Part shown: in pieces, positions 1 to 64,000 of the stretch
How the letters are laid out: every line of letters starts with the position of its first letter
How positions within the stretch are numbered: the first letter of the stretch is position 1
Origin: Solirubrum puertoriconensis
GTDB taxonomy: Bacteria; Bacteroidota; Bacteroidia; Cytophagales; Hymenobacteraceae
Direction: 5' to 3'
DNA: 64,000 nucleotides
Assembly: GCF_001483135.1 (NCBI RefSeq)
Contig: NZ_LNAL01000003.1
Coordinates: 62,001-126,000, forward strand
The notes under the pieces: generated by a model
What the model saw: the letters and a program-made list of their open reading frames with translations, nothing else
What the model was told of the DNA's origin: nothing
Database searches by the model: none
Program-made: the position numbers and the translations under genes

Positions 1-25
1 ACTTGGGGAGTGAGCAAAACATACA

Positions 26-66
26 CCCGCCCGGTTGGTTGAAGCACCAGCTGGGCGGGCTTTTTT
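26..66 (+). terminator. Rho-independent terminator of a gene left of the window
   Basis: A GC-rich stem (CCCGCCC at 26-32 with GGGCGGG at 53-59) is followed at once by a run of T (61-66). It reads on the plus strand and precedes the first gene, so it probably ends a plus-strand gene lying outside the window. Confidence 0.75.
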
Positions 67-100
67 GTGGCCAGCATAGCCAATTTTCTGGTTGCGCACG

Positions 101-133
101 TTTGATAGTTAGCTCGGCTGCGGGCTATCTTCG
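101..133 (+). promoter_or_regulatory. Bacteroidota-type promoter of the exonuclease gene
   Basis: TTTG at 101-104 and TATCTTCG at 126-133 match the Bacteroidota -33 (TTTG) and -7 (TAnnTTTG) boxes with one mismatch and a 21-base spacer. The start codon at 162 lies about 28 bases downstream. The spacing is right, but the second box is imperfect. Confidence 0.5.
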
Positions 134-161
134 TTACCGCGCCCCTGTTCCACCGTGCCCT

Positions 162-959
162 ATGCAGCTACTCCGCAACCTCAAGCTCACCGACGTTTTC
201 GTGCTCGACATTGAAACCGTGCCCTGTGTAGGTTGCCACGACGAGCTCGATGATATGCTGCGCCACCTGTGGGAGCACAAAGCACAGAGCCTGCGCCGGC
301 AGCAGGGCTTCCCCAGCTGGGGCGCCGAGGAGGTTGAACCCATGCCCGACCGCCTTTCGGCCGCGGCGTTGTTTTCGCAGGCAGGCATCTACGCCGAGTT
401 TGGCCGCGTGGTGTGCATTTCCCTAGGTTGCTTTTATTACGACAAGCAGGAGCAGCTGCGCTTTCGGGTAAAGAGCTTTGCTGCCGACGACGAAGCCACC
501 CTGCTGCGCGAGTTTGCTGAGGTGCTCAGCCGTAAGCCCGGGCATATGTTGTGCGCCCACAACGGCAAAGAGTTCGATTTTCCGTACCTCTCGCGCCGCA
601 TGATGATAAATGGCGTGCTGCTGCCGCCTCAGCTCGACATTGCTGGCAAAAAGCCTTGGGAGGTAAACCACCTCGATACCATGGAGCTGTGGAAATTCGG
701 CGACCGGAAATCGTTTACTTCCCTGGCCCTGCTGGCCGCAATGTTCGGCATTCCAACACCCAAAGACGACATCAACGGTGCCGACGTGGCCCGCGTGTAC
801 TACGAGGAGCGCAACCTACCCCGCATTGTGAAGTATTGCCAGAAGGACATCATCACCACCGCCCGCGTGCTGATGAAGTTTCGGGGCGATGAGCCCTTCG
901 ACGACGAGGCAGTGGTGTATGCCGACCAGCCCGAAATGTCGGTTTTGCGGTTAGCGTAG
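162..959 (+). CDS. Predicted 3'-5' exonuclease, PolB-like (DnaQ/RNase H fold)
   Basis: The 265-residue protein has the three exonuclease motifs of the DEDD superfamily: DIETVP near residue 16 (Exo I), CAHNGKEFDFPYL near 130 (Exo II) and YCQKDIITTAR near 225 (Exo III with Y-x3-D). They match the predicted 3'-5' exonuclease family related to the proofreading domain of family B DNA polymerases; no polymerase domain follows. It should hydrolyse DNA or RNA 3' ends in the cytoplasm using two metal ions. The frame stays open back to base 3, but that stretch crosses a terminator and promoter, so the ATG at 162 is preferred. The gene appears to stand alone between two terminators. Confidence 0.85.
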   Translation: MQLLRNLKLTDVFVLDIETVPCVGCHDELDDMLRHLWEHKAQSLRRQQGFPSWGAEEVEPMPDRLSAAALFSQAGIYAEFGRVVCISLGCFYYDKQEQLRFRVKSFAADDEATLLREFAEVLSRKPGHMLCAHNGKEFDFPYLSRRMMINGVLLPPQLDIAGKKPWEVNHLDTMELWKFGDRKSFTSLALLAAMFGIPTPKDDINGADVARVYYEERNLPRIVKYCQKDIITTARVLMKFRGDEPFDDEAVVYADQPEMSVLRLA

Positions 960-982
960 GCCATATCACAGCTAAGCAAGAA

Positions 983-1008
983 AAAGGCAGCCCCGCGGGG
1001 CTGCCTTT
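983..1008 (+). terminator. Palindromic terminator after the exonuclease gene
   Basis: A perfect 26-base palindrome (AAAGGCAGCCCCG and its complement) starts 23 bases after the stop codon. Its A and T flanks form a symmetrical hairpin. Confidence 0.85.
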
Positions 1009-1105
1009 CATGTTTGTAGCAGGGAATATTGATGTGGATAACTATGTTAATATGTTGATAAATTATTGTATTATTATCTATGGTATAACTCATATCCCCT
1101 AAGTC

Positions 1106-2434
1106 ATGTCGCAGAATGTGTTGGAGGAAGTCTTGGCCTGTTTCACGGCGCCGGCCGTAAGCCAGGTAAGCGCAGTGGTGGGAGAAAGCGAAACAGGCAT
1201 CAGGAAAGCTTTGCCCAAAGTAGTGCCGCTGGTACTGAGCAACTTTATTAAACTCTCGGAGCAAGTGGGTGGCAGCGAGGTAATCTGGACGATGGCACAC
1301 GATGCCTACCGTGCCGATATCCAAGCCGATGTGTTGGCTGCCGAAAACGAAAGCAGCCCAGCACACCGAGGCCAACAGCTCATCCGCTCGCTACTGACGG
1401 AGAGCAACCACCGGCGCATAGGCGAAATAGCCCTGGAAAGCGGCTTGCGTCATGCCGCGGTTGAGCGAGTGTTGGGGATTGTAGCTCCCGTAATGCTGGG
1501 CGTATTGGGCCAGTACGCTACCACGCAGCCGCTCGATGCTTCAGCACTAGGCCGCTGGTTGCAAACCCAACGCAGCAGTGTTTCGGGCTTGCTGCTAACC
1601 GAGCGGGAGCGTGGCTTGGCTGCGCCGCAGCCCGTACCCGCCGAGCCTAGGCGTGCTGCACCGGCCGTGCACGAGCCAGTAGGAGCATCGGAGGGCTTTC
1701 CGCAGCGGCAGTGGCTGTGGCCGGCGCTACTAGTATTGCTGGCGGTGCTTACCGGATTTTTTCTGGGGCAAAACCGCACTGCACCCATTGCCAGCTTGCC
1801 AACCGCTAATTCCTACACAGCCGGCCTAGGTGCCGCCAACGAGCCCGCAGCACAAAGAGTAATGCCCACGCGCTCAGCCGAAAACCTAGTAGCCGACGAC
1901 CCCACAACCACCGCAGTTAGTGGCCGTTACGACGTCACCACCGAAAACTACATTTACGATACCGGCAAACCAGTGCAGCTCACGCTGCTGGGCGGCGTTA
2001 CGCACACAGTAGGCGTCAATTCCACCGAAAACAAGCTCTATCGATTCCTGGCCGATGCCAATGTGCAGGTCGATTCCATCAACCGCACGAAAGGCTGGAT
2101 CAACTTCGACCGGGTGTATTTCGATGCCCGCAAAGCCACGCTTACCGACGAATCAATGGCGCAGCTACGCAATGTAGCCGATATCCTAGAAAGCTTCCCA
2201 GACTCACGCGTGAAGATTGGCGGCTATACCGATACCACGGGCACGTTCTTGCAAAACCTTAAGCTAAGCGAGGAGCGGGCTACCGTGGCTATGGCCGCGC
2301 TGGTTGACCTAGGTGTGCCCGCAAACCGCATCGAGGCCAAGGGCTACGGGCAGAAATATCCTGTTGCCAGCAACGAAACGCCGGTGGGCCGGGCGCTCAA
2401 CCGGCGCATCAGCATCCGCGTAACTCAGAAGTAA
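1106..2434 (+). CDS. DUF937 / OmpA fusion protein anchored in the membrane
   Basis: The 442-residue protein has three parts. Residues 1-130 resemble DUF937 (YidB-like), a helical domain of unknown role. A hydrophobic segment near 205-222 (WPALLVLLAVLTGFFLG) looks like a single membrane anchor. Residues 330-442 are an OmpA-type peptidoglycan-binding domain, with VYFDARKATLTDES, IGGYTDTTG and the closing RALNRRISIRV. The family picture is a domain that grips the cell wall. I infer an inner-membrane protein with the DUF937 part inside and the OmpA part in the periplasm. No signal peptide is seen at the N-terminus. It is monocistronic, with an AT-rich 90-base leader and a terminator directly after it. 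Confidence 0.85.
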   Translation: MSQNVLEEVLACFTAPAVSQVSAVVGESETGIRKALPKVVPLVLSNFIKLSEQVGGSEVIWTMAHDAYRADIQADVLAAENESSPAHRGQQLIRSLLTESNHRRIGEIALESGLRHAAVERVLGIVAPVMLGVLGQYATTQPLDASALGRWLQTQRSSVSGLLLTERERGLAAPQPVPAEPRRAAPAVHEPVGASEGFPQRQWLWPALLVLLAVLTGFFLGQNRTAPIASLPTANSYTAGLGAANEPAAQRVMPTRSAENLVADDPTTTAVSGRYDVTTENYIYDTGKPVQLTLLGGVTHTVGVNSTENKLYRFLADANVQVDSINRTKGWINFDRVYFDARKATLTDESMAQLRNVADILESFPDSRVKIGGYTDTTGTFLQNLKLSEERATVAMAALVDLGVPANRIEAKGYGQKYPVASNETPVGRALNRRISIRVTQK

Positions 2435-2451
2435 GCCCAACTGTAAAGCAC

Positions 2452-2481
2452 AAAAAAGGCAGCCCAGTGGGCTGCCTTTTC
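2452..2481. terminator. Bidirectional terminator between ompA-like gene and nuoN
   Basis: A nine-base stem (GGCAGCCCA / TGGGCTGCC, one-base spacer) is flanked by six A on the left and TTTT on the right. It lies between converging genes, so it can serve both strands. Confidence 0.85.
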
Positions 2482-2506
2482 TTATTCGTAGCTCGAAAAG
2501 CCAGCT

Positions 2507-3940
2507 TTATACGTTAAGTACGCCTTCCACAATGCCGGGCATTACGCCCAACAGCACCGTAATGGCAATCAGCAGCACCAGCACGGCCGACTGAAAACCG
2601 CCTACTTCAACCGGTGCATTGTCGCCTTCGGGAGCTGAGCGCATGTACATGGCAATGATGGGGCGCAGGTAGTAGTAAATACCTACTGCCGACATTACCA
2701 CCGCAAAAATCACCAGGCCGATATAGCCCTCTTGTGCGGCGGCCGCAAACAGGTAAAACTTACCGAAGAAGCCGCCCGTGAGCGGAATACCAGCCAACGA
2801 CAACATCGCAACCGTCATGGCAAATGATAACAGCGGATTGGTGCGCGCTAGCCCATTCAAACCTTCGTAGTCGTCGCGGCCGCGTTGGTCGTGCACCAGC
2901 TTCAGCACAGCAAAGGCGGCAACCGTAGCCACCGAGTAAGCCAGCGAGTAGAAGAAAATAGCGTTTGACGACAGATTGCCGCTGCGCAGTGCTACCAGCG
3001 CCAGCAGCAAATAGCCAGCGTGCGAAATGCTCGAGTAGGCCAGCATGCGCTTGGCGTTGGTTTGCGCTACAGCGCCTACGTTGCCAATCAGCAGCGTGAG
3101 CACCAGCATAGCCGTGAGCGTGGGCAACCACAGGCTCATGGTGTTGTCGCCGAAGGCAACGAGCAGCAGCTTAAAGAAACCAGCTATGCCGGCTGTCTTC
3201 ACCACCGTGCTCATAAAGCCCGTGAAGATGGTGGGCGCACCTTCGTATACGTCGGGTGTCCAGAAGTGAAAGGGGGCCGCCGAAATCTTAAAGCCAATGC
3301 CAATCAGCATCAGCAGAATGCCGATGTACAGCATGGGGGTTAGCGACGCATCGGCAGTGGGCAGGGCGCGAGCGGCTACTCCCAATTGGTCGAGCGCGAA
3401 AGTTCCGGAAGCACCGTAGATCAGCGCCATGCCAAACAGCAGAATGCCAGTGGCAAAAGAGCCCATCAGGAAGTACTTGAGGGCTGCCTCGTTCGAGCGC
3501 AGGTTGTTCTTATCGGAGCCGGCCAGCACATACATAGCAATGCTGAGGGTTTCGATACCTAGGAAGAGGATGAGCAGGTTGTTGTAGCTCACCATCATGA
3601 TAGCACCTACCAGCGAAAACAGCATTAGGCTATAGTACTCGGCCAGGTTGGGGTTGCCTTCGCGCACGTACTTGTGCGAAAACGGCAGCAACAGCAGCGT
3701 TGTGAGCACCACCACCGCAGTGAATACCTGCGCGTAGCGGTCGAAGATGAGCATGCCGTTGAAGTAGGGCGAGGCATTCCAGGCGGCCAGCGGACCGGTG
3801 GTGTCAATGCCCGAGATGTTCACGGCAAATACCACTGCCAGCACCAGCAGCACTGCTGGCAGCAGCAACCGGTTGGAGCGCAGAAAACCTAGAAACAGGT
3901 TGGCCAGCCCGGAAACAGAAAGCAGAATAATCGAGAGCAT
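2507..3940 (-). CDS. nuoN: NADH-quinone oxidoreductase subunit N
   Basis: A 477-residue, very hydrophobic protein with the proton-antiporter-like fold of NuoL/M/N. Recognisable stretches are the helix around LGIETLSIAMYVLAGSD (conserved Glu), EAALKYFLMGSFATGILL, and the lysine-bearing FKISAAPFHFWTPDVYEGAP. It forms one of the three proton channels in the membrane arm of complex I. It is the last gene of the K-L-x-M-N part of the cluster, starts 12 bases after nuoM, and ends at the terminator at 2452-2481. Length is normal for the family. Confidence 0.97.
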   Translation of the reverse strand: MLSIILLSVSGLANLFLGFLRSNRLLLPAVLLVLAVVFAVNISGIDTTGPLAAWNASPYFNGMLIFDRYAQVFTAVVVLTTLLLLPFSHKYVREGNPNLAEYYSLMLFSLVGAIMMVSYNNLLILFLGIETLSIAMYVLAGSDKNNLRSNEAALKYFLMGSFATGILLFGMALIYGASGTFALDQLGVAARALPTADASLTPMLYIGILLMLIGIGFKISAAPFHFWTPDVYEGAPTIFTGFMSTVVKTAGIAGFFKLLLVAFGDNTMSLWLPTLTAMLVLTLLIGNVGAVAQTNAKRMLAYSSISHAGYLLLALVALRSGNLSSNAIFFYSLAYSVATVAAFAVLKLVHDQRGRDDYEGLNGLARTNPLLSFAMTVAMLSLAGIPLTGGFFGKFYLFAAAAQEGYIGLVIFAVVMSAVGIYYYLRPIIAMYMRSAPEGDNAPVEVGGFQSAVLVLLIAITVLLGVMPGIVEGVLNV

Positions 3941-3952
3941 GAGTCGGGTGGC

Positions 3953-5410
3953 TTAGCGGTTGATTAGCACCAGCAGCTTGTTCACGGCGGGCTCCGAAAT
4001 GTGCAGGAAGGTGCCGGGGAACAGGCCGATCCAGAATACCATCAGGATGAGCGGGACGAGTACGGCTAGCTCAGCGCCAGTTAGGTCGCGAATCACGCTC
4101 GAGAACGACGAATCGGGACCAAGCATTACGCGCTGGAACATACGCAGCAAGTAAACCGCACCAAAGATGATGGTGAGACCAGCTACGGCGCCCAGCCAAG
4201 GGTTGTACTGATACACGCCCATCAGGAGCAGGAATTCGCCCACAAAGCCGTTGGTAAGCGGCAGAGCAACGGTACCCAGCAGGATTACAAGGAAGGTTAC
4301 TGACAGCAGCGGGGTAGCGCGGGTTAGGCCACCTAGCTCGGGAATTTGGCGGGTGCCGGTGCGGCGCTCGATAATGTCAGAGATGAAGAACATGCCTACC
4401 ACGTTTACACCGTGAGCGAGCATCTGCACGGCGGTGCCCTGCAAGCCAACGGCCGTGAGCGAGAACATACCGGCAATCATCAGGCCTACGTGCGAGAGCG
4501 ACGAGAAAGCAATCAGGCGCTTCATGTCACGCTGACGAATGGCGATAAGCGCACCGTAGATGATGCCGATAACGGCCAGAATCATCACCACCCAACTCCA
4601 CTGGCTAACCCCTAGGGGCACGATGGGCAGTACCCAACGCATGGTGCCATAGATACCCATTTTCAGCATAATGCCCGAGAGCAGCATGGTAGCCGGCGTG
4701 GGGCTCTGCTCGTAGGTGTCGGGCTGCCACGAGTGCAGCGGGAAGATGGGCATTTTCACGGCGAAGGCCGAGAACACCAGCAGGAATACCCATGATTGCT
4801 CGGCCGCCGAGAGGCGCAAGTTGTAGAAAGCGGCTAGGTCGGAGCTGCGCACCGCACCATTAGCACCAGTCATGTAGTACAGGTACACAAAGCCGGCCAG
4901 CATCAATAGCGAGCCAACGACGGTGTAGATGAAAAACTTAAGTGTAACCTGCACCCGACGCTCGCCACCCCACACACCGGCGAGGAAGTAGATCGGAATG
5001 AGTGCCACTTCCCAGAAGAAGTAAAACACGAACGCATCCATGGCCACAAACACGCCAATCAGGCCCGTTTGCATGAACAGCACCAAGGCGTAGAACACCG
5101 AGGGGTTCTCGTAATCGTGGCGGAATGAGGCCAGCAGAATCAGCGGCACCAAGAAAGCGGTGAGTAGCACCAGCAACAGGCTCAGGCCATCAATACCGAT
5201 ATGGAAGTTGATGCCAACTGAAGCCAACCAAGGGTAGTTGATTTCGAACTGTGGCTGGGAGTTAACCTGGAACTGGATGGCCATAAATACGGCCAGCGCC
5301 AGTTCGACCAGCGAAGCGCCAAAGGCCAGCGCCCGCGCGGCGTTGCCCCGCACAAAGTGCAGCAGCAGCGCAGCGGCCACGGGCCAGATAAGCAGAAGGG
5401 CAGTCAGCAT
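3953..5410 (-). CDS. nuoM: NADH-quinone oxidoreductase subunit M
   Basis: A 485-residue multi-spanning protein of the antiporter-like NuoM family: FFWEVALIPIYFLAGVWGG carries the conserved membrane Glu, and KMPIFPLHSWQPDTYEQSPT is the NuoM signature. It forms a proton channel of complex I between NuoL and NuoN. Its ATG overlaps the stop codon of the preceding SHOCT gene by one base (TAATG), so the two are very probably translationally coupled. nuoN follows after 12 bases. Confidence 0.97.
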   Translation of the reverse strand: MLTALLLIWPVAAALLLHFVRGNAARALAFGASLVELALAVFMAIQFQVNSQPQFEINYPWLASVGINFHIGIDGLSLLLVLLTAFLVPLILLASFRHDYENPSVFYALVLFMQTGLIGVFVAMDAFVFYFFWEVALIPIYFLAGVWGGERRVQVTLKFFIYTVVGSLLMLAGFVYLYYMTGANGAVRSSDLAAFYNLRLSAAEQSWVFLLVFSAFAVKMPIFPLHSWQPDTYEQSPTPATMLLSGIMLKMGIYGTMRWVLPIVPLGVSQWSWVVMILAVIGIIYGALIAIRQRDMKRLIAFSSLSHVGLMIAGMFSLTAVGLQGTAVQMLAHGVNVVGMFFISDIIERRTGTRQIPELGGLTRATPLLSVTFLVILLGTVALPLTNGFVGEFLLLMGVYQYNPWLGAVAGLTIIFGAVYLLRMFQRVMLGPDSSFSSVIRDLTGAELAVLVPLILMVFWIGLFPGTFLHISEPAVNKLLVLINR

Positions 5411-5763
5411 TAGCTAAGCAGATTGTTCTTTTGACGTTCGAACTCCTCAGAGGTAATTACGCCTTGGTCGCGCAAGTCCCGAAGCTTGGAGAGTTCATCC
5501 GCAACCGAGGTTGCGCCGGTGGCATAAGCAGTAGGTGCGAGACTTGTCTGTCGACGAACCGCTAGGTACAAAGCGATGAACCACCCGATAATTGACCAAC
5601 CTGCTAGCAAATTCACTAAGAGGATGATTAGGAAATCAGGTCGCTTCCGGCCAATGATTGATGGAAGGAAGTAGAGCAGCCCAAGAGGAATAAGGAAGAC
5701 CATTACGAGCAGCAATTCGCCACCGCCCAGGTCACCTAGAAAAAGCAGCAAAGGCTTCATCAT
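5410..5763 (-). CDS. Small membrane protein with C-terminal SHOCT domain, inside the nuo cluster
   Basis: The 117-residue protein has two membrane stretches (about 7-35 and 45-66). The second contains LLVNLLAGWSIIGWFIALYL, which resembles the superinfection-immunity family (PF14373-like). Residues 88-117 (ELSKLRDLRDQGVITSEEFERQKNNLL) are a clear SHOCT domain, a short motif often at protein ends and thought to bind oligomers or target proteins. The gene starts 13 bases after nuoL, and its stop overlaps the nuoM start, so it is co-transcribed with complex I. It is visibly less GC-rich than its neighbours. It is not a known Nuo subunit. A role in assembly or regulation of complex I is possible, but an unrelated passenger is equally consistent with the sequence. 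Confidence 0.85.
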   Translation of the reverse strand: MMKPLLLFLGDLGGGELLLVMVFLIPLGLLYFLPSIIGRKRPDFLIILLVNLLAGWSIIGWFIALYLAVRRQTSLAPTAYATGATSVADELSKLRDLRDQGVITSEEFERQKNNLLS

Positions 5764-5776
5764 GGGCTGCTAAAAA

Positions 5777-7714
5777 TTAGAAGTGGATGAAATTCAGGGC
5801 CAGTACTACCACAATGCCGATTACCATCAGCAGCAGGTAGGTTTCAACGCGGCCGGTTTGCAGATTGCGCAGCAGCTGCGAGCTACCCATTACCAAACGA
5901 CCTAAGCCATTCACGGAGCCATCTACCACGCGCTTTTCCACGCCATCGTGCAGGCCGCGCGAGAGGAACATGGAAGGACGCACGAACAGGGCGTTGTACA
6001 GCTCATCGACGTAGTACTTGTTGTACACCAGGTTTTCGAAGAAGCCGCGTGGCTGGTTCTCCTCGGCCGGGCGGCTGCGGCGAGCCACGTAGAGCACGTA
6101 CGCTAGCACAATGCCCAGCACACCGGCTGCTACCGAGAAGCCAATGAGCATGTACTCGGTAGCGTGGTCGATTTCAGCACCGAAAGCTTCGGGGCTTAGC
6201 TGGCGCGAGTAGTTGAACAATGGCGCCAGGAAATCGGCCAAGTAGCCTTTGCCCAAGAAAAGCGTCGCATTCATAAAACCGCCTACGGCAGCCAGAATGG
6301 CCAGGATGATGAGCGGCAGCGTCATGCTAGCCGGCGACTCGTGCAGGTGGTGCTTCTGCTCCTCGGTACCGCGGAACTCGCCGAAGAAGGTGAGGAACAG
6401 CAGGCGGAACATGTAGAAGGCCGTCAGGAAAGCCGTAAGCAGGCCAATGCCCCACAGCACTTTGTTGTGCTCATAGGCGTGGGCTAGAATCTCATCTTTC
6501 GAGAAGAAGCCCGAGAACGGCGGAATGCCCGAAATAGCCAGGCAGCCGATCAGGAACGTGAGGAAGGTAATCGGCAAAGCCTTGCGCAGGCCGCCCATGC
6601 GGCGGATGTCCTGCTCGTTGCTCATGGCGTGAATCACCGAACCGGCACCTAGGAACATCAGCGCCTTGAAGAAGGCGTGCGTGAGTACGTGGAACAGCGA
6701 CGAGCTGTAGCCCATTACGCCCAGTGCCAGGAACATATAGCCCAGCTGCGAAACGGTGGAGTAGGCCAGTACCTTTTTGATGTCGTTTTGGGCTATGCCG
6801 ATGGTGGCCGCGAACAGCGCCGTGATGGCACCAATCCAAGCTACTACCTCCAGCGTGTCGGGCGACAACGTGTAGAGTACGTTGGAGCGTAGCACCATGT
6901 AAATACCAGCCGTTACCATGGTAGCGGCGTGGATAAGCGCCGAAACCGGCGTGGGGCCGGCCATAGCGTCGGGCAGCCAGGTATAGAGCGGCAGCTGCGC
7001 CGATTTACCCATAGCACCCACGAAGAGCAGCAACGTAATGGCCGTTACTACACCTGCGCCAATCTGCATTTGCGAGGCTTTCTGAAAAACCTCGCCGTAC
7101 TGCACCGAGTCGAAGGTGAAGTAGATCAGGAAGATGCCCAGCAGGAAACCTAGGTCGCCAATGCGGTTGATGATGAATGCCTTCTTGGCGGCGTTGTTGT
7201 AATTGGTGTTCTGATTCCAGAAGCCGATGAGCAGGTAGGAGCAGAGGCCCACGCCTTCCCAGCCAATGAACAGAATCACGAAGTTGGCGCCCATTACCAG
7301 CACCAGCATTGAGAAAACGAACAGGTTAAGGAAGGCGAAGAACTTGCCTACGTTCTCATCGTGGTGCATGTACCCGATGGAGTACACGTGGATGAGGAAG
7401 CCTACGCCGGTAACCAGCAGCAGCATGATGAGGCTGAGTTGGTCGATCTGGTACGCGAATGGGATGCTCAGCGAGCCGACCGAAATCCAGTCGAACAGGT
7501 GCACCACGTAGGGATACTGGAACGTGGTGAACAGGTACACCGAAATCAGGAACGAACCCAGAACGGTGGCGCTGCCGATTAGCCCGGCTACCGTGCCCGA
7601 AAGGCGGCGGTTGAGCAAGCCGTTGATGAGAAAGCCCAAAAACGGCAGCAGCGGAATAAGAATGTAGAGCAGCGGCGAGCCGGTAAAAACGGCGAGAGGC
7701 GCTTGTTCAGCCAT
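5777..7714 (-). CDS. nuoL: NADH-quinone oxidoreductase subunit L
   Basis: At 645 residues this is the largest antiporter-like subunit. VGWEGVGLCSYLLIGFW holds the conserved Glu, and KSAQLPLYTWLPDAMAGPTP is the NuoL signature. The C-terminal part has the extension that forms the long lateral helix of complex I, with a last transmembrane helix (YLLLMVIGIVVVLALNFI). NuoL is the distal proton channel. It follows nuoK after 109 bases and precedes the SHOCT gene. Confidence 0.97.
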   Translation of the reverse strand: MAEQAPLAVFTGSPLLYILIPLLPFLGFLINGLLNRRLSGTVAGLIGSATVLGSFLISVYLFTTFQYPYVVHLFDWISVGSLSIPFAYQIDQLSLIMLLLVTGVGFLIHVYSIGYMHHDENVGKFFAFLNLFVFSMLVLVMGANFVILFIGWEGVGLCSYLLIGFWNQNTNYNNAAKKAFIINRIGDLGFLLGIFLIYFTFDSVQYGEVFQKASQMQIGAGVVTAITLLLFVGAMGKSAQLPLYTWLPDAMAGPTPVSALIHAATMVTAGIYMVLRSNVLYTLSPDTLEVVAWIGAITALFAATIGIAQNDIKKVLAYSTVSQLGYMFLALGVMGYSSSLFHVLTHAFFKALMFLGAGSVIHAMSNEQDIRRMGGLRKALPITFLTFLIGCLAISGIPPFSGFFSKDEILAHAYEHNKVLWGIGLLTAFLTAFYMFRLLFLTFFGEFRGTEEQKHHLHESPASMTLPLIILAILAAVGGFMNATLFLGKGYLADFLAPLFNYSRQLSPEAFGAEIDHATEYMLIGFSVAAGVLGIVLAYVLYVARRSRPAEENQPRGFFENLVYNKYYVDELYNALFVRPSMFLSRGLHDGVEKRVVDGSVNGLGRLVMGSSQLLRNLQTGRVETYLLLMVIGIVVVLALNFIHF

Positions 7715-7823
7715 GAGCGTCGATGTGCTGATGTGCGTTGTTTGCGTGTCGGCCTAGGTAAGCTGGTGCGTAAGTCGCCCAAAGGCAGCTAGCAACCCGC
7801 TTAGTACGAGCCGGCAAAATTGA

Positions 7824-8156
7824 TTACCACTTCAACCGGTCGAGCAGGTTGACGTCGGTGTTCTGAATGTTGCGGTAAATCATCACGATGATGCCCAAGC
7901 CTACTGCAACTTCGGCAGCAGCCACGGCCATGATGAAAAACACAAAAACTTGCCCGTTGGGGTCGGCGCGGTAGGCCGAGAAAGCGGCAAGCAGAACGTT
8001 CACGGCGTTGAGCATCAACTCTACGCACATGAAAATGATGATGGCATTGCGCCGCGTCAGCACGCCCAGCACGCCAATGGCAAACAGGGCAGAAGCAAAG
8101 AATATGTAGTGCTGAAGCGGAATCGTGCGGATGACTTCCGGTATCGTCTGTTCCAT
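7824..8156 (-). CDS. nuoK: NADH-quinone oxidoreductase subunit K
   Basis: A 110-residue protein with three membrane helices. FMCVELMLNAVNVLLAAF and AVAAAEVAVGLGIIVMIYR carry the two buried Glu residues typical of NuoK and its Mrp relatives. It is part of the membrane arm next to NuoJ. Normally nuoK directly follows nuoJ, but here about 1.8 kb with plus-strand genes separates them. nuoK is therefore the first gene of a second transcription unit (K-L-x-M-N), with a candidate promoter at 8215-8222. Confidence 0.97.
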   Translation of the reverse strand: MEQTIPEVIRTIPLQHYIFFASALFAIGVLGVLTRRNAIIIFMCVELMLNAVNVLLAAFSAYRADPNGQVFVFFIMAVAAAEVAVGLGIIVMIYRNIQNTDVNLLDRLKW

Positions 8157-8214
8157 TCAGGACGGGGTAGCGGCAGAAAAAAGATCTACCTCAACGGTAG
8201 GCAGAATTAGCGGG

Positions 8215-8222
8215 CAAAGGTA
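8215..8222 (-). promoter_or_regulatory. Candidate -7 box for nuoK-L-x-M-N
   Basis: On the minus strand these bases read TACCTTTG, an exact TAnnTTTG -7 box, 58 bases upstream of the nuoK ATG. No clear TTTG -33 box lies at the expected distance, only a T-rich stretch. The match supports a separate promoter for the distal half of the nuo genes. Confidence 0.55.
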
Positions 8223-8386
8223 TCCTGAAAATTGGAAAACTCCCGCGGAAAAGTACCTGCAAAGGCAGTTGCATCTGCACTAGTTCGTTGCTGCTGCCGG
8301 GCTGCTGGCATTAGGTGCTGCACGTTCCTGAAAATTTTCTATTCCTGATAAAGTATTTTTCCGGTGCCTGCGTCTTCCCCTTCAGA

Positions 8387-8989
8387 ATGGAACAGGCACT
8401 GACCATACTTCCTACCGCGGCGGCCATGACCGAGCAAAACGACCGGGTGCAAGAGGCCGTGCGGGAGCAGCGCAGCAAGTTGCTCTCGTTCATCCGCCGC
8501 CGCATTCCCGACGAGGCCGACGCCGAAGACGTGCTGCAGGACGTTTTCTATGAGCTCGTGCAGAGCTACCGCCTAGTGAAGCCCGTGGAGCAAATGGCGG
8601 CTTGGCTGTTTCGGGTGGCGCGCAATAAAATCATTGACCGCTACCGTCGGCCCAAGCCTGCTTCGCTCGAAGAAGCCGCTTCGTACCACTCGGCTGCCGA
8701 CTCCGACGAGCCCTTGCTGCTAGCCGATGTGTTGCCCGCCCCCGACGACTCAACGGAAACGGCCATGGCGCGCGAAACCATTATGGAAGCCATTTTGGAT
8801 GCCCTGGAGGAACTGTCACCCGCCCAGCGCCAAGTATTCGTATGGCACGAGTTCGATGGCAAAACATTCAAGCAGATGTCGGAAGAAACCGGCGTGCCGC
8901 TGAAAACCCTGATTTCGCGCAAGCACTACGCGGTGCAGCAACTCCGTACCAAGCTGCAGGCGCTCTACACCGATTTGTTCCTCGACTAA
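8387..8989 (+). CDS. RNA polymerase sigma factor, ECF (sigma-70) family
   Basis: The protein is 200 residues from the ATG at 8387; a second in-frame ATG at 8426 is also possible. Region 2 is seen as DEADAEDVLQDVFYELVQ and AAWLFRVARNKIIDRYRR. Region 4 is LEELSPAQRQVFVWHEF followed by the helix-turn-helix TFKQMSEETGVPLKTLISRK. It lacks regions 1 and 3, as ECF factors do, and should direct RNA polymerase to a small regulon. It is transcribed against the nuo genes and sits between nuoJ and nuoK. The small membrane-protein gene 14 bases downstream is a possible anti-sigma or target gene. The sequence TATTTTTC near 8353 could be its own -7 box. Confidence 0.93.
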   Translation: MEQALTILPTAAAMTEQNDRVQEAVREQRSKLLSFIRRRIPDEADAEDVLQDVFYELVQSYRLVKPVEQMAAWLFRVARNKIIDRYRRPKPASLEEAASYHSAADSDEPLLLADVLPAPDDSTETAMARETIMEAILDALEELSPAQRQVFVWHEFDGKTFKQMSEETGVPLKTLISRKHYAVQQLRTKLQALYTDLFLD

Positions 8990-9003
8990 ACTCCCTCTCC
9001 GAT

Positions 9004-9387
9004 ATGAACCGCAATCTTTGGCTGCTCCGCAGCCTACGCTTTCTGCTCTTCGTGGCCGTGTTCGTGTCGTTGGCCAGCCTTGCCGTAATGGCGCTCTGGA
9101 ACTGGCTAATGCCGGCCATTTTCGGCTTGCCCTTTATCTCGTTCGCGCAGGCCCTAGGTTTGCTGGTACTGAGCAAAATTCTGTTTGGCGGCTTCCGGGG
9201 CGGCCCAGCCGGCGGCTGGAAAGCCCGCGCTCAAGCCCATTGGCGCCAGAATATGGAAGCTCGAATGCAAGGCATGACAGAAGAAGAACGGGAGAAATTC
9301 CGCCAGAAAATGAGCCGTTGTAGCGCTGGTTGGGCCCGAATGGCCGCGCCGGAAGTTCGGCCTAGCCAAACTGCTCAAGCTGACTAA
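9004..9387 (+). CDS. Small membrane protein downstream of the sigma factor
   Basis: The 127-residue protein has an N-terminal hydrophobic pair of helices (about 10-33 and 38-60), then a glycine-rich turn (FGGFRGGPAGGW). A charged helical tail follows, with NMEARMQGMTEEEREKFRQK. It starts 14 bases after the sigma gene and is surely co-transcribed with it. I do not recognise a named family. Many Bacteroidota ECF genes are followed by a small membrane protein of this shape, so a role in controlling the sigma factor is plausible but not shown. Its stop codon lies within the stem of the terminator at 9381-9434. Confidence 0.75.
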   Translation: MNRNLWLLRSLRFLLFVAVFVSLASLAVMALWNWLMPAIFGLPFISFAQALGLLVLSKILFGGFRGGPAGGWKARAQAHWRQNMEARMQGMTEEEREKFRQKMSRCSAGWARMAAPEVRPSQTAQAD

Positions 9388-9434
9388 CACAGCAGCGGCG
9401 CCTGATTCTTCGGGCGCCGCTGCTGTGTTAGTCA
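9381..9434. terminator. Bidirectional terminator whose stem contains both stop codons
   Basis: Two perfect 22-base arms (9381-9402 and 9413-9434) flank a ten-base loop. The plus-strand stop TAA (9385-9387) is in the left arm and the minus-strand stop of the DUF2314 gene (9428-9430) is in the right arm. Confidence 0.85.
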
Positions 9435-9939
9435 AACTTCCATTCAACTGATTTGTCGAACTCCGCTCTTTCTGCTGGAGTCATCCGTTCCTTGATTACT
9501 TTAATTGAGTAGCCGCCGATCAACTTGTTGTTTCGGGTGTAGTTCCAGTCGGCGATAGAATCCTTGTGGATGCTTACTAGCTGGCCGCTTACAACGTTGT
9601 GGATGTATTCGGGCTCGTTGTCGACTTTCCCATGAAGCGAGTCACCCTCTACGGTTAAATCACCTATCCACATGTACTCCCTTTCGCTACCATCAACGAA
9701 GCCATACTTCACGGCGAAGTTGTAGCTGGCGGTACCCCGGCTATTTAGCGCTGTAATAAATTCCTCAACAGTAGCGCGACTTTTCGTTAAGCCTCCAGCA
9801 TCGCTAAGTCATTACGCTCGGCGTTGTACATGAAAGTATCAGCGTTCCAACCCTTCTCTTTATCGAGGCTTACACAACCTGCTAGAAGCGACGCAGCCGC
9901 CCCAAAGACTAAGAGTGTCTTCGGCAGCGGCTGAACCAA
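9428..9939 (-). pseudogene. Frameshifted DUF2314 lipoprotein gene
   Basis: The C-terminal part (9428 to about 9790) reads in one frame: RATVEEFITALNSRG, EYMWIGDLTVEGDS, DSIADWNYTRNNKLIGGY. This is the DUF2314 domain, of unknown function. The N-terminal part continues in another frame from about 9939. It shows a lipoprotein signal (TLLVFGAAASLLAGC), then DKEKGWNADTFMYNAERNDL, and ends at TAA 9787-9789. Joining the two needs one extra base near 9787-9795, so a one-base deletion (or a sequencing error) has split the gene. No ATG is visible for the N-terminal part; TTG at 9937-9939 is the best start. The gene lies directly after nuoJ on the same strand, so nuo read-through could express it. Confidence 0.75.
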
Positions 9940-9956
9940 TATTTGCTTGTTGATTC

Positions 9957-10469
9957 CTAGAAATTCCGCTCCCCGGTTTCGCGTTTGCCGAGCATTACCG
10001 AGCCCACCATAGCCACCAGGAACAGCACCGAAGCTAATTCGAACGGCAGCAGGTATTGCTGATACAGCACCAAACCTAGGCGGTTTACCATGCCAATCTG
10101 CGAGTCGAAGGTAGCGAGGTCAGCACCAGCAGGGTTTACGTTGCGCAGCGCGGCAATCAGCACAAACAGCAGCAAGCCACCGGCAATGGCAGCCGTAATC
10201 TTGGCCAGAGCCGGCTTATTCGGTTCCGTTTCGGCGTTGAGGTTCAGGAACATCACCACGAACAGGAACAGTACCATAATGGCACCTGCGTACACGATGA
10301 TGTTCACGGCTGCCAGAAATTGCGCGTTCAGCAATAGGTAATGACCCGAAATGGCGAAGAACGTCAGGATCAGGAACAGCACTGAGTGAATCGGGTTCTT
10401 GGCAAACACCACACCTAGGGCCGACAGCAGCGCCACAAACGTCAGGAAGTAGAATAAGGAGGTACCCAT
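9957..10469 (-). CDS. nuoJ: NADH-quinone oxidoreductase subunit J
   Basis: A 170-residue membrane protein of the NuoJ family. It has NPIHSVLFLILTFFAISGHY near the start and IIVYAGAIMVLFLFVVMFLN in the third helix, which carries the conserved pi-bulge region. It connects the quinone-binding and pumping parts of complex I. It is the last gene of the nuoA-J unit. A 100-base gap with a hairpin separates it from nuoI, and the broken DUF2314 gene follows it. Confidence 0.96.
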   Translation of the reverse strand: MGTSLFYFLTFVALLSALGVVFAKNPIHSVLFLILTFFAISGHYLLLNAQFLAAVNIIVYAGAIMVLFLFVVMFLNLNAETEPNKPALAKITAAIAGGLLLFVLIAALRNVNPAGADLATFDSQIGMVNRLGLVLYQQYLLPFELASVLFLVAMVGSVMLGKRETGERNF

Positions 10470-10515
10470 GGGGGAGAGGAGGCTCGGGCTTCGGTACTTG
10501 GTAAATAAAGTGCCA

Positions 10516-10553
10516 TGCTGAGCGAAGCTGACCTAGGCCGACTTCGCTCAGCA
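10516..10553. repeat. Intra-operon hairpin between nuoI and nuoJ
   Basis: Twelve-base arms TGCTGAGCGAAG (10516-10527) and CTTCGCTCAGCA (10542-10553) enclose a 14-base loop containing CCTAGG. No T-run follows on the minus strand, so it looks like an RNA structure or a dispersed repeat rather than a terminator. The core CATGCTGAGCG recurs, in inverted orientation, near 42763-42777. Confidence 0.6.
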
Positions 10554-10569
10554 CGGCGTGCTGCAATTG

Positions 10570-11145
10570 TTAGGCTTCGATGCCTGCCATGCGGCGGGCC
10601 AGGGCTTCGGCTTGCTCGGGCGTGAGTTGAATGCCTCGTTTGCTGCGGGCATTTGGGTCAACAGGCTCTACCAAGCGGTCTTTGCCGTAAATGAACTCGT
10701 CGCGCTCAAAGCGCGGCGGCGCCATCTTATCCGCCTGCAGGTAAACAGCTGCTTTGGGGCAAGCCTCTTCGCACAAGCCGCAGAAGATGCAGCGCAGCAT
10801 GTTGATTTCGTAGCTGACAGCGTACTTCTCTTCGCGGTAGAGGTTCTCTTCGCCTTTTTTACGCTCGCCAGCCACCATGGTAATGGCTTCGGCCGGGCAG
10901 GCTACGGCGCACAAGCCGCAGGCGGTGCAACGCTCACGGCCTTGCTCGTCGCGCTTGAGCACGTGCAAGCCGCGGAACGTAGGCGAGAAGGGGCGCTGCT
11001 CCTCCGGGTAACGGATGGTAGCCTTCTTCGAGAAAAAGTGCTTTAGCGTGATGAGCATGCCTTTGGTAACAGCGGGCAGGTATGCCCGCTCCATCAGCGT
11101 CATCGGCTTCTTCTCGATGTGTTTTCTTCTATTGGTCAGTTGCAT
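10570..11145 (-). CDS. nuoI: NADH-quinone oxidoreductase subunit I
   Basis: A 191-residue ferredoxin-like protein with two 4Fe-4S motifs, CTACGLCAVACPAEAI and CIFCGLCEEACPKAAV. It holds clusters N6a and N6b, which pass electrons to NuoB in the peripheral arm of complex I. The N-terminal YLPAVTKGMLITLKHFF is the amphipathic region that contacts the membrane arm. The length is normal. nuoH precedes it by 90 bases. Confidence 0.97.
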   Translation of the reverse strand: MQLTNRRKHIEKKPMTLMERAYLPAVTKGMLITLKHFFSKKATIRYPEEQRPFSPTFRGLHVLKRDEQGRERCTACGLCAVACPAEAITMVAGERKKGEENLYREEKYAVSYEINMLRCIFCGLCEEACPKAAVYLQADKMAPPRFERDEFIYGKDRLVEPVDPNARSKRGIQLTPEQAEALARRMAGIEA

Positions 11146-11235
11146 GTTTGTCGTCGGTAGCGCAGAGTTGTGCTTTGCGTAACGTTGCCTTTCGGAGCGG
11201 CAGTAACGCGCGGTTTGGAGACCCGCGCAGCACTG

Positions 11236-12297
11236 TTATTTGCCAAAGAACAAAATGAAAGCGCCCGTCAGCAGAATGTTCACGATGGCAATAGGGAAGA
11301 GCATAGTCCAGCCCAAACGCATCAGCTGGTCGTAGCGGAAGCGCGGTAGCGTCCAGCGCACCCACATAAAGAAGAAGATAAAGAAGAAGATCTTCGCGAA
11401 CAGCGTGATGGTGCCCAGAATAGTAACAGTGTTGTGCGCGAACAGCTCGCCCTGCGACTTCAGCAGCACATCGTAGAGCAGGTGCTCACCGGGGAAGCTG
11501 AAACCACCGAAGTACAATGTGCTCATCACGGCCGAAGCCACAAATACGTTGATGTACTCGGCAAACAGGTACAGGCCCATCTTCATCGAGGAGTACTCGG
11601 TGTGGTAGCCACCCACCAGCTCGGTTTCGCACTCCGGCAAGTCGAAGGGCGTACGGTTGGTTTCGGCGAATGCGCATACAATAAAGATGATGAAGCCCAA
11701 CGGCTGGTACACAATGTTCCAAAGGCCATTGTACTGTTGCAGCGCAATCTCGCGCAGGCTCAGCGTTCCGGTAACCATCAGGAGGGCAACCAATGCCATA
11801 CCCATAGCCAGTTCGTAGCTAACGGCTTGCGCAGCAGCACGAACAGCACCCAGAAGCGAGAACTTATTGTTTGAAGCCCAGCCGCCAATCATGATGCCGT
11901 AAACGCCCAGCGAGACCACACCGAACACATACAGCATGCCAATGTTAACCTCAATGGCTTGCAAGCGAATTTCGGTGCCGTTGCCAAAGATCAGCGTGTT
12001 GCCGAACGGGATAACCGCCGAAGCCATCAGGGCTGTGGTCATGGCCAAGCAAGGGCCGAACACGAACAGCCACCGGTTGGCACCGCTTGGGAAGAACTCC
12101 TCTTTCGTGAATAGCTTCACAGCGTCGGCTAGCGGCTGTAGCAAGCCGTAGGGGCCAGCACGGTCGGGGCCTACGCGGTCTTGCAAGAAAGCCGCTACCA
12201 CGCGCTCGGCGTAGGTAGAGTAGGTAGCAATCAGCAGCGTAATGCCGAATACCGCCAGAATTACGAGGCCTTGCCAGGCCAGTACGGGTATTTCCAT
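11236..12297 (-). CDS. nuoH: NADH-quinone oxidoreductase subunit H
   Basis: A 353-residue membrane protein, homologue of mitochondrial ND1. Conserved stretches are QDRVGPDRAGPYGLLQPLAD, AETNRTPFDLPECETELVGG and EYSSMKMGLYLFAEY, with the acidic residues of the quinone chamber. It forms the base of the quinone tunnel together with NuoB and NuoD. It starts 11 bases after the nuoG stop. Confidence 0.97.
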   Translation of the reverse strand: MEIPVLAWQGLVILAVFGITLLIATYSTYAERVVAAFLQDRVGPDRAGPYGLLQPLADAVKLFTKEEFFPSGANRWLFVFGPCLAMTTALMASAVIPFGNTLIFGNGTEIRLQAIEVNIGMLYVFGVVSLGVYGIMIGGWASNNKFSLLGAVRAAAQAVSYELAMGMALVALLMVTGTLSLREIALQQYNGLWNIVYQPLGFIIFIVCAFAETNRTPFDLPECETELVGGYHTEYSSMKMGLYLFAEYINVFVASAVMSTLYFGGFSFPGEHLLYDVLLKSQGELFAHNTVTILGTITLFAKIFFFIFFFMWVRWTLPRFRYDQLMRLGWTMLFPIAIVNILLTGAFILFFGK

Positions 12298-12308
12298 GGT
12301 GGACTAGC

Positions 12309-13316
12309 TTAGCGGCCGAGTTTAAGCGGCGGGTTCTGTTCTAGGTCGCGAATGGTGCTTTCCGGCATATCGGCAATTACCTGCGGGTTCACCACCGGCA
12401 GCTCATAGTGGTTGGCCGAAATTACCGACGAACGCTCGATGTGAGTCGGGCCTTCGATTGTCCAGTCGCTGGTTTCTTTTTTCTCGAAGCGGCAGGTGTT
12501 GCAGATCCACTCCTTCACCTCGCCGTACTCATCCTTGCGGGCCGTTACGCGCAGTACGTCTTTGCCTTTGTACCACAGCACCACGTTGCCCGAGCACTTC
12601 GGGTTTTCGCAGTTGCGGTGAGCGTTTACCGGCTTGGTAAACCACACGCGCTGCTTAAAGCGGAAGGTTTTATCGGTGAGGGCGCCTACCGGGCACACGT
12701 CGATAACGTTGCCCGAGAAGTCCTGATCGATGATGTTGTCGATGTACGTGCCGATTTCGGCCGCATCGCCCCGACCTAGGACGCCGTGCACGCGCTGTTC
12801 GGTGAGCTGATCGGCGGTGTACACGCAGCGGTAGCACAGTATGCAGCGCGTCATGTGCAACTGGATGTACGGGCCGATGTCGATCTTCTCGAAGGTGCGG
12901 CGCTCTTCTTCGTAGCGGGTGGTAGCCATACCGTGCTCGAAGGCGAAGTTCTGCAGGTCGCACTCACCGGCTTGATCGCACACGGGGCAATCCAGTGGGT
13001 GGTTGATCAGCAGCATTTCTACAATGCCTTTGCGCACGTCGAGCACCTGCTGGTTTGTGGTGTTCTCTACCACCATGCCATCCTGCACCGTGGTGATGCA
13101 CGAAGGCACCAGTTTGGGCATGGGGCGCGGGTCTTTGGCTGAGCCGGCCGACACCTTCACCAAGCAAGCGCGGCATTTGCCGCCCGTGCCTTTCAGCGGG
13201 GTGTAATAGCACATAGCCGGCGGCACAATGTCGCCCCCGATTTTGCGGGCTGCATTCAGGATAGTGGTACCATCTGGTACTTCTATCTCGATGCCGTCGA
13301 AGGTTATTTTAGCCAT
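12309..13316 (-). CDS. nuoG: NADH-quinone oxidoreductase subunit G, short form with iron-sulfur domains only
   Basis: The 335-residue protein has an N-terminal 2Fe-2S domain (CYYTPLKGTGGKCRACLVKV, then SCITT). A His-Cys3 cluster region follows (HPLDCPVCDQAGECDLQNF), then a 4Fe-4S motif (CILCYRCVYTADQL with CPVGAL). The large molybdopterin-like domain of classical NuoG (about 900 residues in Escherichia coli) is absent. A cysteine-rich C-terminal region (CENPKCSGNVVLW and CNTCRFEKK) may be what remains of the following cluster domain. The short form seems normal for this lineage, as the reading frame and spacing are intact. It passes electrons from NuoF/NuoE towards NuoI. Confidence 0.93.
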   Translation of the reverse strand: MAKITFDGIEIEVPDGTTILNAARKIGGDIVPPAMCYYTPLKGTGGKCRACLVKVSAGSAKDPRPMPKLVPSCITTVQDGMVVENTTNQQVLDVRKGIVEMLLINHPLDCPVCDQAGECDLQNFAFEHGMATTRYEEERRTFEKIDIGPYIQLHMTRCILCYRCVYTADQLTEQRVHGVLGRGDAAEIGTYIDNIIDQDFSGNVIDVCPVGALTDKTFRFKQRVWFTKPVNAHRNCENPKCSGNVVLWYKGKDVLRVTARKDEYGEVKEWICNTCRFEKKETSDWTIEGPTHIERSSVISANHYELPVVNPQVIADMPESTIRDLEQNPPLKLGR

Positions 13317-13364
13317 TTTCAGAACTCCCTAGGTCGGGAGCGAAAAGTCAGTTCAAAAGGAAAG

Positions 13365-14705
13365 TTAAACCAGTACGGCTTTGCCGGGGTACACCGCGCC
13401 GGGGCGAGCTGCCTCTTCGCGGTGCGTTACGTGCCACTCAAACTCGTGGCGGAAGTGGCGCACAGCGGCAGCTACTGGCCAAGCCGCAGCTTCACCTAGG
13501 GGGCAAATGGTGTTGCCCTCAATCTGCTTTGCCACGCTCACGATCAGGTCGATGTCGTGCATGTTGCCGTGGCCGTGCTCGAGGCGGTGCAGCACCTTCT
13601 CTAGCCAGCCCGTACCCTCGCGGCATGGCGAGCATTGCCCGCACGATTCGTGGTGGTAGAAGCGCGAGAAGTTCCAGGTGTTGCGCACGATGCAAGTCGT
13701 CTCGTCCATGGCAATGAAACCACCCGAGCCGAGCATGGTACCCGTCACAAAGCCACCATCCGACAGCGACTCGTACGTCATCAGACGCGATTCGCCGGCA
13801 GCGGTCTTCAGGATGAGCTCCTTAGGCAGAATCGGCACCGACGAACCACCGGCCACTACAGCCTTCAGGTCGCGGCCTTTCCAGATACCACCGCAGTACT
13901 CGTCGGAGTAGATAAACTCCTCAACGGGCACGCCGAGCTCGATTTCGTAGATACCGGGCTTGTTGAGGTGGCCGCAAGCCGAAATCAGCTTAGTGCCGGT
14001 ACTCTTGCCTACGCCCAGCTTCGCGTACTCGTCGCCGCCCTCGTTGATGATTGGAACGACAGCCGCAATCGACTCCACGTTGTTTACCACCGTGGGGCGA
14101 GCGTACAGGCCCTGCACAGCCGGGAACGGAGGCTTATTGCGCGGGTTGCCACGCTTGCCTTCCAGCGACTCCAGCAGTGCGGTTTCTTCGCCGCAGATGT
14201 AGGCGCCGCCGCCGGGATGCACGTGCAGGTCTAGATCGTAGCCCGAACCTAGGATGTTCTTACCCAGGAAGCCGTTGGCGTATGCTTCGGCTATGGCTTT
14301 CTCCAGAATGCGCAGCACGTACAACAGCTCGCCGCGGATGTAGATGTACGAGGTGTTCGCACCTAGGGCGTACGAACTCGTAATCATGCCCTCGATGAGC
14401 AGGTGCGGCAGGCGCGACATCAGGTGGCGGTCCTTAAAAGTACCGGGCTCCGATTCGTCGGCGTTGCATACCAAGTGGCGCGGCACTCCCTCGGGCTTGG
14501 CCAGGAAGCTCCACTTCATGCCCGTGGGGAAGCCAGCGCCGCCGCGGCCACGCAGGCCCGACTTCTTTACTTCTTCCACCACCTCGTCGGGCGTCATCGT
14601 TTTCAGCGCCTTCTCCACCGAGCGGTAGCCGCCGTGCTGGCGGTATACCTCGAAGGTGTCGATGCCGGGAACGTTAATATGTTCGGTCAGTAGCTTGCGG
14701 CCCAT
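13365..14705 (-). CDS. nuoF: NADH-quinone oxidoreductase subunit F
   Basis: A 446-residue flavoprotein that oxidises NADH. SGLRGRGGAGFPTGMKWSF is the FMN/NADH-binding glycine-rich loop, and CNADESEPGTFKDR lies in the nucleotide site. The motif ESCGQCSPCREGTGW, with a later Cys in TICPLGEAAAWP, binds the 4Fe-4S cluster N3. The C-terminal tail (REEAARPGAVYPGKAVLV) is slightly long. It starts 18 bases after nuoE. Confidence 0.97.
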   Translation of the reverse strand: MGRKLLTEHINVPGIDTFEVYRQHGGYRSVEKALKTMTPDEVVEEVKKSGLRGRGGAGFPTGMKWSFLAKPEGVPRHLVCNADESEPGTFKDRHLMSRLPHLLIEGMITSSYALGANTSYIYIRGELLYVLRILEKAIAEAYANGFLGKNILGSGYDLDLHVHPGGGAYICGEETALLESLEGKRGNPRNKPPFPAVQGLYARPTVVNNVESIAAVVPIINEGGDEYAKLGVGKSTGTKLISACGHLNKPGIYEIELGVPVEEFIYSDEYCGGIWKGRDLKAVVAGGSSVPILPKELILKTAAGESRLMTYESLSDGGFVTGTMLGSGGFIAMDETTCIVRNTWNFSRFYHHESCGQCSPCREGTGWLEKVLHRLEHGHGNMHDIDLIVSVAKQIEGNTICPLGEAAAWPVAAAVRHFRHEFEWHVTHREEAARPGAVYPGKAVLV

Positions 14706-14723
14706 GACAGTAGTTGCTTCGGA

Positions 14724-15290
14724 TTATTGTTGCGTGTGCTGCAGGCCAGTCTGCTCCCACGGGAGCAACGGGCGGTGCACCATGTTGCGCAGCTCATTGA
14801 GCATGGCATCAACAGCTTCGGGCGAATCGAGCTGCTCGTAGTACTTCTCGCGCACCTGCACGATGGGAGCCGTGCCGCAAGCGGCGAGGCATTCTACCTC
14901 CTTCAGCGTGAATAGGCCGTCGGGCGACGTTTCACCAACCTTCGCGCCGGTAATGCGCTCTAGATTAGCGGTCAATTCGTCGGAGCCGCGCAGCATGCAA
15001 GGGCCCGTGCGGCAAATTTCCAGCACGTGCTTGCCTACCGGCTTGAGGTTGAACATCGTGTAGAACGAGGATACCTCGTACACTTCGATGGGCTTGAGGC
15101 CGAGCGTTTCAGCTACCAGGTCCTGAACCTCGGGGCTAACCCAGCCGCCAAACTCGGCTTGCGCAATGTGCAGCAACGGCAGCAGGGCCGACTTTTTGCG
15201 GTCGTCGGGGTAGTGGGTCAGCAGACGAGCAATTTCAGCCTTAGCGGCTTCCGAAAATTGCGGCTTTACGGGCGCGGTCGTCGATTCCAT
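14724..15290 (-). CDS. nuoE: NADH-quinone oxidoreductase subunit E
   Basis: A 188-residue thioredoxin-like 2Fe-2S protein. The cluster ligands are in CRTGPCMLRG and ECLAACGTAPIVQV (C-x4-C ... C-x3-C), which matches NuoE cluster N1a. An N-terminal helical bundle (KAEIARLLTHYPDDRKKSAL) contacts NuoF. It sits 12 bases after nuoD. Confidence 0.97.
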   Translation of the reverse strand: MESTTAPVKPQFSEAAKAEIARLLTHYPDDRKKSALLPLLHIAQAEFGGWVSPEVQDLVAETLGLKPIEVYEVSSFYTMFNLKPVGKHVLEICRTGPCMLRGSDELTANLERITGAKVGETSPDGLFTLKEVECLAACGTAPIVQVREKYYEQLDSPEAVDAMLNELRNMVHRPLLPWEQTGLQHTQQ

Positions 15291-15302
15291 AAGCAGCGCA
15301 GA

Positions 15303-16565
15303 TTAAGCGTCCAGCTCGCCAGCAATGACGTTCATGGAGCTCAGGGTAATAATGGCGTCGGAGAGAGTCGAGCCTACCACCATTTCGGGGTAAGCCTGGT
15401 AGTAGATGTAGCAGGGCCGGCGGAAGTGCAGGCGGTACGGGGTGCGCCCGCCGTCCGACACCAGGTAGAAGCCCAGTTCGCCGTTGCCGCCTTCCACGGA
15501 GTGGTACACTTCGCCTACCGGGGCGTCGATTTCGCCCATGATGATCTTGAAGTGGTAAATCAGGGCCTCCATGTTGCGGTACACCTCCGTCTTGGGCGGT
15601 AGGTAATAGTGCGGCGCGTCGGCGTGGTAAGGGCCATCCGGAAGCTTAGCCAGTGCCTGTTCGATGATGCGGTAGCTCTGCCAGATTTCCTCGTTGCGAA
15701 TGAGGTAACGGTCGTAGGTGTCGCCGTTCGTACCCACCGGAATTTCAAACTCGAAGTCTTCGTACGACGAGTAGGGGTTCATCACCCGTACGTCGTAGTC
15801 GACGCCGGCCGCACGCAGGTTGGGGCCCGTGAAACCGTAGTTGAGCGCACGTTCCGCCGAAATTGGACCCACATCGATGGTGCGGTCCATGAAGATGCGG
15901 TTGCGGTCAAAGAGGTTCTGGAACTCCTTCATTACAGCCGGAAACTCCTTCATCCACTTGCGCAGCTTCTGAATCGCCACGTCGGAGAAGTCGCGCTCCA
16001 TGCCGCCTACGCGGCCCATGTTGGTGGTGAGGCGCGAGCCGCACACCTCCTCATAGATTTCGTAAATCTTTTCGCGCTCCTCGAACAGGTAGAGGAAGCC
16101 CGAGAAAGCGCCGGTATCTACGCCCAAGATGCCGTTGCAGATGAGGTGGTCGGCGATGCGTGCCAGCTCCATCATGATTACGCGCATGTACTGGGCACGC
16201 TTGGGCACCTCAATGCCCAGCAGTTTTTCCACCGTCATGTGCCAGCCCATGTTGTTGATGGGGCTGGAGCAGTAATTCATCCGGTCCGTCAGCGGCGTAA
16301 TCTGATAGAAAGGGCGCCGCTCGGCAATCTTTTCGAATGCCCGGTGGATGTAGCCGATGGTGGGCACGCCCGAAATGATCTTCTCGCCATCCATTTGCAG
16401 GATGTTTTGGAAGATGCCGTGCGTAGCCGGGTGCGTCGGACCTAGGTTCAGCGTGGTAAGGTCCTGGCCGAAGTCTTCGGTTTTTTGGACCATCACGCCG
16501 CGCTGCTGTTGGGCAGCTTCGTGATGTATAGGACGGGTCGCTTCGAGTGCGTCGTTCGTTGCCAT
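15303..16565 (-). CDS. nuoD: NADH-quinone oxidoreductase subunit D
   Basis: A 420-residue protein of the 49-kDa/hydrogenase large-subunit family: LNLGPTHPATHGIFQ contains the quinone-binding His, and RMNYCSSPINNMGW, EVCGSRLTTNMGRVGGMERD and YSSYEDFEFEIPVG follow. It forms the quinone-reduction site with NuoB. NuoC and NuoD are separate genes here, not fused as in Escherichia coli. The first 30 residues are a variable, charged lead. A 58-base gap separates it from nuoC. Confidence 0.97.
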   Translation of the reverse strand: MATNDALEATRPIHHEAAQQQRGVMVQKTEDFGQDLTTLNLGPTHPATHGIFQNILQMDGEKIISGVPTIGYIHRAFEKIAERRPFYQITPLTDRMNYCSSPINNMGWHMTVEKLLGIEVPKRAQYMRVIMMELARIADHLICNGILGVDTGAFSGFLYLFEEREKIYEIYEEVCGSRLTTNMGRVGGMERDFSDVAIQKLRKWMKEFPAVMKEFQNLFDRNRIFMDRTIDVGPISAERALNYGFTGPNLRAAGVDYDVRVMNPYSSYEDFEFEIPVGTNGDTYDRYLIRNEEIWQSYRIIEQALAKLPDGPYHADAPHYYLPPKTEVYRNMEALIYHFKIIMGEIDAPVGEVYHSVEGGNGELGFYLVSDGGRTPYRLHFRRPCYIYYQAYPEMVVGSTLSDAIITLSSMNVIAGELDA

Positions 16566-16623
16566 TGATTCGGGGTTCGTGCGGCTGGTCCTGACCTAGG
16601 AAGGGTAGGGGCCGCGGCAGAAA

Positions 16624-17193
16624 CTATCGGCCGAAGAAAAGGTCGGTCTTGTCTTCGCGCGTGCCGTCTTCGAGCGGGTACTCCTTGCGCAACGGGTGGT
16701 AGTCCATGTCTTCCACATTCAGGATGCGGATAAGATTGGGGTGGCCCGTGAAGATTACACCGTAGAAGTCATAGGCTTCGCGCTCCATCCAGTTGGCGGT
16801 GGCGTACACATCCGTGAGGGTGGGCACAACCGGGTCCTGAATGGGGAAGAAGATTTTGAGGCGCAGCCGGATGTTGTTTACCAAGCTGTGCAGCTGATAC
16901 ACCATGCCAAGCTCCTGCCCAACCTTATCGGGCCAGTGCATGCCGCACATGGTAGTCAGGAAGTTGAGCTGCAACTGCTCCTCGCCGTGCAGCACGTCAA
17001 TGATTTCGTGAATCTTGTCGCGCGATACCGTGGCGGTAAGCATGCCGTAGGGCTCTTCCACATCCGAAAACGTGTCGGCGCCGAAGAGCTCCTGCAGGCG
17101 AGCCAAAATTTGCTCGTTGCTGATAGCAGCGTGGGCCTTAACGTAGTCGGCAGCTTTTTGCTGGGCAGCCGGCGAGGTGTTGAGTTGGATCAT
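16624..17193 (-). CDS. nuoC: NADH-quinone oxidoreductase subunit C
   Basis: A 189-residue protein of the 30-kDa subunit family. The signature is REAYDFYGVIFTGHPNLIRI followed by YHPLRKEYPLE at the C-terminal end. It braces NuoD and NuoB in the peripheral arm and carries no cofactor. It is separate from nuoD. The 68-base gap before it contains a hairpin (17214-17250). Confidence 0.96.
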   Translation of the reverse strand: MIQLNTSPAAQQKAADYVKAHAAISNEQILARLQELFGADTFSDVEEPYGMLTATVSRDKIHEIIDVLHGEEQLQLNFLTTMCGMHWPDKVGQELGMVYQLHSLVNNIRLRLKIFFPIQDPVVPTLTDVYATANWMEREAYDFYGVIFTGHPNLIRILNVEDMDYHPLRKEYPLEDGTREDKTDLFFGR

Positions 17194-17213
17194 GTGAGGT
17201 ACTTGGTAGCAAG

Positions 17214-17250
17214 TAGTCGGTAGCCAAGTGTTTACTCCGGCTACCGACTA
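17214..17250. repeat. Intra-operon hairpin between nuoB and nuoC
   Basis: Perfect 12-base arms TAGTCGGTAGCC (17214-17225) and GGCTACCGACTA (17239-17250) enclose a 13-base loop. No T-run follows. The 11-mer TACCAAGTACC (minus strand) between the hairpin and the nuoC start occurs again just upstream of nuoJ, also next to a hairpin. Confidence 0.6.
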
Positions 17251-17261
17251 TCCTTTACCGA

Positions 17262-17819
17262 CTACTTAATGTTGTAAGACGCCAGCAGTGCTTGGTATTC
17301 GGGCGAATCGCGGCGGCGGAGCGACTCGTTCTTGGCCAGCTCCTGAATGCGCATGAGGCCTTCCAGCACCTGCTCGGGGCGGGGCGGGCAGCCGGGCACG
17401 TACACATCCACGGGAATGATGCGGTCAATACCCTGCAGCACCGAGTAGCTGTCGAAAATACCGCCCGACGAAGCGCAGGCGCCCATAGCCAATACCCAGC
17501 GAGGCTCGGCCATTTGCTCGTACACTTGCTTCACAATCGGGGCCATTTTCTTGGCAATGGTACCCATCACCATAAGCAGGTCGGCTTGGCGGGGCGAGAA
17601 CGACGGACGCTCCGAACCGAAACGCGAAATATCGTAGTGAGAACCCATGGTTGCCATAAACTCGATGCCGCAGCACGAGGTGGCAAAGGGTAGCGGCCAC
17701 AGCGAGTTGGCGCGGGCAATGCCCACCACCTTCTCCAGCGAAGTGGCAAAGAAGCCGGCGCCTTCAACCCCGTCGGGGGCGGCTACCGTCTTGATTTCTG
17801 GAACGCGGTTATCACTCAT
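17262..17819 (-). CDS. nuoB: NADH-quinone oxidoreductase subunit B
   Basis: A 185-residue protein holding the terminal 4Fe-4S cluster N2. The tandem cysteines are in PFATSCCGIEFMA, with further ligands in GACASSGGIFDSY and YVPGCPPRPEQ. It reduces quinone at the NuoD interface. It follows nuoA after 88 bases. Confidence 0.97.
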   Translation of the reverse strand: MSDNRVPEIKTVAAPDGVEGAGFFATSLEKVVGIARANSLWPLPFATSCCGIEFMATMGSHYDISRFGSERPSFSPRQADLLMVMGTIAKKMAPIVKQVYEQMAEPRWVLAMGACASSGGIFDSYSVLQGIDRIIPVDVYVPGCPPRPEQVLEGLMRIQELAKNESLRRRDSPEYQALLASYNIK

Positions 17820-17907
17820 GGCGAAAAGTCTGGTTAGGTGTAAGCTGCGGCGGCAACCTCAACTTCTCGAACATCGGCTCAGAAGTAAAGGTTTACCTAG
17901 GCTTGGC

Positions 17908-18294
17908 TTACTGATTCCACTTCAGGATGCCCTTCTTAATGATGTAGAAGAAACCGGCCAGCAGCAACGTCATGAACAGCAACATCGTGACGAAGCCGGC
18001 AGCGCCTAGCTCCCGGAAGTTTACCGCCCAAGGGTACATAAAGATGACTTCCACGTCGAAGAGTACGAAGAGGATAGCCGTGAGGAAGTATTTCACCGAG
18101 ATAGGGGTGCGGGCGTTGCCCACCGACTCGATGCCGCACTCGAAGGACGCGTCCTTCACTTTGGAGTGGCGTTTGGGGCCGATGAGGTGCGAGGCAATCA
18201 TCGAAAACGCCACAAAGGCCAGTGCAAGGCCAAACTGAATTAGAATCGGCACATAGTCGGCCGGTTGGTACGCAGCAGTGGTAGCTAACAGCAT
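17908..18294 (-). CDS. nuoA: NADH-quinone oxidoreductase subunit A
   Basis: A membrane protein of the NuoA (ND3) family with three helices. FECGIESVGNARTPISVKYF is the family signature with the conserved Cys on the quinone-side loop, followed by ILFVLFDVEVIFMYPWAV. It is the first gene of the nuoA-J unit. An earlier in-frame ATG at 18327 would add 11 residues, but it lies only eight bases from the predicted -7 box (18335-18342), where transcription should just be starting. The start at 18294 is therefore preferred (128 residues). Confidence 0.93.
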   Translation of the reverse strand: MLLATTAAYQPADYVPILIQFGLALAFVAFSMIASHLIGPKRHSKVKDASFECGIESVGNARTPISVKYFLTAILFVLFDVEVIFMYPWAVNFRELGAAGFVTMLLFMTLLLAGFFYIIKKGILKWNQ

Positions 18295-18334
18295 AGGAAA
18301 AGGAAGTTGCTGTTGAGGAAATGGCATTGGGGGG

Positions 18335-18365
18335 CAAAGGTAGGACGAAAACCGGGGGGGTGCAA
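18335..18365 (-). promoter_or_regulatory. Promoter of nuoA-J
   Basis: On the minus strand TTG (18363-18365) is followed after 20 bases by TACCTTTG (18335-18342), an exact -7 box of the Bacteroidota primary sigma factor. A run of seven C lies in the spacer. Confidence 0.7.
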
Positions 18366-18470
18366 CGAATCGAAGACCATAGATACCGATGATGCGTGTA
18401 GTTACAGCTTTGGGCTTCTAGCTTAGATTTGTTCTAAAAAAGAAAACACAAAGCCAGCTTCCACTCTGAT

Positions 18471-18515
18471 AAACACAAAAGCCGCCCTGTTTGTCACAGA
18501 ACGGCTTTTGTGTTT
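18471..18515 (-). terminator. Terminator of the P5C dehydrogenase gene
   Basis: Perfect 14-base arms (AAACACAAAAGCCG, 18471-18484, and its complement, 18502-18515) sit 14 bases after the stop codon on the minus strand. They have an A/T-rich outer stem and a 17-base loop. Confidence 0.8.
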
Positions 18516-18528
18516 GTAAAAAGAAGGC

Positions 18529-20199
18529 TTAGAAGCCGCCTTTGCCGGTCACGTTCAGGTCTTCGTGATTATCCACTCCCATGAAGGGGTAACGGTAATC
18601 AACGGGCGGCACGAAGGTTTCCTTGATAGTGCGCGGCGACACCCAACGCAGCAGGTTCAGGATGGAACCGGCTTTGTCGTTGGTGCCCGAGGCACGCGCA
18701 CCGCCGAAGGGCTGCTGCCCTACCACCGCGCCGGTAGGCTTATCGTTGATGTAGAAGTTGCCGGCCGCGTGCACCAACTTGCGCGTCGCCAGGTCGATGG
18801 CGTAGCGGTCTTGCGAGAAAACGGCACCGGTGAGGGCGTAGGGCGAGGTGTTGTCGACCAGCTCCAGCGCCTTCTCAAACTCCTGCGAGTTGTACACGTG
18901 CACCGTCAGCACGGGGCCGAACAGTTCGTCGCACATGGTAACGTACTGCGGGTCTTTGGCCACAATGACGGTGGGCTCGATGAAGTAGCCTTTCGACTTA
19001 TCGTAGTTGCCACCAGCAACAATTTCTACCGACTCGTCCTGTTTGGCTTGGTCGATGTACTTAGCCAGCTTGTCGAACGATTTCTCGTCGATAACGGCGT
19101 TGATGAAGTTCGAGAAGTCCTCCACATCGCCCATTTTAAACGATTTCAGGTCCTCTTGTAGGTACTGACGCACCTCATCCCACATATTGCTGGGAATGTA
19201 CACGCGCGAAGCCGCCGAGCACTTCTGGCCCTGGAACTCGAAAGCACCACGCGAAATAGCCGTAGCCACCTGGCGCGGGTGCGCCGACTCGTGGGCGATG
19301 ATGAAGTCTTTGCCGCCGGTTTCGCCTACCACGCGGGGGTACGAGCGGTAGTTGCCCACATTTTGGCCAATGGTTTTCCAAATGTTGTTGAAAACACCCG
19401 TGGAGCCAGTGAAGTGAATGCCAGCAAAGTCGCGGTGCCTAAAAATTACGTCGCCAGCGGTGGGGCCATCAACATACACTAGGTTGATAACGCCAGCCGG
19501 TACGCCAGCTTCCTGGAATAGCTCCATCAGCACCTGCGCCGAGTAGATCTGGGTGTTGGCGGGCTTCCATACCACCACGTTGCCCATCATGGCCGGGGCG
19601 GTAGGCAGATTGCCGGCAATGGAGGTGAAGTTGAAGGGTGTGAGGGCGAACAGGAAGCCCTCAAGCGGGCGGTGCTCCAGGCGGTTCCACATACCAGGCG
19701 CCGACTCGGGCTGCTGCTGGTAAATCTGCTGCATGAAGTGCACGTTGAACCGGAAGAAGTCGATCAGTTCGCAAGCCGAGTCGATTTCGGCTTGAAACGC
19801 GTTCTTGCTCTGGCCCAGCATGGTGGCGGCGTTCAGGCGGGCGCGGTAGGGCCCGGCCAGCAGCTCAGCCGCTTTCAGGAAAATGGCGGCGCGCTCCTGC
19901 CAGGGCAGTTCGGCCCACATGGGGCGGGCCGCCAAGGCAGCATCAATGGCCTGCTGCACGTGCTCGGCCGTGCCTAAGTGGAAATGACCTAGGGTATGCT
20001 GATGATCGTGAGGTGGAGCAATGCGCTGGGTGTTGCCGGTGCGCACTTCCTGGCCACCGATGTACATCGGAATATCGCGCTCCTGCTTTTTGAGCGCCCT
20101 CAGCATGGCTTGCAGCTCGGCGCGCTCGGGCGAGCCAGGGGCGTAGCCTTTTACAGGTTCGTTTACGGGAGCAGGTACGTTGAAAAAGCCGTTGGCCAT
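18529..20199 (-). CDS. pruA: L-glutamate gamma-semialdehyde (P5C) dehydrogenase
   Basis: A 556-residue aldehyde dehydrogenase matching the long bacterial P5C dehydrogenase family. The protein has the nucleotide-binding stretch FTGSTGVF, the catalytic Glu in VVGETGGKDF, and the catalytic Cys in FEFQGQKCSAASRVY. NVVVWKPANTQIYSA and GNFYINDKPTGAVVGQQPFG are also typical. It oxidises glutamate semialdehyde to glutamate with NAD, the second step of proline breakdown, and no proline dehydrogenase lies nearby. It stands alone, with a promoter at 20244-20277 and a terminator after the stop. Confidence 0.95.
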   Translation of the reverse strand: MANGFFNVPAPVNEPVKGYAPGSPERAELQAMLRALKKQERDIPMYIGGQEVRTGNTQRIAPPHDHQHTLGHFHLGTAEHVQQAIDAALAARPMWAELPWQERAAIFLKAAELLAGPYRARLNAATMLGQSKNAFQAEIDSACELIDFFRFNVHFMQQIYQQQPESAPGMWNRLEHRPLEGFLFALTPFNFTSIAGNLPTAPAMMGNVVVWKPANTQIYSAQVLMELFQEAGVPAGVINLVYVDGPTAGDVIFRHRDFAGIHFTGSTGVFNNIWKTIGQNVGNYRSYPRVVGETGGKDFIIAHESAHPRQVATAISRGAFEFQGQKCSAASRVYIPSNMWDEVRQYLQEDLKSFKMGDVEDFSNFINAVIDEKSFDKLAKYIDQAKQDESVEIVAGGNYDKSKGYFIEPTVIVAKDPQYVTMCDELFGPVLTVHVYNSQEFEKALELVDNTSPYALTGAVFSQDRYAIDLATRKLVHAAGNFYINDKPTGAVVGQQPFGGARASGTNDKAGSILNLLRWVSPRTIKETFVPPVDYRYPFMGVDNHEDLNVTGKGGF

Positions 20200-20243
20200 A
20201 GCGTGGGAATATCTGTTGGCGATGGGGTGTCTGGAAAGTGCGG

Positions 20244-20277
20244 CAAAGGTAGAACGAAAGCAGAGAAGCTATCCAAA
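20244..20277 (-). promoter_or_regulatory. Promoter of the P5C dehydrogenase gene
   Basis: On the minus strand TTTG (20274-20277) precedes TACCTTTG (20244-20251) by 22 bases, a good -33/-7 pair 45 bases upstream of the ATG. Confidence 0.65.
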
Positions 20278-20291
20278 TGCCAACAAGCAGC

Positions 20292-20555
20292 TTAAATCTT
20301 CATGTCGGCAAAGAGCCAGAAAAAGAAAGACAGCAGGATAACACCCCCAACCAAGAGCAGAAATAACCAAGTGGCATAAGTGGTTTGTCCGACTTGCGCT
20401 TCGTGCTCAGATATCTGCTTTCCACTCAAGCTTAGTAACAGCAACTGACCTAGCGCAACCGCTAGCCAAGTGCTCCTACTGTGTAGTGTACTCACTAGAA
20501 GTGCTGTTCCTACTGGCACCCAGGTGAGCAACACTCTGGAAAGAGTAGAATACAT
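20292..20555 (-). CDS. Small hydrophobic membrane protein
   Basis: An 87-residue protein with two or three membrane segments (about 7-24, 30-45 and 62-82) and a short polar stretch (GKQISEHEAQVGQTTY) between the last two. No family is recognised. It lies between the P5C dehydrogenase promoter and the HAD nucleotidase gene, in the same direction as both, with a 25-base gap to the nucleotidase. Its GC content is lower than that of its neighbours. The pattern of hydrophobic residues makes it a likely real gene, but nothing hints at its job. Confidence 0.55.
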   Translation of the reverse strand: MYSTLSRVLLTWVPVGTALLVSTLHSRSTWLAVALGQLLLLSLSGKQISEHEAQVGQTTYATWLFLLLVGGVILLSFFFWLFADMKI

Positions 20556-20580
20556 AAAGAGCTTGGCTTGCTGAACTGCC

Positions 20581-21279
20581 TTACAAAAAGCACTTCAGCT
20601 CGCTTAGGCAGCTAATCTCGTACGTAACCTCGGCTGAGTGGCGGCGCTTATCGGGGTTGAAGTACACCTGATCAATGCCAGCGTTGTAAGCACCCAGCAC
20701 GTCGCACTCCAAGTTGTCGCCGATCATCAGCGACTCGGGAGCTTTGGCGCCGCTGCGCTCCAAAGCGTGCTCGAAAATGCGGCGGTCGGGCTTGAGGCAG
20801 CCACTGCACTCTGATGTTACAATTTCCTGGAAGTAATCGGTAAGCTTGGAGGAGGCAAGCTTAACGTACTGAACATCCTTAAACCCGTTGGTAATGAGGT
20901 GCAGCTCGTATCCACGGTCGCGCAGGTAGTCGAGCACCTCGTAGCAGTACGGGAACACGGCCGATTTCTGCGGCAGAATATCGGTAAAATCGCTGCTGAT
21001 GGTGGCCGGCACTTCATCCTCGGGCACCCCAAATTTGCCTAGGGCGCGCACAAACCGCACGCTACGGAGCTGCTCCTGGGTAATCTTGTTGGCTTGGTAA
21101 AGGCGCCAAAGGCCGTGGTTTACCTCACTGTAGCGGCTGATAAACTCATCGACCGTGAAGTTGCCGAAGCGGCCTAGGTTGTGCTGCTCGTAGAGGTGGC
21201 GGAGGGTTTCATCGGCGTTGCGCTCAAAATCCCACAGCGTATGATCGAGGTCGAAAAATAGATGACGGTAAGCTTTCAC
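20581..21279 (-). CDS. yjjG: HAD-family (YjjG-like) pyrimidine 5'-nucleotidase
   Basis: A HAD phosphatase of about 232 residues. Motif I is FFDLDHTLWDF near residue 8, motif II is LITNGF, and the motif III/IV region is CLKPDRRIFEHAL with MIGDNLECDVLGAYNAGID. The helical cap is of the type found in YjjG, which dephosphorylates (non-canonical) pyrimidine nucleoside monophosphates. The frame is open to a TTG at 21306, but GTG at 21279 puts motif I at the usual distance from the N-terminus. It lies 66 bases downstream of the ferredoxin gene and may be co-transcribed with it. Confidence 0.88.
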   Translation of the reverse strand: MKAYRHLFFDLDHTLWDFERNADETLRHLYEQHNLGRFGNFTVDEFISRYSEVNHGLWRLYQANKITQEQLRSVRFVRALGKFGVPEDEVPATISSDFTDILPQKSAVFPYCYEVLDYLRDRGYELHLITNGFKDVQYVKLASSKLTDYFQEIVTSECSGCLKPDRRIFEHALERSGAKAPESLMIGDNLECDVLGAYNAGIDQVYFNPDKRRHSAEVTYEISCLSELKCFL

Positions 21280-21345
21280 GAGAAGCAGCAACTGATGAAT
21301 GAGCAAAGAACAATGCTCCTGAGTAAATGGGTGCTCGGCGCGGCG

Positions 21346-21666
21346 TTATTTTTCGATAACGAGCCGGCCTACGGCCTGGCCTTCGCCTAGGTGCTGGTGC
21401 ACAATGTCGGCGGCGTCGCGGGGCTGCACGTTGCCGTACCAAACGCCCTCGGGGTACACCACCAAGGCCGCGCCGTTGCCTTTTTTGCACTGTTTGCACA
21501 CATCGAGGCAGCCTACAGTTTGCACCCGGTTTTTACGCTTTTTGCCGCCCACCAGCAAGCTTTTCAGGTCTTGCTTTTTCAGCTCTTTCTTAATGGCCTT
21601 GGCCACATCGGAGCCGACGCCGCTTTTTTGATTGGTGCAAACGAAGAGGTGATGCTGGTATTTCAT
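21346..21666 (-). CDS. Thioredoxin-like 2Fe-2S ferredoxin
   Basis: A 106-residue protein beginning HHLFVCTNQKSGVG, with the other cysteines in TVGCLDVCKQCKKGNGAA. This spacing (one Cys near 10, three clustered near 53-60) is that of the stand-alone thioredoxin-fold 2Fe-2S ferredoxins. It is basic in the middle (GGKKRKNRVQ). It probably carries electrons between cytoplasmic enzymes, but the partner is not evident. The ArsR regulator gene lies 52 bases upstream on the same strand. Confidence 0.88.
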   Translation of the reverse strand: MKYQHHLFVCTNQKSGVGSDVAKAIKKELKKQDLKSLLVGGKKRKNRVQTVGCLDVCKQCKKGNGAALVVYPEGVWYGNVQPRDAADIVHQHLGEGQAVGRLVIEK

Positions 21667-21718
21667 GGGGCGGCATGGTCCGTTGTGGCACTGAGCAATG
21701 CGCCCTGAAATGCATAGC

Positions 21719-22114
21719 CTAGGTGCGCGAGGTACCCGTCCAGTAACGGTTTTGCAGCTTATACGCAGCCAGCTCCCGATTCGACCATAACGTGTCGTAG
21801 GTCTTCTGGTCTTTCACCAATTGCGGGTCGCGCTCCATGTAGCTGAGCTGTTGCTGCAGCAGGTCAATTACCTCGTCCTTGATGAAGTAGAACATCCAGT
21901 TGTCGAGCCGGCGGAAATTTACCAAACCTGCATTTTTCAGGTAGGATAATTGCCTAGAGGTTTTTGTTTGGGTGAAATCCAGCACTTGCTCCAAGTCGGA
22001 AATGCACATTTCCTGGTTTCGCCAGAGCAAATGCAAGATGCGCACCCGCGATTCGTCGCCCATGGCTTTATATAAGCTGAGCCCAAATGCAACGGAAAAG
22101 TGTTTGAGACGCAT
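21719..22114 (-). CDS. ArsR/SmtB-family transcriptional regulator
   Basis: A 131-residue winged-helix protein: LYKAMGDESRVRILHLLWR, then the recognition helix region DFTQTKTSRQLSYLKNAGLV and a wing RRLDNWMFYFI. This is the usual ArsR order. There is no clear metal-binding CxC motif in helix 3 (the sequence there is MCISDLEQ), so the signal it senses is unknown. A longer C-terminal tail (KDQKTYDTLWSNRELAAYKL) extends the dimer helix. It could control itself and the ferredoxin/nucleotidase genes downstream, or the divergent gene at 22229. Confidence 0.9.
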   Translation of the reverse strand: MRLKHFSVAFGLSLYKAMGDESRVRILHLLWRNQEMCISDLEQVLDFTQTKTSRQLSYLKNAGLVNFRRLDNWMFYFIKDEVIDLLQQQLSYMERDPQLVKDQKTYDTLWSNRELAAYKLQNRYWTGTSRT

Positions 22115-22158
22115 CTTTTGCCAAGCGTGGGGGTTATAGTGGCGATTGGCCTACCCCT

Positions 22159-22166
22159 CAAAGGTA
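22159..22166 (-). promoter_or_regulatory. -7 box of the ArsR gene
   Basis: TACCTTTG on the minus strand, 44 bases before the ArsR ATG. It lies 35 bases from the opposite-facing -7 box at 22201, so the two promoters face away from each other across a short shared region. Confidence 0.5.
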
Positions 22167-22200
22167 AGCTCGTGCCGCCCCACGCCCCGCGAAAGAGCCG

Positions 22201-22208
22201 TATCTTTG
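22201..22208 (+). promoter_or_regulatory. -7 box of the carboxypeptidase-regulatory-like gene
   Basis: TATCTTTG matches TAnnTTTG exactly and lies 20 bases before the ATG at 22229. No -33 box is obvious. Confidence 0.55.
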
Positions 22209-22228
22209 TTTATCTGCAAATTGCCCTC

Positions 22229-22903
22229 ATGCCCACCATTGCCCGATTCAATCATCTGCTAGTGTGCTTGCTGCTTGTGCTGGTAGCTGCCTTTACGCTG
22301 CCCCGCCACGCGCAAGCGCAAGGGCAGCGGCAGGTAGTGCAGTTTACCGGTATCGTAGCCACCGGCGACTCGCTGCTGGGCGTGCCCGGCGCCACTGTGT
22401 TTTTGCCCAAGGCCGGTCGTGGCACGGCCACCAACGCCTACGGTTATTTCTCGATACCCGTACTGGCCGGCGACAGCATCGTGATTCGCTCGCTGGGATA
22501 CCGTAATCAGTACGTGGTTATCCCGCCCGATTACCCCCGGCAGAGCTACTCCGTAATTGTGCAGCTGAAGGAAGATGCCACCGTGCTGCCCGAGGTACGC
22601 GTGTTTCCTTACGTGACGGAAAAAGATTTCAAGCGGGCGTTTCTGGCCCTTAAGCTGCCTAAGGAGCGCGGCACCCGCACGGCCGAAAACCTCAACGAGG
22701 ATATTCTACGCCGCATTTTTCAGAATGCGCCGGTTACGAGCATGGCCAACTACCGCCAAACCATGCAGCAACAACAACTCGACCAGCAGCGCCGCATGGG
22801 CACCGCGCCCAACCCGTACTCCAACAACCCGCTGCTTAACCCGTTCAGCTGGTTGCAGCTGATCAATCAGATTAAAAACGGCGAGTTCAAAAAGAAGGAT
22901 TAA
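22229..22903 (+). CDS. Secreted protein with carboxypeptidase-D-like regulatory domain
   Basis: A 224-residue protein. A signal peptide (LLVCLLLVLVAAFTLPRHAQAQ) is followed by a beta-sandwich of the CarboxypepD_reg-like type at about 33-115: FTGIVATGDSLLGVPGATVF, GTATNAYGYFSIPVLAGDSI, IRSLGYRNQYV. The rest is helical and rich in Gln and Asn (MQQQQLDQQRRMG, NPYSNNPLLNPFSW). In this phylum the domain usually begins TonB-dependent receptors, but here it stands alone, so it is probably a periplasmic or surface protein of unknown role. The start at 22229 places the signal peptide at the N-terminus; the frame is open further upstream. Confidence 0.82.
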   Translation: MPTIARFNHLLVCLLLVLVAAFTLPRHAQAQGQRQVVQFTGIVATGDSLLGVPGATVFLPKAGRGTATNAYGYFSIPVLAGDSIVIRSLGYRNQYVVIPPDYPRQSYSVIVQLKEDATVLPEVRVFPYVTEKDFKRAFLALKLPKERGTRTAENLNEDILRRIFQNAPVTSMANYRQTMQQQQLDQQRRMGTAPNPYSNNPLLNPFSWLQLINQIKNGEFKKKD

Positions 22904-23155
22904 CCCAAGCCGAAAAGTAGGTTGCCCCCTGTATGCCAGCTCCCGAAGCCGCTCTTTTATAGCGGCTTCTTTCGTTTTGGCCGGTGCATCATCAGTAGAG
23001 CTGCTGCTGTGCATCAGGCTCAACAGTTGGTGTACTGGCGAGTAAGCAGAGTTTCGGGCGTTTTGCAACCGTACGGGCACTTTAAAGGTAAAGCCGAGGA
23101 ACGGCCGCAATGTGCCACAACGTGCTACCTTGGCGCGTCATCATCACGGTTTGCT

Positions 23156-24532
23156 ATGGATACGAACCTTCCGAAATCGAACCACCCGCGTGTTGTCATC
23201 ATCGGCTGCGGCTTTGGCGGTATGCGCTTAGCTCAGTCGCTCAAACACGATCCGGTGCAGGTGGTCGTAATCGACCGCCACAACTACCATAACTTTCAGC
23301 CGCTGCTCTACCAAGTGGCCACGGGCGCCCTTGAGGCCGATAGCATTGCTTACCCCATCCGCAAAATCTTTGCGGGGCAGAAGAACTTCTTCTACCGCAT
23401 GGCCGATGTGGAGCACGTTGATACCACCAGCAACTTGGTGCACACCAACATCGGCGACATCAGCTACGACTACCTGGTGATTGCCACTGGCTCGCTTACC
23501 AACTTCTTCGGAATTGAAAGCATCGAGCGCAATGCTATGCAGATCAAGAGCATCCCGAATGCCCTGAACCTGCGCAGCTACATCTTCCAGAACTTCGAAA
23601 AAGCGCTACTAAAGGAAGACCCCGCGCAACGCCAAGCCCTCATGAACATCGTGGTGGTAGGCGGGGGGCCTACGGGCGTCGAAATCAGCGGTTCGTTGGC
23701 CGAAATGCGCCGCACGGTACTGCCCAAAGACTACCCCGAACTCGACCTGAAGCAGATGAACATCATTCTGGTGGAGGCGGGCCCGGCACTCCTAGGTCCG
23801 ATGTCGCAAAAATCGCAGCAGGAGGCTTTGCGCTACTTGCAGGAGCTGGGCGTGGATGTGCGCCTGAACACCGGCATCAAGCGCTTCGAAGACTGCCGCG
23901 CCTACTATACCGAAACGGACTTTATTCCGACGGAAAACCTGATTTGGGCCGCTGGCGTGAACGGGGCTGCCCTGCCCGGCCTGCCCGAGCAGGTAGTTAC
24001 GCGCAACAAGCGCATCAACGTGAACACCTGGAACCAGGTAGAAGGCTTCGAGAACGTGTTTGCCATCGGCGACGTGGCCAACATGGTAACCGACGACATG
24101 CCCAAGGGCATGCCCATGCTGGCTCCCGTGGCGCAGCAGCAGGCCGAGCACCTAGCCGACAACTTCCGCCGCCTAATCCGGCGCGAGCAGCCCGTGCCGT
24201 TTAAGTACTTCAACAAAGGGGTAATGGCCATTGTAGCGCGCAACAAAGCCGTGGTCGATTTGCCCAAGGACGTGCACTTCCGCGGCTTCTTGGGTTGGCT
24301 CACGTGGCTGTTTGTGCACCTGATGACGCTCGTGGGCTTCCGCAACAAAGTGGTGGCTTTCGTCGACTGGGCGTTCAGCTATTTTGCCTCCGATCAGGCC
24401 CTGCGCCTCATCATCCGTCCCTTCAACCGCCGCGATATGAAGGACGATAAAGGCAAGCGCGCGGCCGAGCACCAAGTGGCCACGCCGCAATACAACCCCA
24501 CACCGCCCGCTATTCAAACTCCGGCTGCCTAG
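23156..24532 (+). CDS. ndh: Type II NADH:quinone oxidoreductase (NDH-2)
   Basis: A 458-residue FAD enzyme with two Rossmann folds: VVIIGCGFGGMRLAQSL for FAD near residue 14 and NIVVVGGGPTGVEISGSLAE for NADH near 165. YHNFQPLLYQVATGALEADS and LAPVAQQQAEHLADN are typical NDH-2 signatures, the latter at the quinone site. GWLTWLFVHLMTLVGFRN near 385 is the amphipathic membrane-binding region. It passes electrons from NADH to menaquinone without pumping protons, parallel to the complex I encoded 5 kb away. A -7-like box TACCTTGG at 23126-23133 lies 22 bases before the chosen ATG. The last 25 residues are a Pro/Thr-rich tail. Confidence 0.93.
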   Translation: MDTNLPKSNHPRVVIIGCGFGGMRLAQSLKHDPVQVVVIDRHNYHNFQPLLYQVATGALEADSIAYPIRKIFAGQKNFFYRMADVEHVDTTSNLVHTNIGDISYDYLVIATGSLTNFFGIESIERNAMQIKSIPNALNLRSYIFQNFEKALLKEDPAQRQALMNIVVVGGGPTGVEISGSLAEMRRTVLPKDYPELDLKQMNIILVEAGPALLGPMSQKSQQEALRYLQELGVDVRLNTGIKRFEDCRAYYTETDFIPTENLIWAAGVNGAALPGLPEQVVTRNKRINVNTWNQVEGFENVFAIGDVANMVTDDMPKGMPMLAPVAQQQAEHLADNFRRLIRREQPVPFKYFNKGVMAIVARNKAVVDLPKDVHFRGFLGWLTWLFVHLMTLVGFRNKVVAFVDWAFSYFASDQALRLIIRPFNRRDMKDDKGKRAAEHQVATPQYNPTPPAIQTPAA

Positions 24533-24552
24533 CACCTAGGGAGCCAAAACAG

Positions 24553-24590
24553 CAACGGCCCCGCAGCTCAGCTGCGGGGCCGTTGTTTTT
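24553..24590. terminator. Strong bidirectional terminator after ndh
   Basis: Sixteen-base arms (CAACGGCCCCGCAGCT and its complement) are separated by a single C and followed by TTTTT on the plus strand. The gene to the right converges on it. Confidence 0.9.
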
Positions 24591-24618
24591 GTAAAAATTG
24601 CGTTTGAGGCTGCACACG

Positions 24619-25023
24619 CTATTGGCAAGGAGTACTGTTTACGCTTTCCAACGTAACCGGAAGGGGAGGCGCCGGGCAGTCGGCCGTGCGGACGCCCAAG
24701 GCGGCTAGCTCGGCGTTGGTAGCTGGGTGCGACACAAAATAGACTTTGTGCCCCGCTCGCTGTAAATCCGTAGGCAGATTAAGGGCCGTAACCACGTGCT
24801 TGTAGTTGGTGCCGGTGGCAGGATCGGTCCACGAAACCGAAGTGGGGTAATCGGCGGGTACCTCTAGCACGTAGCCGTAGTTGCCGCTGGGCGAGCCGCA
24901 ATGCGCACCTAGCACTGTGCCACCCACGCAAGTCGGCTGAGGTTCATCATCGCCGCACTGAAATGCCAGCAACATGGTGGATACGGCAGCAAGCAGCAAA
25001 GCCGGGCGAAACAAGACACGCAT
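24619..25023 (-). CDS. Putative surface lipoprotein, unknown function
   Basis: A 134-residue protein with a signal peptide ending in a lipobox (TMLLAFQC). After the lipidated Cys comes GDDEPQ, the acidic run that in Bacteroidota directs lipoproteins to the outer surface. Four further cysteines (TCVGG, AHCGS, ADCPA, TPCQ) could form two disulfides. HVVTALNLPTDLQRAGHKVY is the best conserved-looking part. No named family is recognised. It is monocistronic and shares its terminator with ndh. Confidence 0.8.
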   Translation of the reverse strand: MRVLFRPALLLAAVSTMLLAFQCGDDEPQPTCVGGTVLGAHCGSPSGNYGYVLEVPADYPTSVSWTDPATGTNYKHVVTALNLPTDLQRAGHKVYFVSHPATNAELAALGVRTADCPAPPLPVTLESVNSTPCQ

Positions 25024-25105
25024 AAGTTTGAAGCTGTAAGGTGAGCTGTCTGATGAGGCTTACCTTGCAGAAAAGGTTGCAGGCAGAAGCCCTGACTTAT
25101 ACAAC

Positions 25106-25480
25106 CTAGAGCGCGTACTCGGCCAAAGCGCGGCTGATGTCGTGGATGTTCTGGTCGTTGCGGAAGTTTTTGCTGATGGGCTCAACCTGCCCACGTATCC
25201 AGATTTTTAGCTCGGCATCGAGGTCGAAGTGGCCGGTGGTTTCCATCGAAAACCGGTCGATGCTGCGGTAGGGCACGCTTAGGAACTCCTTCTTCTTACC
25301 CGTCATGCCTTGCTTGTCCACCAAAATCAGGCGCTTGTTGGTGAAGATGATTTGGTCGCGAATGATGGCGTAGGCTTTTTCTACGCGCTCATTGGCAGCC
25401 AAAATGCGGGCAAGTTCTTGTTGCGTTTCCTGAATGTCGCTTTCCGAAGCGTTGCCGAGTAGTGCGTCGAGGAGGCCCAT
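25106..25480 (-). CDS. PH-domain protein (bacterial pleckstrin-homology-like)
   Basis: A 124-residue protein of the bPH type: AYAIIRDQIIFTNKRLILVD and RSIDRFSMETTGHFDLDAEL are its core beta strands, and SKNFRNDQNIHDISRALAEY is the closing helix. Function is unknown, though members form cytoplasmic oligomers. No signal peptide or membrane segment is seen, and it stands alone. Confidence 0.88.
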   Translation of the reverse strand: MGLLDALLGNASESDIQETQQELARILAANERVEKAYAIIRDQIIFTNKRLILVDKQGMTGKKKEFLSVPYRSIDRFSMETTGHFDLDAELKIWIRGQVEPISKNFRNDQNIHDISRALAEYAL

Positions 25481-25575
25481 GGTGTTTAAGGTTGAATTGC
25501 AGTGTAAGATAAGCGGAAGCTTCAGGCCATATTAGGTAGGTCTGAACCTTCTATCAATATTCTTCCAGAAGTTCG

Positions 25576-25740
25576 TTAACGAGTCCATCGAGCTGTTCGA
25601 GCCCGAACGATAGGGTAGTAGCTAAGTACTTCCTCGCCACCTAGGGCGGTAAGTTCTTCAAAAGCCTGGTCTGCTACTGCCGCATCGTCTGCGCGCGTCA
25701 AAGTCTGCAAAAGCGCGATTCTACTAGCATCTGAATTCAT
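25576..25740 (-). CDS. Small hypothetical protein
   Basis: A 54-residue reading frame starting at ATG 25740: helical DASRIALLQTLTRADDAA, then AFEELTALGGEEVLSYY and a basic end RARTARWTR. Codon use is like the neighbours. The frame could be opened further upstream, but that stretch crosses the terminator at 25754-25781. No family is recognised. The abrupt basic tail could reflect a frameshift near the end. Confidence 0.4.
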   Translation of the reverse strand: MNSDASRIALLQTLTRADDAAVADQAFEELTALGGEEVLSYYPIVRARTARWTR

Positions 25741-25753
25741 CGACGCAAATAAA

Positions 25754-25781
25754 AACAGCCGGACCAAATGGCCCGGCTGTT
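25754..25781 (-). terminator. Terminator of the M1 peptidase gene
   Basis: Nine-base arms (AACAGCCGG / CCGGCTGTT), 21 bases after the stop codon on the minus strand, are followed by TTTTTATTT on that strand. Confidence 0.8.
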
Positions 25782-25802
25782 CAAAGCTAAACGAAAGCAG
25801 GA

Positions 25803-28163
25803 TTAGCGAGTACCGCCGCCCGTGGTGCCGCCGCCTTGCTGCGGCTGCTGCGACGACACATTACGCTGCTGCATGGGGTTCGGCTGGGCTTGTTGTTGCT
25901 GCTGGAACAGCTCGAAGCGCGACGGAGCCAGCTTACGCGGGAAGGCGTTGTTCGAGAGGTCGGTGTCGGCCGTTTGCTGGTAAGGGTCCAGCGTGAAAGC
26001 GGCTACGGGCTTCTCGGTGATGAACACCTTGGTTACCTCGGCGTTGTTCTTGCGCCAGATTTCGGCCGGGATGTTCACCACTTCCTGGGTGCCGTCGTTG
26101 TAGGTCATCTGCACCACCACCGGCATTACCAGGCCACCTAGGTTCTTCAGATTTACCTGGTAGAAGTTGAGTCCTTTGCTGAGGATTTGCTGCTGCTCGG
26201 GGTTCAGCCCCGATACGTACTTCTGGTAGCGAGCCTTGTCGGCGTCGGTTACGGCCAGCGCGTCGAAGCTGTTGTAGAAGTCCTTCAACTCGGGTTTATC
26301 GTCAACCAGCGTCTTTTTAATGTCCTGCAGGTTGCGCTGCTGCGAGAGGCTCTGCGGAGCGGCGTTCAGCTCTTCGCGGCGGCGGGCATTCTCGATTTCG
26401 GGGTTTTTCGAATCGGCCTTGTACCACTGCACGCCTTCAATGCTGATGTCGGTGTGCTCGGTGCCGTAGAACCAGCCGCGCCAAAACCAGTCGAGGTCAA
26501 CGCCTGAGGCATCCTCCATGGTCCGGAAGAAATCGGCTGGGGTGGGGTGTTTGTAAGCCCAGCGTTTGGCGTAGGTTTTGAAAGCGAAGTCGAATAGCTC
26601 GCGGCCCATCACCGTTTCGCGCAGAATGTTCAGCGCCGTTGCGGGTTTGCCGTAGGCGTTGTTGCCCAGCTGCAGCACCGATTCCGAGTTTGTCATGATC
26701 GGGTTCTGCAGGTTTTGGGCCATGCTCATGTAAGGCACAATGTCCTTCGGCTCGCCGCGGCGCGAGGGGTAGCCACGCTCCCACTCCTGCTCGGTGAGGT
26801 ACTGCATGAAGGTGTTCAGGCCTTCGTCCATCCACGTCCACTGGCGCTCATCCGAGTTCACAATCATCGGGAAGAAGTTGTGACCCACCTCGTGGATAAC
26901 TACCGAAATCAGACCGTACTTGGTGTTGGCCGAGTAGGTGCCGTCTTTCTCCGGGCGGTAGCCATTAAAGCACAGCATGGGGTACTCCATGCCACCGATG
27001 GGGCCGTGTACCGAAATAGCTACGGGGTACTGGTAGGGCACCGTCATGCGCGAGTACACGCGCAGGGTGTGCGCTACCGACTCGGTGGAGTACTTGCCCC
27101 ACAGCGGGTTGGCCTCCTTGGGGTAGTACGACATGGCCATTACGGGTTTGCCCTCAATGTTCAGGCCCATGGCATCCCAAATGAACTTGCGCGATGAAGC
27201 CCAGGCAAAGTCGCGCACGTTTTTGGCGGCGTACACCCAGGTTTTGGTGGCTTTGGCGCGGCCTTGCTCGGCTCGGGTAGCCTCGTCCTGCGTTACCACC
27301 ACTACCGGGCTCTTGGCATTCTTGGCTTGCTCGAGGCGCTTGCGCTGGGTAGCGGTGAGCACCTGATCGGCGTTTTGCAGCACGCCGGTAGCGCCCACCA
27401 CGTGGTCGGCGGGGGCGGTGATGCTCACGCGGTAATCGCCGAAGGGCAGGGTAAACTCGCCGCCGCCCAGGAACTGCTTGTGCTGCCAGCCGTTCACGTC
27501 GTCGTACACGGCCATGCGCGGATAGAACTGCGCAATCTCGTAGAGGTAGTTCTTGTCCTCAGGGAAGAACTCGTAGCCCGAGCGGCCGCCGGTGGCTTTT
27601 TGGTCGTTTACGGTGTAGTGCCACTTCACCGTGAAGGTTACGGACTGCTTAGGTGCCAGCGGCTGCGGCAAATCCACCCGCATCATGGTGTAATTGATGG
27701 TGTGGGGCAGCTGCTTGCTGCCGCCCTTCATCCGGATGTCGTCAATTTTGAACGAACCATCGAAGCCGGTGCGCTGCAGGTACTCCATGGCCTGAAACGA
27801 CATCCGGTCGCGCAGCTCGGCGGTCTGCGTCAGGGCCGTCATCGACTGCGGATGGTAGATGTTCGCGTCGAGCTGCAGCCAGAGGTACGAGAGCTTATCG
27901 GGCGAGAGGTTGGTGTAAGTAATGTCCTCGGTGCCAGTGATGCTCTGGTTCTCGTCGTTCAGCGTTACCTTGATGTTGTAGTCGGCACGCTGCTGCCAGT
28001 AGTCCTTGCCCGGCGCGCCCGATGCCGTACGGTAGGTATTGGGCGTAGGCAGCTCGGTGCCGAGCTGGGCAAATTTGTCGGTGCCGGAGTGGGTTTGCTG
28101 CGCAACGGCCGGTGCGGCCAAAGCCAGTGCAACTCCCGCGGCTAGTAGTAGGCGAAAACGCAT
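25803..28163 (-). CDS. Secreted M1-family metallopeptidase (aminopeptidase N-like)
   Basis: The protein is 786 residues from ATG 28163, which starts a clean signal peptide (FRLLLAAGVALALAAPAVAQ); the frame is open 90 bases further. The zinc site is HEVGHNFFP near residue 423, with the third ligand Glu in WMDEGLNTF, and GGMEYPMLCFNGY is the substrate-recognition stretch. The N-terminal half is the M1 beta-saddle domain. Family members remove N-terminal residues from peptides, so this one probably digests protein in the periplasm or outside. The C-terminal end is a long Gln/Gly-rich tail (QQQQQAQPNPMQQRN). It stands alone with its own terminator. Confidence 0.93.
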   Translation of the reverse strand: MRFRLLLAAGVALALAAPAVAQQTHSGTDKFAQLGTELPTPNTYRTASGAPGKDYWQQRADYNIKVTLNDENQSITGTEDITYTNLSPDKLSYLWLQLDANIYHPQSMTALTQTAELRDRMSFQAMEYLQRTGFDGSFKIDDIRMKGGSKQLPHTINYTMMRVDLPQPLAPKQSVTFTVKWHYTVNDQKATGGRSGYEFFPEDKNYLYEIAQFYPRMAVYDDVNGWQHKQFLGGGEFTLPFGDYRVSITAPADHVVGATGVLQNADQVLTATQRKRLEQAKNAKSPVVVVTQDEATRAEQGRAKATKTWVYAAKNVRDFAWASSRKFIWDAMGLNIEGKPVMAMSYYPKEANPLWGKYSTESVAHTLRVYSRMTVPYQYPVAISVHGPIGGMEYPMLCFNGYRPEKDGTYSANTKYGLISVVIHEVGHNFFPMIVNSDERQWTWMDEGLNTFMQYLTEQEWERGYPSRRGEPKDIVPYMSMAQNLQNPIMTNSESVLQLGNNAYGKPATALNILRETVMGRELFDFAFKTYAKRWAYKHPTPADFFRTMEDASGVDLDWFWRGWFYGTEHTDISIEGVQWYKADSKNPEIENARRREELNAAPQSLSQQRNLQDIKKTLVDDKPELKDFYNSFDALAVTDADKARYQKYVSGLNPEQQQILSKGLNFYQVNLKNLGGLVMPVVVQMTYNDGTQEVVNIPAEIWRKNNAEVTKVFITEKPVAAFTLDPYQQTADTDLSNNAFPRKLAPSRFELFQQQQQAQPNPMQQRNVSSQQPQQGGGTTGGGTR

Positions 28164-28342
28164 GGATGGTGAGTGAGGCAGAATGGGCTTGTAAGGTAGC
28201 TTACAGTGGCTAAAACTCAGGTAACCCGGAAAGCTACTATTGCTAAAGAGCAATAACGTTGGGGTAACACAACAGCTGCGTAAGCAGTGTTGAAAAACAA
28301 GAAGGATGAAAAAAGTTGCCGCCTAGGTGATAAATCGATCGG

Positions 28343-28957
28343 CTAAGCACCGGTTAACTGGCCCAGCAACAACACGGTAGCAATGCCCGCAGCGGCGCCG
28401 CTTACCACCAACACCCAGTCGCGGCGGGCAGCGCCAAACCCGCGCAGCACCACAAAACCAACAACGAGGATGATAAGCACAATCAGCAACTGGCCCAGCT
28501 CTACGCCTAGGTTAAAGGCAAACAGCTCGAGCACGGGGCGGCTGTTTTGGCCCAGCAGCTCGCGCAGGTAGTTCGAAAAGCCAAGGCCATGAATCAGCCC
28601 GAATACGGCCGCCAGCAAGTTGGGTAGGGTAAGCACAATAGGCTCGGTGCGGCGGGTATCATTGCGGCGCGGCTCGAGGCGGCCAACCTGCAGCAGGTTG
28701 GCTAGGCAGGTGAGCAGGATGGTAATGGGAATAAGTGCCTCGATAAGGGCCGCATTGAACGCGATGATACCTAGGGTGGCTAGGGCCAGCGTAATGGAGT
28801 GGCCAATGGTGAAGCTGGTAACCAGGGCTACCACGCGGCGCCAATCGCCGAGCACGTAGGGGGCACACAGCGCCAGCAGGAACACGAGGTGGTCGTAGGC
28901 CTGCAGGTTGAAGATGTGGTAGAAGCCCAACTGCAGGTAAGTCTGGAAAACGGACAT
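28343..28957 (-). CDS. HupE/UreJ-type membrane protein
   Basis: A 204-residue protein with six or seven membrane helices. The family signature is GFYHIFNLQAYDHLVFLLAL near the N-terminus, FTIGHSITLALAT, and FGLIHGLGFSNYLRELL with FNLGVELGQ. The conserved His and Asp/Glu suggest metal passage. HupE and UreJ proteins are linked to nickel or cobalt uptake, but no hydrogenase or urease gene is nearby. A -7-like TAGCTTTG lies at 28962-28969 on the minus strand, only a few bases from the ATG. Confidence 0.88.
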   Translation of the reverse strand: MSVFQTYLQLGFYHIFNLQAYDHLVFLLALCAPYVLGDWRRVVALVTSFTIGHSITLALATLGIIAFNAALIEALIPITILLTCLANLLQVGRLEPRRNDTRRTEPIVLTLPNLLAAVFGLIHGLGFSNYLRELLGQNSRPVLELFAFNLGVELGQLLIVLIILVVGFVVLRGFGAARRDWVLVVSGAAAGIATVLLLGQLTGA

Positions 28958-29045
28958 GCGGCAAAGCTATACGCCCGGCGCAAATCTGTACTACTGTTGA
29001 GGTGCCGGGCGTTATCTTGCACCAATCATTTCCCCTAGAATTCAG

Positions 29046-29468
29046 ATGCGCAAGCAAATACTAGTAGCTGGGTTGTTGGTGCTTTCGGCTGCCGGAGCAT
29101 CGGCCCAAACCAACCCCTCGCTACCCGAAAAACCCGCACCACCCATTGAGGCTGCGCCGCAAGTAGCAGCCAAAAACGACTCGGTGCAGGCCGTGCAAAC
29201 CCTGTTTCGGAAGCGCCGCAACGGCGGCACGGTGTTTACGGCCATCGGCTCGTTGGTGCTGCTGCGCGGCGTGCTGGCCAGCGGCGACGCCAGCGGAGTA
29301 GCGGTTTCGGGTGCCGTTGCCGCGCCGTTTTTGGCGGTGGGCATTGGTAAGCTTGCGCGCTTTGGCAGCAAGAAAGAAGACGCTTACATCAAGCAATACC
29401 AGCAAGGCAAACCGCTACCCGCCTACATTCGGAAGCGCTTGCGGCCGGAGTACTTTCGGGCGCGCTAA
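29046..29468 (+). CDS. Small secreted protein, paralogue of the one at 31929
   Basis: A 140-residue protein with a signal peptide (ILVAGLLVLSAAGASAQ). A Pro-rich lead is followed by SVQAVQTLFRKRRNGG, a small hydrophobic hairpin-like region (VFTAIGSLVLLRGVLASGD; AVAAPFLAVGIGKLARFGS) and QQGKPLPAYIRKRLRPEYF. The same order occurs in the protein at 31929-32438, so the two are paralogues. The two hydrophobic segments with an Arg/Lys-rich motif before them suggest membrane association. No known family is recognised. Confidence 0.78.
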   Translation: MRKQILVAGLLVLSAAGASAQTNPSLPEKPAPPIEAAPQVAAKNDSVQAVQTLFRKRRNGGTVFTAIGSLVLLRGVLASGDASGVAVSGAVAAPFLAVGIGKLARFGSKKEDAYIKQYQQGKPLPAYIRKRLRPEYFRAR

Positions 29469-29732
29469 TCATAAGCGACATAAGGTGTGGCCCTGGGTGC
29501 GGAGTACTAGCCGAGCACCTAGGGCCATTGTTCTGAAAGGAAGGATTGCTCCTGAATAGCGTAGATAATTTTGGAGCAGCCAAGGAGGGGCAACGCGGGC
29601 AGCGTAACCGCTGGCCTTGCTGCGCCGTTGCCTAGGTGCGAAAAGGCCAAACAGCAGCAGCTGATACTGATAACCGGCGCCGCCGCTACCTTCGTCCCCG
29701 CGTTACGCACCGATGCTGCGGCGTGCTTTGCT

Positions 29733-30719
29733 ATGGAAACACTTTTAGGTACCGATGTGGCCCGTGCCGCTGCCCTGCTGCGGGCCGGCGAGTTGGTTGC
29801 CATTCCGACGGAAACCGTGTACGGATTGGCGGGCCATGGCCTGCGCGAAGACAGCCTGCAGCGCATTTTTGCGGTGAAGGGCCGGCCGCTGAGCAACCCG
29901 CTCATTCTGCACTTCGCCAGCCCCGAGCACCTAGGCGGTTACGTGCGCCCCGAGGCCGTGCCGGCCGCTGCGCACACGTTGTTAGCTGCCTTCAGCCCAG
30001 GGCCACTTACGCTGCTGCTCCCGCGCGAGCCCGCCGTAGTGCCCGATACCGTAACCGCCGGACTGCCCGACGTGGCCGTGCGCATTCCGGCGCACCCACT
30101 GGTGCGGCAACTGCTGCACCAGCTCGATTTTCCGCTGGCAGCACCCTCTGCCAATCCCTTCGGCTATATCAGTCCGACTTTGCCCGAGCACGTGCTGCGG
30201 CAATTGGGCGGCAAAATTCCTTACGTGCTCGACGGCGGCCCCTGCGAGGCTGGTATCGAAAGCACGGTAGTAGGTTTTGGGCCGGCGGGCGAGCCGGTAG
30301 TGTACCGGCCCGGTGCCATTTCGCTGGAGGCGCTGCAGCAGGTGGTGCCCACGGCGCGCCTGCGCACGGCCGCCGAAAAAGCCCAGCGCGTGGCCAGCCC
30401 TGGCTTGCTGCCCTACCACTACTCGCCCCATACGCCGCTACAGCTTTTTGGCCCGGGCCTAGGTGCCGCGCCGGCTTTTGAAGCTGGCAGCACGGGCGCC
30501 CTCACGTTTCGGGAGCCGCTGCCCGGCTTGCCGCTCGAGCAGCAAGTGGTGCTCAGCCCCGGCCGCGGCAACCTCGCCGAAGCCGCCCACGGCCTGTACG
30601 CTGCCCTGCACCACCTCGATGGCCTTGGCCTACAGCACCTGCTGGCCGAACGCTTTCCGGAAACCGGCATCGGTATGGCTCTGAACGAGCGACTGGAGAA
30701 GGCAGCCGCCCGCGGATAA
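29733..30719 (+). CDS. L-threonylcarbamoyladenylate synthase (Sua5/YwlC type)
   Basis: The 328-residue protein has the YrdC/TsaC catalytic domain (KGRPLSNPLILHF, LAAPSANPFGYISPT, GIESTVVGF and VYRPGAISLE) plus the C-terminal Sua5 domain after PYHYSPHTPL. It makes threonylcarbamoyl-AMP from threonine, bicarbonate and ATP, the first step of the t6A modification of tRNAs that read ANN codons. The frame is open upstream to 29571, but ATG 29733 places the domain correctly. It is the only plainly essential housekeeping gene in this part of the window. Confidence 0.95.
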   Translation: METLLGTDVARAAALLRAGELVAIPTETVYGLAGHGLREDSLQRIFAVKGRPLSNPLILHFASPEHLGGYVRPEAVPAAAHTLLAAFSPGPLTLLLPREPAVVPDTVTAGLPDVAVRIPAHPLVRQLLHQLDFPLAAPSANPFGYISPTLPEHVLRQLGGKIPYVLDGGPCEAGIESTVVGFGPAGEPVVYRPGAISLEALQQVVPTARLRTAAEKAQRVASPGLLPYHYSPHTPLQLFGPGLGAAPAFEAGSTGALTFREPLPGLPLEQQVVLSPGRGNLAEAAHGLYAALHHLDGLGLQHLLAERFPETGIGMALNERLEKAAARG

Positions 30720-30781
30720 GCACGGCCCACCAACAAAAAATAAACGCGACAGTAGCTTAGCCAACTGCCTGTAAAACAGGG

Positions 30782-30789
30782 TAGCTTTG
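30782..30789 (+). promoter_or_regulatory. -7 box of the secreted protein gene at 30824
   Basis: TAGCTTTG matches TAnnTTTG and lies 34 bases before the ATG at 30824. A weak TTAG sits at the -33 distance. Confidence 0.5.
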
Positions 30790-30823
30790 GCGGTATTTTC
30801 ACACCTCTAATCCTGTGCTGTTC

Positions 30824-31654
30824 ATGCGTTTTTCTACTCTTTTTGTGCAGCCGCGCGCCGCGTCGTTGTGTTTGTTTATCCTGTTGGCGCTGGGCGCGTT
30901 GGCCACACAGGCCCAACAAGTCGCCCTGAAGGGCGACATGATTGTGGTAGATAAAAAGCCCTTTGGCAAGCTCGTGAAGGGCGGCAGCATGCTGATGCGC
31001 GACTACACCCTGCAGAGCGTCGACGGCAAGGATGTAATGAAAGCCAAAGGCAACATCGTGGCCCTACCGAGCAACGAGACGTTCGTGTTCTATGTGCTGT
31101 CGTTTCAGCCCGGTGGCGAAACCGCCGAGATGAGTAAGACCGGGCTCAACTTTCAGCAGCAACTAGCCGAGGCATTGGTGCAGAACGAAGTAATGCGCGA
31201 GGGCCAGCCCAACCCCGAGGGTATTCAGCGCTTTGTGGCCGCGTACAGCGAAAAGCTCTCGGCTAAGTACGCCGCCGAAAGCGAAAAGCAAGCCAGTGCA
31301 AAACCCCTGGAGTATAGCACCGTGCAGCGCCAGCGAGGCGGGCAGGTAGCTACCGTGTTCAACAAGCTTACCCAACGCACCGAAATCGTGCAAGGCAACG
31401 AGGTCATTGGCTACCTCAGCCCCCTCGATAACGATAAAGGTCGTGCAAAGTGGGATGTACGCTTGCCCGATGGCATGTCGGTGGCCGAAATGAACATTGA
31501 AGCCTGGATGGCCGATGCCCCCGGTGCCCGCGATATTTCCTACAAGATTCTGGTGAAGAAGAACAACCAGTTTCATACTCGCTCGGCAGTCGGCGGCGTA
31601 AGCGCGGCCCTGCAAGATGGCTTGCAATACCTAGTATCGGGCGGGTATTTATAA
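30824..31654 (+). CDS. Secreted protein of unknown function
   Basis: A 276-residue protein with a signal peptide (LCLFILLALGALATQAQQ). The rest is soluble: ALKGDMIVVDKKPFGKLVKG near the N-terminus, a helical middle (KLSAKYAAESEKQ) and a C-terminal NIEAWMADAPGARDISYKIL. I recognise no named domain. GTG at 30815 is an alternative start three codons earlier. A perfect 74-bp palindrome begins directly after the stop codon. Confidence 0.78.
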   Translation: MRFSTLFVQPRAASLCLFILLALGALATQAQQVALKGDMIVVDKKPFGKLVKGGSMLMRDYTLQSVDGKDVMKAKGNIVALPSNETFVFYVLSFQPGGETAEMSKTGLNFQQQLAEALVQNEVMREGQPNPEGIQRFVAAYSEKLSAKYAAESEKQASAKPLEYSTVQRQRGGQVATVFNKLTQRTEIVQGNEVIGYLSPLDNDKGRAKWDVRLPDGMSVAEMNIEAWMADAPGARDISYKILVKKNNQFHTRSAVGGVSAALQDGLQYLVSGGYL

Positions 31655-31728
31655 GCCCTAGGTGCCAAAACCAAAAGCCCCGCTGGCAGCATGCTGCCAG
31701 CGGGGCTTTTGGTTTTGGCACCTAGGGC
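31655..31728. terminator. Perfect 74-bp palindrome, probable terminator
   Basis: Two exactly complementary 37-base arms meet at 31691/31692 with no spacer. It starts with the base after the stop codon (TAA 31652-31654). The inner part (GCCCCGCTGGCAGC) is GC-rich and is followed on each strand by a T-rich stretch (CTTTTGGTTTTGG). Both ends carry CCTAGG (31657-31662 and 31721-31726). Confidence 0.85.
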
Positions 31729-31884
31729 CATGGTCTTGTTGCTATCAGAAGATGTACGTGAATTTCGCTTCGCGCTAGTGTCGGCCAATTAAGAAGCAAT
31801 TCTGGCTACCGCGCTTTTTCCGAGTGCTTTTCTGGGTGCAAGATAAAGCTGCGGAGCCGGTATCATCGGGCCGCTGCGGGCGCG

Positions 31885-31892
31885 TAGCTTTG
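31885..31892 (+). promoter_or_regulatory. -7 box of the secreted protein gene at 31929
   Basis: TAGCTTTG matches TAnnTTTG exactly, 36 bases before the ATG at 31929. Confidence 0.5.
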
Positions 31893-31928
31893 CCTGGTTT
31901 GCTTACGCATAACCCTTCATTTCTTTCT

Positions 31929-32438
31929 ATGAGCAAAACTTTACTACAAGCAGGCCTGATCGTTAGCATTCTTTATCTATCTGCTTTCGGTGTGCAGGCC
32001 CAGTCCGCAGCGCCATCTGTGGCGCTGACAGTCGATTCGGCGGCCGTGGTAGCGCCGGTTCAGTCCCAAGTGGCCAAGCGCACCGCCTCTACCGACACCA
32101 TCATGGCCGTGATGAAGCTGTTTTCGCGGCGGCGCGGCGGCGGTGCCGGCTGGGTTGCCTCGGCCGGCCTGGTAACCTTGCGCGGCTACGTAGCCTCTCG
32201 CAACGCCAATACCACCACCATCAACGGCGTGGTGGTGGAGCAGAGCGACGCCGATGTCACTCCGGTGCTGCTCGTCGGGGGCGCGGTGGCTGCCTACGGC
32301 GTCAGCAAGCTCGTGCGCTTCAGCAACGGCCGCCTCGACGAAGTGCTCGATGCCTACAACCAGGGCCAGCCCCTGCCCCAGTGGGTGCAGCGCCGTCTGA
32401 AACCAAAATTCTTCCTCGTTCAGCCCAAGGGCAAGTAA
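31929..32438 (+). CDS. Small secreted protein, paralogue of the one at 29046
   Basis: The protein is 169 residues from ATG 31929, which begins a signal peptide (LLQAGLIVSILYLSAFGVQAQ). TIMAVMKLFSRRRGGG, GLVTLRGYVASRN, GVSKLVRFSNG and NQGQPLPQWVQRRLKPKFF line up one after the other with the 29046 protein. This copy has an insertion of about 20 residues (ANTTTINGVVVEQSDADV) between the two hydrophobic stretches. Function is unknown. It is monocistronic, with its own promoter and terminator. Confidence 0.78.
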   Translation: MSKTLLQAGLIVSILYLSAFGVQAQSAAPSVALTVDSAAVVAPVQSQVAKRTASTDTIMAVMKLFSRRRGGGAGWVASAGLVTLRGYVASRNANTTTINGVVVEQSDADVTPVLLVGGAVAAYGVSKLVRFSNGRLDEVLDAYNQGQPLPQWVQRRLKPKFFLVQPKGK

Positions 32439-32457
32439 CCAAGGTTGCCCCAAAGGC

Positions 32458-32494
32458 CACAAGCCCCGCCGGCGCAGTGCCGGCGGGGCTTGTG
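32458..32494. terminator. Terminator after the 31929 gene
   Basis: Sixteen-base perfect arms (CACAAGCCCCGCCGGC and its complement) with a five-base loop lie between converging genes. There is no long T-run, but the stem is very stable. Confidence 0.7.
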
Positions 32495-32567
32495 CATTCG
32501 TATCTGTGAGCTGCGAACTGCAACTGAAGGTTAGCGAGGCTAAGGTTCGCGCGACATAGGGCAGGGC

Positions 32568-35183
32568 TTACATGCCCGGAATCTGCACGTTCACGTTCTC
32601 GAACCGGATGTGGCCGTCTTCGAGTACGGCTTCCACCACGGCGTCCTTCGACACTTTGCCCGAGAGGATTTCCTTCGACAGCTCGTTCAGAATCTGCCGC
32701 TGCAGCACGCGCTTGAGCGGGCGGGCACCAAACTGCGGGTCGAAGCCTTGTTCGCCTAGGTAGTCGAGCACCTCGTCGGTGGCCTCCAGGCGAATGCCGG
32801 CTTCCTCCAGGCGGTGCTGAATCTGCTTGAACTGGATATCCACAATCTTGCGAATCTCGCGGCGCTTGAGCGGCTGGAACATCACAATCTCGTCGATGCG
32901 GTTCAGGAACTCAGGGCGCATGTGCTGCTTCAGGCGCTCCACCACTTCGTCGCGGGTGCGGTCTACCACCTCGTCGTGGTTGTACTCATTCAGCTCCTTG
33001 AAATTGCGCTGAATGATATCGGCCCCCGTGTTCGAGGTCATGATGATGATGGTATTCTTGAAGTTCGCCACCCGACCCTTGTTGTCGGTGAGGCGGCCAT
33101 CGTCGAGCACCTGCAGCAAGATGTTGAACACGTCGGGGTGGGCCTTCTCAATCTCGTCGAGCAGGATTACCGAGTACGGCTTGCGACGCACGGCCTCCGT
33201 TAGCTGACCGCCCTCGTCGTAGCCCACGTAGCCGGGAGGTGCCCCGATCAGGCGCGACACGGCGTGGCGCTCCTGGTACTCGCTCATGTCGATGCGCACC
33301 ATGGCGTTTTCGTCGTTGAACAAGTACTCGGCCAGCGCCTTGGCCAGCTCCGTCTTGCCCACCCCGGTGGTACCTAGGAAGATGAACGAACCGATGGGAC
33401 GCTTGGGATCTTGCAAGCCAGCCCGCGAGCGGCGCACCGCATCCGAAATAGCCGCAATGGCTTCGCTCTGGCCGGCCACGCGCTTGCCCAGCTCGGCTTC
33501 GAGGTTGAGCAGCTTTTCGCGGTCCGATTGCAGCATTTTGCTTACCGGAATGCCCGTCCACTTGGCCACTACTTCGGCAATGTCTTCGTGCGTTACCACC
33601 TCCTGCAGCATCGAGCCGCCGTCTTTGTTGGCGTTGGCTTGCTCCTGCAGGGTCTTCAGCTTGGCTTCGGCTTCCTGAATTTTGCCGTAGCGCAGCTCGG
33701 CTACACGGCCATAGTCGCCGTGGCGCTCGGCCTGTTCAGCCTCCAGCTTAAACCGGTCGATCTGCTCTTTGGTGGCCTGAATGTCGTTGAGCACATTTTT
33801 CTCCGATTCCCAACGGGCTTTCAGGTCGTCGCGCTTCGAGCTGAGCTCGGCCAGTTCCTTGTTCAGCACGGCCTCGCGGTCCTTGTTGTCTTCGCGCCTG
33901 ATGGCCTCGCGCTCAATCTCCAGCTGCATAATGCGGCGCTGCACCTCGTCGAGCTCCACGGGCATGGAGTTCAGCTCGATGCGGAGCTTAGCGGCGGCCT
34001 CGTCCATCAAGTCAATGGCTTTGTCGGGCAGGAAGCGGTCGGTAATGTAGCGGCTCGACAGCTCCACGGCGGCAATTACGGCGTCGTCGGTGATGCGTAC
34101 GCCGTGGTGCAGCTCGTACTTCTCCTTGATGCCGCGCATGATGCTGATGGCATCTTCAATGCTCGGCTCGTCCACCATCACGGCCTGGAAGCGGCGCTCC
34201 AAAGCCTTGTCTTTCTCGATGTACTTCTGGTACTCCTTGAGCGTGGTAGCACCAATCGAGTGCAGCTCGCCGCGGGCTAGTGCAGGCTTCAGCAAATTAG
34301 CCGCGTCCATGGCGCCTTCGCCGCCCGCACCGGCGCCAATCAGCGTGTGCATCTCGTCGATGAACAGGATGATCTGGCCTTCGGAGTCGGTTACTTCCTT
34401 AATTACGGACTTGAGGCGCTCCTCAAACTCGCCCTTGTACTTGGCGCCGGCAATGAGCAAGCCCATGTCGAGCGACATGATGGTTTTGTCCTTCAAGTTC
34501 TCGGGTACGTCGCCGGCCACAATGCGCTGGGCCAGGCCCTCCACAATGGCGGTCTTGCCCACGCCGGGCTCACCTAGGAGCACGGGGTTGTTCTTGGTGC
34601 GGCGCGACAGAATTTGCAGCACGCGGCGGATTTCCTCGTCGCGGCCAATTACCGGGTCCATCTTGCCCGAGCGCACCTGCTCGTTCAGGTTGCGGGCGTA
34701 GCGGTTCAGGCTTTGGTACTGATCTTCGGCCGACTGCGAGGTTACTTTGCGGCCGCCCCGCAGCTCTTTAATGGCGGCTTTCAGGTCTTTCTCGTTAAAG
34801 CCCGTGTCTTTGAGCAGCGTAGCCACGCTGTCGCGGCCGCCGAGCAAGCCCAGCAGCAGGTGCTCTACCGACACGTATTCGTCGTCGAACTCCTTCAAGA
34901 AGCCGTTGGCGCGCTGCAGGGAAGCGGCGGCATCGTTGGAGAGGTACGGCGAACCACCGCTCACCTTGGGGTAGCCCGTTACAATGGCATCTAGGCGCGG
35001 GGAGAGGATATTCAGATTCACGCCGAGCTTCTTAGCCAGAAACCCGGTCACGTTTTCATCCACCTGAAAGAGCCCTTTCAGGAGGTGGCCCGTTTCGATA
35101 GCCTGCTGTTGATTGCCACCGGCAATTTCGGTAGCCTTCTGCACGGCCTCTTGGGCTTTGATCGTGAAGTTGTTGAAGTTCAT
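32568..35183 (-). CDS. clpB: ATP-dependent disaggregase ClpB
   Basis: An 871-residue Hsp100 chaperone. An N-terminal Clp_N repeat domain spans about 1-145. AAA-1 has Walker [16 protein letters not shown] and Walker [16 protein letters not shown]. The long coiled-coil middle domain (about 405-525) is what separates ClpB from ClpA/ClpC. AAA-2 has [18 protein letters not shown] and [14 protein letters not shown]. It works with DnaK to pull apart protein aggregates after stress; no ClpP-binding loop is expected. About 220 AT-rich bases lie upstream, without a clear TAnnTTTG box. Length is normal. Confidence 0.97.
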
Positions 35184-35407
35184 ATTGCTAAGTCTGTTTC
35201 AGGTGCTTGGTTAAGCTGATACGATCTTAGCAAATGGTGGGCTATATGGTGAAAGCGGACTTTTTGGCTGGTTTATTGGGTTTTTATTGTGCTATACACG
35301 GCTTTTTGTCAGGTATTGATGTGTGCTATACTTGTTAATACGCCGAACAGTCTCATTCATAAGGATTAACACTGTCAATTAACTGCAATAGTTTGTCAAG
35401 AGCTACT

Positions 35408-36496
35408 TTAGTTAGTAGGTTTCATCTCATCGAACCATGATTTAATATCATTAATTGTGTAATTGTCTTTAATAATTCTGTTGCTCATATTATACATGTC
35501 TTCAAAAAAGTCATTGCTTACCTCAGTAGAATTTTTGTTTGAAATATTTTTCATCGCTTGCAGATATCCCTTGAACATGTTGCGCTCATAGGTTATCTCC
35601 GGATCTTCTAAGCCTAAGTGCTCTAAGATTCTATTCGATTTCCAAGCAGTGCGAATAATATTATCATTTATTTGCTTTAGTAACTTTGCTATGTCTTGAG
35701 ATTCAAGTTGTTCTTTGATGTCACTTGTTTCTTGTTGTAGAGTTTCAACGAAACTTTCTGTGTGAGCCTCCAAAACTTTAGTTTGTGATTTTACGTCTTG
35801 AACAACCTCGCTTATTTCGTAACTAAGATTGTCAATCATAGTTTGAGTGTTTATTTCTAGATCTAATGTGCTGCTTGTTAAATGATCAATTAACCGTGAG
35901 TTCTGCTTGTTTATTTCTTTGTGAAGGTCGGTAGTGGCTTCTTTAAATCTTTTTAGAAAATCAGTTCCTTCCGCTTCTAAAAACATTTGCAGTAGCTCCT
36001 TAGGAGCCAAAGTTCGTTTCTGATTGTCCTTTCGGATTTTGTATGTGCCACCTGAAGTACAATGTGGCTTATTATCACTTGAAGGTATTTCTATTCGGAA
36101 GAAGGGATTAGTATCGTTATTCTCTATGTGTATCGATACAGAAACAGGAGGTATACATTGATTAGCCTTATTGTTTATCGCTAGCTTATTTTGATCAGTA
36201 ATAGCGCATCCAAATATTTTTCCTCGTTGTTGCCCTCTTTCATCATTATATTCCTCTATGCCAATAAGAATAGTGCCTCCATGAGGGGAATTAGCGAAGG
36301 CGACAATATCTTCAGGTTCTAGTCCGCTCATTCCCCTCTTAAAGTCAACATCATATCCTTCGGCCTTGCTTAACAAATGTTGTGCTCTTGCCGATAATTG
36401 ATTGTAAACGGTTTCGTTATTATTAATAGCTAATGTGGATTTCTTGATCCGAGGTGTGACTTTAGTAGTTCTGTTGTCTCTCATGTGGCTAATCAT
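35408..36496 (-). CDS. AlbA_2/Schlafen-like domain protein with coiled-coil tail, AT-rich foreign gene
   Basis: A 362-residue protein in a block of roughly 35 percent GC, against about 60 percent around it. Residues 48-160 resemble the AlbA_2 (Schlafen AAA_4-like) domain: EGYDVDFKRG, IVAFANSPHGGTILIGIEEY, and GGTYKIRKDNQKRTLAPKEL. Residues about 175-285 form long helices likely to be a coiled coil (TLDLEINTQTMIDNLSYEIS, QQETSDIKEQLESQ), ending in a helical C-terminus. AlbA_2 proteins are found as regulators and in phage-defence loci; some Schlafens are nucleases. No partner gene or transposase is next to it. ATG at 36484 is an alternative start. Codon and base use point to recent transfer. 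Confidence 0.75.
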   Translation of the reverse strand: MISHMRDNRTTKVTPRIKKSTLAINNNETVYNQLSARAQHLLSKAEGYDVDFKRGMSGLEPEDIVAFANSPHGGTILIGIEEYNDERGQQRGKIFGCAITDQNKLAINNKANQCIPPVSVSIHIENNDTNPFFRIEIPSSDNKPHCTSGGTYKIRKDNQKRTLAPKELLQMFLEAEGTDFLKRFKEATTDLHKEINKQNSRLIDHLTSSTLDLEINTQTMIDNLSYEISEVVQDVKSQTKVLEAHTESFVETLQQETSDIKEQLESQDIAKLLKQINDNIIRTAWKSNRILEHLGLEDPEITYERNMFKGYLQAMKNISNKNSTEVSNDFFEDMYNMSNRIIKDNYTINDIKSWFDEMKPTN

Positions 36497-36573
36497 TAAA
36501 ATTTTAAATGCTTGGTTGTGTCGTCTGTGAAGATTAATAAGGGGGAATGTGGTAACTACAATGATACTCCTGA

Positions 36574-37323
36574 TTACAGCTGCTTGAACAACTGAATGGT
36601 ATAATCAAGCAGGCTAGTATCACCAACTTGGCCGTGGCCCGGAACAACAACCTTCAAATTCGAATAAGCCTTCTTCAGCTTGGTTACCGTAGCAGGCCAA
36701 GCCTGCACGTTGGCATCGGCGAGGTTGCCTTTGGTGGCGTTTAGCTCTTTAATCAAGCACCCGCCAAACAGCACTTCATCGGCCGGAAAATACCCAACAA
36801 TGTTGTCGCGGGTGTGGCCTTCGCCGAAGAACCGGGCGTACACTTTCGTGCCGCCTAGGTCGAGCGTTAGGCTGTTAGCAAATCCACGCTGGGGCACGTT
36901 GAATTTGCGCTGCTTGGCGTAGGTAATCGTTTTTTGGTTGGCGTAGGAAGGGATGTTGTTCCGCGCAAACTCCGGCAAGCCGCCCACGCAGTCTTCATGA
37001 AAATGGGTGGGCACCACGGCGTTTACTTTGCAGTGCAGCGTGGTGGTAATCCAGCCGATCAGCTCCTTCGATTCTTTGTCGGTGGTGGGCGTATCAAACA
37101 CCACGGTTTCGGCGCCGCTGCGCACCACCATGCCGTTGCAGGCCACCCGCCCAAACGATTGGGTATTCAGAAAGGAGGTGTGTACAAAGGTGTTCGGCGC
37201 TACCTGCGTAATGGTCAGGTCGCCGGACTGGTACACGACTTTGCCGGCATCGGGGCTGCTAGGTTGGCCGTTGGCTTGGGCGGCCGCGGCAATCAGCAGC
37301 AAAGCGGTAAGCAGAAATTTCAT
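36574..37323 (-). CDS. Subclass B1-like metallo-beta-lactamase
   Basis: A 249-residue secreted protein: signal peptide KFLLTALLLIAAAAQANG, then the metallo-beta-lactamase fold. All six zinc ligands of subclass B1 are visible: H107, H109 and D111 in VPTHFHEDCVGG, H170 in GEGHTRDN, C189 in LFGGCLIKE and H230 in VPGHGQ. Cys at the fifth position is the mark of B1 enzymes, which hydrolyse penicillins, cephalosporins and carbapenems in the periplasm. The frame runs on to 37419, but ATG 37323 starts the signal peptide. GC content is that of the chromosome, so it looks resident rather than acquired. It is divergent from the Crp-type regulator gene. Confidence 0.88.
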   Translation of the reverse strand: MKFLLTALLLIAAAAQANGQPSSPDAGKVVYQSGDLTITQVAPNTFVHTSFLNTQSFGRVACNGMVVRSGAETVVFDTPTTDKESKELIGWITTTLHCKVNAVVPTHFHEDCVGGLPEFARNNIPSYANQKTITYAKQRKFNVPQRGFANSLTLDLGGTKVYARFFGEGHTRDNIVGYFPADEVLFGGCLIKELNATKGNLADANVQAWPATVTKLKKAYSNLKVVVPGHGQVGDTSLLDYTIQLFKQL

Positions 37324-37506
37324 GCGTAGGAAGCTGGGCCAATGGTTGGCTGTGGCATAGCGGCACAAGCTACGCGGGCGCCGATGCCCTTGCAAGCAGC
37401 GCGTGCTTACAATTTGCATCTTGTGCCGCCTAGTTCGCGCGGTGCTGGCCCATGAGCCCGCAAGTCACCGGCACCTAGGGCTGGTTGCTACTTAAACTGC
37501 CGCTGT

Positions 37507-38079
37507 ATGTACGCCTCGCTGCTCGCCCACATTGCCCGCTATGTGTCGCTTTCCGAAGCCGAGGCCGAGCTGCTGCCGCAGTACCTAAAGCCGCTGACAC
37601 TGGCGCGCAAGGAGCACCTGCTGCTGCAAGGCCAGGTGTGCACGGCCAACTACTTTGTGGTGCAGGGCTGCCTGCGCACGTATTTCCTGACGGAGAAAGG
37701 CGCCGAGCAAACGGTGCAGTTTGCTATTGAGCGTTGGTGGCTTACTGACTACGCCAGCCTGGATGCGCACGCGCCCTCGGAGTTTTTCATACAGGCCGTG
37801 GAGCCCACGCAGGTGCTGGTGCTGGAGCAGCGGGTGCAGGAGGAGTTGTTTGCGCAGCTACCGCAGCTGGAGCGGTATTTCCGGCTGGTACTGCAGCGGG
37901 CCACGGCCGCCGCGCTGTTTCGGGTGAAGGTGCTTTTTGGGCAAACCGGCGCGGCACGCTACCAGCACTTCAGCACCGCGTTTCCGGAGTTTGTGCAGCG
38001 CGTGCCGCAGTATATGTTGGCCTCGTACCTAGGCTTCACGCCCGAGTTTCTGAGCAAGATCAGGGCGCGCATGGAGTAA
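37507..38079 (+). CDS. Crp/Fnr-family transcriptional regulator
   Basis: The 190-residue protein has a cyclic-nucleotide-binding-like beta barrel at about 25-115 (RKEHLLLQGQVCTANYFVVQ, GCLRTYFLTEKGAEQTVQF) and a short C-terminal helix-turn-helix (VPQYMLASYLGFTPEFLSKI). Cyclic-AMP ligands are not conserved. This group is common in Bacteroidota and often regulates neighbouring small redox or detoxification genes. The AhpD-like gene and cupin gene follow on the same strand; the beta-lactamase gene is divergent across 183 bases. Confidence 0.9.
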   Translation: MYASLLAHIARYVSLSEAEAELLPQYLKPLTLARKEHLLLQGQVCTANYFVVQGCLRTYFLTEKGAEQTVQFAIERWWLTDYASLDAHAPSEFFIQAVEPTQVLVLEQRVQEELFAQLPQLERYFRLVLQRATAAALFRVKVLFGQTGAARYQHFSTAFPEFVQRVPQYMLASYLGFTPEFLSKIRARME

Positions 38080-38175
38080 GAGCTAGGCCGCGGCGTTTCT
38101 TGAACTAGTTCAAGCGGTGGCGGGGTAGGCGGGGCCGACCTTTGGTTTATCAATCACCCAAACCACACCCGCCGT

Positions 38176-38604
38176 ATGCGACTCGACATGCTAAAAACCG
38201 AGCCCGAGGCCTACCAAGCCGTATTTGCCCTCGAAAAATACCTGAGCAAATCGCGCCTGAGCTCTACCCACAAAGAGCTCATAAAAGTGCGCGCTTCGCA
38301 GATCAACGGCTGCGCCTACTGCATCAACATGCACACCCGCGACGCCCGCAAAGCCGGCGAAACCGAGCAGCGCCTGTACCTGCTTTCGGCGTGGCGCGAA
38401 ACCGATCTATTCACGCCCGAAGAGCGCGCCCTGCTGGCCCTTACCGAAGAAGTAACGCTGATTGGGCAGCATGTATCCGACGCCACCTACCAGCAGGCGG
38501 CTGCTTTGTTTGATGAGCACTACCTGGCGCAAGCCATTATGGCCATTGCTACCATCAACGTCTGGAACCGCATTGCCATAGCCACCCAAAAGCCTTTGGA
38601 TTAG
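38176..38604 (+). CDS. Carboxymuconolactone decarboxylase-family (AhpD-like) protein
   Basis: A 142-residue protein with the AhpD core: KELIKVRASQINGCAYCINMHTRDARKAG, broken up as SQINGCAYC (CxxC) and the following NMHTRDA. ERALLALTEEVTLIG and AIMAIATINVWNRIAI complete the helical fold. Such proteins are peroxidase-like or hydroperoxide reducers acting through the CxxC pair. It starts 96 bases after the regulator and probably belongs to the same unit. The regulator-AhpD arrangement is common in this phylum. Confidence 0.92.
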   Translation: MRLDMLKTEPEAYQAVFALEKYLSKSRLSSTHKELIKVRASQINGCAYCINMHTRDARKAGETEQRLYLLSAWRETDLFTPEERALLALTEEVTLIGQHVSDATYQQAAALFDEHYLAQAIMAIATINVWNRIAIATQKPLD

Positions 38605-38717
38605 CAGAGCCGAGAGCCGCGCCGCCGGCCATCGGTGCAATGCTGCAGTACAGTAGCCATTGGCTATATTCAGGCAAGTACCGGGCGGGCCGGTGCCTAA
38701 TAAAGCTGCTTGTACTG

Positions 38718-39128
38718 ATGAACACCGATACCCTGCTGGCGCCCCTGAAGGACGCCACGCGCCGCGAAGTGGGCGGCGTGCTCGTGGATGTAGTGCGTAC
38801 CACCGGTACCTCGCGCATGAAGCGCATGATTTACCCGCCCGGCTTCAGGTGGTCGAAGAATATGAAGCCGATTATCGGGACGGAGCTGTGCCAACACGCG
38901 CACGTGGGTTTCTTGGCCGCCGGCCACCTCATTATTGAGTACGCCGATGGGGAGCGGGAGGAGTACGTGGCGCCCCAGGTGGTAGCCATTGCCCCCGGCC
39001 ACGACGGCTGGGTGGTAGGCAACGAGCCGGCGGTGCTAATAGAGTTCGACTTTGAGGGCGAAACCGTGGAGCGGCTCGCGCTGAAGCGTAACGCGGGGCA
39101 AGCCGAAGGCGGTTTTACACCAGCCTGA
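38718..39128 (+). CDS. Cupin-fold protein
   Basis: The protein is 136 residues from ATG 38718. It has the single-domain cupin barrel: GTELCQHAHVGFLAAGHLII (one metal-type His pair), YADGEREEYVAPQVVAIAPG and a Glu/Asp-rich final strand AVLIEFDFEGETVERLAL. Cupins of this size often bind a metal or a small ligand; no substrate can be inferred. It follows the AhpD-like gene and ends at the symmetrical terminator at 39136-39183. Confidence 0.8.
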   Translation: MNTDTLLAPLKDATRREVGGVLVDVVRTTGTSRMKRMIYPPGFRWSKNMKPIIGTELCQHAHVGFLAAGHLIIEYADGEREEYVAPQVVAIAPGHDGWVVGNEPAVLIEFDFEGETVERLALKRNAGQAEGGFTPA

Positions 39129-39135
39129 TCTGCAA

Positions 39136-39183
39136 CTGAAAAAAGCCTGCCGTTTCGGGGTAGAAACGGCAGGCTTTTTTCAG
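39136..39183. terminator. Bidirectional terminator after the cupin gene
   Basis: Perfect 21-base arms (39136-39156 and 39163-39183) enclose GGGGTA. The six A and six T on the two sides give both strands a U-run. Confidence 0.92.
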
Positions 39184-39220
39184 TTAATACTACCTAGGCG
39201 ACCCGGCGCCGCTTGGGTGG

Positions 39221-40237
39221 TTATTTACTTACCGCCCCGCTCTCCAGCTCCGTCAGGGCTTGTTCGATTTCGGGCCGCAGTTGGGCTAGCTTGGCGTGGG
39301 CCAGCTCTTGCAGTGAGTGGCGTTTGGCAAGCTTTTCGGCTACCAAGTAGCCTAGGTAGTAGCCCGAGCGCGCGGGTGTGGCAGCTTGTTCATCCATGCC
39401 GCCTAAGAAGTAGCGGGCGTAATCTTCGCGCTTTTCCGAATCGAGCACGGCGCGTAGCTCGCGGGCATAGCGCGGCAGCTCGGCTTGGGTACGGGCGGGC
39501 GTGTTCAGGGGCAGGCCAAACAGGTTTACGCCCTCGGCCTTGGGGTTGAGGGCCTTGGCCACGTAGGTAGCCAGGCCTTCGCGCCACAGCGCCGACACTA
39601 CCGACTCGTTGCCGTCGAAGAACTGGCTGTGGTAGATGTGGAAAAACTCGTGGTGGAAGAAAGGAGCGGGGTCGGCATCCTGCCCGTACACGTAAGCAAT
39701 CATATCGAGCCCGAACAGCAGGGCCTGCTTGCCCTCGATGGTGCGCGTGCCGCCATCGAAACCACCTAGGGAGTACATAAAGTAGATGCGGCCGCGGTAG
39801 TCGAGGTCGGGGAAGGTTTTGCGGAAAGTGGTTTCGTACCGGGGCAAATCCCGGCCGATTTGCCTGCTGAGGCGCAGCACCAAGTCCATTTTCGGCAGCA
39901 CCATGTTGTGCACTTTAGCGTAGCGCAGGGGCAGCACCTCGGCAAAGGTTTTGTCGGTGGGGCCGCCCAGCACATTGTTGTTGTACACCTCGGGATAACG
40001 CTCGGCCAGCAGCTGCTGAAACAGCTTTACCTGCGTGGCCTCATCCTGTGTTTGCGCCTTCTGCCAAAACTCCTCGAAGGCGGGCATCAGGTTGATGACT
40101 TGATATGTGGCTGCGGGGTGGGCAGCGTTGACTGAGGCCGCCCTTGCAATAGGCGGCGCAACAGCAGAGCGGCTACACGCCGATAGCAGTGCCACGCCAA
40201 AAAGCGCAGCTGTGGCCGCGCGAAGAACAGGAAACAT
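39221..40237 (-). CDS. Putative zinc-protease lipoprotein
   Basis: A 338-residue protein with a lipobox signal (LFGVALLSACSRS). An HExxH zinc motif lies in APFFHHEFFHIYHSQFF, with WREGLATYVAKAL downstream, where Glu could be the third ligand. This is the gluzincin-like pattern of DUF2268-type Zn proteases. The first 120 residues are helical (FEEFWQKAQTQDEATQVKLF). It is likely a membrane-bound periplasmic or surface peptidase with unknown substrate. It stands alone between two terminators. Confidence 0.75.
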   Translation of the reverse strand: MFPVLRAATAALFGVALLSACSRSAVAPPIARAASVNAAHPAATYQVINLMPAFEEFWQKAQTQDEATQVKLFQQLLAERYPEVYNNNVLGGPTDKTFAEVLPLRYAKVHNMVLPKMDLVLRLSRQIGRDLPRYETTFRKTFPDLDYRGRIYFMYSLGGFDGGTRTIEGKQALLFGLDMIAYVYGQDADPAPFFHHEFFHIYHSQFFDGNESVVSALWREGLATYVAKALNPKAEGVNLFGLPLNTPARTQAELPRYARELRAVLDSEKREDYARYFLGGMDEQAATPARSGYYLGYLVAEKLAKRHSLQELAHAKLAQLRPEIEQALTELESGAVSK

Positions 40238-40402
40238 GGGAATAGAGAGAAGGAGTAGGCAGAACGAAGAGCTGCAGAGCGCACCAAAAGCCTAGGCGCA
40301 AGCAGCGCCAAGTTATAAGCTTGCTTGGGCTTCGCCGAAAATAGTGGGCTGAGTACAGGCGCTTACCGGCCCATTCCGAAACAGTGAGCCGAGGCTAAAA
40401 AA

Positions 40403-40430
40403 CAAAACCGCCCTAGGTGGGGCGGTTTTG
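40403..40430. terminator. Terminator after the DUF4394 gene
   Basis: Eleven-base arms (CAAAACCGCCC / GGGCGGTTTTG) enclose six bases. The loop overlaps a CCTAGG (40412-40417). Confidence 0.8.
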
Positions 40431-40451
40431 CTGGACAACCGGCAGCAGTGC

Positions 40452-41999
40452 TTAGAATCCTAACCCAACGGCCAAGCCATTGGCCGAGCCGTTTAAGTTG
40501 CCAATGGGCGTAGCGGCTCCGGTAGTGGTATTGATGCGGAACAGGCGCGTGGTGCCATTTACGGTAAGTAGCGCGTATGGCACGTTGCTGGTGCCGCCGA
40601 TATCAAAGCCGTTGGCGGCTTCCACATCCAGCCCTAGGTTGCCAATTTCAACCAGCGTGCCGGCGTTGGGTGGGTCTTGGCGGTAAAGCTTATCGGTATT
40701 CGAGTCGATGTCGAACAGCGCGGTGGAGGTGGTACCAGCAAAGTTGTTGGTGTAGGCCGCGGCCGTTACGGCCGGCGCGCCGGGGTTTAACGGTCCATCA
40801 ACCAAAGCAGCGCCATCGGCGGGGTTCACGCGCAGGTTTTGGCCGGTGTTGCTCACAATGCGGATGCGGTCGACGGTGGGGTTGAAGTCAAAGCCGAAAG
40901 CCGTACCGGAAAGCGGCGTGCTAAGCGTGCCCACAGCCGTAGCCGCACCCGACGACGTGTTGAGCGTGTAGAGGCGGCTAGTGCTGCCTAGCGCATAGAG
41001 CTGGCCGTTCGCGGGCCGGAAATCGATACCCAAAATGGTTTCGCCTGATTGCAGGCCCATAAGGGGCTTGCTGACGCCGTTGGCCGCCGGGTTTTGCGGA
41101 TTGAAGATGAGCAGGCTGTTGTCGGCGCCCACGGAGTAGGCTACGGGCTGCGTGGGTATGGCCAGGCCCGTGTACATCAGGTCTTTATCGTACTTAGCCA
41201 CAACGCGCGTATCGCCGGTAGCCAGGTCGATGCTGAACAGCGTAGACTTCTTGTTCACCTCGAACATACCCAGGGCCACGTCGCCGGTGGGGGCAATGTC
41301 GAAGCCGCCTTCGCCGGTGATTCGCAGCTTAAGCGAGCCTACGGGTACCAAAGTGCCGTCGTTGGGCGGGGTTTGTTTGTAGAGCATCTGGGCAGCCACG
41401 TCAATGTCGTACAGGGTAGTGGTAGTAGCTCCAGCCACGTTGTTGGTGTAGGCGGCGCCCGCCAACATGGCTCCCGGCGCCCCATTGATAGCTCCATCCA
41501 CCGCCGCCACCAAGCCCGTTTCGGGGTTGAGGCGCAGGTTCTGGCCCGCGTCGGTTACCAGCCGAATGCGGTCGACGGTAGGGTTGAAATCGAAACCGGC
41601 CAGCTTGCCTGTAAGCGCCGGCGTAAAAGGGCCGCTGCCAATGGCCCGGGCCGCCCCCGATTGCGGGTTGATAACGTAGAGGCGGCTGGTGCTACCCACG
41701 CCGTAGAGCTGGCCCGTGGCTGGCCGAAAGTCGATGGCCAGTATGGTTTCGCCGGCTTGCAGGCCCGTAATCGAAACCGAGCCGAGCGAGGTTTCGGGGT
41801 GCTGCGTGGAGTAGGCATCCAGGCGCACCCCGCCAGCCAACGCGTAGAAAGTAGTTGCGGTAGAATTGCTGGGGTTGCTGCGCGGCGGGTTGCCGAAACG
41901 CTCCCGCAGCTCTTTCTCCAACTCTTTTTCGCAGCTCGTAGCGCCCAACAGCAGAAAAGCGCACGCGGTAAGCCGGCCTAGGTAAAATGCCTGTTTCAT
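40452..41999 (-). CDS. DUF4394 tandem-repeat lipoprotein
   Basis: A 515-residue protein with a lipobox (AFLLLGATSCEKE, then a run of acidic residues as in surface lipoproteins). It carries two copies of the DUF4394 propeller-like domain. The first is near 55-270 (GETILAIDFRPATGQLYGVG, FDFNPTVDRIRLVTDAGQNL). The second is near 300-510 (GETILGIDFRPANGQLYALG, FDFNPTVDRIRIVSNTGQNL). The repeats are clearly an internal duplication. The fold is unlikely to be enzymatic and the function is unknown. Confidence 0.9.
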   Translation of the reverse strand: MKQAFYLGRLTACAFLLLGATSCEKELEKELRERFGNPPRSNPSNSTATTFYALAGGVRLDAYSTQHPETSLGSVSITGLQAGETILAIDFRPATGQLYGVGSTSRLYVINPQSGAARAIGSGPFTPALTGKLAGFDFNPTVDRIRLVTDAGQNLRLNPETGLVAAVDGAINGAPGAMLAGAAYTNNVAGATTTTLYDIDVAAQMLYKQTPPNDGTLVPVGSLKLRITGEGGFDIAPTGDVALGMFEVNKKSTLFSIDLATGDTRVVAKYDKDLMYTGLAIPTQPVAYSVGADNSLLIFNPQNPAANGVSKPLMGLQSGETILGIDFRPANGQLYALGSTSRLYTLNTSSGAATAVGTLSTPLSGTAFGFDFNPTVDRIRIVSNTGQNLRVNPADGAALVDGPLNPGAPAVTAAAYTNNFAGTTSTALFDIDSNTDKLYRQDPPNAGTLVEIGNLGLDVEAANGFDIGGTSNVPYALLTVNGTTRLFRINTTTGAATPIGNLNGSANGLAVGLGF

Positions 42000-42203
42000 C
42001 TTGCAAGGGTTTTGGTTGAAGTGAACGAGGCAAGAGCTACGAATCCTAATTGCGGCTCGGATTTAGGTTAAGTAGAATTAATCTTATATGGGCGTTAGGG
42101 CTAGTGGTATGCTCGAGCTTACAGAATGAACTCTTTTTGTGTTGATAACTGATGATAAAATGTAGTATATTGAAGAGGTGGCGCACTAATGCCTCCCAAA
42201 GTC

Positions 42204-42344
42204 ATGGAAGTTAAACCAAGAAGGTACCAAGGCTACGCTGGCATTCGCAAAGGCCTGCCTTGGTGGGCTTACATCCTGATGCTCTTCGGTTTTTACCTCT
42301 TAGGCTGGGTGCTGCACCTGGTCGGCATCATCCCGAGTCACTAA
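42204..42344 (+). CDS. 46-residue membrane protein
   Basis: A short frame beginning MEVKPRRYQGYAGIRKGLPW, followed by the single hydrophobic helix WAYILMLFGFYLLGWVLHLV and ending GIIPSH. A basic N-terminus followed by one transmembrane helix suggests an inner-membrane microprotein with its N-terminus inside. An in-frame ATG at 42189 would add MPPKV. The gene has its own hairpin terminator at 42394-42415 and an AT-rich upstream region with a TATATTGA near 42167. The ordered codon pattern and clear architecture make it a convincing gene, although no function can be named. Confidence 0.75.
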   Translation: MEVKPRRYQGYAGIRKGLPWWAYILMLFGFYLLGWVLHLVGIIPSH

Positions 42345-42393
42345 GTACCTAGGGCACTTCGTACTGCTTAAGTGCTCGGGCAGGCAATGGCGC

Positions 42394-42415
42394 GGCAGCT
42401 CAGGCTTGAGCTGCC
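42394..42415 (+). terminator. Hairpin terminator of the 46-residue protein gene
   Basis: Nine-base arms (GGCAGCTCA / TGAGCTGCC) with loop GGCT are followed by CTGTGCTTTATTGTGTTTT, a T-rich run on the plus strand. Confidence 0.65.
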
Positions 42416-42870
42416 CTGTGCTTTATTGTGTTTTGGCGGGGTTGGTAGTGGGGCGCTATGCTGTTTTGGAGCGGGCGCCAGGGGGCGTGTGCCTTGGGCT
42501 CTCACCCTTAATGCCCCCTTGAAAAGCAAAAGCCCTCAGCATTGCTTTGCAGCAGCCTGACGACAACTGATAGAATAGCACGTCACGTCGGGCCCGTAGC
42601 GAGACATCTCGCGTGCTGACATTGGGGCTTCACCTCCATTCCCTCTACAAGGGAAGGCTTGAATACTATCCGGCGAGAGGTTTCCGCCTCTGTATGACAA
42701 CTTAAGATATAGCAAATGAAGCACCGGCGATTCGTGGCGGCTATCTAGCCCAACTTACGGTTCGACTGCGCTCAGCATGACGCTCAAGTACCTACCAACG
42801 GGAAAGCCCTTGCCGCTCGTTTACACTGCTACGCTAAATGCGTAAAGGGTAGCTCCACCATTGGCTTGGT
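42416..42870. other. Gene-free stretch with fragments of a dispersed repeat
   Basis: No convincing gene is seen in these 455 bases. From about 42560 to 42783 there are several short hairpins (GCGAGA-CA-TCTCGC at 42599-42612; GAGG-TTTCCG-CCTC near 42676) between TAGCACGTCACGTCGG and CGACTGCGCTCAGCATGAC. This patchwork looks like remains of an intergenic dispersed repeat. The core GCTCAGCATG is shared, inverted, with the nuoI-nuoJ hairpin. Confidence 0.5.
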
Positions 42871-43623
42871 ATGCCTGCTACCCACTACATCGGCTGCTCT
42901 GGTTTTTCCTTCCGCGACTGGAGGGGCGTGTTCTACCCCGAGGGCTTGCCGCCGCGCAAGTGGTTTGAGTACTACTGCACACAGTTCGATACGCTCGAGC
43001 TGAACGTGACCTTCTACCGCATGCCCGAGCCGGAGGTGTTTGAGGGCTGGTACCACCGCAGTCCCGAGCACTTTCGCTTTGCCGTGAAGGCGCCGCGGGC
43101 CGTTACGCACTACAAGAAATTCGGGCCTGAAGCGCAGCCAATTCTGGCCGATTTTTACGGTATGGTGCAAGAAAGCTTGCGCGATAAGCTCGGCCCGGTG
43201 CTGTTTCAGCTGCCACCCAAAGCCGCTTACTCCGACGAGCTGCTACAGCGCCTGCTCGATAGCCTCGACCCGGCTTTCCGAAACGTGCTTGAGTTTCGGC
43301 ACCCAAGCTGGTGGAGCGGCGAGGTGTTTCGGGAGCTGGCGCGGCACAACATCAGCTTTTGCGGGCAAAGCCACCCGCAGCCCCTGCCCGACGAGGTGGT
43401 GGCTAACACGCCGCTGCTGTACTACCGCTTTCACGGCGTGCCCGAGCTCTACAAATCGGCCTACGACGAGACCTTTCTGCAGCACATTGCCGCGGAGGTG
43501 CGGGCCGCCAAGCAGGCAAAGGAGGTGTATCTTTTTTTCAACAACGGCATTGGTGGCGTGGGCGCCGTAAACGCCCGGCAAATGCAGCAACTGCTGCAAG
43601 CCGCGCCGGCCGTGCAGCCCTAG
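42871..43623 (+). CDS. DUF72-family protein, copy 1
   Basis: A 250-residue protein of the DUF72 (YecE-like) TIM-barrel family: YIGCSGFSFRDWRGVFYP at the start, YCTQFDTLELNVTFYRMP, FRFAVKAPRAVTHYKKF, VLFQLPPKAAYSDELLQRLL and YRFHGVPELY near the end. DUF72 proteins are of unknown function and resemble a TIM-barrel metal site. A second DUF72 gene (46031-46762) lies 2.4 kb downstream, in the same direction. Confidence 0.93.
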   Translation: MPATHYIGCSGFSFRDWRGVFYPEGLPPRKWFEYYCTQFDTLELNVTFYRMPEPEVFEGWYHRSPEHFRFAVKAPRAVTHYKKFGPEAQPILADFYGMVQESLRDKLGPVLFQLPPKAAYSDELLQRLLDSLDPAFRNVLEFRHPSWWSGEVFRELARHNISFCGQSHPQPLPDEVVANTPLLYYRFHGVPELYKSAYDETFLQHIAAEVRAAKQAKEVYLFFNNGIGGVGAVNARQMQQLLQAAPAVQP

Positions 43624-43638
43624 GTGCGCGGTGCCGGC

Positions 43639-44220
43639 CTATAGGCTAGGAGCAGCAGTTGGCAGCGGGGCAATCTGGCGTAGCAGGTAAAACAACATGT
43701 GGCCGATTTCCTGTAGCTGCTCGGGCTCCACCACGCCGGCGTCTTTGCTGAAGGTGAGCTGCAGCGGAGCGGCCGCGTCGTCGGAGGAAGTAGCGGGACC
43801 AAGCGAAAGGCGGCATTCGTGGTACTTCAGCAGCGTGTCGTGGATATCGGGGTAAGCAAACAGGGTTTGCAGCGCGGCCGGGTCGTTGGTCCGGATGATG
43901 AAGGCGTCGTCAATGTCCTGCACGCCCAGTTCCACGTCTTCCATGCCCAACAGCTTACCTAGCTCGTGCAGCAAATCCTGCTCGTGCAGCACAAAGCGCA
44001 GCGCTACGTTGTCGGGCACGGCGGCCGTAAGGGTGGTAAACTCGTAGCCGCCCTCAAACCCGCCGCCCAGGTCGATGTCGATATCGAGCAGGAGCTGGTA
44101 GCCGCCGAGGTTCAGCTGGGCCGTGTACTCGAGCAGGTCGGGCTCGCGGGCCATGTCGGCGGCAACTTGGCGCCAGAGTTCAGCTTCGGTTTCGGCGGCG
44201 AATACGCGGGTAGTTTCCAT
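43639..44220 (-). CDS. Hypothetical protein, acidic
   Basis: The protein is 193 residues from ATG 44220 (the frame continues to 44262, adding a short basic lead). It is acidic and soluble: FAAETEAELWRQVAADMARE, then LLLDIDIDLGGGFEGGYEFT, HELGKLLGMEDVELGVQD and PEQLQEIGHMLFYLLRQIAP. No signal peptide or membrane segment is seen. I do not recognise a family; it may be a cytoplasmic protein specific to this group. It converges on the first DUF72 gene with only 15 bases between stop codons. Confidence 0.65.
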   Translation of the reverse strand: METTRVFAAETEAELWRQVAADMAREPDLLEYTAQLNLGGYQLLLDIDIDLGGGFEGGYEFTTLTAAVPDNVALRFVLHEQDLLHELGKLLGMEDVELGVQDIDDAFIIRTNDPAALQTLFAYPDIHDTLLKYHECRLSLGPATSSDDAAAPLQLTFSKDAGVVEPEQLQEIGHMLFYLLRQIAPLPTAAPSL

Positions 44221-44322
44221 AGGCGGGCGGCGGTTCGTAGTGTGGCTTAAGCGAGCCGCCAACAGGCAGCCCGCAGAGGAGCTTACTTACAATGGCTGCT
44301 GCAGGTTTTGCGGGCTAAGCAC

Positions 44323-45789
44323 CTAGGGCTGCACCGACGATGCGGTAGCATCCTGCTCAGCAATGAGTTGCCGGAGGTACTGCAGTACGGCATCCGTGCC
44401 CTCGGCTAAGTCTTTGATTGTGGATTTTACCTCCACGTCGGGCTGCACGCCGGTGTCTTGGGTTTGGGGCGTGTAGCCCGCTGCCCACCACTCGGCGCCC
44501 GCACACATGCCCCACAGCTTGGTATTGGGCAGCTGAAAGCTCAGCGGCTCGCCAAAAAAGCGCATGGCATTGCCGGTTTCTTCGCCCACAATGGTGCCTA
44601 GGTGGTAGGCCTTCACGGCTGCGGCCAGCATGTGGGCCGAGGAGAACGTGCGCGGCCCCGTAAGCAGGTAAAACTTGCTGCTGAACAATAGCTCGGGCTT
44701 GGCCAGCGGCGCAGGCGGCTGCGGCGTGCTGCTGAGGCGGTAGCGGCCATCGGCAAACTTACCCTGGTTGGCCGCGAGCATATCGTTAAACCACTTGTTG
44801 TTGGGCTGCTGCGGCAGGGCTTGTGAGTAGCGCAGCTCTTTGGCCTCGCCCTGCAGGTAGGACTTGGTGGTAAGGTACTGCAGCAGTTGGGCGCCCACCG
44901 CCGAGTTGCCGCCGCCGTTGCGCCGAATATCCACGGCCAAGTGCCGAATGCCTTTTTGCTTGATGACGGTGAAGGCCGAATCGAGAAAAGCGGTAGTGGC
45001 TTTGTTTTGCTGGAAGCCGAAAAACTCCAGCACGGCCAAGCTTTCGGGCTCGTGCAAGGTGAGCTTGTACTTGCGCGGCCCCACGTTCATAAGCTGCATC
45101 AGTCGCTCGGCCGGAATGCCGCGCAACGTGGTGGTTTGCTTTTGACGCTGGCCGTAGTTCTGAAACTCCAGCTGCACGCTTTCGCCCCAGCCGTAGAGGC
45201 TCCAAAGCGTGAAGCCGAACAGTCGGGCCGTGGTGGCTTCGCGGTTTTTCTGATGGTCGGCGGGCCAGTAGCGCAGCATTTTCTGCACCACCGCGTCGGC
45301 GCTTTCGCCGTTGATGCGCCGGATGAGGGCACCGGGGCGCGCCTCGCTTTCGGTGGCGGCTTCAGTAACGTAGAGCTTGCCTTTTTGCAGCGTTACGTTC
45401 AGCGGAAAAAACAAGCCCCCGCGCTGACTGTATGCCTGAAAAGCCGCATCCGAGAAGTCGTAGCTCAGGCCGGTGTGGCCGTCGGCGTACTGCGTGGTGA
45501 GGGGCATTACCAACTGCGCAAACTCGCCGGCCGTGAGCGGCTGATTGAGCTGCGCCCGCACGCGTTGCCACTGTCGCTCGTCGGCCTCGTGGCCAAGGCG
45601 CAGGTGCAGGTTGGGGTGCGTGGCGTGCAGCCAGGCGTGCAGGCTATCGAGGTCTTGTTGCAGCTGTGGCGGCTCGAGCAACGTGAGGCTGGAAGCGGGG
45701 GCCGCCGGAAGCGGAGCGGGCTGCTGCTGCGCCCACGCGGCCTGCGCCACGCCAACGAGCAAGCATACAAAACCTAGGAGTGCTTTCAT
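44323..45789 (-). CDS. S41-family peptidase
   Basis: The protein is 488 residues from ATG 45789, which starts a signal peptide (LLGFVCLLVGVAQAAWAQQ); the frame continues to 45960. The catalytic half has DIRRNGGGNSAVGAQLLQYL and GPRTFSSAHMLAAAVKAYHL, with the nucleophile Ser, then GTIVGEETGNA. There is no clear PDZ domain, which suggests a Tricorn-core or C-terminal-processing-like peptidase of the type common in Bacteroidota. It is exported and monocistronic. It is divergent from the second DUF72 gene. Confidence 0.88.
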   Translation of the reverse strand: MKALLGFVCLLVGVAQAAWAQQQPAPLPAAPASSLTLLEPPQLQQDLDSLHAWLHATHPNLHLRLGHEADERQWQRVRAQLNQPLTAGEFAQLVMPLTTQYADGHTGLSYDFSDAAFQAYSQRGGLFFPLNVTLQKGKLYVTEAATESEARPGALIRRINGESADAVVQKMLRYWPADHQKNREATTARLFGFTLWSLYGWGESVQLEFQNYGQRQKQTTTLRGIPAERLMQLMNVGPRKYKLTLHEPESLAVLEFFGFQQNKATTAFLDSAFTVIKQKGIRHLAVDIRRNGGGNSAVGAQLLQYLTTKSYLQGEAKELRYSQALPQQPNNKWFNDMLAANQGKFADGRYRLSSTPQPPAPLAKPELLFSSKFYLLTGPRTFSSAHMLAAAVKAYHLGTIVGEETGNAMRFFGEPLSFQLPNTKLWGMCAGAEWWAAGYTPQTQDTGVQPDVEVKSTIKDLAEGTDAVLQYLRQLIAEQDATASSVQP

Positions 45790-46030
45790 AGCCGGAAACC
45801 GGATGCGGGAGTGAGGGAGCAGAGTACCCGCCGCTGCCTGCAGCAACGCCGGGTGTAAGCAAAAATAGCAGCTGGTAGCAAGCTGCGCAGCCACATAATA
45901 AGGTGAGCAATAGGCTAAAAGGTTGCCTGTTGTCGGGTGTTTGCCTTCGCAATGGTGCAAACTATCCAGGGCTTATGGGCAACGAAGCGGACCATTACGT
46001 ACATCCTAAGCCCCGCCATTTGCTACCTCT

Positions 46031-46762
46031 ATGCCCACCTACCACATTGGCTGCTCTGGTTATCACTACCGCCACTGGCGCGGCCTGTTTTACCCCGAAA
46101 AGCTGCCCATGCGGCGGTGGTTCGAGTATTACGCCGAGCACTTTGCTACGCTCGAGCTGAACGTGACGTTTTACCGCTTTCCGCAGCTCTCGTTTCTGCA
46201 GAACTGGCACCAAATCAGCCCGGCCAAATTCGTGTTCGCCGTGAAAGCGCCGCGCTTGATTACCCACTACAAGCAATTCAATGGAGTAGGAGAGCTGCTG
46301 CTCGATTTTTACGGCACGGTGCAAGAGGGCTTGCAAGAAAAGCTCGGGCCGGTGCTGTTTCAGTTGCCACCTAGGGCTGCCTACACCACCGGGCGTTTGC
46401 AGCGCATCTTAGATTACCTCGATCCGGCTTTCCAGAATGTGTTGGAGTTTCGGCACCCGAGTTGGTGGCACCCGGCCGTGTACGCGGCGCTAGCCGAGCG
46501 AGGCATCAGCTTTTGCGGCCAAAGCCACCCCGAGCTGCCCGATGCCGTGGTGGCCACCGGGCCGGTGCTGTACTACCGCTTCCACGGGGTGCCGCGGCTG
46601 TACCAGTCGCCCTACAGCCCGGCGTTTTTGCAGCGCGTGCACGCCGAGGTTGCCGCCGCGCCGCAGGTAGAACAAGCGTATTTGTACTTCAACAACGACA
46701 TCGACGCCTCGGCCATTGCCGATGCCCAGCACATGCAGACCTTGGTGGCACCGCGCACCTAG
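46031..46762 (+). CDS. DUF72-family protein, copy 2
   Basis: A 243-residue DUF72 protein: YHIGCSGYHYRHWRGLFYPE, YAEHFATLELNVTFYRFP, FVFAVKAPRLITHYKQF, VLFQLPPRAAYTTGRLQRIL and YRFHGVPRLYQSPYSPAFL. It aligns over its full length with the gene at 42871-43623, with roughly 55-60 percent identity by eye. The two genes are paralogues separated by two minus-strand genes, which suggests a local duplication. Confidence 0.93.
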   Translation: MPTYHIGCSGYHYRHWRGLFYPEKLPMRRWFEYYAEHFATLELNVTFYRFPQLSFLQNWHQISPAKFVFAVKAPRLITHYKQFNGVGELLLDFYGTVQEGLQEKLGPVLFQLPPRAAYTTGRLQRILDYLDPAFQNVLEFRHPSWWHPAVYAALAERGISFCGQSHPELPDAVVATGPVLYYRFHGVPRLYQSPYSPAFLQRVHAEVAAAPQVEQAYLYFNNDIDASAIADAQHMQTLVAPRT

Positions 46763-46966
46763 GACGCTGGCGCGATTACATAACTTTTGCAGGCTAAAGG
46801 AGTTAAAGCTGCTGGCGCCCAGGTATGCAGCTGCTGCTGAGGTGCACGGTTTCCAATGGGTAAGCACGCTTGCGGGTGTCGGCTTGTAACCCCAAGGGGC
46901 TGCGGGCGGTAAGCTTCGGAGCCGGATGCCGGTGATTCTGTAACGCAGCCCACGCATAAGTTGCCC

Positions 46967-48367
46967 ATGCACCCAGCGCTGTTCTTGTTATTGCTGTGCC
47001 CAGCTACTCCGCATTGGCGGCGTGCCTTGCTGCCCGTAGCGGTGCTGGTGTGGCTGCTGCGCGCGGTGCCAGCCCTAGGGCAGCAGGCACCTGCCCGCCC
47101 AGTGCCGCCCAGCCCCGAACTTTCGCTGGAGCAGTGCCTGCAATACGCGCTCAGCAATCAGCCCCTCATCCGGCAGGCGCGGCTCGATGAGCAAACCAAC
47201 GAGGCCGACATTCGGATCGGGTTGGCGGGCTGGCTGCCGCAGGTAAACCTCACGGGCAATGCGCAGCACTATTTTCAGTTGCCATTCACGGTGTTCCCGA
47301 ACGAGCAAGGCCAGCAGGTGCCGCGCCAAATTGGTTTGCGCAACACTTCCACGTTTTCGCTGGCCGGTACGCAGGCCCTCTACAACAACGAGGTATGGCT
47401 GGCCTTGCGCAGCGCCCGGCCTTCGCGCGTGCTTTACCGGCAAATCACCCAAACCACGCAAACCAACGTGGTAGCCGATGTCAGCAAGGCTTTTTTTGAT
47501 GTGCTGCTGTCGCAACGCCAGCTGGGTGTGTACCAAGCCGATATTACCCGGCTGCAGCGCGCCCTGAAAGATGCCCGCGCCCGCTACGACGCCGGCGTGT
47601 CAGATAAAATCGACTTCAAACAAGCCGAAATTTCGCTGAATACCTCGTTGGCCGCGCGCAAACAGGTAGCCGAAAGCATCAAGGCCAAAACGGCGTTTCT
47701 GAAACAGCTGATGGGCCTGCCCAATGAGCAAGCCCTGCAACTCCGCTACGATACGCTACGCCTCGAGCAGGATGCATTGGCCGATACTACCCTAGGGGTA
47801 AACCCCACCAACCGCCTCGAGTATCAGCAGCTGCAAACCGAAAAAGCCCTGCAAGCGGCCCAAATTGATTACTACCGTTGGGGTTTTTTGCCGGCGCTTT
47901 CGGCCTACGGCAACTACAACACGGTATTTCAGAACAACGAGTTTTCGCGGTTGTACAGCCGCCGCTTTCCCAACTCGTTTGCGGGTGTGCAGCTGGCCTT
48001 GCCGGTGTTTACGGGCACGCGGCGGCTGCAAAACCTGCGCCGCGCCCGCCTGCTCGACGAACGCCTCGACGAAGACCTGGTAGCCACCCGCAACCTCATT
48101 ACCACCGAGTACGAGCAGGCGCTGGCCACCTACAAGGGCTACTTCGCCGATTACCAGCTGGGCAAGCGCAACCTGGCTTTGTCGCAGGAGGTGTACGACG
48201 TGGTAAACCTGCAGTACCGCGAAGGCATTAAGCCCTACCTCGATGTGCTGGTAGCCCAAACCACGCTGCGCACCGCCCAGCTCAACTACTACGTGGCCTT
48301 GTTTCAGGTGCTCAGCAGCAAAGTCGATTTGCAGCGGGCCCGGGGCGAGCTGCCCATCAACTACTAA
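46967..48367 (+). CDS. Outer-membrane efflux protein, TolC family
   Basis: The protein is 466 residues from ATG 46967 (a TTG at 46961 is in frame). A signal peptide (LLPVAVLVWLLRAVPALGQQ) is followed by the TolC fold: LSLEQCLQYALSNQPLIRQA, a long periplasmic coiled coil and the second repeat with VVNLQYREGIKPYLDVLVAQ. TolC trimers form the exit duct of tripartite pumps. It heads a three-gene efflux operon, with 16 bases to the adaptor gene. A possible -7 box TAACTTTTG lies at 46781. Confidence 0.93.
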   Translation: MHPALFLLLLCPATPHWRRALLPVAVLVWLLRAVPALGQQAPARPVPPSPELSLEQCLQYALSNQPLIRQARLDEQTNEADIRIGLAGWLPQVNLTGNAQHYFQLPFTVFPNEQGQQVPRQIGLRNTSTFSLAGTQALYNNEVWLALRSARPSRVLYRQITQTTQTNVVADVSKAFFDVLLSQRQLGVYQADITRLQRALKDARARYDAGVSDKIDFKQAEISLNTSLAARKQVAESIKAKTAFLKQLMGLPNEQALQLRYDTLRLEQDALADTTLGVNPTNRLEYQQLQTEKALQAAQIDYYRWGFLPALSAYGNYNTVFQNNEFSRLYSRRFPNSFAGVQLALPVFTGTRRLQNLRRARLLDERLDEDLVATRNLITTEYEQALATYKGYFADYQLGKRNLALSQEVYDVVNLQYREGIKPYLDVLVAQTTLRTAQLNYYVALFQVLSSKVDLQRARGELPINY

Positions 48368-48383
48368 GCCGCCTCTATCCACC

Positions 48384-49679
48384 ATGCCACTATACCACAC
48401 ACCTAGGGCTTTCTTTATCTGGCAATGGCTTCGCCGCGGTAGCCGCTGCCTGCCTGGCCAGCAACGCAGGGTAGTGCACCTAGGGCACGTGCTAGCAGTA
48501 GGCGGGTTGCTGCTGCTTGCGGCCTGCGGCGATAAGGAGAAAGAAGCCGAAGGCCAAGGCGCCAGCGGCAAAGAGGCTGGCCCTACGCCCGTGAGCCTAG
48601 TAGCCGCCACCAAGCGTCCCGCCGTGTACTACGACGAGTACCCCGCCACCGTGGTAGCCCTAAACAACGTGGAGCTGCGCAGCCAAGTGGCCGGGTTTAT
48701 TACGGGCATCTTTTTCAAGGAAGGCGAACTGGTGCCCAAAGGCAAGCCACTGTATGAAATAGACCGCCGCAAGTACCAAGCTGCGCTCAACCAGGCGCAG
48801 GCCAACCTGCTCAGCGCGCAAGCCGAGCTGAAAAACGCCAACTTAAATCTGCAGCGCTACCAGCGGCTGGCCGAGCAAGATGCCGTGGCCCGGCAAATAC
48901 TCGACAACGCCGTAACCACCCAAGCCAGCGCCCGCGCCCAGGTGGAGGTGGCCCGCGCCGCCGTAGCTACTGCCCGCACCGACCTCGACTACTCGCTGAT
49001 AAATGCGCCGTTCACGGGCCGCATTGGTATTTCGCAGGTGCGCCTAGGTGCGCAGGTGAGCCCCGGCACCACGCTGCTGAACACCTTATCGAGCGAAGAT
49101 CCGATTGGCGTCGATTTCGTCATCAACGAAAAGGAGTTGGGCCGCTATGTGGCCTTGCAGCAGGAGCAGCGTGCCGGCTCCGGGGCCGATACCACCTTCC
49201 GGCTGCTGCTGCCCGATGGCAAGCTCTACGCCGATGGCGGCCGTATTCTGGCTATTGATCGGGGCGTGGATAACCAAACCGGTACCACGCAGGTGCGCGT
49301 GCAGTTCGGTAACCAACAGCGCCTGCTGAAGGACGGCATGAGCACGGTACTGCGGGTGCTCAACCGCGCTTCGGGCGTGCAGGTGGTGGTACCGCACAAA
49401 GCCATTCTCGACCAAATGGGCGAGAGTTTTGTGTTTGTGGTGCGCGACACCGTAGCCCTGCAGCGCAAAGTAGAGCTGGGGCCCCGCCTGCGCGACCAGA
49501 TAGTGGTGCTGAAAGGCCTGAAGGAGGGCGAAAAGATTGTAACGGAAGGCTTGCAGCAGCTGCGCGACAGTGCCGTGGTAACCCTAGGTGCGCCCAAACA
49601 AGGCGGCGGCAAGGGCGGCCCCGGCGCCGACAAAGCAGCCCAAAAAGGTGGCGGCCGAAAACAAGCAGGCCAGCCATGA
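48384..49679 (+). CDS. RND efflux periplasmic adaptor lipoprotein
   Basis: A 431-residue membrane-fusion protein with a late lipobox (VGGLLLLAACGDKEKEAEG). The biotinyl-lipoyl and hairpin domains are seen in VELRSQVAGFITGIFFKEGE and LYEIDRRKYQAALNQAQANL; APFTGRIGISQVRLGAQV is the second lipoyl half. The end is Gly/Lys-rich. It bridges the permease and TolC across the periplasm. The long N-terminal lead before the lipobox suggests the true start may be one of the internal in-frame codons. Its stop overlaps the permease start (ATGA). Confidence 0.93.
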   Translation: MPLYHTPRAFFIWQWLRRGSRCLPGQQRRVVHLGHVLAVGGLLLLAACGDKEKEAEGQGASGKEAGPTPVSLVAATKRPAVYYDEYPATVVALNNVELRSQVAGFITGIFFKEGELVPKGKPLYEIDRRKYQAALNQAQANLLSAQAELKNANLNLQRYQRLAEQDAVARQILDNAVTTQASARAQVEVARAAVATARTDLDYSLINAPFTGRIGISQVRLGAQVSPGTTLLNTLSSEDPIGVDFVINEKELGRYVALQQEQRAGSGADTTFRLLLPDGKLYADGGRILAIDRGVDNQTGTTQVRVQFGNQQRLLKDGMSTVLRVLNRASGVQVVVPHKAILDQMGESFVFVVRDTVALQRKVELGPRLRDQIVVLKGLKEGEKIVTEGLQQLRDSAVVTLGAPKQGGGKGGPGADKAAQKGGGRKQAGQP

Positions 49680-52600
49680 TAGCCGAAACCTTTATCCGCC
49701 GCCCCGTTACGGCCATCGTCTGCTCGGTTGTTATTGTGCTGATTGGGGTGTTGGCCATTCTCAACCTACCCATCACGCAATACCCGCAAATCACGCCGCC
49801 CACGGTGTCGGTGTCGGGTACGTACGTGGGCGCCGATGCCGAAACCGTGGAGCAAACGGTGGCTACGCCCGTGGAAGTACAAGTGAACGGCACACCGGGC
49901 ATGACCTACCTCACCAGCACCTCGGCCAACAACGGGCAGATGAGCATGTCGGTGAACTTCGATGTGGATACCGACATCGACGTAGCCGCCCTCGATGTGC
50001 AAAACCGCGTGGGCATTGCCCTGCCGCGCCTGCCACAGGAGGTGCAGCGCCTAGGGCTTACGGTGCGCAAGCGCAACCCCAGCATTCTGATGCTCGTGGC
50101 GCTGTACGCCCCCAAAGGCACCCACAACATTACCTTCCTCGACAACTACGCCAACATCTACATCAAAGACGCGCTGCTGCGCACCAAGGGAGTAGGCGAC
50201 ATTAACGCCCGCGCCGACGACTTTTCGATGCGCATTTGGCTGAAGCCCGATAAGCTGGCGCAGCTGGGCGTAACGGCCGCCGAGGTTACGGCTGCCCTGC
50301 AGGAGCAAAATGCCCAGATTGCCGCCGGCTCGGTAGGGGCCATGCCGCAGCAGCCGGGCCAAAGCTTTGAGTACGCCGTTACAGTGCGCGGCCGCTTGGT
50401 TACGCCCGAGGAGTTCAGCGATGTAATCGTGAAAACCCGCCCCGAGGATGGCTCGGTGGTGTACTTGCGCGATGTGGCCCGCGTGGAGCTCGGCAAATAC
50501 AACTACAACAACGTGTCGTTTGTGGATGGCAAGCGCGCGGCTTACCTGCTGGTGTACCAGGCCCCCGGCTCCAACGCCCTCGAAACCTACCAGAACGTGG
50601 AGGAAACCATGGAGCAGCTGAAAAAGCAGTTTCCCGCCGACCTCGACTACATGATTCCGTTTGAGGCGGCCTCGGTGGTGAAGGTGTCTATCAAGGAGGT
50701 ATTCAAAACCATGCTGGAGTGCTTGGTGCTGGTGGTGCTGGTGGTGTACTTGTTTTTGCAGAGCTGGCGCGCCACGCTTATTCCGGCGCTGGTAATTCCG
50801 GTAGCGGTGGTGGGCCCGTTCATGGCCTTTGTGCCGCTCGATTTTACCATTAATACGCTCACGTTGTTCGGGCTGGTGCTGGCCATCGGCATCGTGGTCG
50901 ACGATGCCATTGTAGTAGTGGAGGCTGTGCAGCTGAACATGGACGAGAAAGGCATGAACGCCCGCGAGGCCACTTTAGAGGCCATGCGCGAAATCTCGAC
51001 GCCGGTAGTTACCACCTCGCTTATCCTGATTGCGGTGTTTGTGCCGGTGGCGTTTATTCCGGGCATTACGGGGCGGCTGTACCAGCAATTTGCACTCACT
51101 ATTGCTGTTTCGGTGCTGATTTCCACGTTTGCGGCGCTGTCGTTTACGCCGGCTCTGTGCGCTCTAATCCTGAAGCCGCGCAAACAAACCGAAAACCAAC
51201 CCGCCGAAGGCGAGCAAGCGCAACAAACCCCAACCGAAACCAACGAGCAAGCAGCACCCAAGCACAAAGCCAAAGGCTACCTCCGGCGCTTTTTCGATTG
51301 GTTTAACCGCTGGTTTGGCAACCTTACTAACCGCTATACCAACGGCGTTGAGAAAGGGCTGAACTACCCGCGCTGGGTGTTGGCAGGGGTGGTGGCCATA
51401 CTGGTAGGCACCGTGCTGCTGTACCGTATCAAGCCCTCGGGCTTTATCCCGACGGAAGACGAAGGCCGCCTGATCATCACCTTTACACTGCCCGAAGCGG
51501 CCTCTACCGGCCGCACCGTATCGGTGCTCCAGGGCATGATGAAGGAGCTGCAACGCACGCCCGGCGTCAACCACTTTTCGGGCTTGGCGGGCCTGAACGC
51601 GGTAAACTTCTCGTCCAAATCAAACAGCGGTACCATCTTCTGCCAACTAAAGCCTTGGGATGAGCGCAAAGACAAGGAACTCAGCTCGCAGGCCTTGGTC
51701 GACTCGCTGCAGCGGCGCTTTGCCAAGTTTAAGGAAGCGCGCGTAGTAGTGATTCCGCCGCCGGCTATTCCGGGCTTGGGCAACACCTCGGGTTTCTCGT
51801 TTATTCTGCAGCAGCGCGAGTCGACTACCGATATCAAAGAGTTCGACCGCACGCTGCAGCGCTTCTTGGGTGCCATGCGGCAGCGGCCCGAAATAGCCAA
51901 GGGTTTCTCGTTCTTCACCACCAACACGCCCGGCTACAAGCTCGAAATCGACCGCGAAAAGTGCAAGAAGTTGGGCGTGCAGGTATCGGCGGTGGGGCAG
52001 GCACTGCAAACCTACCTAGGCTCGGCCTACGTGAACGACTTTACCCTGTACGGGCGCACGTTTAGGGTGGTAGCGCAGGCCGATACCAGCTACCGCGGCG
52101 ACATCCAAAACCTCGACCAATACTACGTGCGCAACCAAAACGGCGGCATGGTGCCCCTGAGCACGCTCGTGAGCTACACCCTGGCCGAGAGTGCCCCGCT
52201 GGTTTCGCACTACAACCTGTTCCGCTCGGCCGACATCAACGGCGACCCTGGCGAGGGCTATAGCACCGGCGACGCCATCAAGGCCCTGGAAGAAGTAGCC
52301 ACCGAAAACTTGCCACCGGGCTACGGCTACGAGTTTTCGGGCCTGAGCCGCGAGGAGAAGCTGGCCGGCTCCCAGTCGCTCTACATCTTCGGGTTGTCGT
52401 TGGTGTTTGTGTTTTTGGTGCTGGCCGCGCTGTACGAAAGCTGGTCGGTGCCGTTTGCGGTGCTGGTATCGGTGCCTATTAGCGCCCTAGGTGCCATTCT
52501 TACCCTGAGTTTGCTGCCCAACCTCACCAACAACGTGTACGCCCAAATTGGGCTGGTTACGCTGGTGGGCCTGGCCGGCAAAAACGCCATTCTGATTGTG

Positions 52601-53068
52601 GAATACGCCAAGGAGCGCGTTGATGCCGGCACCGAGCTCGTGAAAGCTACGCTCGAAGCCGTGCGCCTGCGTTTCCGGCCCATCGTGATGACTTCGATGT
52701 CGTGCTTGCTGGGCGTAGTACCCCTGATGATTGCCTCGGGCGCCGGCGCCGAAAGCCGCAAAACCATCGGCTGGACGATTTTTGGCGGTATGTTGGTAGC
52801 GACCACGGTGGCCACATTTATTGTGGCGGTGTGCTACGTGTTCATCACCCGCAAAGCCTACGGCAAGCAAAAGCTGGAAGAGCTGGAGCAGCAAGGCAAA
52901 GAGCGCGAGGAGGCCGACAAACAAGAAGAAGAGCCGCAAGAAGGTGATAAGCAACAGCCCGCTGCCGAAGGTGGCAAGCCCAACGAGCAGCCCCCTGCAC
53001 CTAAGGAAAACCAGAACGATGCGGAAGATTCTTCAGCCGCCGACAAGCCGCCCCGCAAGGATTCCTAG
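49676..53068 (+). CDS. RND efflux permease (AcrB/HAE1 family)
   Basis: A 1130-residue inner-membrane pump: TFIRRPVTAIVCSVVIVLIG opens the protein, PTVSVSGTYVGADAETVEQT leads the porter domain, and GIVVDDAIVVVEAVQLNMDE carries the two membrane Asp of the proton relay. Two features differ from the norm. A hydrophilic Gln/Glu/Thr-rich insert lies near residues 500-535, between the two halves. A charged 65-residue tail (about 1065-1130, rich in Glu, Lys and Gln) follows the last helix and is likely cytoplasmic. It exports hydrophobic drugs or metabolites with the adaptor and TolC. The stop codon overlaps a CCTAGG. Confidence 0.95.
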   Translation: MIAETFIRRPVTAIVCSVVIVLIGVLAILNLPITQYPQITPPTVSVSGTYVGADAETVEQTVATPVEVQVNGTPGMTYLTSTSANNGQMSMSVNFDVDTDIDVAALDVQNRVGIALPRLPQEVQRLGLTVRKRNPSILMLVALYAPKGTHNITFLDNYANIYIKDALLRTKGVGDINARADDFSMRIWLKPDKLAQLGVTAAEVTAALQEQNAQIAAGSVGAMPQQPGQSFEYAVTVRGRLVTPEEFSDVIVKTRPEDGSVVYLRDVARVELGKYNYNNVSFVDGKRAAYLLVYQAPGSNALETYQNVEETMEQLKKQFPADLDYMIPFEAASVVKVSIKEVFKTMLECLVLVVLVVYLFLQSWRATLIPALVIPVAVVGPFMAFVPLDFTINTLTLFGLVLAIGIVVDDAIVVVEAVQLNMDEKGMNAREATLEAMREISTPVVTTSLILIAVFVPVAFIPGITGRLYQQFALTIAVSVLISTFAALSFTPALCALILKPRKQTENQPAEGEQAQQTPTETNEQAAPKHKAKGYLRRFFDWFNRWFGNLTNRYTNGVEKGLNYPRWVLAGVVAILVGTVLLYRIKPSGFIPTEDEGRLIITFTLPEAASTGRTVSVLQGMMKELQRTPGVNHFSGLAGLNAVNFSSKSNSGTIFCQLKPWDERKDKELSSQALVDSLQRRFAKFKEARVVVIPPPAIPGLGNTSGFSFILQQRESTTDIKEFDRTLQRFLGAMRQRPEIAKGFSFFTTNTPGYKLEIDREKCKKLGVQVSAVGQALQTYLGSAYVNDFTLYGRTFRVVAQADTSYRGDIQNLDQYYVRNQNGGMVPLSTLVSYTLAESAPLVSHYNLFRSADINGDPGEGYSTGDAIKALEEVATENLPPGYGYEFSGLSREEKLAGSQSLYIFGLSLVFVFLVLAALYESWSVPFAVLVSVPISALGAILTLSLLPNLTNNVYAQIGLVTLVGLAGKNAILIVEYAKERVDAGTELVKATLEAVRLRFRPIVMTSMSCLLGVVPLMIASGAGAESRKTIGWTIFGGMLVATTVATFIVAVCYVFITRKAYGKQKLEELEQQGKEREEADKQEEEPQEGDKQQPAAEGGKPNEQPPAPKENQNDAEDSSAADKPPRKDS

Positions 53069-53107
53069 GTACACAAGCTGAAGGGCGGCGCTTTACTTTG
53101 CAATGTT

Positions 53108-53710
53108 ATGAACGACGAACAAGTAAGCCCCACCGCGTGGGCTACCTGCATCAACGAACTGGTGCGTGCCCGCCGCAGCATTCAGCCGGTGCAGTTTGTG
53201 CCCGATAAGCAAGTACCCGACGAGGTAGTGCAGCAACTGCTCGAAAACGCCAACTGGGCCCCCACGCACAAGCGCACCGAGCCGTGGCGCTTTGTGGTGT
53301 TCAGCGGGGAGGGCCGCCGCAAGCTAGCCGAGTTTCAGGCCGAGCTGTACAGGCAGCAAGCCGGCCCCAACTTCGATGAGAAGAAGTACCAGAAGCTGCT
53401 GCACAATCCTATGCGCAGCTCGCACGTAATTGCCATTGGCCTGAAGCGCCACTTTGTGCTGCCTGAAGAAGAGGAAGTGGCCGCCGTGGCATGCGCCGTG
53501 CAAAACCTGCACCTTACAGCCACCGCCTACGGCCTAGGTGGTTACTGGGGCTCGGGCGGCATTACCTACATGGAAGAGGCCAAACCGTTCTTCGGCCTTG
53601 CTCCCGAAGACAAGCTGCTGGGCTTCTTTTACCTAGGGTATGTGCAAACCGAGCCCGGGAGCAACATACGCAAGCCCATTGCCGACAAGGTGACTTGGGT
53701 AACGGAATAG
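53108..53710 (+). CDS. Nitroreductase-family protein
   Basis: A 200-residue flavoprotein of the nitroreductase fold: ELVRARRSIQPVQF binds the FMN phosphate, LLENANWAPTHKRTEPWRFV is the family signature, and LTATAYGLGGYWGSGG follows. KLLGFFYLGYV is the final strand. Such enzymes use NAD(P)H to reduce nitro compounds or quinones. It lies 39 bases after the permease and may be read with it; it has a strong terminator at 53741-53771. Confidence 0.92.
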   Translation: MNDEQVSPTAWATCINELVRARRSIQPVQFVPDKQVPDEVVQQLLENANWAPTHKRTEPWRFVVFSGEGRRKLAEFQAELYRQQAGPNFDEKKYQKLLHNPMRSSHVIAIGLKRHFVLPEEEEVAAVACAVQNLHLTATAYGLGGYWGSGGITYMEEAKPFFGLAPEDKLLGFFYLGYVQTEPGSNIRKPIADKVTWVTE

Positions 53711-53740
53711 CCCACCACAACACTCGTGCTCTACAAAACA

Positions 53741-53771
53741 GAAAGGCCAGCTGCAGGGCAGCTGGCCTTTC
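53741..53771. terminator. Terminator between nitroreductase and OmpA genes
   Basis: Fourteen-base perfect arms (GAAAGGCCAGCTGC and its complement) enclose AGG, between converging genes. Confidence 0.85.
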
Positions 53772-53797
53772 TTGCTATGTGAGCGGGCACCTAGGCG

Positions 53798-55402
53798 CTA
53801 GCGGCGCCTAGGTGCAGGTTTGCGAGGAACAGGTTTTTTGGTAGCTGGCTTTTTGGGCGCAGCTTTGGCGGGGGGCGTAGGCGTTACTGTTTCGGCCGGC
53901 ATGGGCGGCTCGGGGCCGTACTTTACTTCAGCCGAGTTCGGGTCGCCGGTCAGGAACAGGTCGAACTCGACGCGCCGGTTGAGGGCGCGGCCGGCCTCGG
54001 TAGCGTTGTCGGCAATGGGCTTCAGCTCGCCGTAACCACGCGACTCGATGCGCGTAGCCGGTACGCCTTTGCTGAGCATGTAGGTGCGCGCCGAAGCGGC
54101 CCGGTCGTGCGAGAGGCGCAGGTTGTACGGGTCCGAGCCCTTGTTGTCGGTGTGGCCGGCAATGCTGAGCGTGTAGTCGGGGTACTCCTCCATAATCTGC
54201 ACCAAATTGTCGAGCGTCGGGAACGACGACGGCTTCAGCACGGCCTTGTTGAACTCGAACTGGATGTACTTGGTGGCCTCTTTCAGGCGCTTCTTGGTTT
54301 CCTCTTTAATCTCGGGGCAGCCTTTGTTCGAGGCCGGACCGGGCGTGTTGGGGCAGCGGTCTTGGTAGTCGGGTACGCCGTCGCCGTCGGTGTCAACGGG
54401 GCAGCCCGAGGCGTCCACTTTCACGCCGGCCGGGGTGTCGGGGCACTTGTCGTCTTGGTCGCGTACGCCGTCGTTATCGGCATCGGGGCAACCTTGCAGC
54501 TCGCGCTTGCCGGGGGTGTCGGGGCATTGATCTTCCGAGTCGCGCACGCCGTCGTTGTCGCGGTCGGGGCAGCCCTCAAGCTCGGCCTTGCCGGCTTCGG
54601 TGGGGCACTTATCCTGGTAATCCGGCACCCCGTCTTTATCGGTATCAATGGGGCAGCCGTTGGCATCAACCTGCACGCCGGTGGGCGTGCCGGGGCACTT
54701 ATCCTTGCGGTCGGGCACGCCGTCCTGGTCTTCGTCTTTGGTTTGGCCTAGGTTAAACGTGAGGCCCGCCGAGTGCTGCAGAAAACGGTCGTCCCATTTG
54801 TTGGGGTCGCGCGTTTGGATGTTGTCGAAGTTGGCGTTGACGGGCCAATGCTGGCCGGTTTGCAGAAACAAGCTCACCCCGTTGGAAACCCGGAAACGCA
54901 GGCCAGCGGCCCCGTGCACATCAAAGTAAGTGTTGCTCAGGTCGAAGCCCTGCTGCTGGTTGTTGATGTTCAGCTGCCCATCGTTGCTGACGACCACAAT
55001 GCCGGGCGCTACAAGCAAATAAGGCTGCACGAAGAACGTTTCCTTAACGGGCAGCTTCAGGCGCAGCCCTAGGTTGGCCGTGGCCACGTTGGCATCGAGG
55101 TACGAGCCGTAGTACGGCGCGCCTTGCCCCGTGCGGAACAGCATGTCGCCGTAGTTAAAATCGGCGCCGATATCGAGGCCGCGCGTGAGGTAGCGGTACA
55201 CCGAAAGGCCGGCGCCAAACTCTACGTTGTCGGCGGCGCGCCAGTATTGCGAGCCTAGGTTGCCTTTGTATTGCAGGGTGCTGCCGTAGAGGCTAATTCC
55301 GGTTTTTTTGTCGGCGTTTTGGGCTTGAGCCGTTGTAGGCGCGGCTGCCACCAAGGCCAGTCCCAACGCGGCAACGGGTGGGAGTAGTCGAAGTCGAGTC
55401 AT
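53798..55402 (-). CDS. OmpA-family outer-membrane protein with thrombospondin type 3 repeats
   Basis: A 534-residue protein. A signal peptide (LGLALVAAAPTTAQAQ) is followed by an eight-stranded-barrel-like domain of about 200 residues. About five calcium-binding TSP3 repeats then lie near 222-360 (DEDQDGVPDRKDKCPGTP, DRDNDGVRDSEDQCPDTP and similar, each with paired Asp and Cys). The C-terminal OmpA domain has QFEFNKAVLKPSS, IAGHTDNKGSDPYN and AGRALNRRVEFDLF. A Pro/Lys-rich tail (TPPAKAAPKKPATKKP) ends it. It anchors the outer membrane to peptidoglycan with a calcium-stiffened linker. Confidence 0.93.
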   Translation of the reverse strand: MTRLRLLPPVAALGLALVAAAPTTAQAQNADKKTGISLYGSTLQYKGNLGSQYWRAADNVEFGAGLSVYRYLTRGLDIGADFNYGDMLFRTGQGAPYYGSYLDANVATANLGLRLKLPVKETFFVQPYLLVAPGIVVVSNDGQLNINNQQQGFDLSNTYFDVHGAAGLRFRVSNGVSLFLQTGQHWPVNANFDNIQTRDPNKWDDRFLQHSAGLTFNLGQTKDEDQDGVPDRKDKCPGTPTGVQVDANGCPIDTDKDGVPDYQDKCPTEAGKAELEGCPDRDNDGVRDSEDQCPDTPGKRELQGCPDADNDGVRDQDDKCPDTPAGVKVDASGCPVDTDGDGVPDYQDRCPNTPGPASNKGCPEIKEETKKRLKEATKYIQFEFNKAVLKPSSFPTLDNLVQIMEEYPDYTLSIAGHTDNKGSDPYNLRLSHDRAASARTYMLSKGVPATRIESRGYGELKPIADNATEAGRALNRRVEFDLFLTGDPNSAEVKYGPEPPMPAETVTPTPPAKAAPKKPATKKPVPRKPAPRRR

Positions 55403-55883
55403 ATAAAGTCCAGCTTAGAATGAGAAAAGTGCTCCTTATTCAGCTGGCTCTATATACCCTGGGCAATCAGAAAAGTTGTTGAGGTACAATTAGCGTAGGC
55501 GTATAAGCTTTACGCTCAGCATTACTAACTGCGCATTTAGCTCCGCCTCCCGCCAGGAACAAGATCAGGTAAAGGGGCGCACCCATGCGGGGTAAGCGGC
55601 GTCATTTTGCCAGTGCTAACTGGCTCAGGCGGTAGCCTGAAAGCGCGCATCACATGATGATGTGATGCCAGTAAAAGGGGTTGTTGAGTTGTAATATGGC
55701 AACAGCCTGTAGTATTTTGTAGTCGATTGCGTGAAGGAGGCACCCGGGCGCTGAAACCGGGTATATGCGGGGAATGACCTATTGACGGGTCGCAAACACA
55801 CTCTTGCTGGACTTGATGGAGCTGCGCCAGGTGCTACGGGGCGGCCATTAACCAGTCGTTGGCATTGGCCAACACCTGCTGCC
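55403..55883. other. Long divergent intergenic region upstream of the antiporter gene
   Basis: No gene is supported in these 481 bases between divergent genes. Two hairpins are visible: GCATCACAT-GATG-ATGTGATGC at 55647-55668, and ACCCGG-GCGCTGAAA-CCGGGT at 55742-55762. AT-rich stretches near 55440-55540 and 55680-55730 may hold the two promoters. The length is unusual for this window and could include a structured 5' leader of the antiporter mRNA, but I do not recognise a known riboswitch. Confidence 0.4.
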
Positions 55884-57896
55884 ATGCACGGTTACTTACT
55901 TTCCGATTTGATGATTATCCTACTGCTTTCGGTAGGCGTAATCCTGCTCTTCAACCGCATCAAGCTGCCCTCTATTATTGGGTACTTGGTGACGGGCATG
56001 GTGGCTGGGCCCTATGCCTTGGGCCTGGTACAAGCTCCGGTTAAGGTAAATCACCTGGCCGAGCTCGGGGTAATGCTCCTGATGTTCATTATCGGGCTGG
56101 AGTTTTCGCTGCACAGCCTTAGCCGCATCAAGCGCGCGGTGTTTCTGGGCGGTGCGCTGCAGGTAGGCCTCACCATGGCGGCCGTGTATGTTCTGGCGCG
56201 CGGCATGGGCAGCCCGCCGGCTACGGCGCTGTTCTGGGGCTTTTTGATAGCCCTGAGCAGCACCGCCATCGTGCTAAAGTTGCTGCAGGATCAGTCGCAG
56301 GTAGAGTCGGTACACGGGCAGGTAATCTTGGCCATTCTAATTTTTCAGGATTTGATTGTGGTGCCCATGATGCTGCTGGTGCCGCTGCTCAGCGGGCAGA
56401 TTATCGGTAGCCCGTGGCTTACGCTCGGCATTATGCTCGCCAAAATGCTTGGGGTACTTGCGCTGGTCGTGCTGGGCGCGAAGTACCTAATGCCGCGCTT
56501 ATTGCTGGTAATAGCCCGCACCCGCAGCCAGGAGGTATTCCTGCTCACCATTATCGGCACGTGCTTAGGCGTGGCGTGGCTTACGGCCGAAGCAGGGCTA
56601 TCTATGGCCCTAGGGGCGTTCCTAGCCGGGCTTATCATTTCCGAATCGGAGTACAGCTACGAGGCCGTGAGCAATGTGCTCCCCTTTCGGGAGGTATTTG
56701 CCAGCTTCTTCTTCGTGTCCATCGGCATGCTGTTCGATGTGCACGTGCTGCTCGAGCACCCGGTGCAAATTCTGCTGCTTACCCTTGGCGTAATGTCGCT
56801 CAAAATCCTGCTCACGCCGGCAGCGGCAGCGTTTTTGCGGGTGCCGGTGCGGGCTGTGCTGTTGGCGGGGTTAGCACTGTGCCAAGTGGGCGAGTTTTCG
56901 TTTGTGCTGTCGTTGGCCGGGCTCAAGGCGGGCCTTATCAGCCAAGATAGCTACCAGCTATTTCTGGCCATTTCTATCCTTACCATGTGCCTCACACCGG
57001 TAGTAATGCTGGTGGCCGAGCCGGTGGTATCGCGCATGATGCGGCTGCCGCTGCCGCAGGTGCTGGAGCAACATTTACACCCCGAGCCAACCCGGTCGGA
57101 GCTCACTACCTCGCTAGGTGAACACGTGCTCAACGACCACCTAGTAGTTATCGGTTACGGGCTGAACGGGCGCAACTTGGTACGAGCTGCCAAGCAAATG
57201 CATATTCCTTACATCATCATCGATACCGATGCCGATACGGTGCACCGCCAACTCAAGCGCGGCGAGCCTATTTTGTACGGCGACGCTACCCACCCGCACG
57301 TACTCGAGCACGTGCGCATCCAGCGTGCTCGGGTAGTGGTAATCGCCATTTCCGATCCTGCAGGTAGTTTGCGCGTGGTAGCGGCCGTGCGGCGCCTCAA
57401 CCCCAATGCGTGCGTTATGGTGCGCAGCCTGTACCTGCACGAGCGTAAGGAACTGTACCAATTAGGCGCCACCGAGGTAATTGCCGAAGAAATGGAAACC
57501 TCCATTGAAATTCTCGCGCGCGTGCTGGCCCGCTACTTGGTGCCGCTGCACGAGATAGATGTCCTGATCCGGCAGCTGCGCGGCGGCAATCTCGTGCGCA
57601 GCCGCTCGCTTACCGATGCGGAGTGGTCGGGCATGCACGTAGGGCTGGCCGGCCACGAGTTAGCTACCGTGCCCGTACCCGACCACGCCACGCTGGTGGG
57701 CAAAACCCTTTCCGAATCGGAGATGCGCCAGCAGTACGGCGTAAACCTGCTGGCCATTCGACGCAACGGCCACATGCTCGCTGATATGTGCCCCGATACC
57801 GTCATCCACAGCCACGATACGCTGTACGTGTTCGGCAAGCCCGATCGGGTGGAGCGTCTCGCGCACGAGCTGCAGCCTGAACCCGAGCTTGCCTAG
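55884..57896 (+). CDS. CPA2-family cation:proton antiporter with TrkA-N and TrkA-C domains
   Basis: The protein is 670 residues from ATG 55884; the frame is open to a TTG at 55782. The Na/H exchanger domain (about 1-385) has IKLPSIIGYLVTGMVAGPYA, LLMFIIGLEFSLHSL and GFLIALSSTAIVLKLL. A Rossmann NAD-binding TrkA-N (RCK) domain starts near 418 (HLVVIGYGLNGRNLVRAAKQ), and a TrkA-C domain is near 590-665 (MHVGLAGHELATVPVPDHAT). The set is that of KefB/KefC-like potassium or sodium antiporters gated by nucleotides. It stands alone with a 480-base leader region and a terminator after it. Confidence 0.93.
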   Translation: MHGYLLSDLMIILLLSVGVILLFNRIKLPSIIGYLVTGMVAGPYALGLVQAPVKVNHLAELGVMLLMFIIGLEFSLHSLSRIKRAVFLGGALQVGLTMAAVYVLARGMGSPPATALFWGFLIALSSTAIVLKLLQDQSQVESVHGQVILAILIFQDLIVVPMMLLVPLLSGQIIGSPWLTLGIMLAKMLGVLALVVLGAKYLMPRLLLVIARTRSQEVFLLTIIGTCLGVAWLTAEAGLSMALGAFLAGLIISESEYSYEAVSNVLPFREVFASFFFVSIGMLFDVHVLLEHPVQILLLTLGVMSLKILLTPAAAAFLRVPVRAVLLAGLALCQVGEFSFVLSLAGLKAGLISQDSYQLFLAISILTMCLTPVVMLVAEPVVSRMMRLPLPQVLEQHLHPEPTRSELTTSLGEHVLNDHLVVIGYGLNGRNLVRAAKQMHIPYIIIDTDADTVHRQLKRGEPILYGDATHPHVLEHVRIQRARVVVIAISDPAGSLRVVAAVRRLNPNACVMVRSLYLHERKELYQLGATEVIAEEMETSIEILARVLARYLVPLHEIDVLIRQLRGGNLVRSRSLTDAEWSGMHVGLAGHELATVPVPDHATLVGKTLSESEMRQQYGVNLLAIRRNGHMLADMCPDTVIHSHDTLYVFGKPDRVERLAHELQPEPELA

Positions 57897-57900
57897 CGCA

Positions 57901-57943
57901 ACCGCCCCGCCGGCAAGCGGTAGCGTTTTGCCGGCGGGGCGGT
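57901..57943. terminator. Bidirectional terminator after the antiporter gene
   Basis: Sixteen-base perfect arms (ACCGCCCCGCCGGCAA and its complement) enclose an 11-base loop, four bases after the stop codon. The OsmC gene converges from the right. Confidence 0.8.
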
Positions 57944-57962
57944 ACCACGTGCCCGCAGGCGC

Positions 57963-58358
57963 CTAGGTCAGGGTAGTATCAATTTCGATGGTACCCGTTA
58001 GAGCCTTGTGGATGGGGCACGCGTTGGCTACTTGCAACAGGCGCTTGCGTTGCTCATCCGAAAGCGGGCCCTGCAATTGCACCTGGCGCGTGAGGCGGTG
58101 CACCACGTGGTCGGCGCCGCGCTCAAAGCTTACTTCGGTTTGCACCTGCTCCAGCGGCCAGCCTTTGCGGTCGGCGTACATGCGCAGGGTAATGCACGTA
58201 CAGGCACTCAGCGACGAGGCCAGCAGCTCGGCCGGCGACGGGCCCATGTTTTGCCCGCCCTGCGTTAGCGGTTCATCGGCCAGCAGCGCGTGGCCACTAT
58301 CACTGGTAAGGTCCGTTACGTACGGGTCGGTGGCGATGCGGCCGATAATGGTAGGCAT
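57963..58358 (-). CDS. OsmC-family peroxiredoxin-like protein
   Basis: The protein is 131 residues from ATG 58358; the frame continues to 58391. The two conserved cysteines are in LLASSLSACTCITLRMYA and NACPIHKALTG, as in OsmC/YhfA proteins that reduce organic hydroperoxides. GGQNMGPSPAELL is the N-terminal signature. It probably gets electrons from lipoyl proteins or thiols. It converges on the antiporter and is followed upstream by the pirin gene, 71 bases away on the same strand. Confidence 0.92.
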   Translation of the reverse strand: MPTIIGRIATDPYVTDLTSDSGHALLADEPLTQGGQNMGPSPAELLASSLSACTCITLRMYADRKGWPLEQVQTEVSFERGADHVVHRLTRQVQLQGPLSDEQRKRLLQVANACPIHKALTGTIEIDTTLT

Positions 58359-58429
58359 GGCAGTGGGAGCAAGCGGTGAAGCAAAGAGCACCTAGGCAAC
58401 CGGCAGCCGGACCGCCTGTGTACTGTTAG

Positions 58430-59146
58430 TTAGGTGAGCATGGGCACTTCCATCAGCAGCAGCTCGGCGGCGCTATCAGCCTGAATGCTGAGGCGGTCGG
58501 TATCCCATACGCCAAACCCGTCGCGGCGGTGCAGGGGCTGGCCGTTGATGGTAACGTCGCCTTCGAGCACGAACGCATACACCCCGTTGCCGGCTTGCTT
58601 GAACTGGTACTCGGTGCCGAAGCCCTGATCGAACTTGCCTAGGTGAAACCACGCATCCTGGTGTATCCACACGCCGGCATCGTCGGGGTTGGGCGATACC
58701 ACCTGCAGTAGCTGGTTGTGGCGCTGCTCGGGGCTGAAAGTTTGCTGATCGTAGCGCGGCGCAACGTTGCGCTTGTTCGGGAACACCCAAATCTGCAGGA
58801 ATTTTACTTCCTGATCTGGGTTGTGGTTTTTCTCGCTGTGCGCAATGCCGGTGCCGGCGCTCATTACCTGCACATCGTTCTGCCGAATCACGGCCTTGTT
58901 GCCCATCGAATCCTGGTGCTCCAAGTCGCCCGACAGCGGGATGGAAATGATTTCCATGTTGTCGTGTGGGTGGCGGCCAAAGCCCATGCCACCGGCTACG
59001 GTGTCGTCGTTCAGCACCCGCAGCGCCCCAAAATGGATACGCTCGGGGTTATGATAGTTGGCGAAGCTGAACGTGTGGTAAGAGTTGAGCCAGCCGTGGT
59101 TGGCGTGGCCGCGTGTGGCGGCGGGGTGCAATACAGTGCTTGCCAT
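58430..59146 (-). CDS. Pirin-family protein
   Basis: A 238-residue bicupin: NHGWLNSYHTFSFANYHNPE, the metal-binding HPHDNMEIISIPLSGDLEHQ (His-x-His ... Glu ... His), and GTGIAHSEKNHNPDQEV are the pirin signature. The C-terminal cupin is intact. Bacterial pirins of this type act as quercetin 2,3-dioxygenase-like enzymes or have unknown substrates. It is divergent from an HxlR-family regulator, a common arrangement in which the regulator controls the pirin gene. It could share a transcript with the OsmC gene. Confidence 0.94.
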   Translation of the reverse strand: MASTVLHPAATRGHANHGWLNSYHTFSFANYHNPERIHFGALRVLNDDTVAGGMGFGRHPHDNMEIISIPLSGDLEHQDSMGNKAVIRQNDVQVMSAGTGIAHSEKNHNPDQEVKFLQIWVFPNKRNVAPRYDQQTFSPEQRHNQLLQVVSPNPDDAGVWIHQDAWFHLGKFDQGFGTEYQFKQAGNGVYAFVLEGDVTINGQPLHRRDGFGVWDTDRLSIQADSAAELLLMEVPMLT

Positions 59147-59255
59147 ATGCGTAGTGGTAGGCGCTTGGCGCCTTATTGGGTTACAAACTACCTAAGCAGC
59201 CCGCATCGGGTGTGGATTTCGGCTGCCCGGTGCGCAAATGTGAACCCCATTACTA

Positions 59256-59263
59256 TACTTTTG
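59256..59263 (+). promoter_or_regulatory. -7 box of the HxlR gene
   Basis: TACTTTTG matches TAnnTTTG, 71 bases before the ATG at 59327, in the AT-rich 180-base gap between the divergent pirin and HxlR genes. Confidence 0.5.
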
Positions 59264-59326
59264 CAAGTAGTTACACCGATGTATATCAATATACTCTGTG
59301 TAACTTTTGTTGATAATCAGACAAAT

Positions 59327-59692
59327 ATGAAAGGGCAAAATCCAAAAAAACTTGCAGGAGGTTGTGCTTTCCGCCAAACGCTCGATGTACTGGAGGGCAA
59401 ATGGAAGTTTGCCATTATTCACAGCCTGCTAGCAAATGGTACGCTCCGCTTCAAAACGTTGGAGCGCGATGTGGCCGGCATCACTCCGCGTATGCTCATC
59501 AAAGAACTGAAGCTGCTCGAAAGCCACGGCATTGTGAGCCGCCAAGCTTACGCCACGGTACCGCCCACGGTAGAGTATTCGCTCACGGAATGCGGCCGCT
59601 CCCTAGGTCCCATTATCCAAGCCATTGAGGAGTGGGGGCTGAAGAACCAGGCTGTTATTGGTGGACAAAACCTAGCTACTAAAATTGCCTAA
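59327..59692 (+). CDS. HxlR-family transcriptional regulator
   Basis: A 121-residue winged-helix protein: RQTLDVLEGKWKFAIIHSLL is the HxlR core, FKTLERDVAGITPRMLIKEL is the recognition helix region, and YSLTECGRSLGPIIQAIEEW ends it. The single Cys in GGCAFRQTL near the N-terminus may be the redox or aldehyde-sensing residue of this family. An upstream in-frame ATG at 59279 would add 16 residues. It faces the pirin gene and is the best candidate to control it. The stop codon is directly next to a perfect 38-base palindrome. Confidence 0.92.
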   Translation: MKGQNPKKLAGGCAFRQTLDVLEGKWKFAIIHSLLANGTLRFKTLERDVAGITPRMLIKELKLLESHGIVSRQAYATVPPTVEYSLTECGRSLGPIIQAIEEWGLKNQAVIGGQNLATKIA

Positions 59693-59730
59693 AACACAAA
59701 CGCCCGACCAATTGGTCGGGCGTTTGTGTT
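59693..59730. terminator. Perfect 38-bp palindromic terminator
   Basis: Two 19-base arms meet without a spacer at CCAATTGG. It starts with the base following the HxlR stop codon and lies between converging genes. Confidence 0.88.
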
Positions 59731-59749
59731 GGTATCTTCAGCGAGGGTA

Positions 59750-62185
59750 TTAGTTAGCCGCGGCGGTAGTGGGGTTCTTCACATACTTGTCCAACCACGC
59801 GTTCATCTCCCACAGCATGTGCATGATGTTTTCGCGGGCGGCATAGCCGTGCGATTCGAAGGGCAGCACCACGTAGCGCGTGGTAGCACCGTGGCCTTTC
59901 AGGGCCGAGTAGAAACGCTCGGTTTGGATGGGGAAGGTGCCCGAGTTGTTGTCCAACTCGCCGTGAATTAGCAGGATCGGCGTCTTGATCTTGTTAGCGT
60001 AGTTGAACGGCGACATGGCGTTGTACACCTCCGGTGCCTGCCAGTAGGTGCGTTCCTCGCCCTGGAAGCCGAACGGCGTGAGGGTGCGGTTGTAAGCGCC
60101 GCTGCGCGCAATACCAGCCCGGAACAGATTGGAGTGTGCCAGCAGGTTGGCCGTCATGAAAGCGCCGTACGAGTGGCCCATTACGGCTACTCGGTTCGGA
60201 TCGACAACGCCTAGGCGCTTGCCTTCGTCGATAGCAGCTTTAGCGCTGCTCACCAACTGCTCAGTGTACGTGTCGTTGGGTTCCTTGCTGCCCTCGCCAA
60301 CTATCGGAATGCTGGCACCTTGCAGTACAGCGTAGCCCTGCGTTACCCAGAAGATGGGCGAGCCGTAGCCAATGCGCGTAAATGTGTACGGCGACCCCGA
60401 CACTTGGCCGGCGTTCTTCTTGTCTTTAAACTCCACCGGGTAAGCCTCCATCAGTGTGGGCAGCGGGCCATCGGTGGGCTTGTAGTTGGGCGGCAGGTAT
60501 AGGTTGGCAGTCAGCTCTATCCCATCGGCACGCTTGTAGCGGAGCACCTGCTTTTTGAAGGAGCCGCCAAAGGCTGCGTAGGGGTTCGGGAACTTGGTGA
60601 CGGCCGTGAGCTTGCCGCCGCGGGTATCGCGCACGTAATAGTTCGGGGCTTGGTCAACGGCTTCGCGGCGCGTCAGCAGGCGGCGCTTTTCAGCGTCGAG
60701 GATGGCCAGCGGTACTTCGTAATACGGAGCCTCCGAGCGCCACCAGCGGGTTGCTTTCTTGGTAGCCAAATCAAGCTCATCTACAAACGGACGGTCGCCT
60801 TCGGGCGAGGCACCTAGGCCCGTGAAGTAGATGGTTTTGTTGGCAACATCGGTAAGGAGCACCTGTTGGCCCTGGGCATTGCGCTTGGTGTAAGCCGTGC
60901 CGGGGTCGGTGTACTTATCCTGCGACGAACGCTCGTACAGCACTGCCAGCGAGGGCAGGGCGCCCGGCGTTACGCGCCAGGTAATTTCTTTGCGGTCGGC
61001 CCAGCGGCTGCCGTACACGAGGGCTACCGAGTTGTTGCCCCAGGTAATGCCGTCGTAGCGCAGCGGCAAGGCTGCAAATTCTTCGGGCTGGCCCGTGAAG
61101 GGGGCCGTCAGGGTGAATACTTTGTCGCGAATGGCCGCCTCGGTTTTGGGGTTGCCACCGTCTTGCGCTTCGGCCCAGTACAGGGTAGCCGGAGCATCGC
61201 CGCGCCAACCGTGGCTGCGCTGGCCGGTAGGCACCGCGTCGAAAGCCGTGGGCACGTTATCGGCCAAAGGCAAATCGGCGAGGGTTTTCACCGGGTCGCC
61301 GGTGGTCAGGTCGTATACCTCCACTTTCAGCGGAAAGCTGCTGATGGGCAGGTTGTAGGAGTACGGCCGGTGGCGAGTTTTTACGAGGATGTACTTGCCG
61401 TTGGGCGAAGGCACTGCCGACTGAATGAGGCCCGGCTGGCTAATGGGTTGCAGCTTGCCCTCGAGCGTAACGCGCACCATTTGCGAGGTAGCGTAGTGCT
61501 CGAACAGGCGCTCATCGGTGGGATTTTTCAGCAAGTCCTGATAGGTGCGGGCACCGGCAGCCTTGCCGTTGTTTTCCTGCACGGCGGGGCCGGTAGGAGG
61601 CGCCGTTGCGCTGGGCGCAGCACCGCGGCCAGCTACCAGGGCACGTACGATAAGCGTTTGGTTATCAGAAACCCACTCGTATGGAGAACCTAGGGTAGCG
61701 TTGAGGGTGATACCCGGTACCCGACGCGCCGTGAAGGTGTTTACATCCACCACCCACAGCTCGATGCGGCCTTCGGCTCCGCTGCCGGTGGTGTGGCAAA
61801 ACGCCAGCTTGCTGTTATCGGGCGACCAGCTTACGTCGCTGATGCGGGCTTGGGTGGGCAGGTTCAGCACGCCCATGTCTTTGCCGTCTTCGAGGCGGCG
61901 CAGCATCAGGCCCGTTGAGTAGCTTACCCGGCTCGGGCCGTTGGTACGCGGATTGATGCGCAGGCCGGCCAGGCGCAGCTCGGGCTGCGAGAGTTCGGCA
62001 ATTGAGGGCATATCCTGCACGGCCAACATGGCCATCCACTTACCGTCCGACGATAGGCTGATGCGGGGCGTAACCGGCGCCTCGACAATGTCGGCAATGG
62101 CCCGGGGCGGCGTCTGATACGCGACGTTTTGAGCCTGCGCGACGGCGGTCAAACCCAAAAAGCCTGCGAGTAAAATGTGTTTCAT
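59750..62185 (-). CDS. Secreted S9-family peptidase (prolyl oligopeptidase / glutamyl endopeptidase-like)
   Basis: An 811-residue protein: signal peptide (HILLAGFLGLTAVAQAQ), a beta-propeller region (about 35-520) and a C-terminal alpha/beta-hydrolase. The catalytic triad is visible: Ser in VMGHSYGAFMTANLLAH near 672, Asp in HGELDNNSGTF near 743, and His in FESHGYAAREN near 778. The sequence is closest to the long glutamyl endopeptidase-like S9 peptidases of Bacteroidota. It probably degrades peptides outside the cytoplasm. It stands alone. Confidence 0.92.
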   Translation of the reverse strand: MKHILLAGFLGLTAVAQAQNVAYQTPPRAIADIVEAPVTPRISLSSDGKWMAMLAVQDMPSIAELSQPELRLAGLRINPRTNGPSRVSYSTGLMLRRLEDGKDMGVLNLPTQARISDVSWSPDNSKLAFCHTTGSGAEGRIELWVVDVNTFTARRVPGITLNATLGSPYEWVSDNQTLIVRALVAGRGAAPSATAPPTGPAVQENNGKAAGARTYQDLLKNPTDERLFEHYATSQMVRVTLEGKLQPISQPGLIQSAVPSPNGKYILVKTRHRPYSYNLPISSFPLKVEVYDLTTGDPVKTLADLPLADNVPTAFDAVPTGQRSHGWRGDAPATLYWAEAQDGGNPKTEAAIRDKVFTLTAPFTGQPEEFAALPLRYDGITWGNNSVALVYGSRWADRKEITWRVTPGALPSLAVLYERSSQDKYTDPGTAYTKRNAQGQQVLLTDVANKTIYFTGLGASPEGDRPFVDELDLATKKATRWWRSEAPYYEVPLAILDAEKRRLLTRREAVDQAPNYYVRDTRGGKLTAVTKFPNPYAAFGGSFKKQVLRYKRADGIELTANLYLPPNYKPTDGPLPTLMEAYPVEFKDKKNAGQVSGSPYTFTRIGYGSPIFWVTQGYAVLQGASIPIVGEGSKEPNDTYTEQLVSSAKAAIDEGKRLGVVDPNRVAVMGHSYGAFMTANLLAHSNLFRAGIARSGAYNRTLTPFGFQGEERTYWQAPEVYNAMSPFNYANKIKTPILLIHGELDNNSGTFPIQTERFYSALKGHGATTRYVVLPFESHGYAARENIMHMLWEMNAWLDKYVKNPTTAAAN

Positions 62186-62467
62186 GTAGCAATTGGTGCA
62201 GCTAAGGCAGCGTATTAGCTACGAAGATACTATCCAAACCCGCAGTTTTGCCAATTGCTGCCCGGCAAAAGCATGAATTATAGTTTGTTAAATTATCAAT
62301 TGCCTGCCTTTTGGCTACGCCGGCTAACCCTTTAATATGAGAAAAGCACCATTCAGATAATTGTTCAGCAGAGCTTGATTCAGGCACAGGTAACGCAAAG
62401 TTTGGCTTAAGTGTACTGCAGAACTAGCTCATTACTAAAAGCGGCAACGTAAACGATAGATAGGTGT

Positions 62468-63166
62468 TTATAGTGAAAACCCTATTTTAAATCCGGCCGG
62501 CATATAAAACCCCTGATAGCCGTAATCGAGAAGGCCGGTGCGGTAGCGGCTTTTTGGGAAGGCCGAGGTAAACTGCGTGTTGCGGTAGCCAATGCCTAAG
62601 TAAAAGTCCAAGTACACGCGCCCTAGGTCGAGGGGGCTTTGGTAGCCCAGCACAGCGGTAGCTCCGTAGCGCCGAATGGTTTCGGTGTAGTCGATGGGGC
62701 CGTATTGGTAATACGTCAGGCCATCGTTGGCGAGCAGCTGTTGCCAACCGTTGGCCTTAAACTGCATTTCGAGGCGCTGGTACTGCGGCCCGTAAGCGAG
62801 GTAAAAACCGGCCAGCGCAGCATCGGTGTTCGGAATGAGGTAAGTGCGGTGCAGCAACTCCAAGCCCCAACCGCGCATGCGTTCGTCGGGCTGCACTTCG
62901 TGGTCGGAGGTGAGCTGCGTAACGCGCCCGCGGTACAGCTGCGGCGTAAGGCTAAGGCTGTGCTTGGGGTGCCCAGGCAGCTGCTTTTCGAACTCCAGCT
63001 GGTAGCTGCGGGCCAATGGCTGAAACGCATTTACCTTCAACAAAGCCGTATGTGGCCGAGGCGGTGCCTCCTGTGTTTGGGCTGCCGCGGACATGCTCAG
63101 CAGTAGCAACCCGGCACCTAGGGTATGCCAGCGCACAAGGGTGTGGTGGGTGCGGAGCGGCAGCAT
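62468..63166 (-). CDS. Putative outer-membrane beta-barrel protein
   Basis: A 232-residue protein with a signal peptide (TLGAGLLLLSMSAAAQTQ). Alternating strands such as YQLEFEKQLPGHPKHSLSL, GFYLAYGPQYQRLEMQF, YLDFYLGIGYRNTQF and the end GFYMPAGFKIGFSL suggest a small barrel of eight to ten strands. It is similar in shape to the DUF3575-type proteins, though the family cannot be named with confidence. Its ATG overlaps the stop of the LVIVD lipoprotein gene by one base (TGATG), so the two are coupled. Confidence 0.75.
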   Translation of the reverse strand: MLPLRTHHTLVRWHTLGAGLLLLSMSAAAQTQEAPPRPHTALLKVNAFQPLARSYQLEFEKQLPGHPKHSLSLTPQLYRGRVTQLTSDHEVQPDERMRGWGLELLHRTYLIPNTDAALAGFYLAYGPQYQRLEMQFKANGWQQLLANDGLTYYQYGPIDYTETIRRYGATAVLGYQSPLDLGRVYLDFYLGIGYRNTQFTSAFPKSRYRTGLLDYGYQGFYMPAGFKIGFSL

Positions 63167-63930
63167 CAGGGGCGGGCAATGGGCAGCATGCTGAGCTGCG
63201 TGAGGGTGTTGCTGCCGCGGCGGTATTGGTACAACCCATCGGCCCCGATTACCAGCAACAGATCTTGGTTCGGAATGACATCAAATGCCTCGATGCGGTG
63301 GTGCTCGCGCTGCGTGAGCGTGGGCGAGCGGCGAATGTCGAACACCTTCAGGCCATCGTCGCACACGTACAGCTGCGTGGAGTCGGCACCTAGGCCGTAG
63401 GGCTTGGCCATGGGGTACACTTGCGCCAAGCGCGGCTGCTGCAAGTTCTGCAAATCAACTACCTGCAGCTGATTGACACCGCCGCCGCAGGTGCGCCCCT
63501 GCCGCAGAGTAAGGTAGGCGTAGCGTCCCTGCACCACCACTGGGTCGCAGCTTACTACGTGCTGAAAATAGCTGAGCTGCCTGGGATTTTGCGGGTTGCT
63601 GGCATCGAAAATGAACATGCCCTGCTGCGTGCCGATAAACAGGTAAGGCTCTTTCGGGAAGATGGTTTCGATGCCCACGCCTAAGTTGGTAACGCGCACG
63701 GCAGCCGCATTGGTGGGGCTGCTGAGGTCGAACACGCGCAGGCTTTGGTCGTCGACGGTGTAGAGCGTGTTGCCCATGATGGCAAAGCGCGCCATCGAGC
63801 CGCCCTGGCCAACGTCGGCGCCTTTGGGGCTGCTGTCGAACGAATCAGAGGAGCAGCCAGCTAGGCCCACGAGCAGGCCGAACAGCAACGTGCCTAGGTA
63901 GCCAAAACGGACAAAGTAGGAGTTCGGCAT
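63166..63930 (-). CDS. LVIVD-repeat lipoprotein
   Basis: A 254-residue protein with a lipobox (GLLVGLAGCSSDSFDSS). LVIVD-type propeller repeats follow: MGNTLYTVDDQSLRVFDLSS, YLFIGTQQGMFIFDASNPQN, YAYLTLRQGRTCGGG with QLQVVDLQNLQQPRLAQ, and LYVCDDGLKVFDIRR. Such repeats form a beta-propeller on the cell surface. The gene starts four bases after the stop of the partial gene to its right and its stop overlaps the barrel gene, so three genes form one operon. Confidence 0.88.
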   Translation of the reverse strand: MPNSYFVRFGYLGTLLFGLLVGLAGCSSDSFDSSPKGADVGQGGSMARFAIMGNTLYTVDDQSLRVFDLSSPTNAAAVRVTNLGVGIETIFPKEPYLFIGTQQGMFIFDASNPQNPRQLSYFQHVVSCDPVVVQGRYAYLTLRQGRTCGGGVNQLQVVDLQNLQQPRLAQVYPMAKPYGLGADSTQLYVCDDGLKVFDIRRSPTLTQREHHRIEAFDVIPNQDLLLVIGADGLYQYRRGSNTLTQLSMLPIARP

Positions 63931-63934
63931 ACGG

Positions 63935-64000
63935 CTAGTTGTTTACTTTTTGCCAGCCCACTACCACAGCATCGGTGGGGCGATTTTCGGGGCGGTACTC
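63935..64000 (-). CDS. C-terminal end of a gene continuing beyond the window
   Basis: The last 21 codons of a minus-strand frame read EYRPENRPTDAVVVGWQKVN with a final Asn, then TAG (63935-63937). The next gene starts four bases on, so this is the upstream partner in the LVIVD/barrel operon. Too little is left to name it. Confidence 0.6.
   Translation of the reverse strand, partial: EYRPENRPTDAVVVGWQKVNN

What the first reader, a model, noticed from the sequence alone, without database searches (positions are those of the whole stretch)
422..63898. CCTAGG is a highly iterated palindrome throughout the window
Reading the whole window I counted about 88 CCTAGG sites, one per about 730 bases. 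GCTAGC, with the same base composition, occurs only about 18 times, and ACTAGT and TCTAGA only a few times. CTAG-containing words are usually rare in bacteria. At the observed composition I estimate about 20 sites by chance. Inside genes it is read mostly as Leu-Gly with a CTA codon. About a quarter of the sites lie between genes or across stop codons, although such bases are only about a tenth of the window. This resembles the HIP1 palindrome of cyanobacteria in behaviour. A methylation target, a chromosome-organising or uptake-like signal, or a mutational bias are all possible.
Basis: partly seen in the sequence, partly recalled or inferred. Interest (0 to 1): 0.8.

Follow-up and report, generated by a model that had tools for sequence, protein, structure and literature searches.

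The report
Species-specific genome watermark in Hymenobacter relatives
This bacterium carries thousands of copies of one seven-letter DNA word (ACCTAGG), which its genome still gains faster and loses more slowly than expected, while close relatives carry a different word or none, and none of the DNA-methylating enzymes that were looked for explains it.

Summary
In detail: 88 CCTAGG in the window, 6,212 in the genome, one per 773 bases. It survives the codon-usage control: 251 observed against 31 +/- 6 after synonymous-codon shuffling of 184 kb. The organism belongs to Hymenobacteraceae. CCTAGG is patchy there: 9 of 200 family genomes hold more than 5,000, 4 hold 1,209-2,331, the other 187 at most 888.

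The functional unit is not the palindrome but the heptamer ACCTAGG: without an A or T flank the effect nearly vanishes. Substitutions among three close genomes show a fixation bias, gains about 7 times up and losses about 4 times down. Related species carry other words (CCCTAGG, GGCTAGC, ACCTAGC, TGGCCTA, CTACCCC; AAGTACC and AAGTATAA in other Cytophagales), and one pair of sister species differs.

Six DNA-methyltransferase queries do not track the word. The window's genome has one hit, on a plasmid-like contig.

Best reading: a species-specific watermark kept by sequence-biased DNA exchange or repair, resembling uptake-sequence dialects. The bias is shown; the agent is not.

The parts
422..63898 (.). 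88 dispersed CCTAGG sites, 79 of them within ACCTAGG on one strand or the other
   Evidence: (all positions listed there); genome-wide 6,212; codon-shuffle control
31657..31726 (.). two sites (31657, 31721) facing each other as an inverted repeat in one intergenic gap; a pair in a similar setting is in G407 (stretch positions 34397/34460); G398 has a close pair at 37082/37123
   Evidence: read by eye
40412..40417 (.). site inside a terminator-like hairpin between 40237 and 40452
   Evidence: read by eye, not scored
13328..13333 (.). intergenic site; the same flanking sequence carries it in G407 and G398
2507..17819 (-). block of mostly minus-strand ORFs that also carries sites (contains the NADH:quinone oxidoreductase chain-5 type ORF 5777-7714)
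   Evidence: naming the block the nuo operon is recalled, only 5777-7714 in it was scanned
32568..35183 (-). ClpC-type gene used as anchor to find the same region in relatives

Best explanation
ACCTAGG (read on either strand; its core is CCTAGG) is a species-specific genome watermark. At sites one change away from the word, the genome preferentially fixes the change that makes it and resists the change that breaks it. This acts at the DNA level, in genes where it is mostly synonymous and more densely between genes. Neighbouring species run the same process with other words, most of them built round CTA or GTA. The most likely cause is a sequence-specific step in DNA exchange or repair (preferential uptake and recombination of word-bearing DNA, as with uptake sequences, or word-specific biased repair) whose specificity changes between species. 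Shown: the excess, the heptamer unit, the two-sided substitution bias, the patchiness, the word switching. Inferred: that exchange or repair, rather than plain selection for a binding site, supplies the bias. The two-sided bias itself was measured only in the window's clade; for the other words only the excess was measured. No protein has been identified.
For: Codon-controlled excess. Two-sided bias in the terminal branches of G000 and G407: Leu CTG to CTA 9 of 36 in C_GG context against 96 of 2,627 elsewhere (Fisher p 6e-6; x_GG, 11 of 92, left out of the control); CTA to CTG 8 of 173 against 11 of 63 (p 0.005; x_GG, 1 of 5, left out). Several precursors (CCTGGG and CCTCGG mainly) lead to the word. 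Heptamer unit: CTA share 0.71-0.83 with one A/T flank, 0.15 without. Different words in related species, near-diagonal in a cross table; sister species G449 and G422 differ at full support. No preference between the two genome strands (107/125, 143/116, 131/129), which speaks against Chi- or KOPS-like marks; densest between convergent genes (47 per 10 kb; tandem 31; divergent 22; convergent against divergent p 0.002), as recalled for uptake sequences. ComEC in 24 of 24 genomes, necessary but not discriminating.
Against: No uptake receptor, nuclease or repair protein was found to track the word, and apart from ComEC none was searched for. Transformation of Hymenobacter is not documented in any call here. 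The same word recurs in separate clades (CTACCCC, GCTAGCC), which fits a movable specificity gene better than a slowly drifting receptor. A stretch of a large Hymenobacter plasmid carries a strong CCCTACC word, so the process also reaches plasmid DNA. Inside genes the heptamer is read more often from the template strand (299 against 214), perhaps only because the Gly codon GGT can supply the T. Two strong words lack CTA/GTA (G426 AATCAGC z 9.5; Larkinella AAAACCG z 8.5). The substitution counts are small (9 gains, 8 losses).
Confidence: 0.45

Rival explanations
1. Methylation-coupled HIP as proposed by Elhai: an orphan methyltransferase marks the word and methyl-directed mismatch repair ratchets near-misses into it.
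For: Same phenomenology as HIP1 and alternate HIPs; section 2.5.3 of PMC4390886 says that all cyanobacterial genomes with highly over-represented sequences have a putative methyltransferase able to modify them (abstract, section 2.5.3 and part 1 of section 3.4 read; section 3.4 also mentions HIP1-rich genomes without a CGATCG methyltransferase). Recurrence of one word in separate clades would fit transfer of such a gene.
Against: G000: no PF00145, PF02384, PF02086, PF07669 or MmeI-like hit; its one PF01555 hit lies on a 12.5-kb plasmid-like contig. G407 has no PF00145, PF01555 or PF02086 hit. The MmeI-like enzyme is full-length in CCTAGG-poor G411 and G426 and not found in word-bearing G000, G470, G569, G575. 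CTA to TTA, a C-to-T change within the word, is 8 of 173 against 3 of 63 elsewhere (p 1.0), so no 5-methylcytosine footprint there.
Confidence: 0.17
2. Weak direct selection for thousands of binding sites of a chromosome-wide protein (nucleoid, segregation or repair loading).
For: Selection is formally the same as the two-sided bias seen. Sites are dispersed.
Against: Sister species use different words, and 39 of 56 genomes in the ClpC tree have no assigned word, so no conserved essential function. Spacing is not regular (CV 0.80-0.93). No preference between genome strands.
Confidence: 0.23
3. A pure context-dependent mutation bias (hot spot) makes CCTAGG.
For: Gains are strongly context dependent (16.8% CTG to CTA in CCTGGG against 1.3-2.3% in other contexts).
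Against: Losses are suppressed in the same context (8 of 173 against 11 of 63). Both transitions and transversions feed the word (CCTCGG to CCTAGG 25 of 200, to CCTGGG 6, to CCTTGG 1). CCTTGG, however, rarely becomes the word (1 of 115).
Confidence: 0.08
4. An accident of codon usage, amino-acid pairs or tetranucleotide composition.
For: Most coding sites are Leu-Gly with CTA (57 of 63).
Against: 251 against 31 after synonymous-codon shuffling. Intergenic density is 3.6 times the coding density. CTA share is 0.57 in C_GG against 0.083 overall.
Confidence: 0.01

Closest known systems
HIP1 (GCGATCGC) and alternate HIPs of cyanobacteria (PMC4390886)
   Same: Dispersed short word at about one per kb, far above expectation, replaced by another word in some relatives.
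   Different: Different phylum and words; functional unit is a non-palindromic heptamer; no cognate methyltransferase among the six queries; one sister pair differs in its word.
DNA uptake sequence dialects of Neisseriaceae (PMC3630211, passages)
   Same: Species-specific words with a short shared core (CTG there; CTA/GTA in most words here); thousands of copies; preference for gene 3' ends (recalled for Neisseria, measured here).
   Different: Shorter words; no receptor known; competence not tested; the words do not simply follow the tree.
Uptake signal sequences of Pasteurellaceae (recalled; modelled in PMC1939737)
   Same: Expected fixation bias from recombination with word-bearing DNA (recalled).
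   Different: No relation of sequence or machinery looked for. PMC1939737 names CCTAGG only as a restriction site inside another over-represented octamer (passage read).
Chi and KOPS sites (recalled)
   Same: Iterated species-specific marks.
   Different: Those are strand-biased (recalled); ACCTAGG shows no preference between genome strands.

Membership tests
HIP (highly iterated palindrome, Elhai 2015) | short GC-rich palindrome far above expectation at about one per kb | tested here: met
   but the functional unit is ACCTAGG, not palindromic
HIP (highly iterated palindrome, Elhai 2015) | a methyltransferase able to modify the word is present in the genome | tested here: not met
   six family or protein queries; G000 has one hit, on a plasmid-like contig; G407 none of PF00145/PF01555/PF02086; nothing shared by G000, G407, G398; untested families remain
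HIP (highly iterated palindrome, Elhai 2015) | replacement by another word in related genomes | tested here: met
DNA uptake sequence / uptake signal sequence | iterated word maintained by a fixation bias | tested here: met
   (window's clade only)
DNA uptake sequence / uptake signal sequence | dialects with a shared short core among relatives | tested here: met
   16 of the 17 stretches with z of 9 or more have CTA or GTA (either strand) in the top word; exceptions G426, and Larkinella at z 8.5; shared ancestry makes these not independent, and the core was noticed after the fact
DNA uptake sequence / uptake signal sequence | preference for gene 3' ends | tested here: met
   gaps of up to 600 bp: convergent 46 in 9,708 bp, tandem 122 in 38,679 bp, divergent 25 in 11,480 bp
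DNA uptake sequence / uptake signal sequence | word-bearing DNA is taken up preferentially | not testable with these tools
   needs a transformation experiment
DNA uptake sequence / uptake signal sequence | DNA channel ComEC present | tested here: met
   24 of 24 genomes, word-free ones too, so not discriminating
Chi / KOPS | orientation bias along the chromosome | tested here: not met
   +/- counts 107/125, 143/116, 131/129 in one 184-195 kb region of three genomes

The most novel reading that the evidence does not exclude
Cytophagales carry an undescribed system in which a movable, sequence-specific but methyltransferase-free agent rewrites whole genomes toward a species-specific word, with sister species switching words. 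It would be either the first DNA-uptake dialect system known in Bacteroidota or a new kind of word-directed repair drive, acting as a barrier to gene exchange between species.
Probability: 0.4. Interest if true: 0.92.

Novelty: new variant of a known kind. Interest (0 to 1): 0.78.

Why it matters
The function of HIP-type words has been open since the 1990s (recalled). Here related species differ in the word and many show none, and the genomes of the window's clade share no methyltransferase among those searched. Gain and loss can be measured, and a gene-presence association over the 200 or more sequenced family members should point to the responsible protein. If it is an uptake dialect, it would also show how species of this group keep their gene pools apart.

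Tried and rejected
Methyltransferases: PF00145, PF01555 (40 genomes each), PF02384, PF02086, PF07669 (24 each) and an MmeI-like enzyme found in G407 (60 genomes); none tracks the word. The MmeI lead looked good because such enzymes read words ending in AG or AC (recalled) and because it is widespread, but no match at the limit used was found in G000, G470, G569, G575, G553, G563 and G443.

16S rRNA: two CCTAGG in helix-32 position (helix number recalled) looked like rRNA being rewritten, but Hymenobacter volaticus, H. tibetensis and Rufibacter tibetensis have the same letters, with CCTGGG/CCCAGG in Persicobacter, so it is older than the word and is not counted.

A first conservation test suggested CCTAGG was less conserved than other CTA; the control mixed reading frames and branches, and the in-frame version replaced it. 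In one search the third genome, G398, can mix its own losses with gains on the stem of the other two: there CTA to CTG is 18 of 100 in C_GG against 27 of 58 elsewhere, and CTG to CTA 3 of 12 against 31 of 1,232. The apparent avoidance of ACCTAGGT is explained by GGT being rare unless recruited: both flanks 13 of 22.

Mobile DNA: chromosome stretches aligned to neither relative have 7.6, 12.8 and 15.0 sites per 10 kb against 14.4, 13.7 and 12.6 in shared stretches, so no consistent depletion. Only the 12.5-kb plasmid-like contig is poor (2 sites, 17 expected). Tandem-repeat words (L263, L211, L275) were set aside by a dispersal filter.

Of the 60 genomes searched for ClpC, 59 had a match; ClpC stretches were taken from 56, all used in the tree. 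Word labels on that tree are mine; weak words (G426, G574) count as none. mCCTAGG is a one-origin group with weak support (87/23), and seven rows are flagged for composition.

Literature: nine searches. CCTAGG with Hymenobacter gave 0 papers, Hymenobacter with methylome 0, Bacteroidetes with DNA uptake sequence and overrepresented 0. The library is open-access only. I read the abstract, section 2.5.3 and part 1 of section 3.4 of PMC4390886, and passages of PMC1939737 and PMC3630211; the rest were seen in listings only.

Full report
Where the window is. The window is bases 62,001-126,000 of contig 3 of a 4.80-Mb genome that is 99.9% complete in 8 contigs. Its 16S gene is 91% identical to copies in Hymenobacter volaticus and H. 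tibetensis records. So the family is Hymenobacteraceae. The genus of the window (g1 in the tools) is not the genus g2 that holds those two.

The count. The genome has 6,212, one per 773 bases. Order-0, order-1 and order-3 expectations are 14-20 for the window. The order-4 expectation of 66 is inflated by the word itself. The fair control keeps every protein and the overall codon usage and shuffles synonymous codons: 251 observed, 31.1 +/- 6.1 expected in 184 kb, and similar in two relatives (277 against 33.1; 271 against 30.8). Coding sites are mostly C CTA GG (57 of 63), and density between genes is 39 per 10 kb against 10.9 inside (my own simple ORF calls).

Patchiness. Among 395 genomes drawn from the phylum, few of them from this family, no other exceeds 734. 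Among 200 genomes of the family, 9 have more than 5,000 (G000, G398, G407, G449, G470, G528, G569, G571, G575), 4 have 1,209-2,331 (G553, G554, G562, G563) and 187 have at most 888. Of the 8 genomes drawn from the window's genus 3 are rich and form one clade (100/100 support, ClpC tree).

The unit is a heptamer. In the rich clade 90% of sites have A on one side; in the window 79 of 88. Among Leu codons in C_GG context, CTA makes up 37 of 253 when neither an A precedes nor a T follows, 160 of 225 with the A, 243 of 294 with the T, and 13 of 22 with both; over all Leu codons it is 0.083. So one A flank on either strand suffices, and the palindrome is only the core. In word-poor genomes of the genus CTA is 8 of 225 in C_GG.

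A fixation bias. From word-poor relatives, CCTGGG has become CCTAGG in 24 of 143 aligned cases against 6 of 265, 7 of 391 and 57 of 4,303 for CTG to CTA in other contexts; CCTCGG has become CCTAGG in 25 of 200, CCTGGG in 6 and CCTTGG in 1 (pairs of genomes there are not independent). Among the three rich genomes, with two agreeing and the third (G000 or G407) scored, in-frame CTG became CTA in 9 of 36 C_GG cases against 96 of 2,627 elsewhere (p 6e-6), and CTA became CTG in 8 of 173 against 11 of 63 (p 0.005); x_GG cases, 11 of 92 and 1 of 5, are left out. Gains about 7 times up and losses about 4 times down multiply to about 26, close to the 31-fold odds in codon usage of G000 and G407 (18-fold in G398; from the shares). 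This is the signature of selection or of biased conversion, not of a mutation hot spot alone. C-to-T change inside the word is not raised (8 of 173 against 3 of 63).

Other species, other words. A blind scan of 141 Bacteroidota stretches for dispersed 7-mers against codon shuffles (largest null z 5.6) gives 17 with z of 9 or more. They are ACCTAGG (G000, G407, G398, G528, G575), ACCTAGC/AGCTAGG (G470, G571, G569), CTACCCC (G443), CTAGCCC (G427), TAGGCCA/CTAGGCC (G562, G553, G554, G563), AGTATAA (Pontibacter sp., L198), AAAGTAC (Rhabdobacter roseus, L224), and one without CTA/GTA (AATCAGC, G426). Between z 5.6 and 9 many stretches show codon-pair-like words, so I do not count that range as such, although G449 (8.8), G422 (6.9) and G514 (6.8) lie in it. 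Targeted shuffles of words chosen from the scan confirm GGCTAGC in G422 (107 against 14.6), CCCTAGG in G449 (58 against 5.6) and CTACCCC in G514 (21 against 4.4); the words of G449 and G422 are at or near background in the other (5 against 4.7; 25 against 14.0), and these two are sisters. On the ClpC tree of 56 genes the words need 10 changes (minimum 7), and CTACCCC and GCTAGCC each need two. Weak excesses of a neighbour's word (CTACCCC in G449 and G574, z 4.5 and 4.3; GGCTAGC in G443, z 4.9) may be fossils of earlier words; this is only a hint. A 30-kb stretch of a 190-kb plasmid of Hymenobacter sp. NBH84 carries CCCTACC at 41 against 6.8; the other 6 of 7 plasmid stretches have no word above z 6.5.

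No methyltransferase fits. Of six queries G000 has one hit, a PF01555 enzyme on a 12.5-kb contig with Rep3 and TraG/TraD-type genes and only 2 CCTAGG where 17 are expected. G407 has one PF02384 hit and the MmeI-like enzyme, which also gives its sub-cut-off PF07669 hit. Nothing among these is shared by G000, G407 and G398. Other families and withheld stretches (contig 1 of G000 has no readable base) remain untested. Section 2.5.3 of PMC4390886 says that all cyanobacterial genomes with highly over-represented sequences have a putative methyltransferase able to modify them, though section 3.4 mentions HIP1-rich genomes without a CGATCG enzyme.

Reading. Between the two genome strands the sites show no preference, inside genes a mild one (299 template, 214 coding), and they are densest between convergent genes. 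Most words share CTA or GTA, which recalls uptake-sequence dialects with their CTG core (PMC3630211, passages). ComEC is in all 24 genomes searched. Recurrence of one word in separate clades and its presence on a plasmid fit a movable specificity factor or a process acting on all resident DNA. I therefore put a sequence-biased exchange or repair process first (0.45 together), direct selection for a binding site next, and the methylation model third.

Noticed in passing
G-handles of genus g2, control column: GGATCC is almost absent from many 5-6 Mb genomes of genus g2 (for example 0 in G502, 1 in G462, G484, G492, G500), strong avoidance of one palindrome in the same genus that over-uses others.
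   Followed up: no
L194 (G000 contig 4), 1-12518: Plasmid-like contig with a Rep3 initiator, a TraG/TraD-type coupling protein, DUF5712 and the genome's only PF01555 methyltransferase hit; nearly free of CCTAGG.
   Followed up: partly
L280:898-4458 (G407): MmeI-like restriction-modification protein of 1,186 aa; it or a relative gives a match in 37 of 60 family genomes (some only weak partial matches), none in the window's genome.
   Followed up: yes
L224 (Rhabdobacter roseus) and L198 (Pontibacter sp.): Very strong dispersed words AAGTACC (57 in 22.6 kb) and AAGTATAA (30 in 22.6 kb) outside Hymenobacter.
   Followed up: partly
stretches G426 and L214 (Larkinella sp. C7): Iterated words AATCAGC and AAAACCG without a CTA/GTA core, possibly a different kind.
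   Followed up: no
stretches: CCTAGG-rich genomes of g1 have lower G+C than poor ones (58-61% against 62-65%), and G449 (51%) less than its sister G422 (61%). It is not general: G387, the nearest word-free relative of G470 and G571 (53-54%), also has 54%.
   Followed up: partly
NZ_CP043645.1 30001-60000 (L316): Hymenobacter sp. NBH84 plasmid carrying the CCCTACC word at 41 copies in 30 kb.
   Followed up: partly
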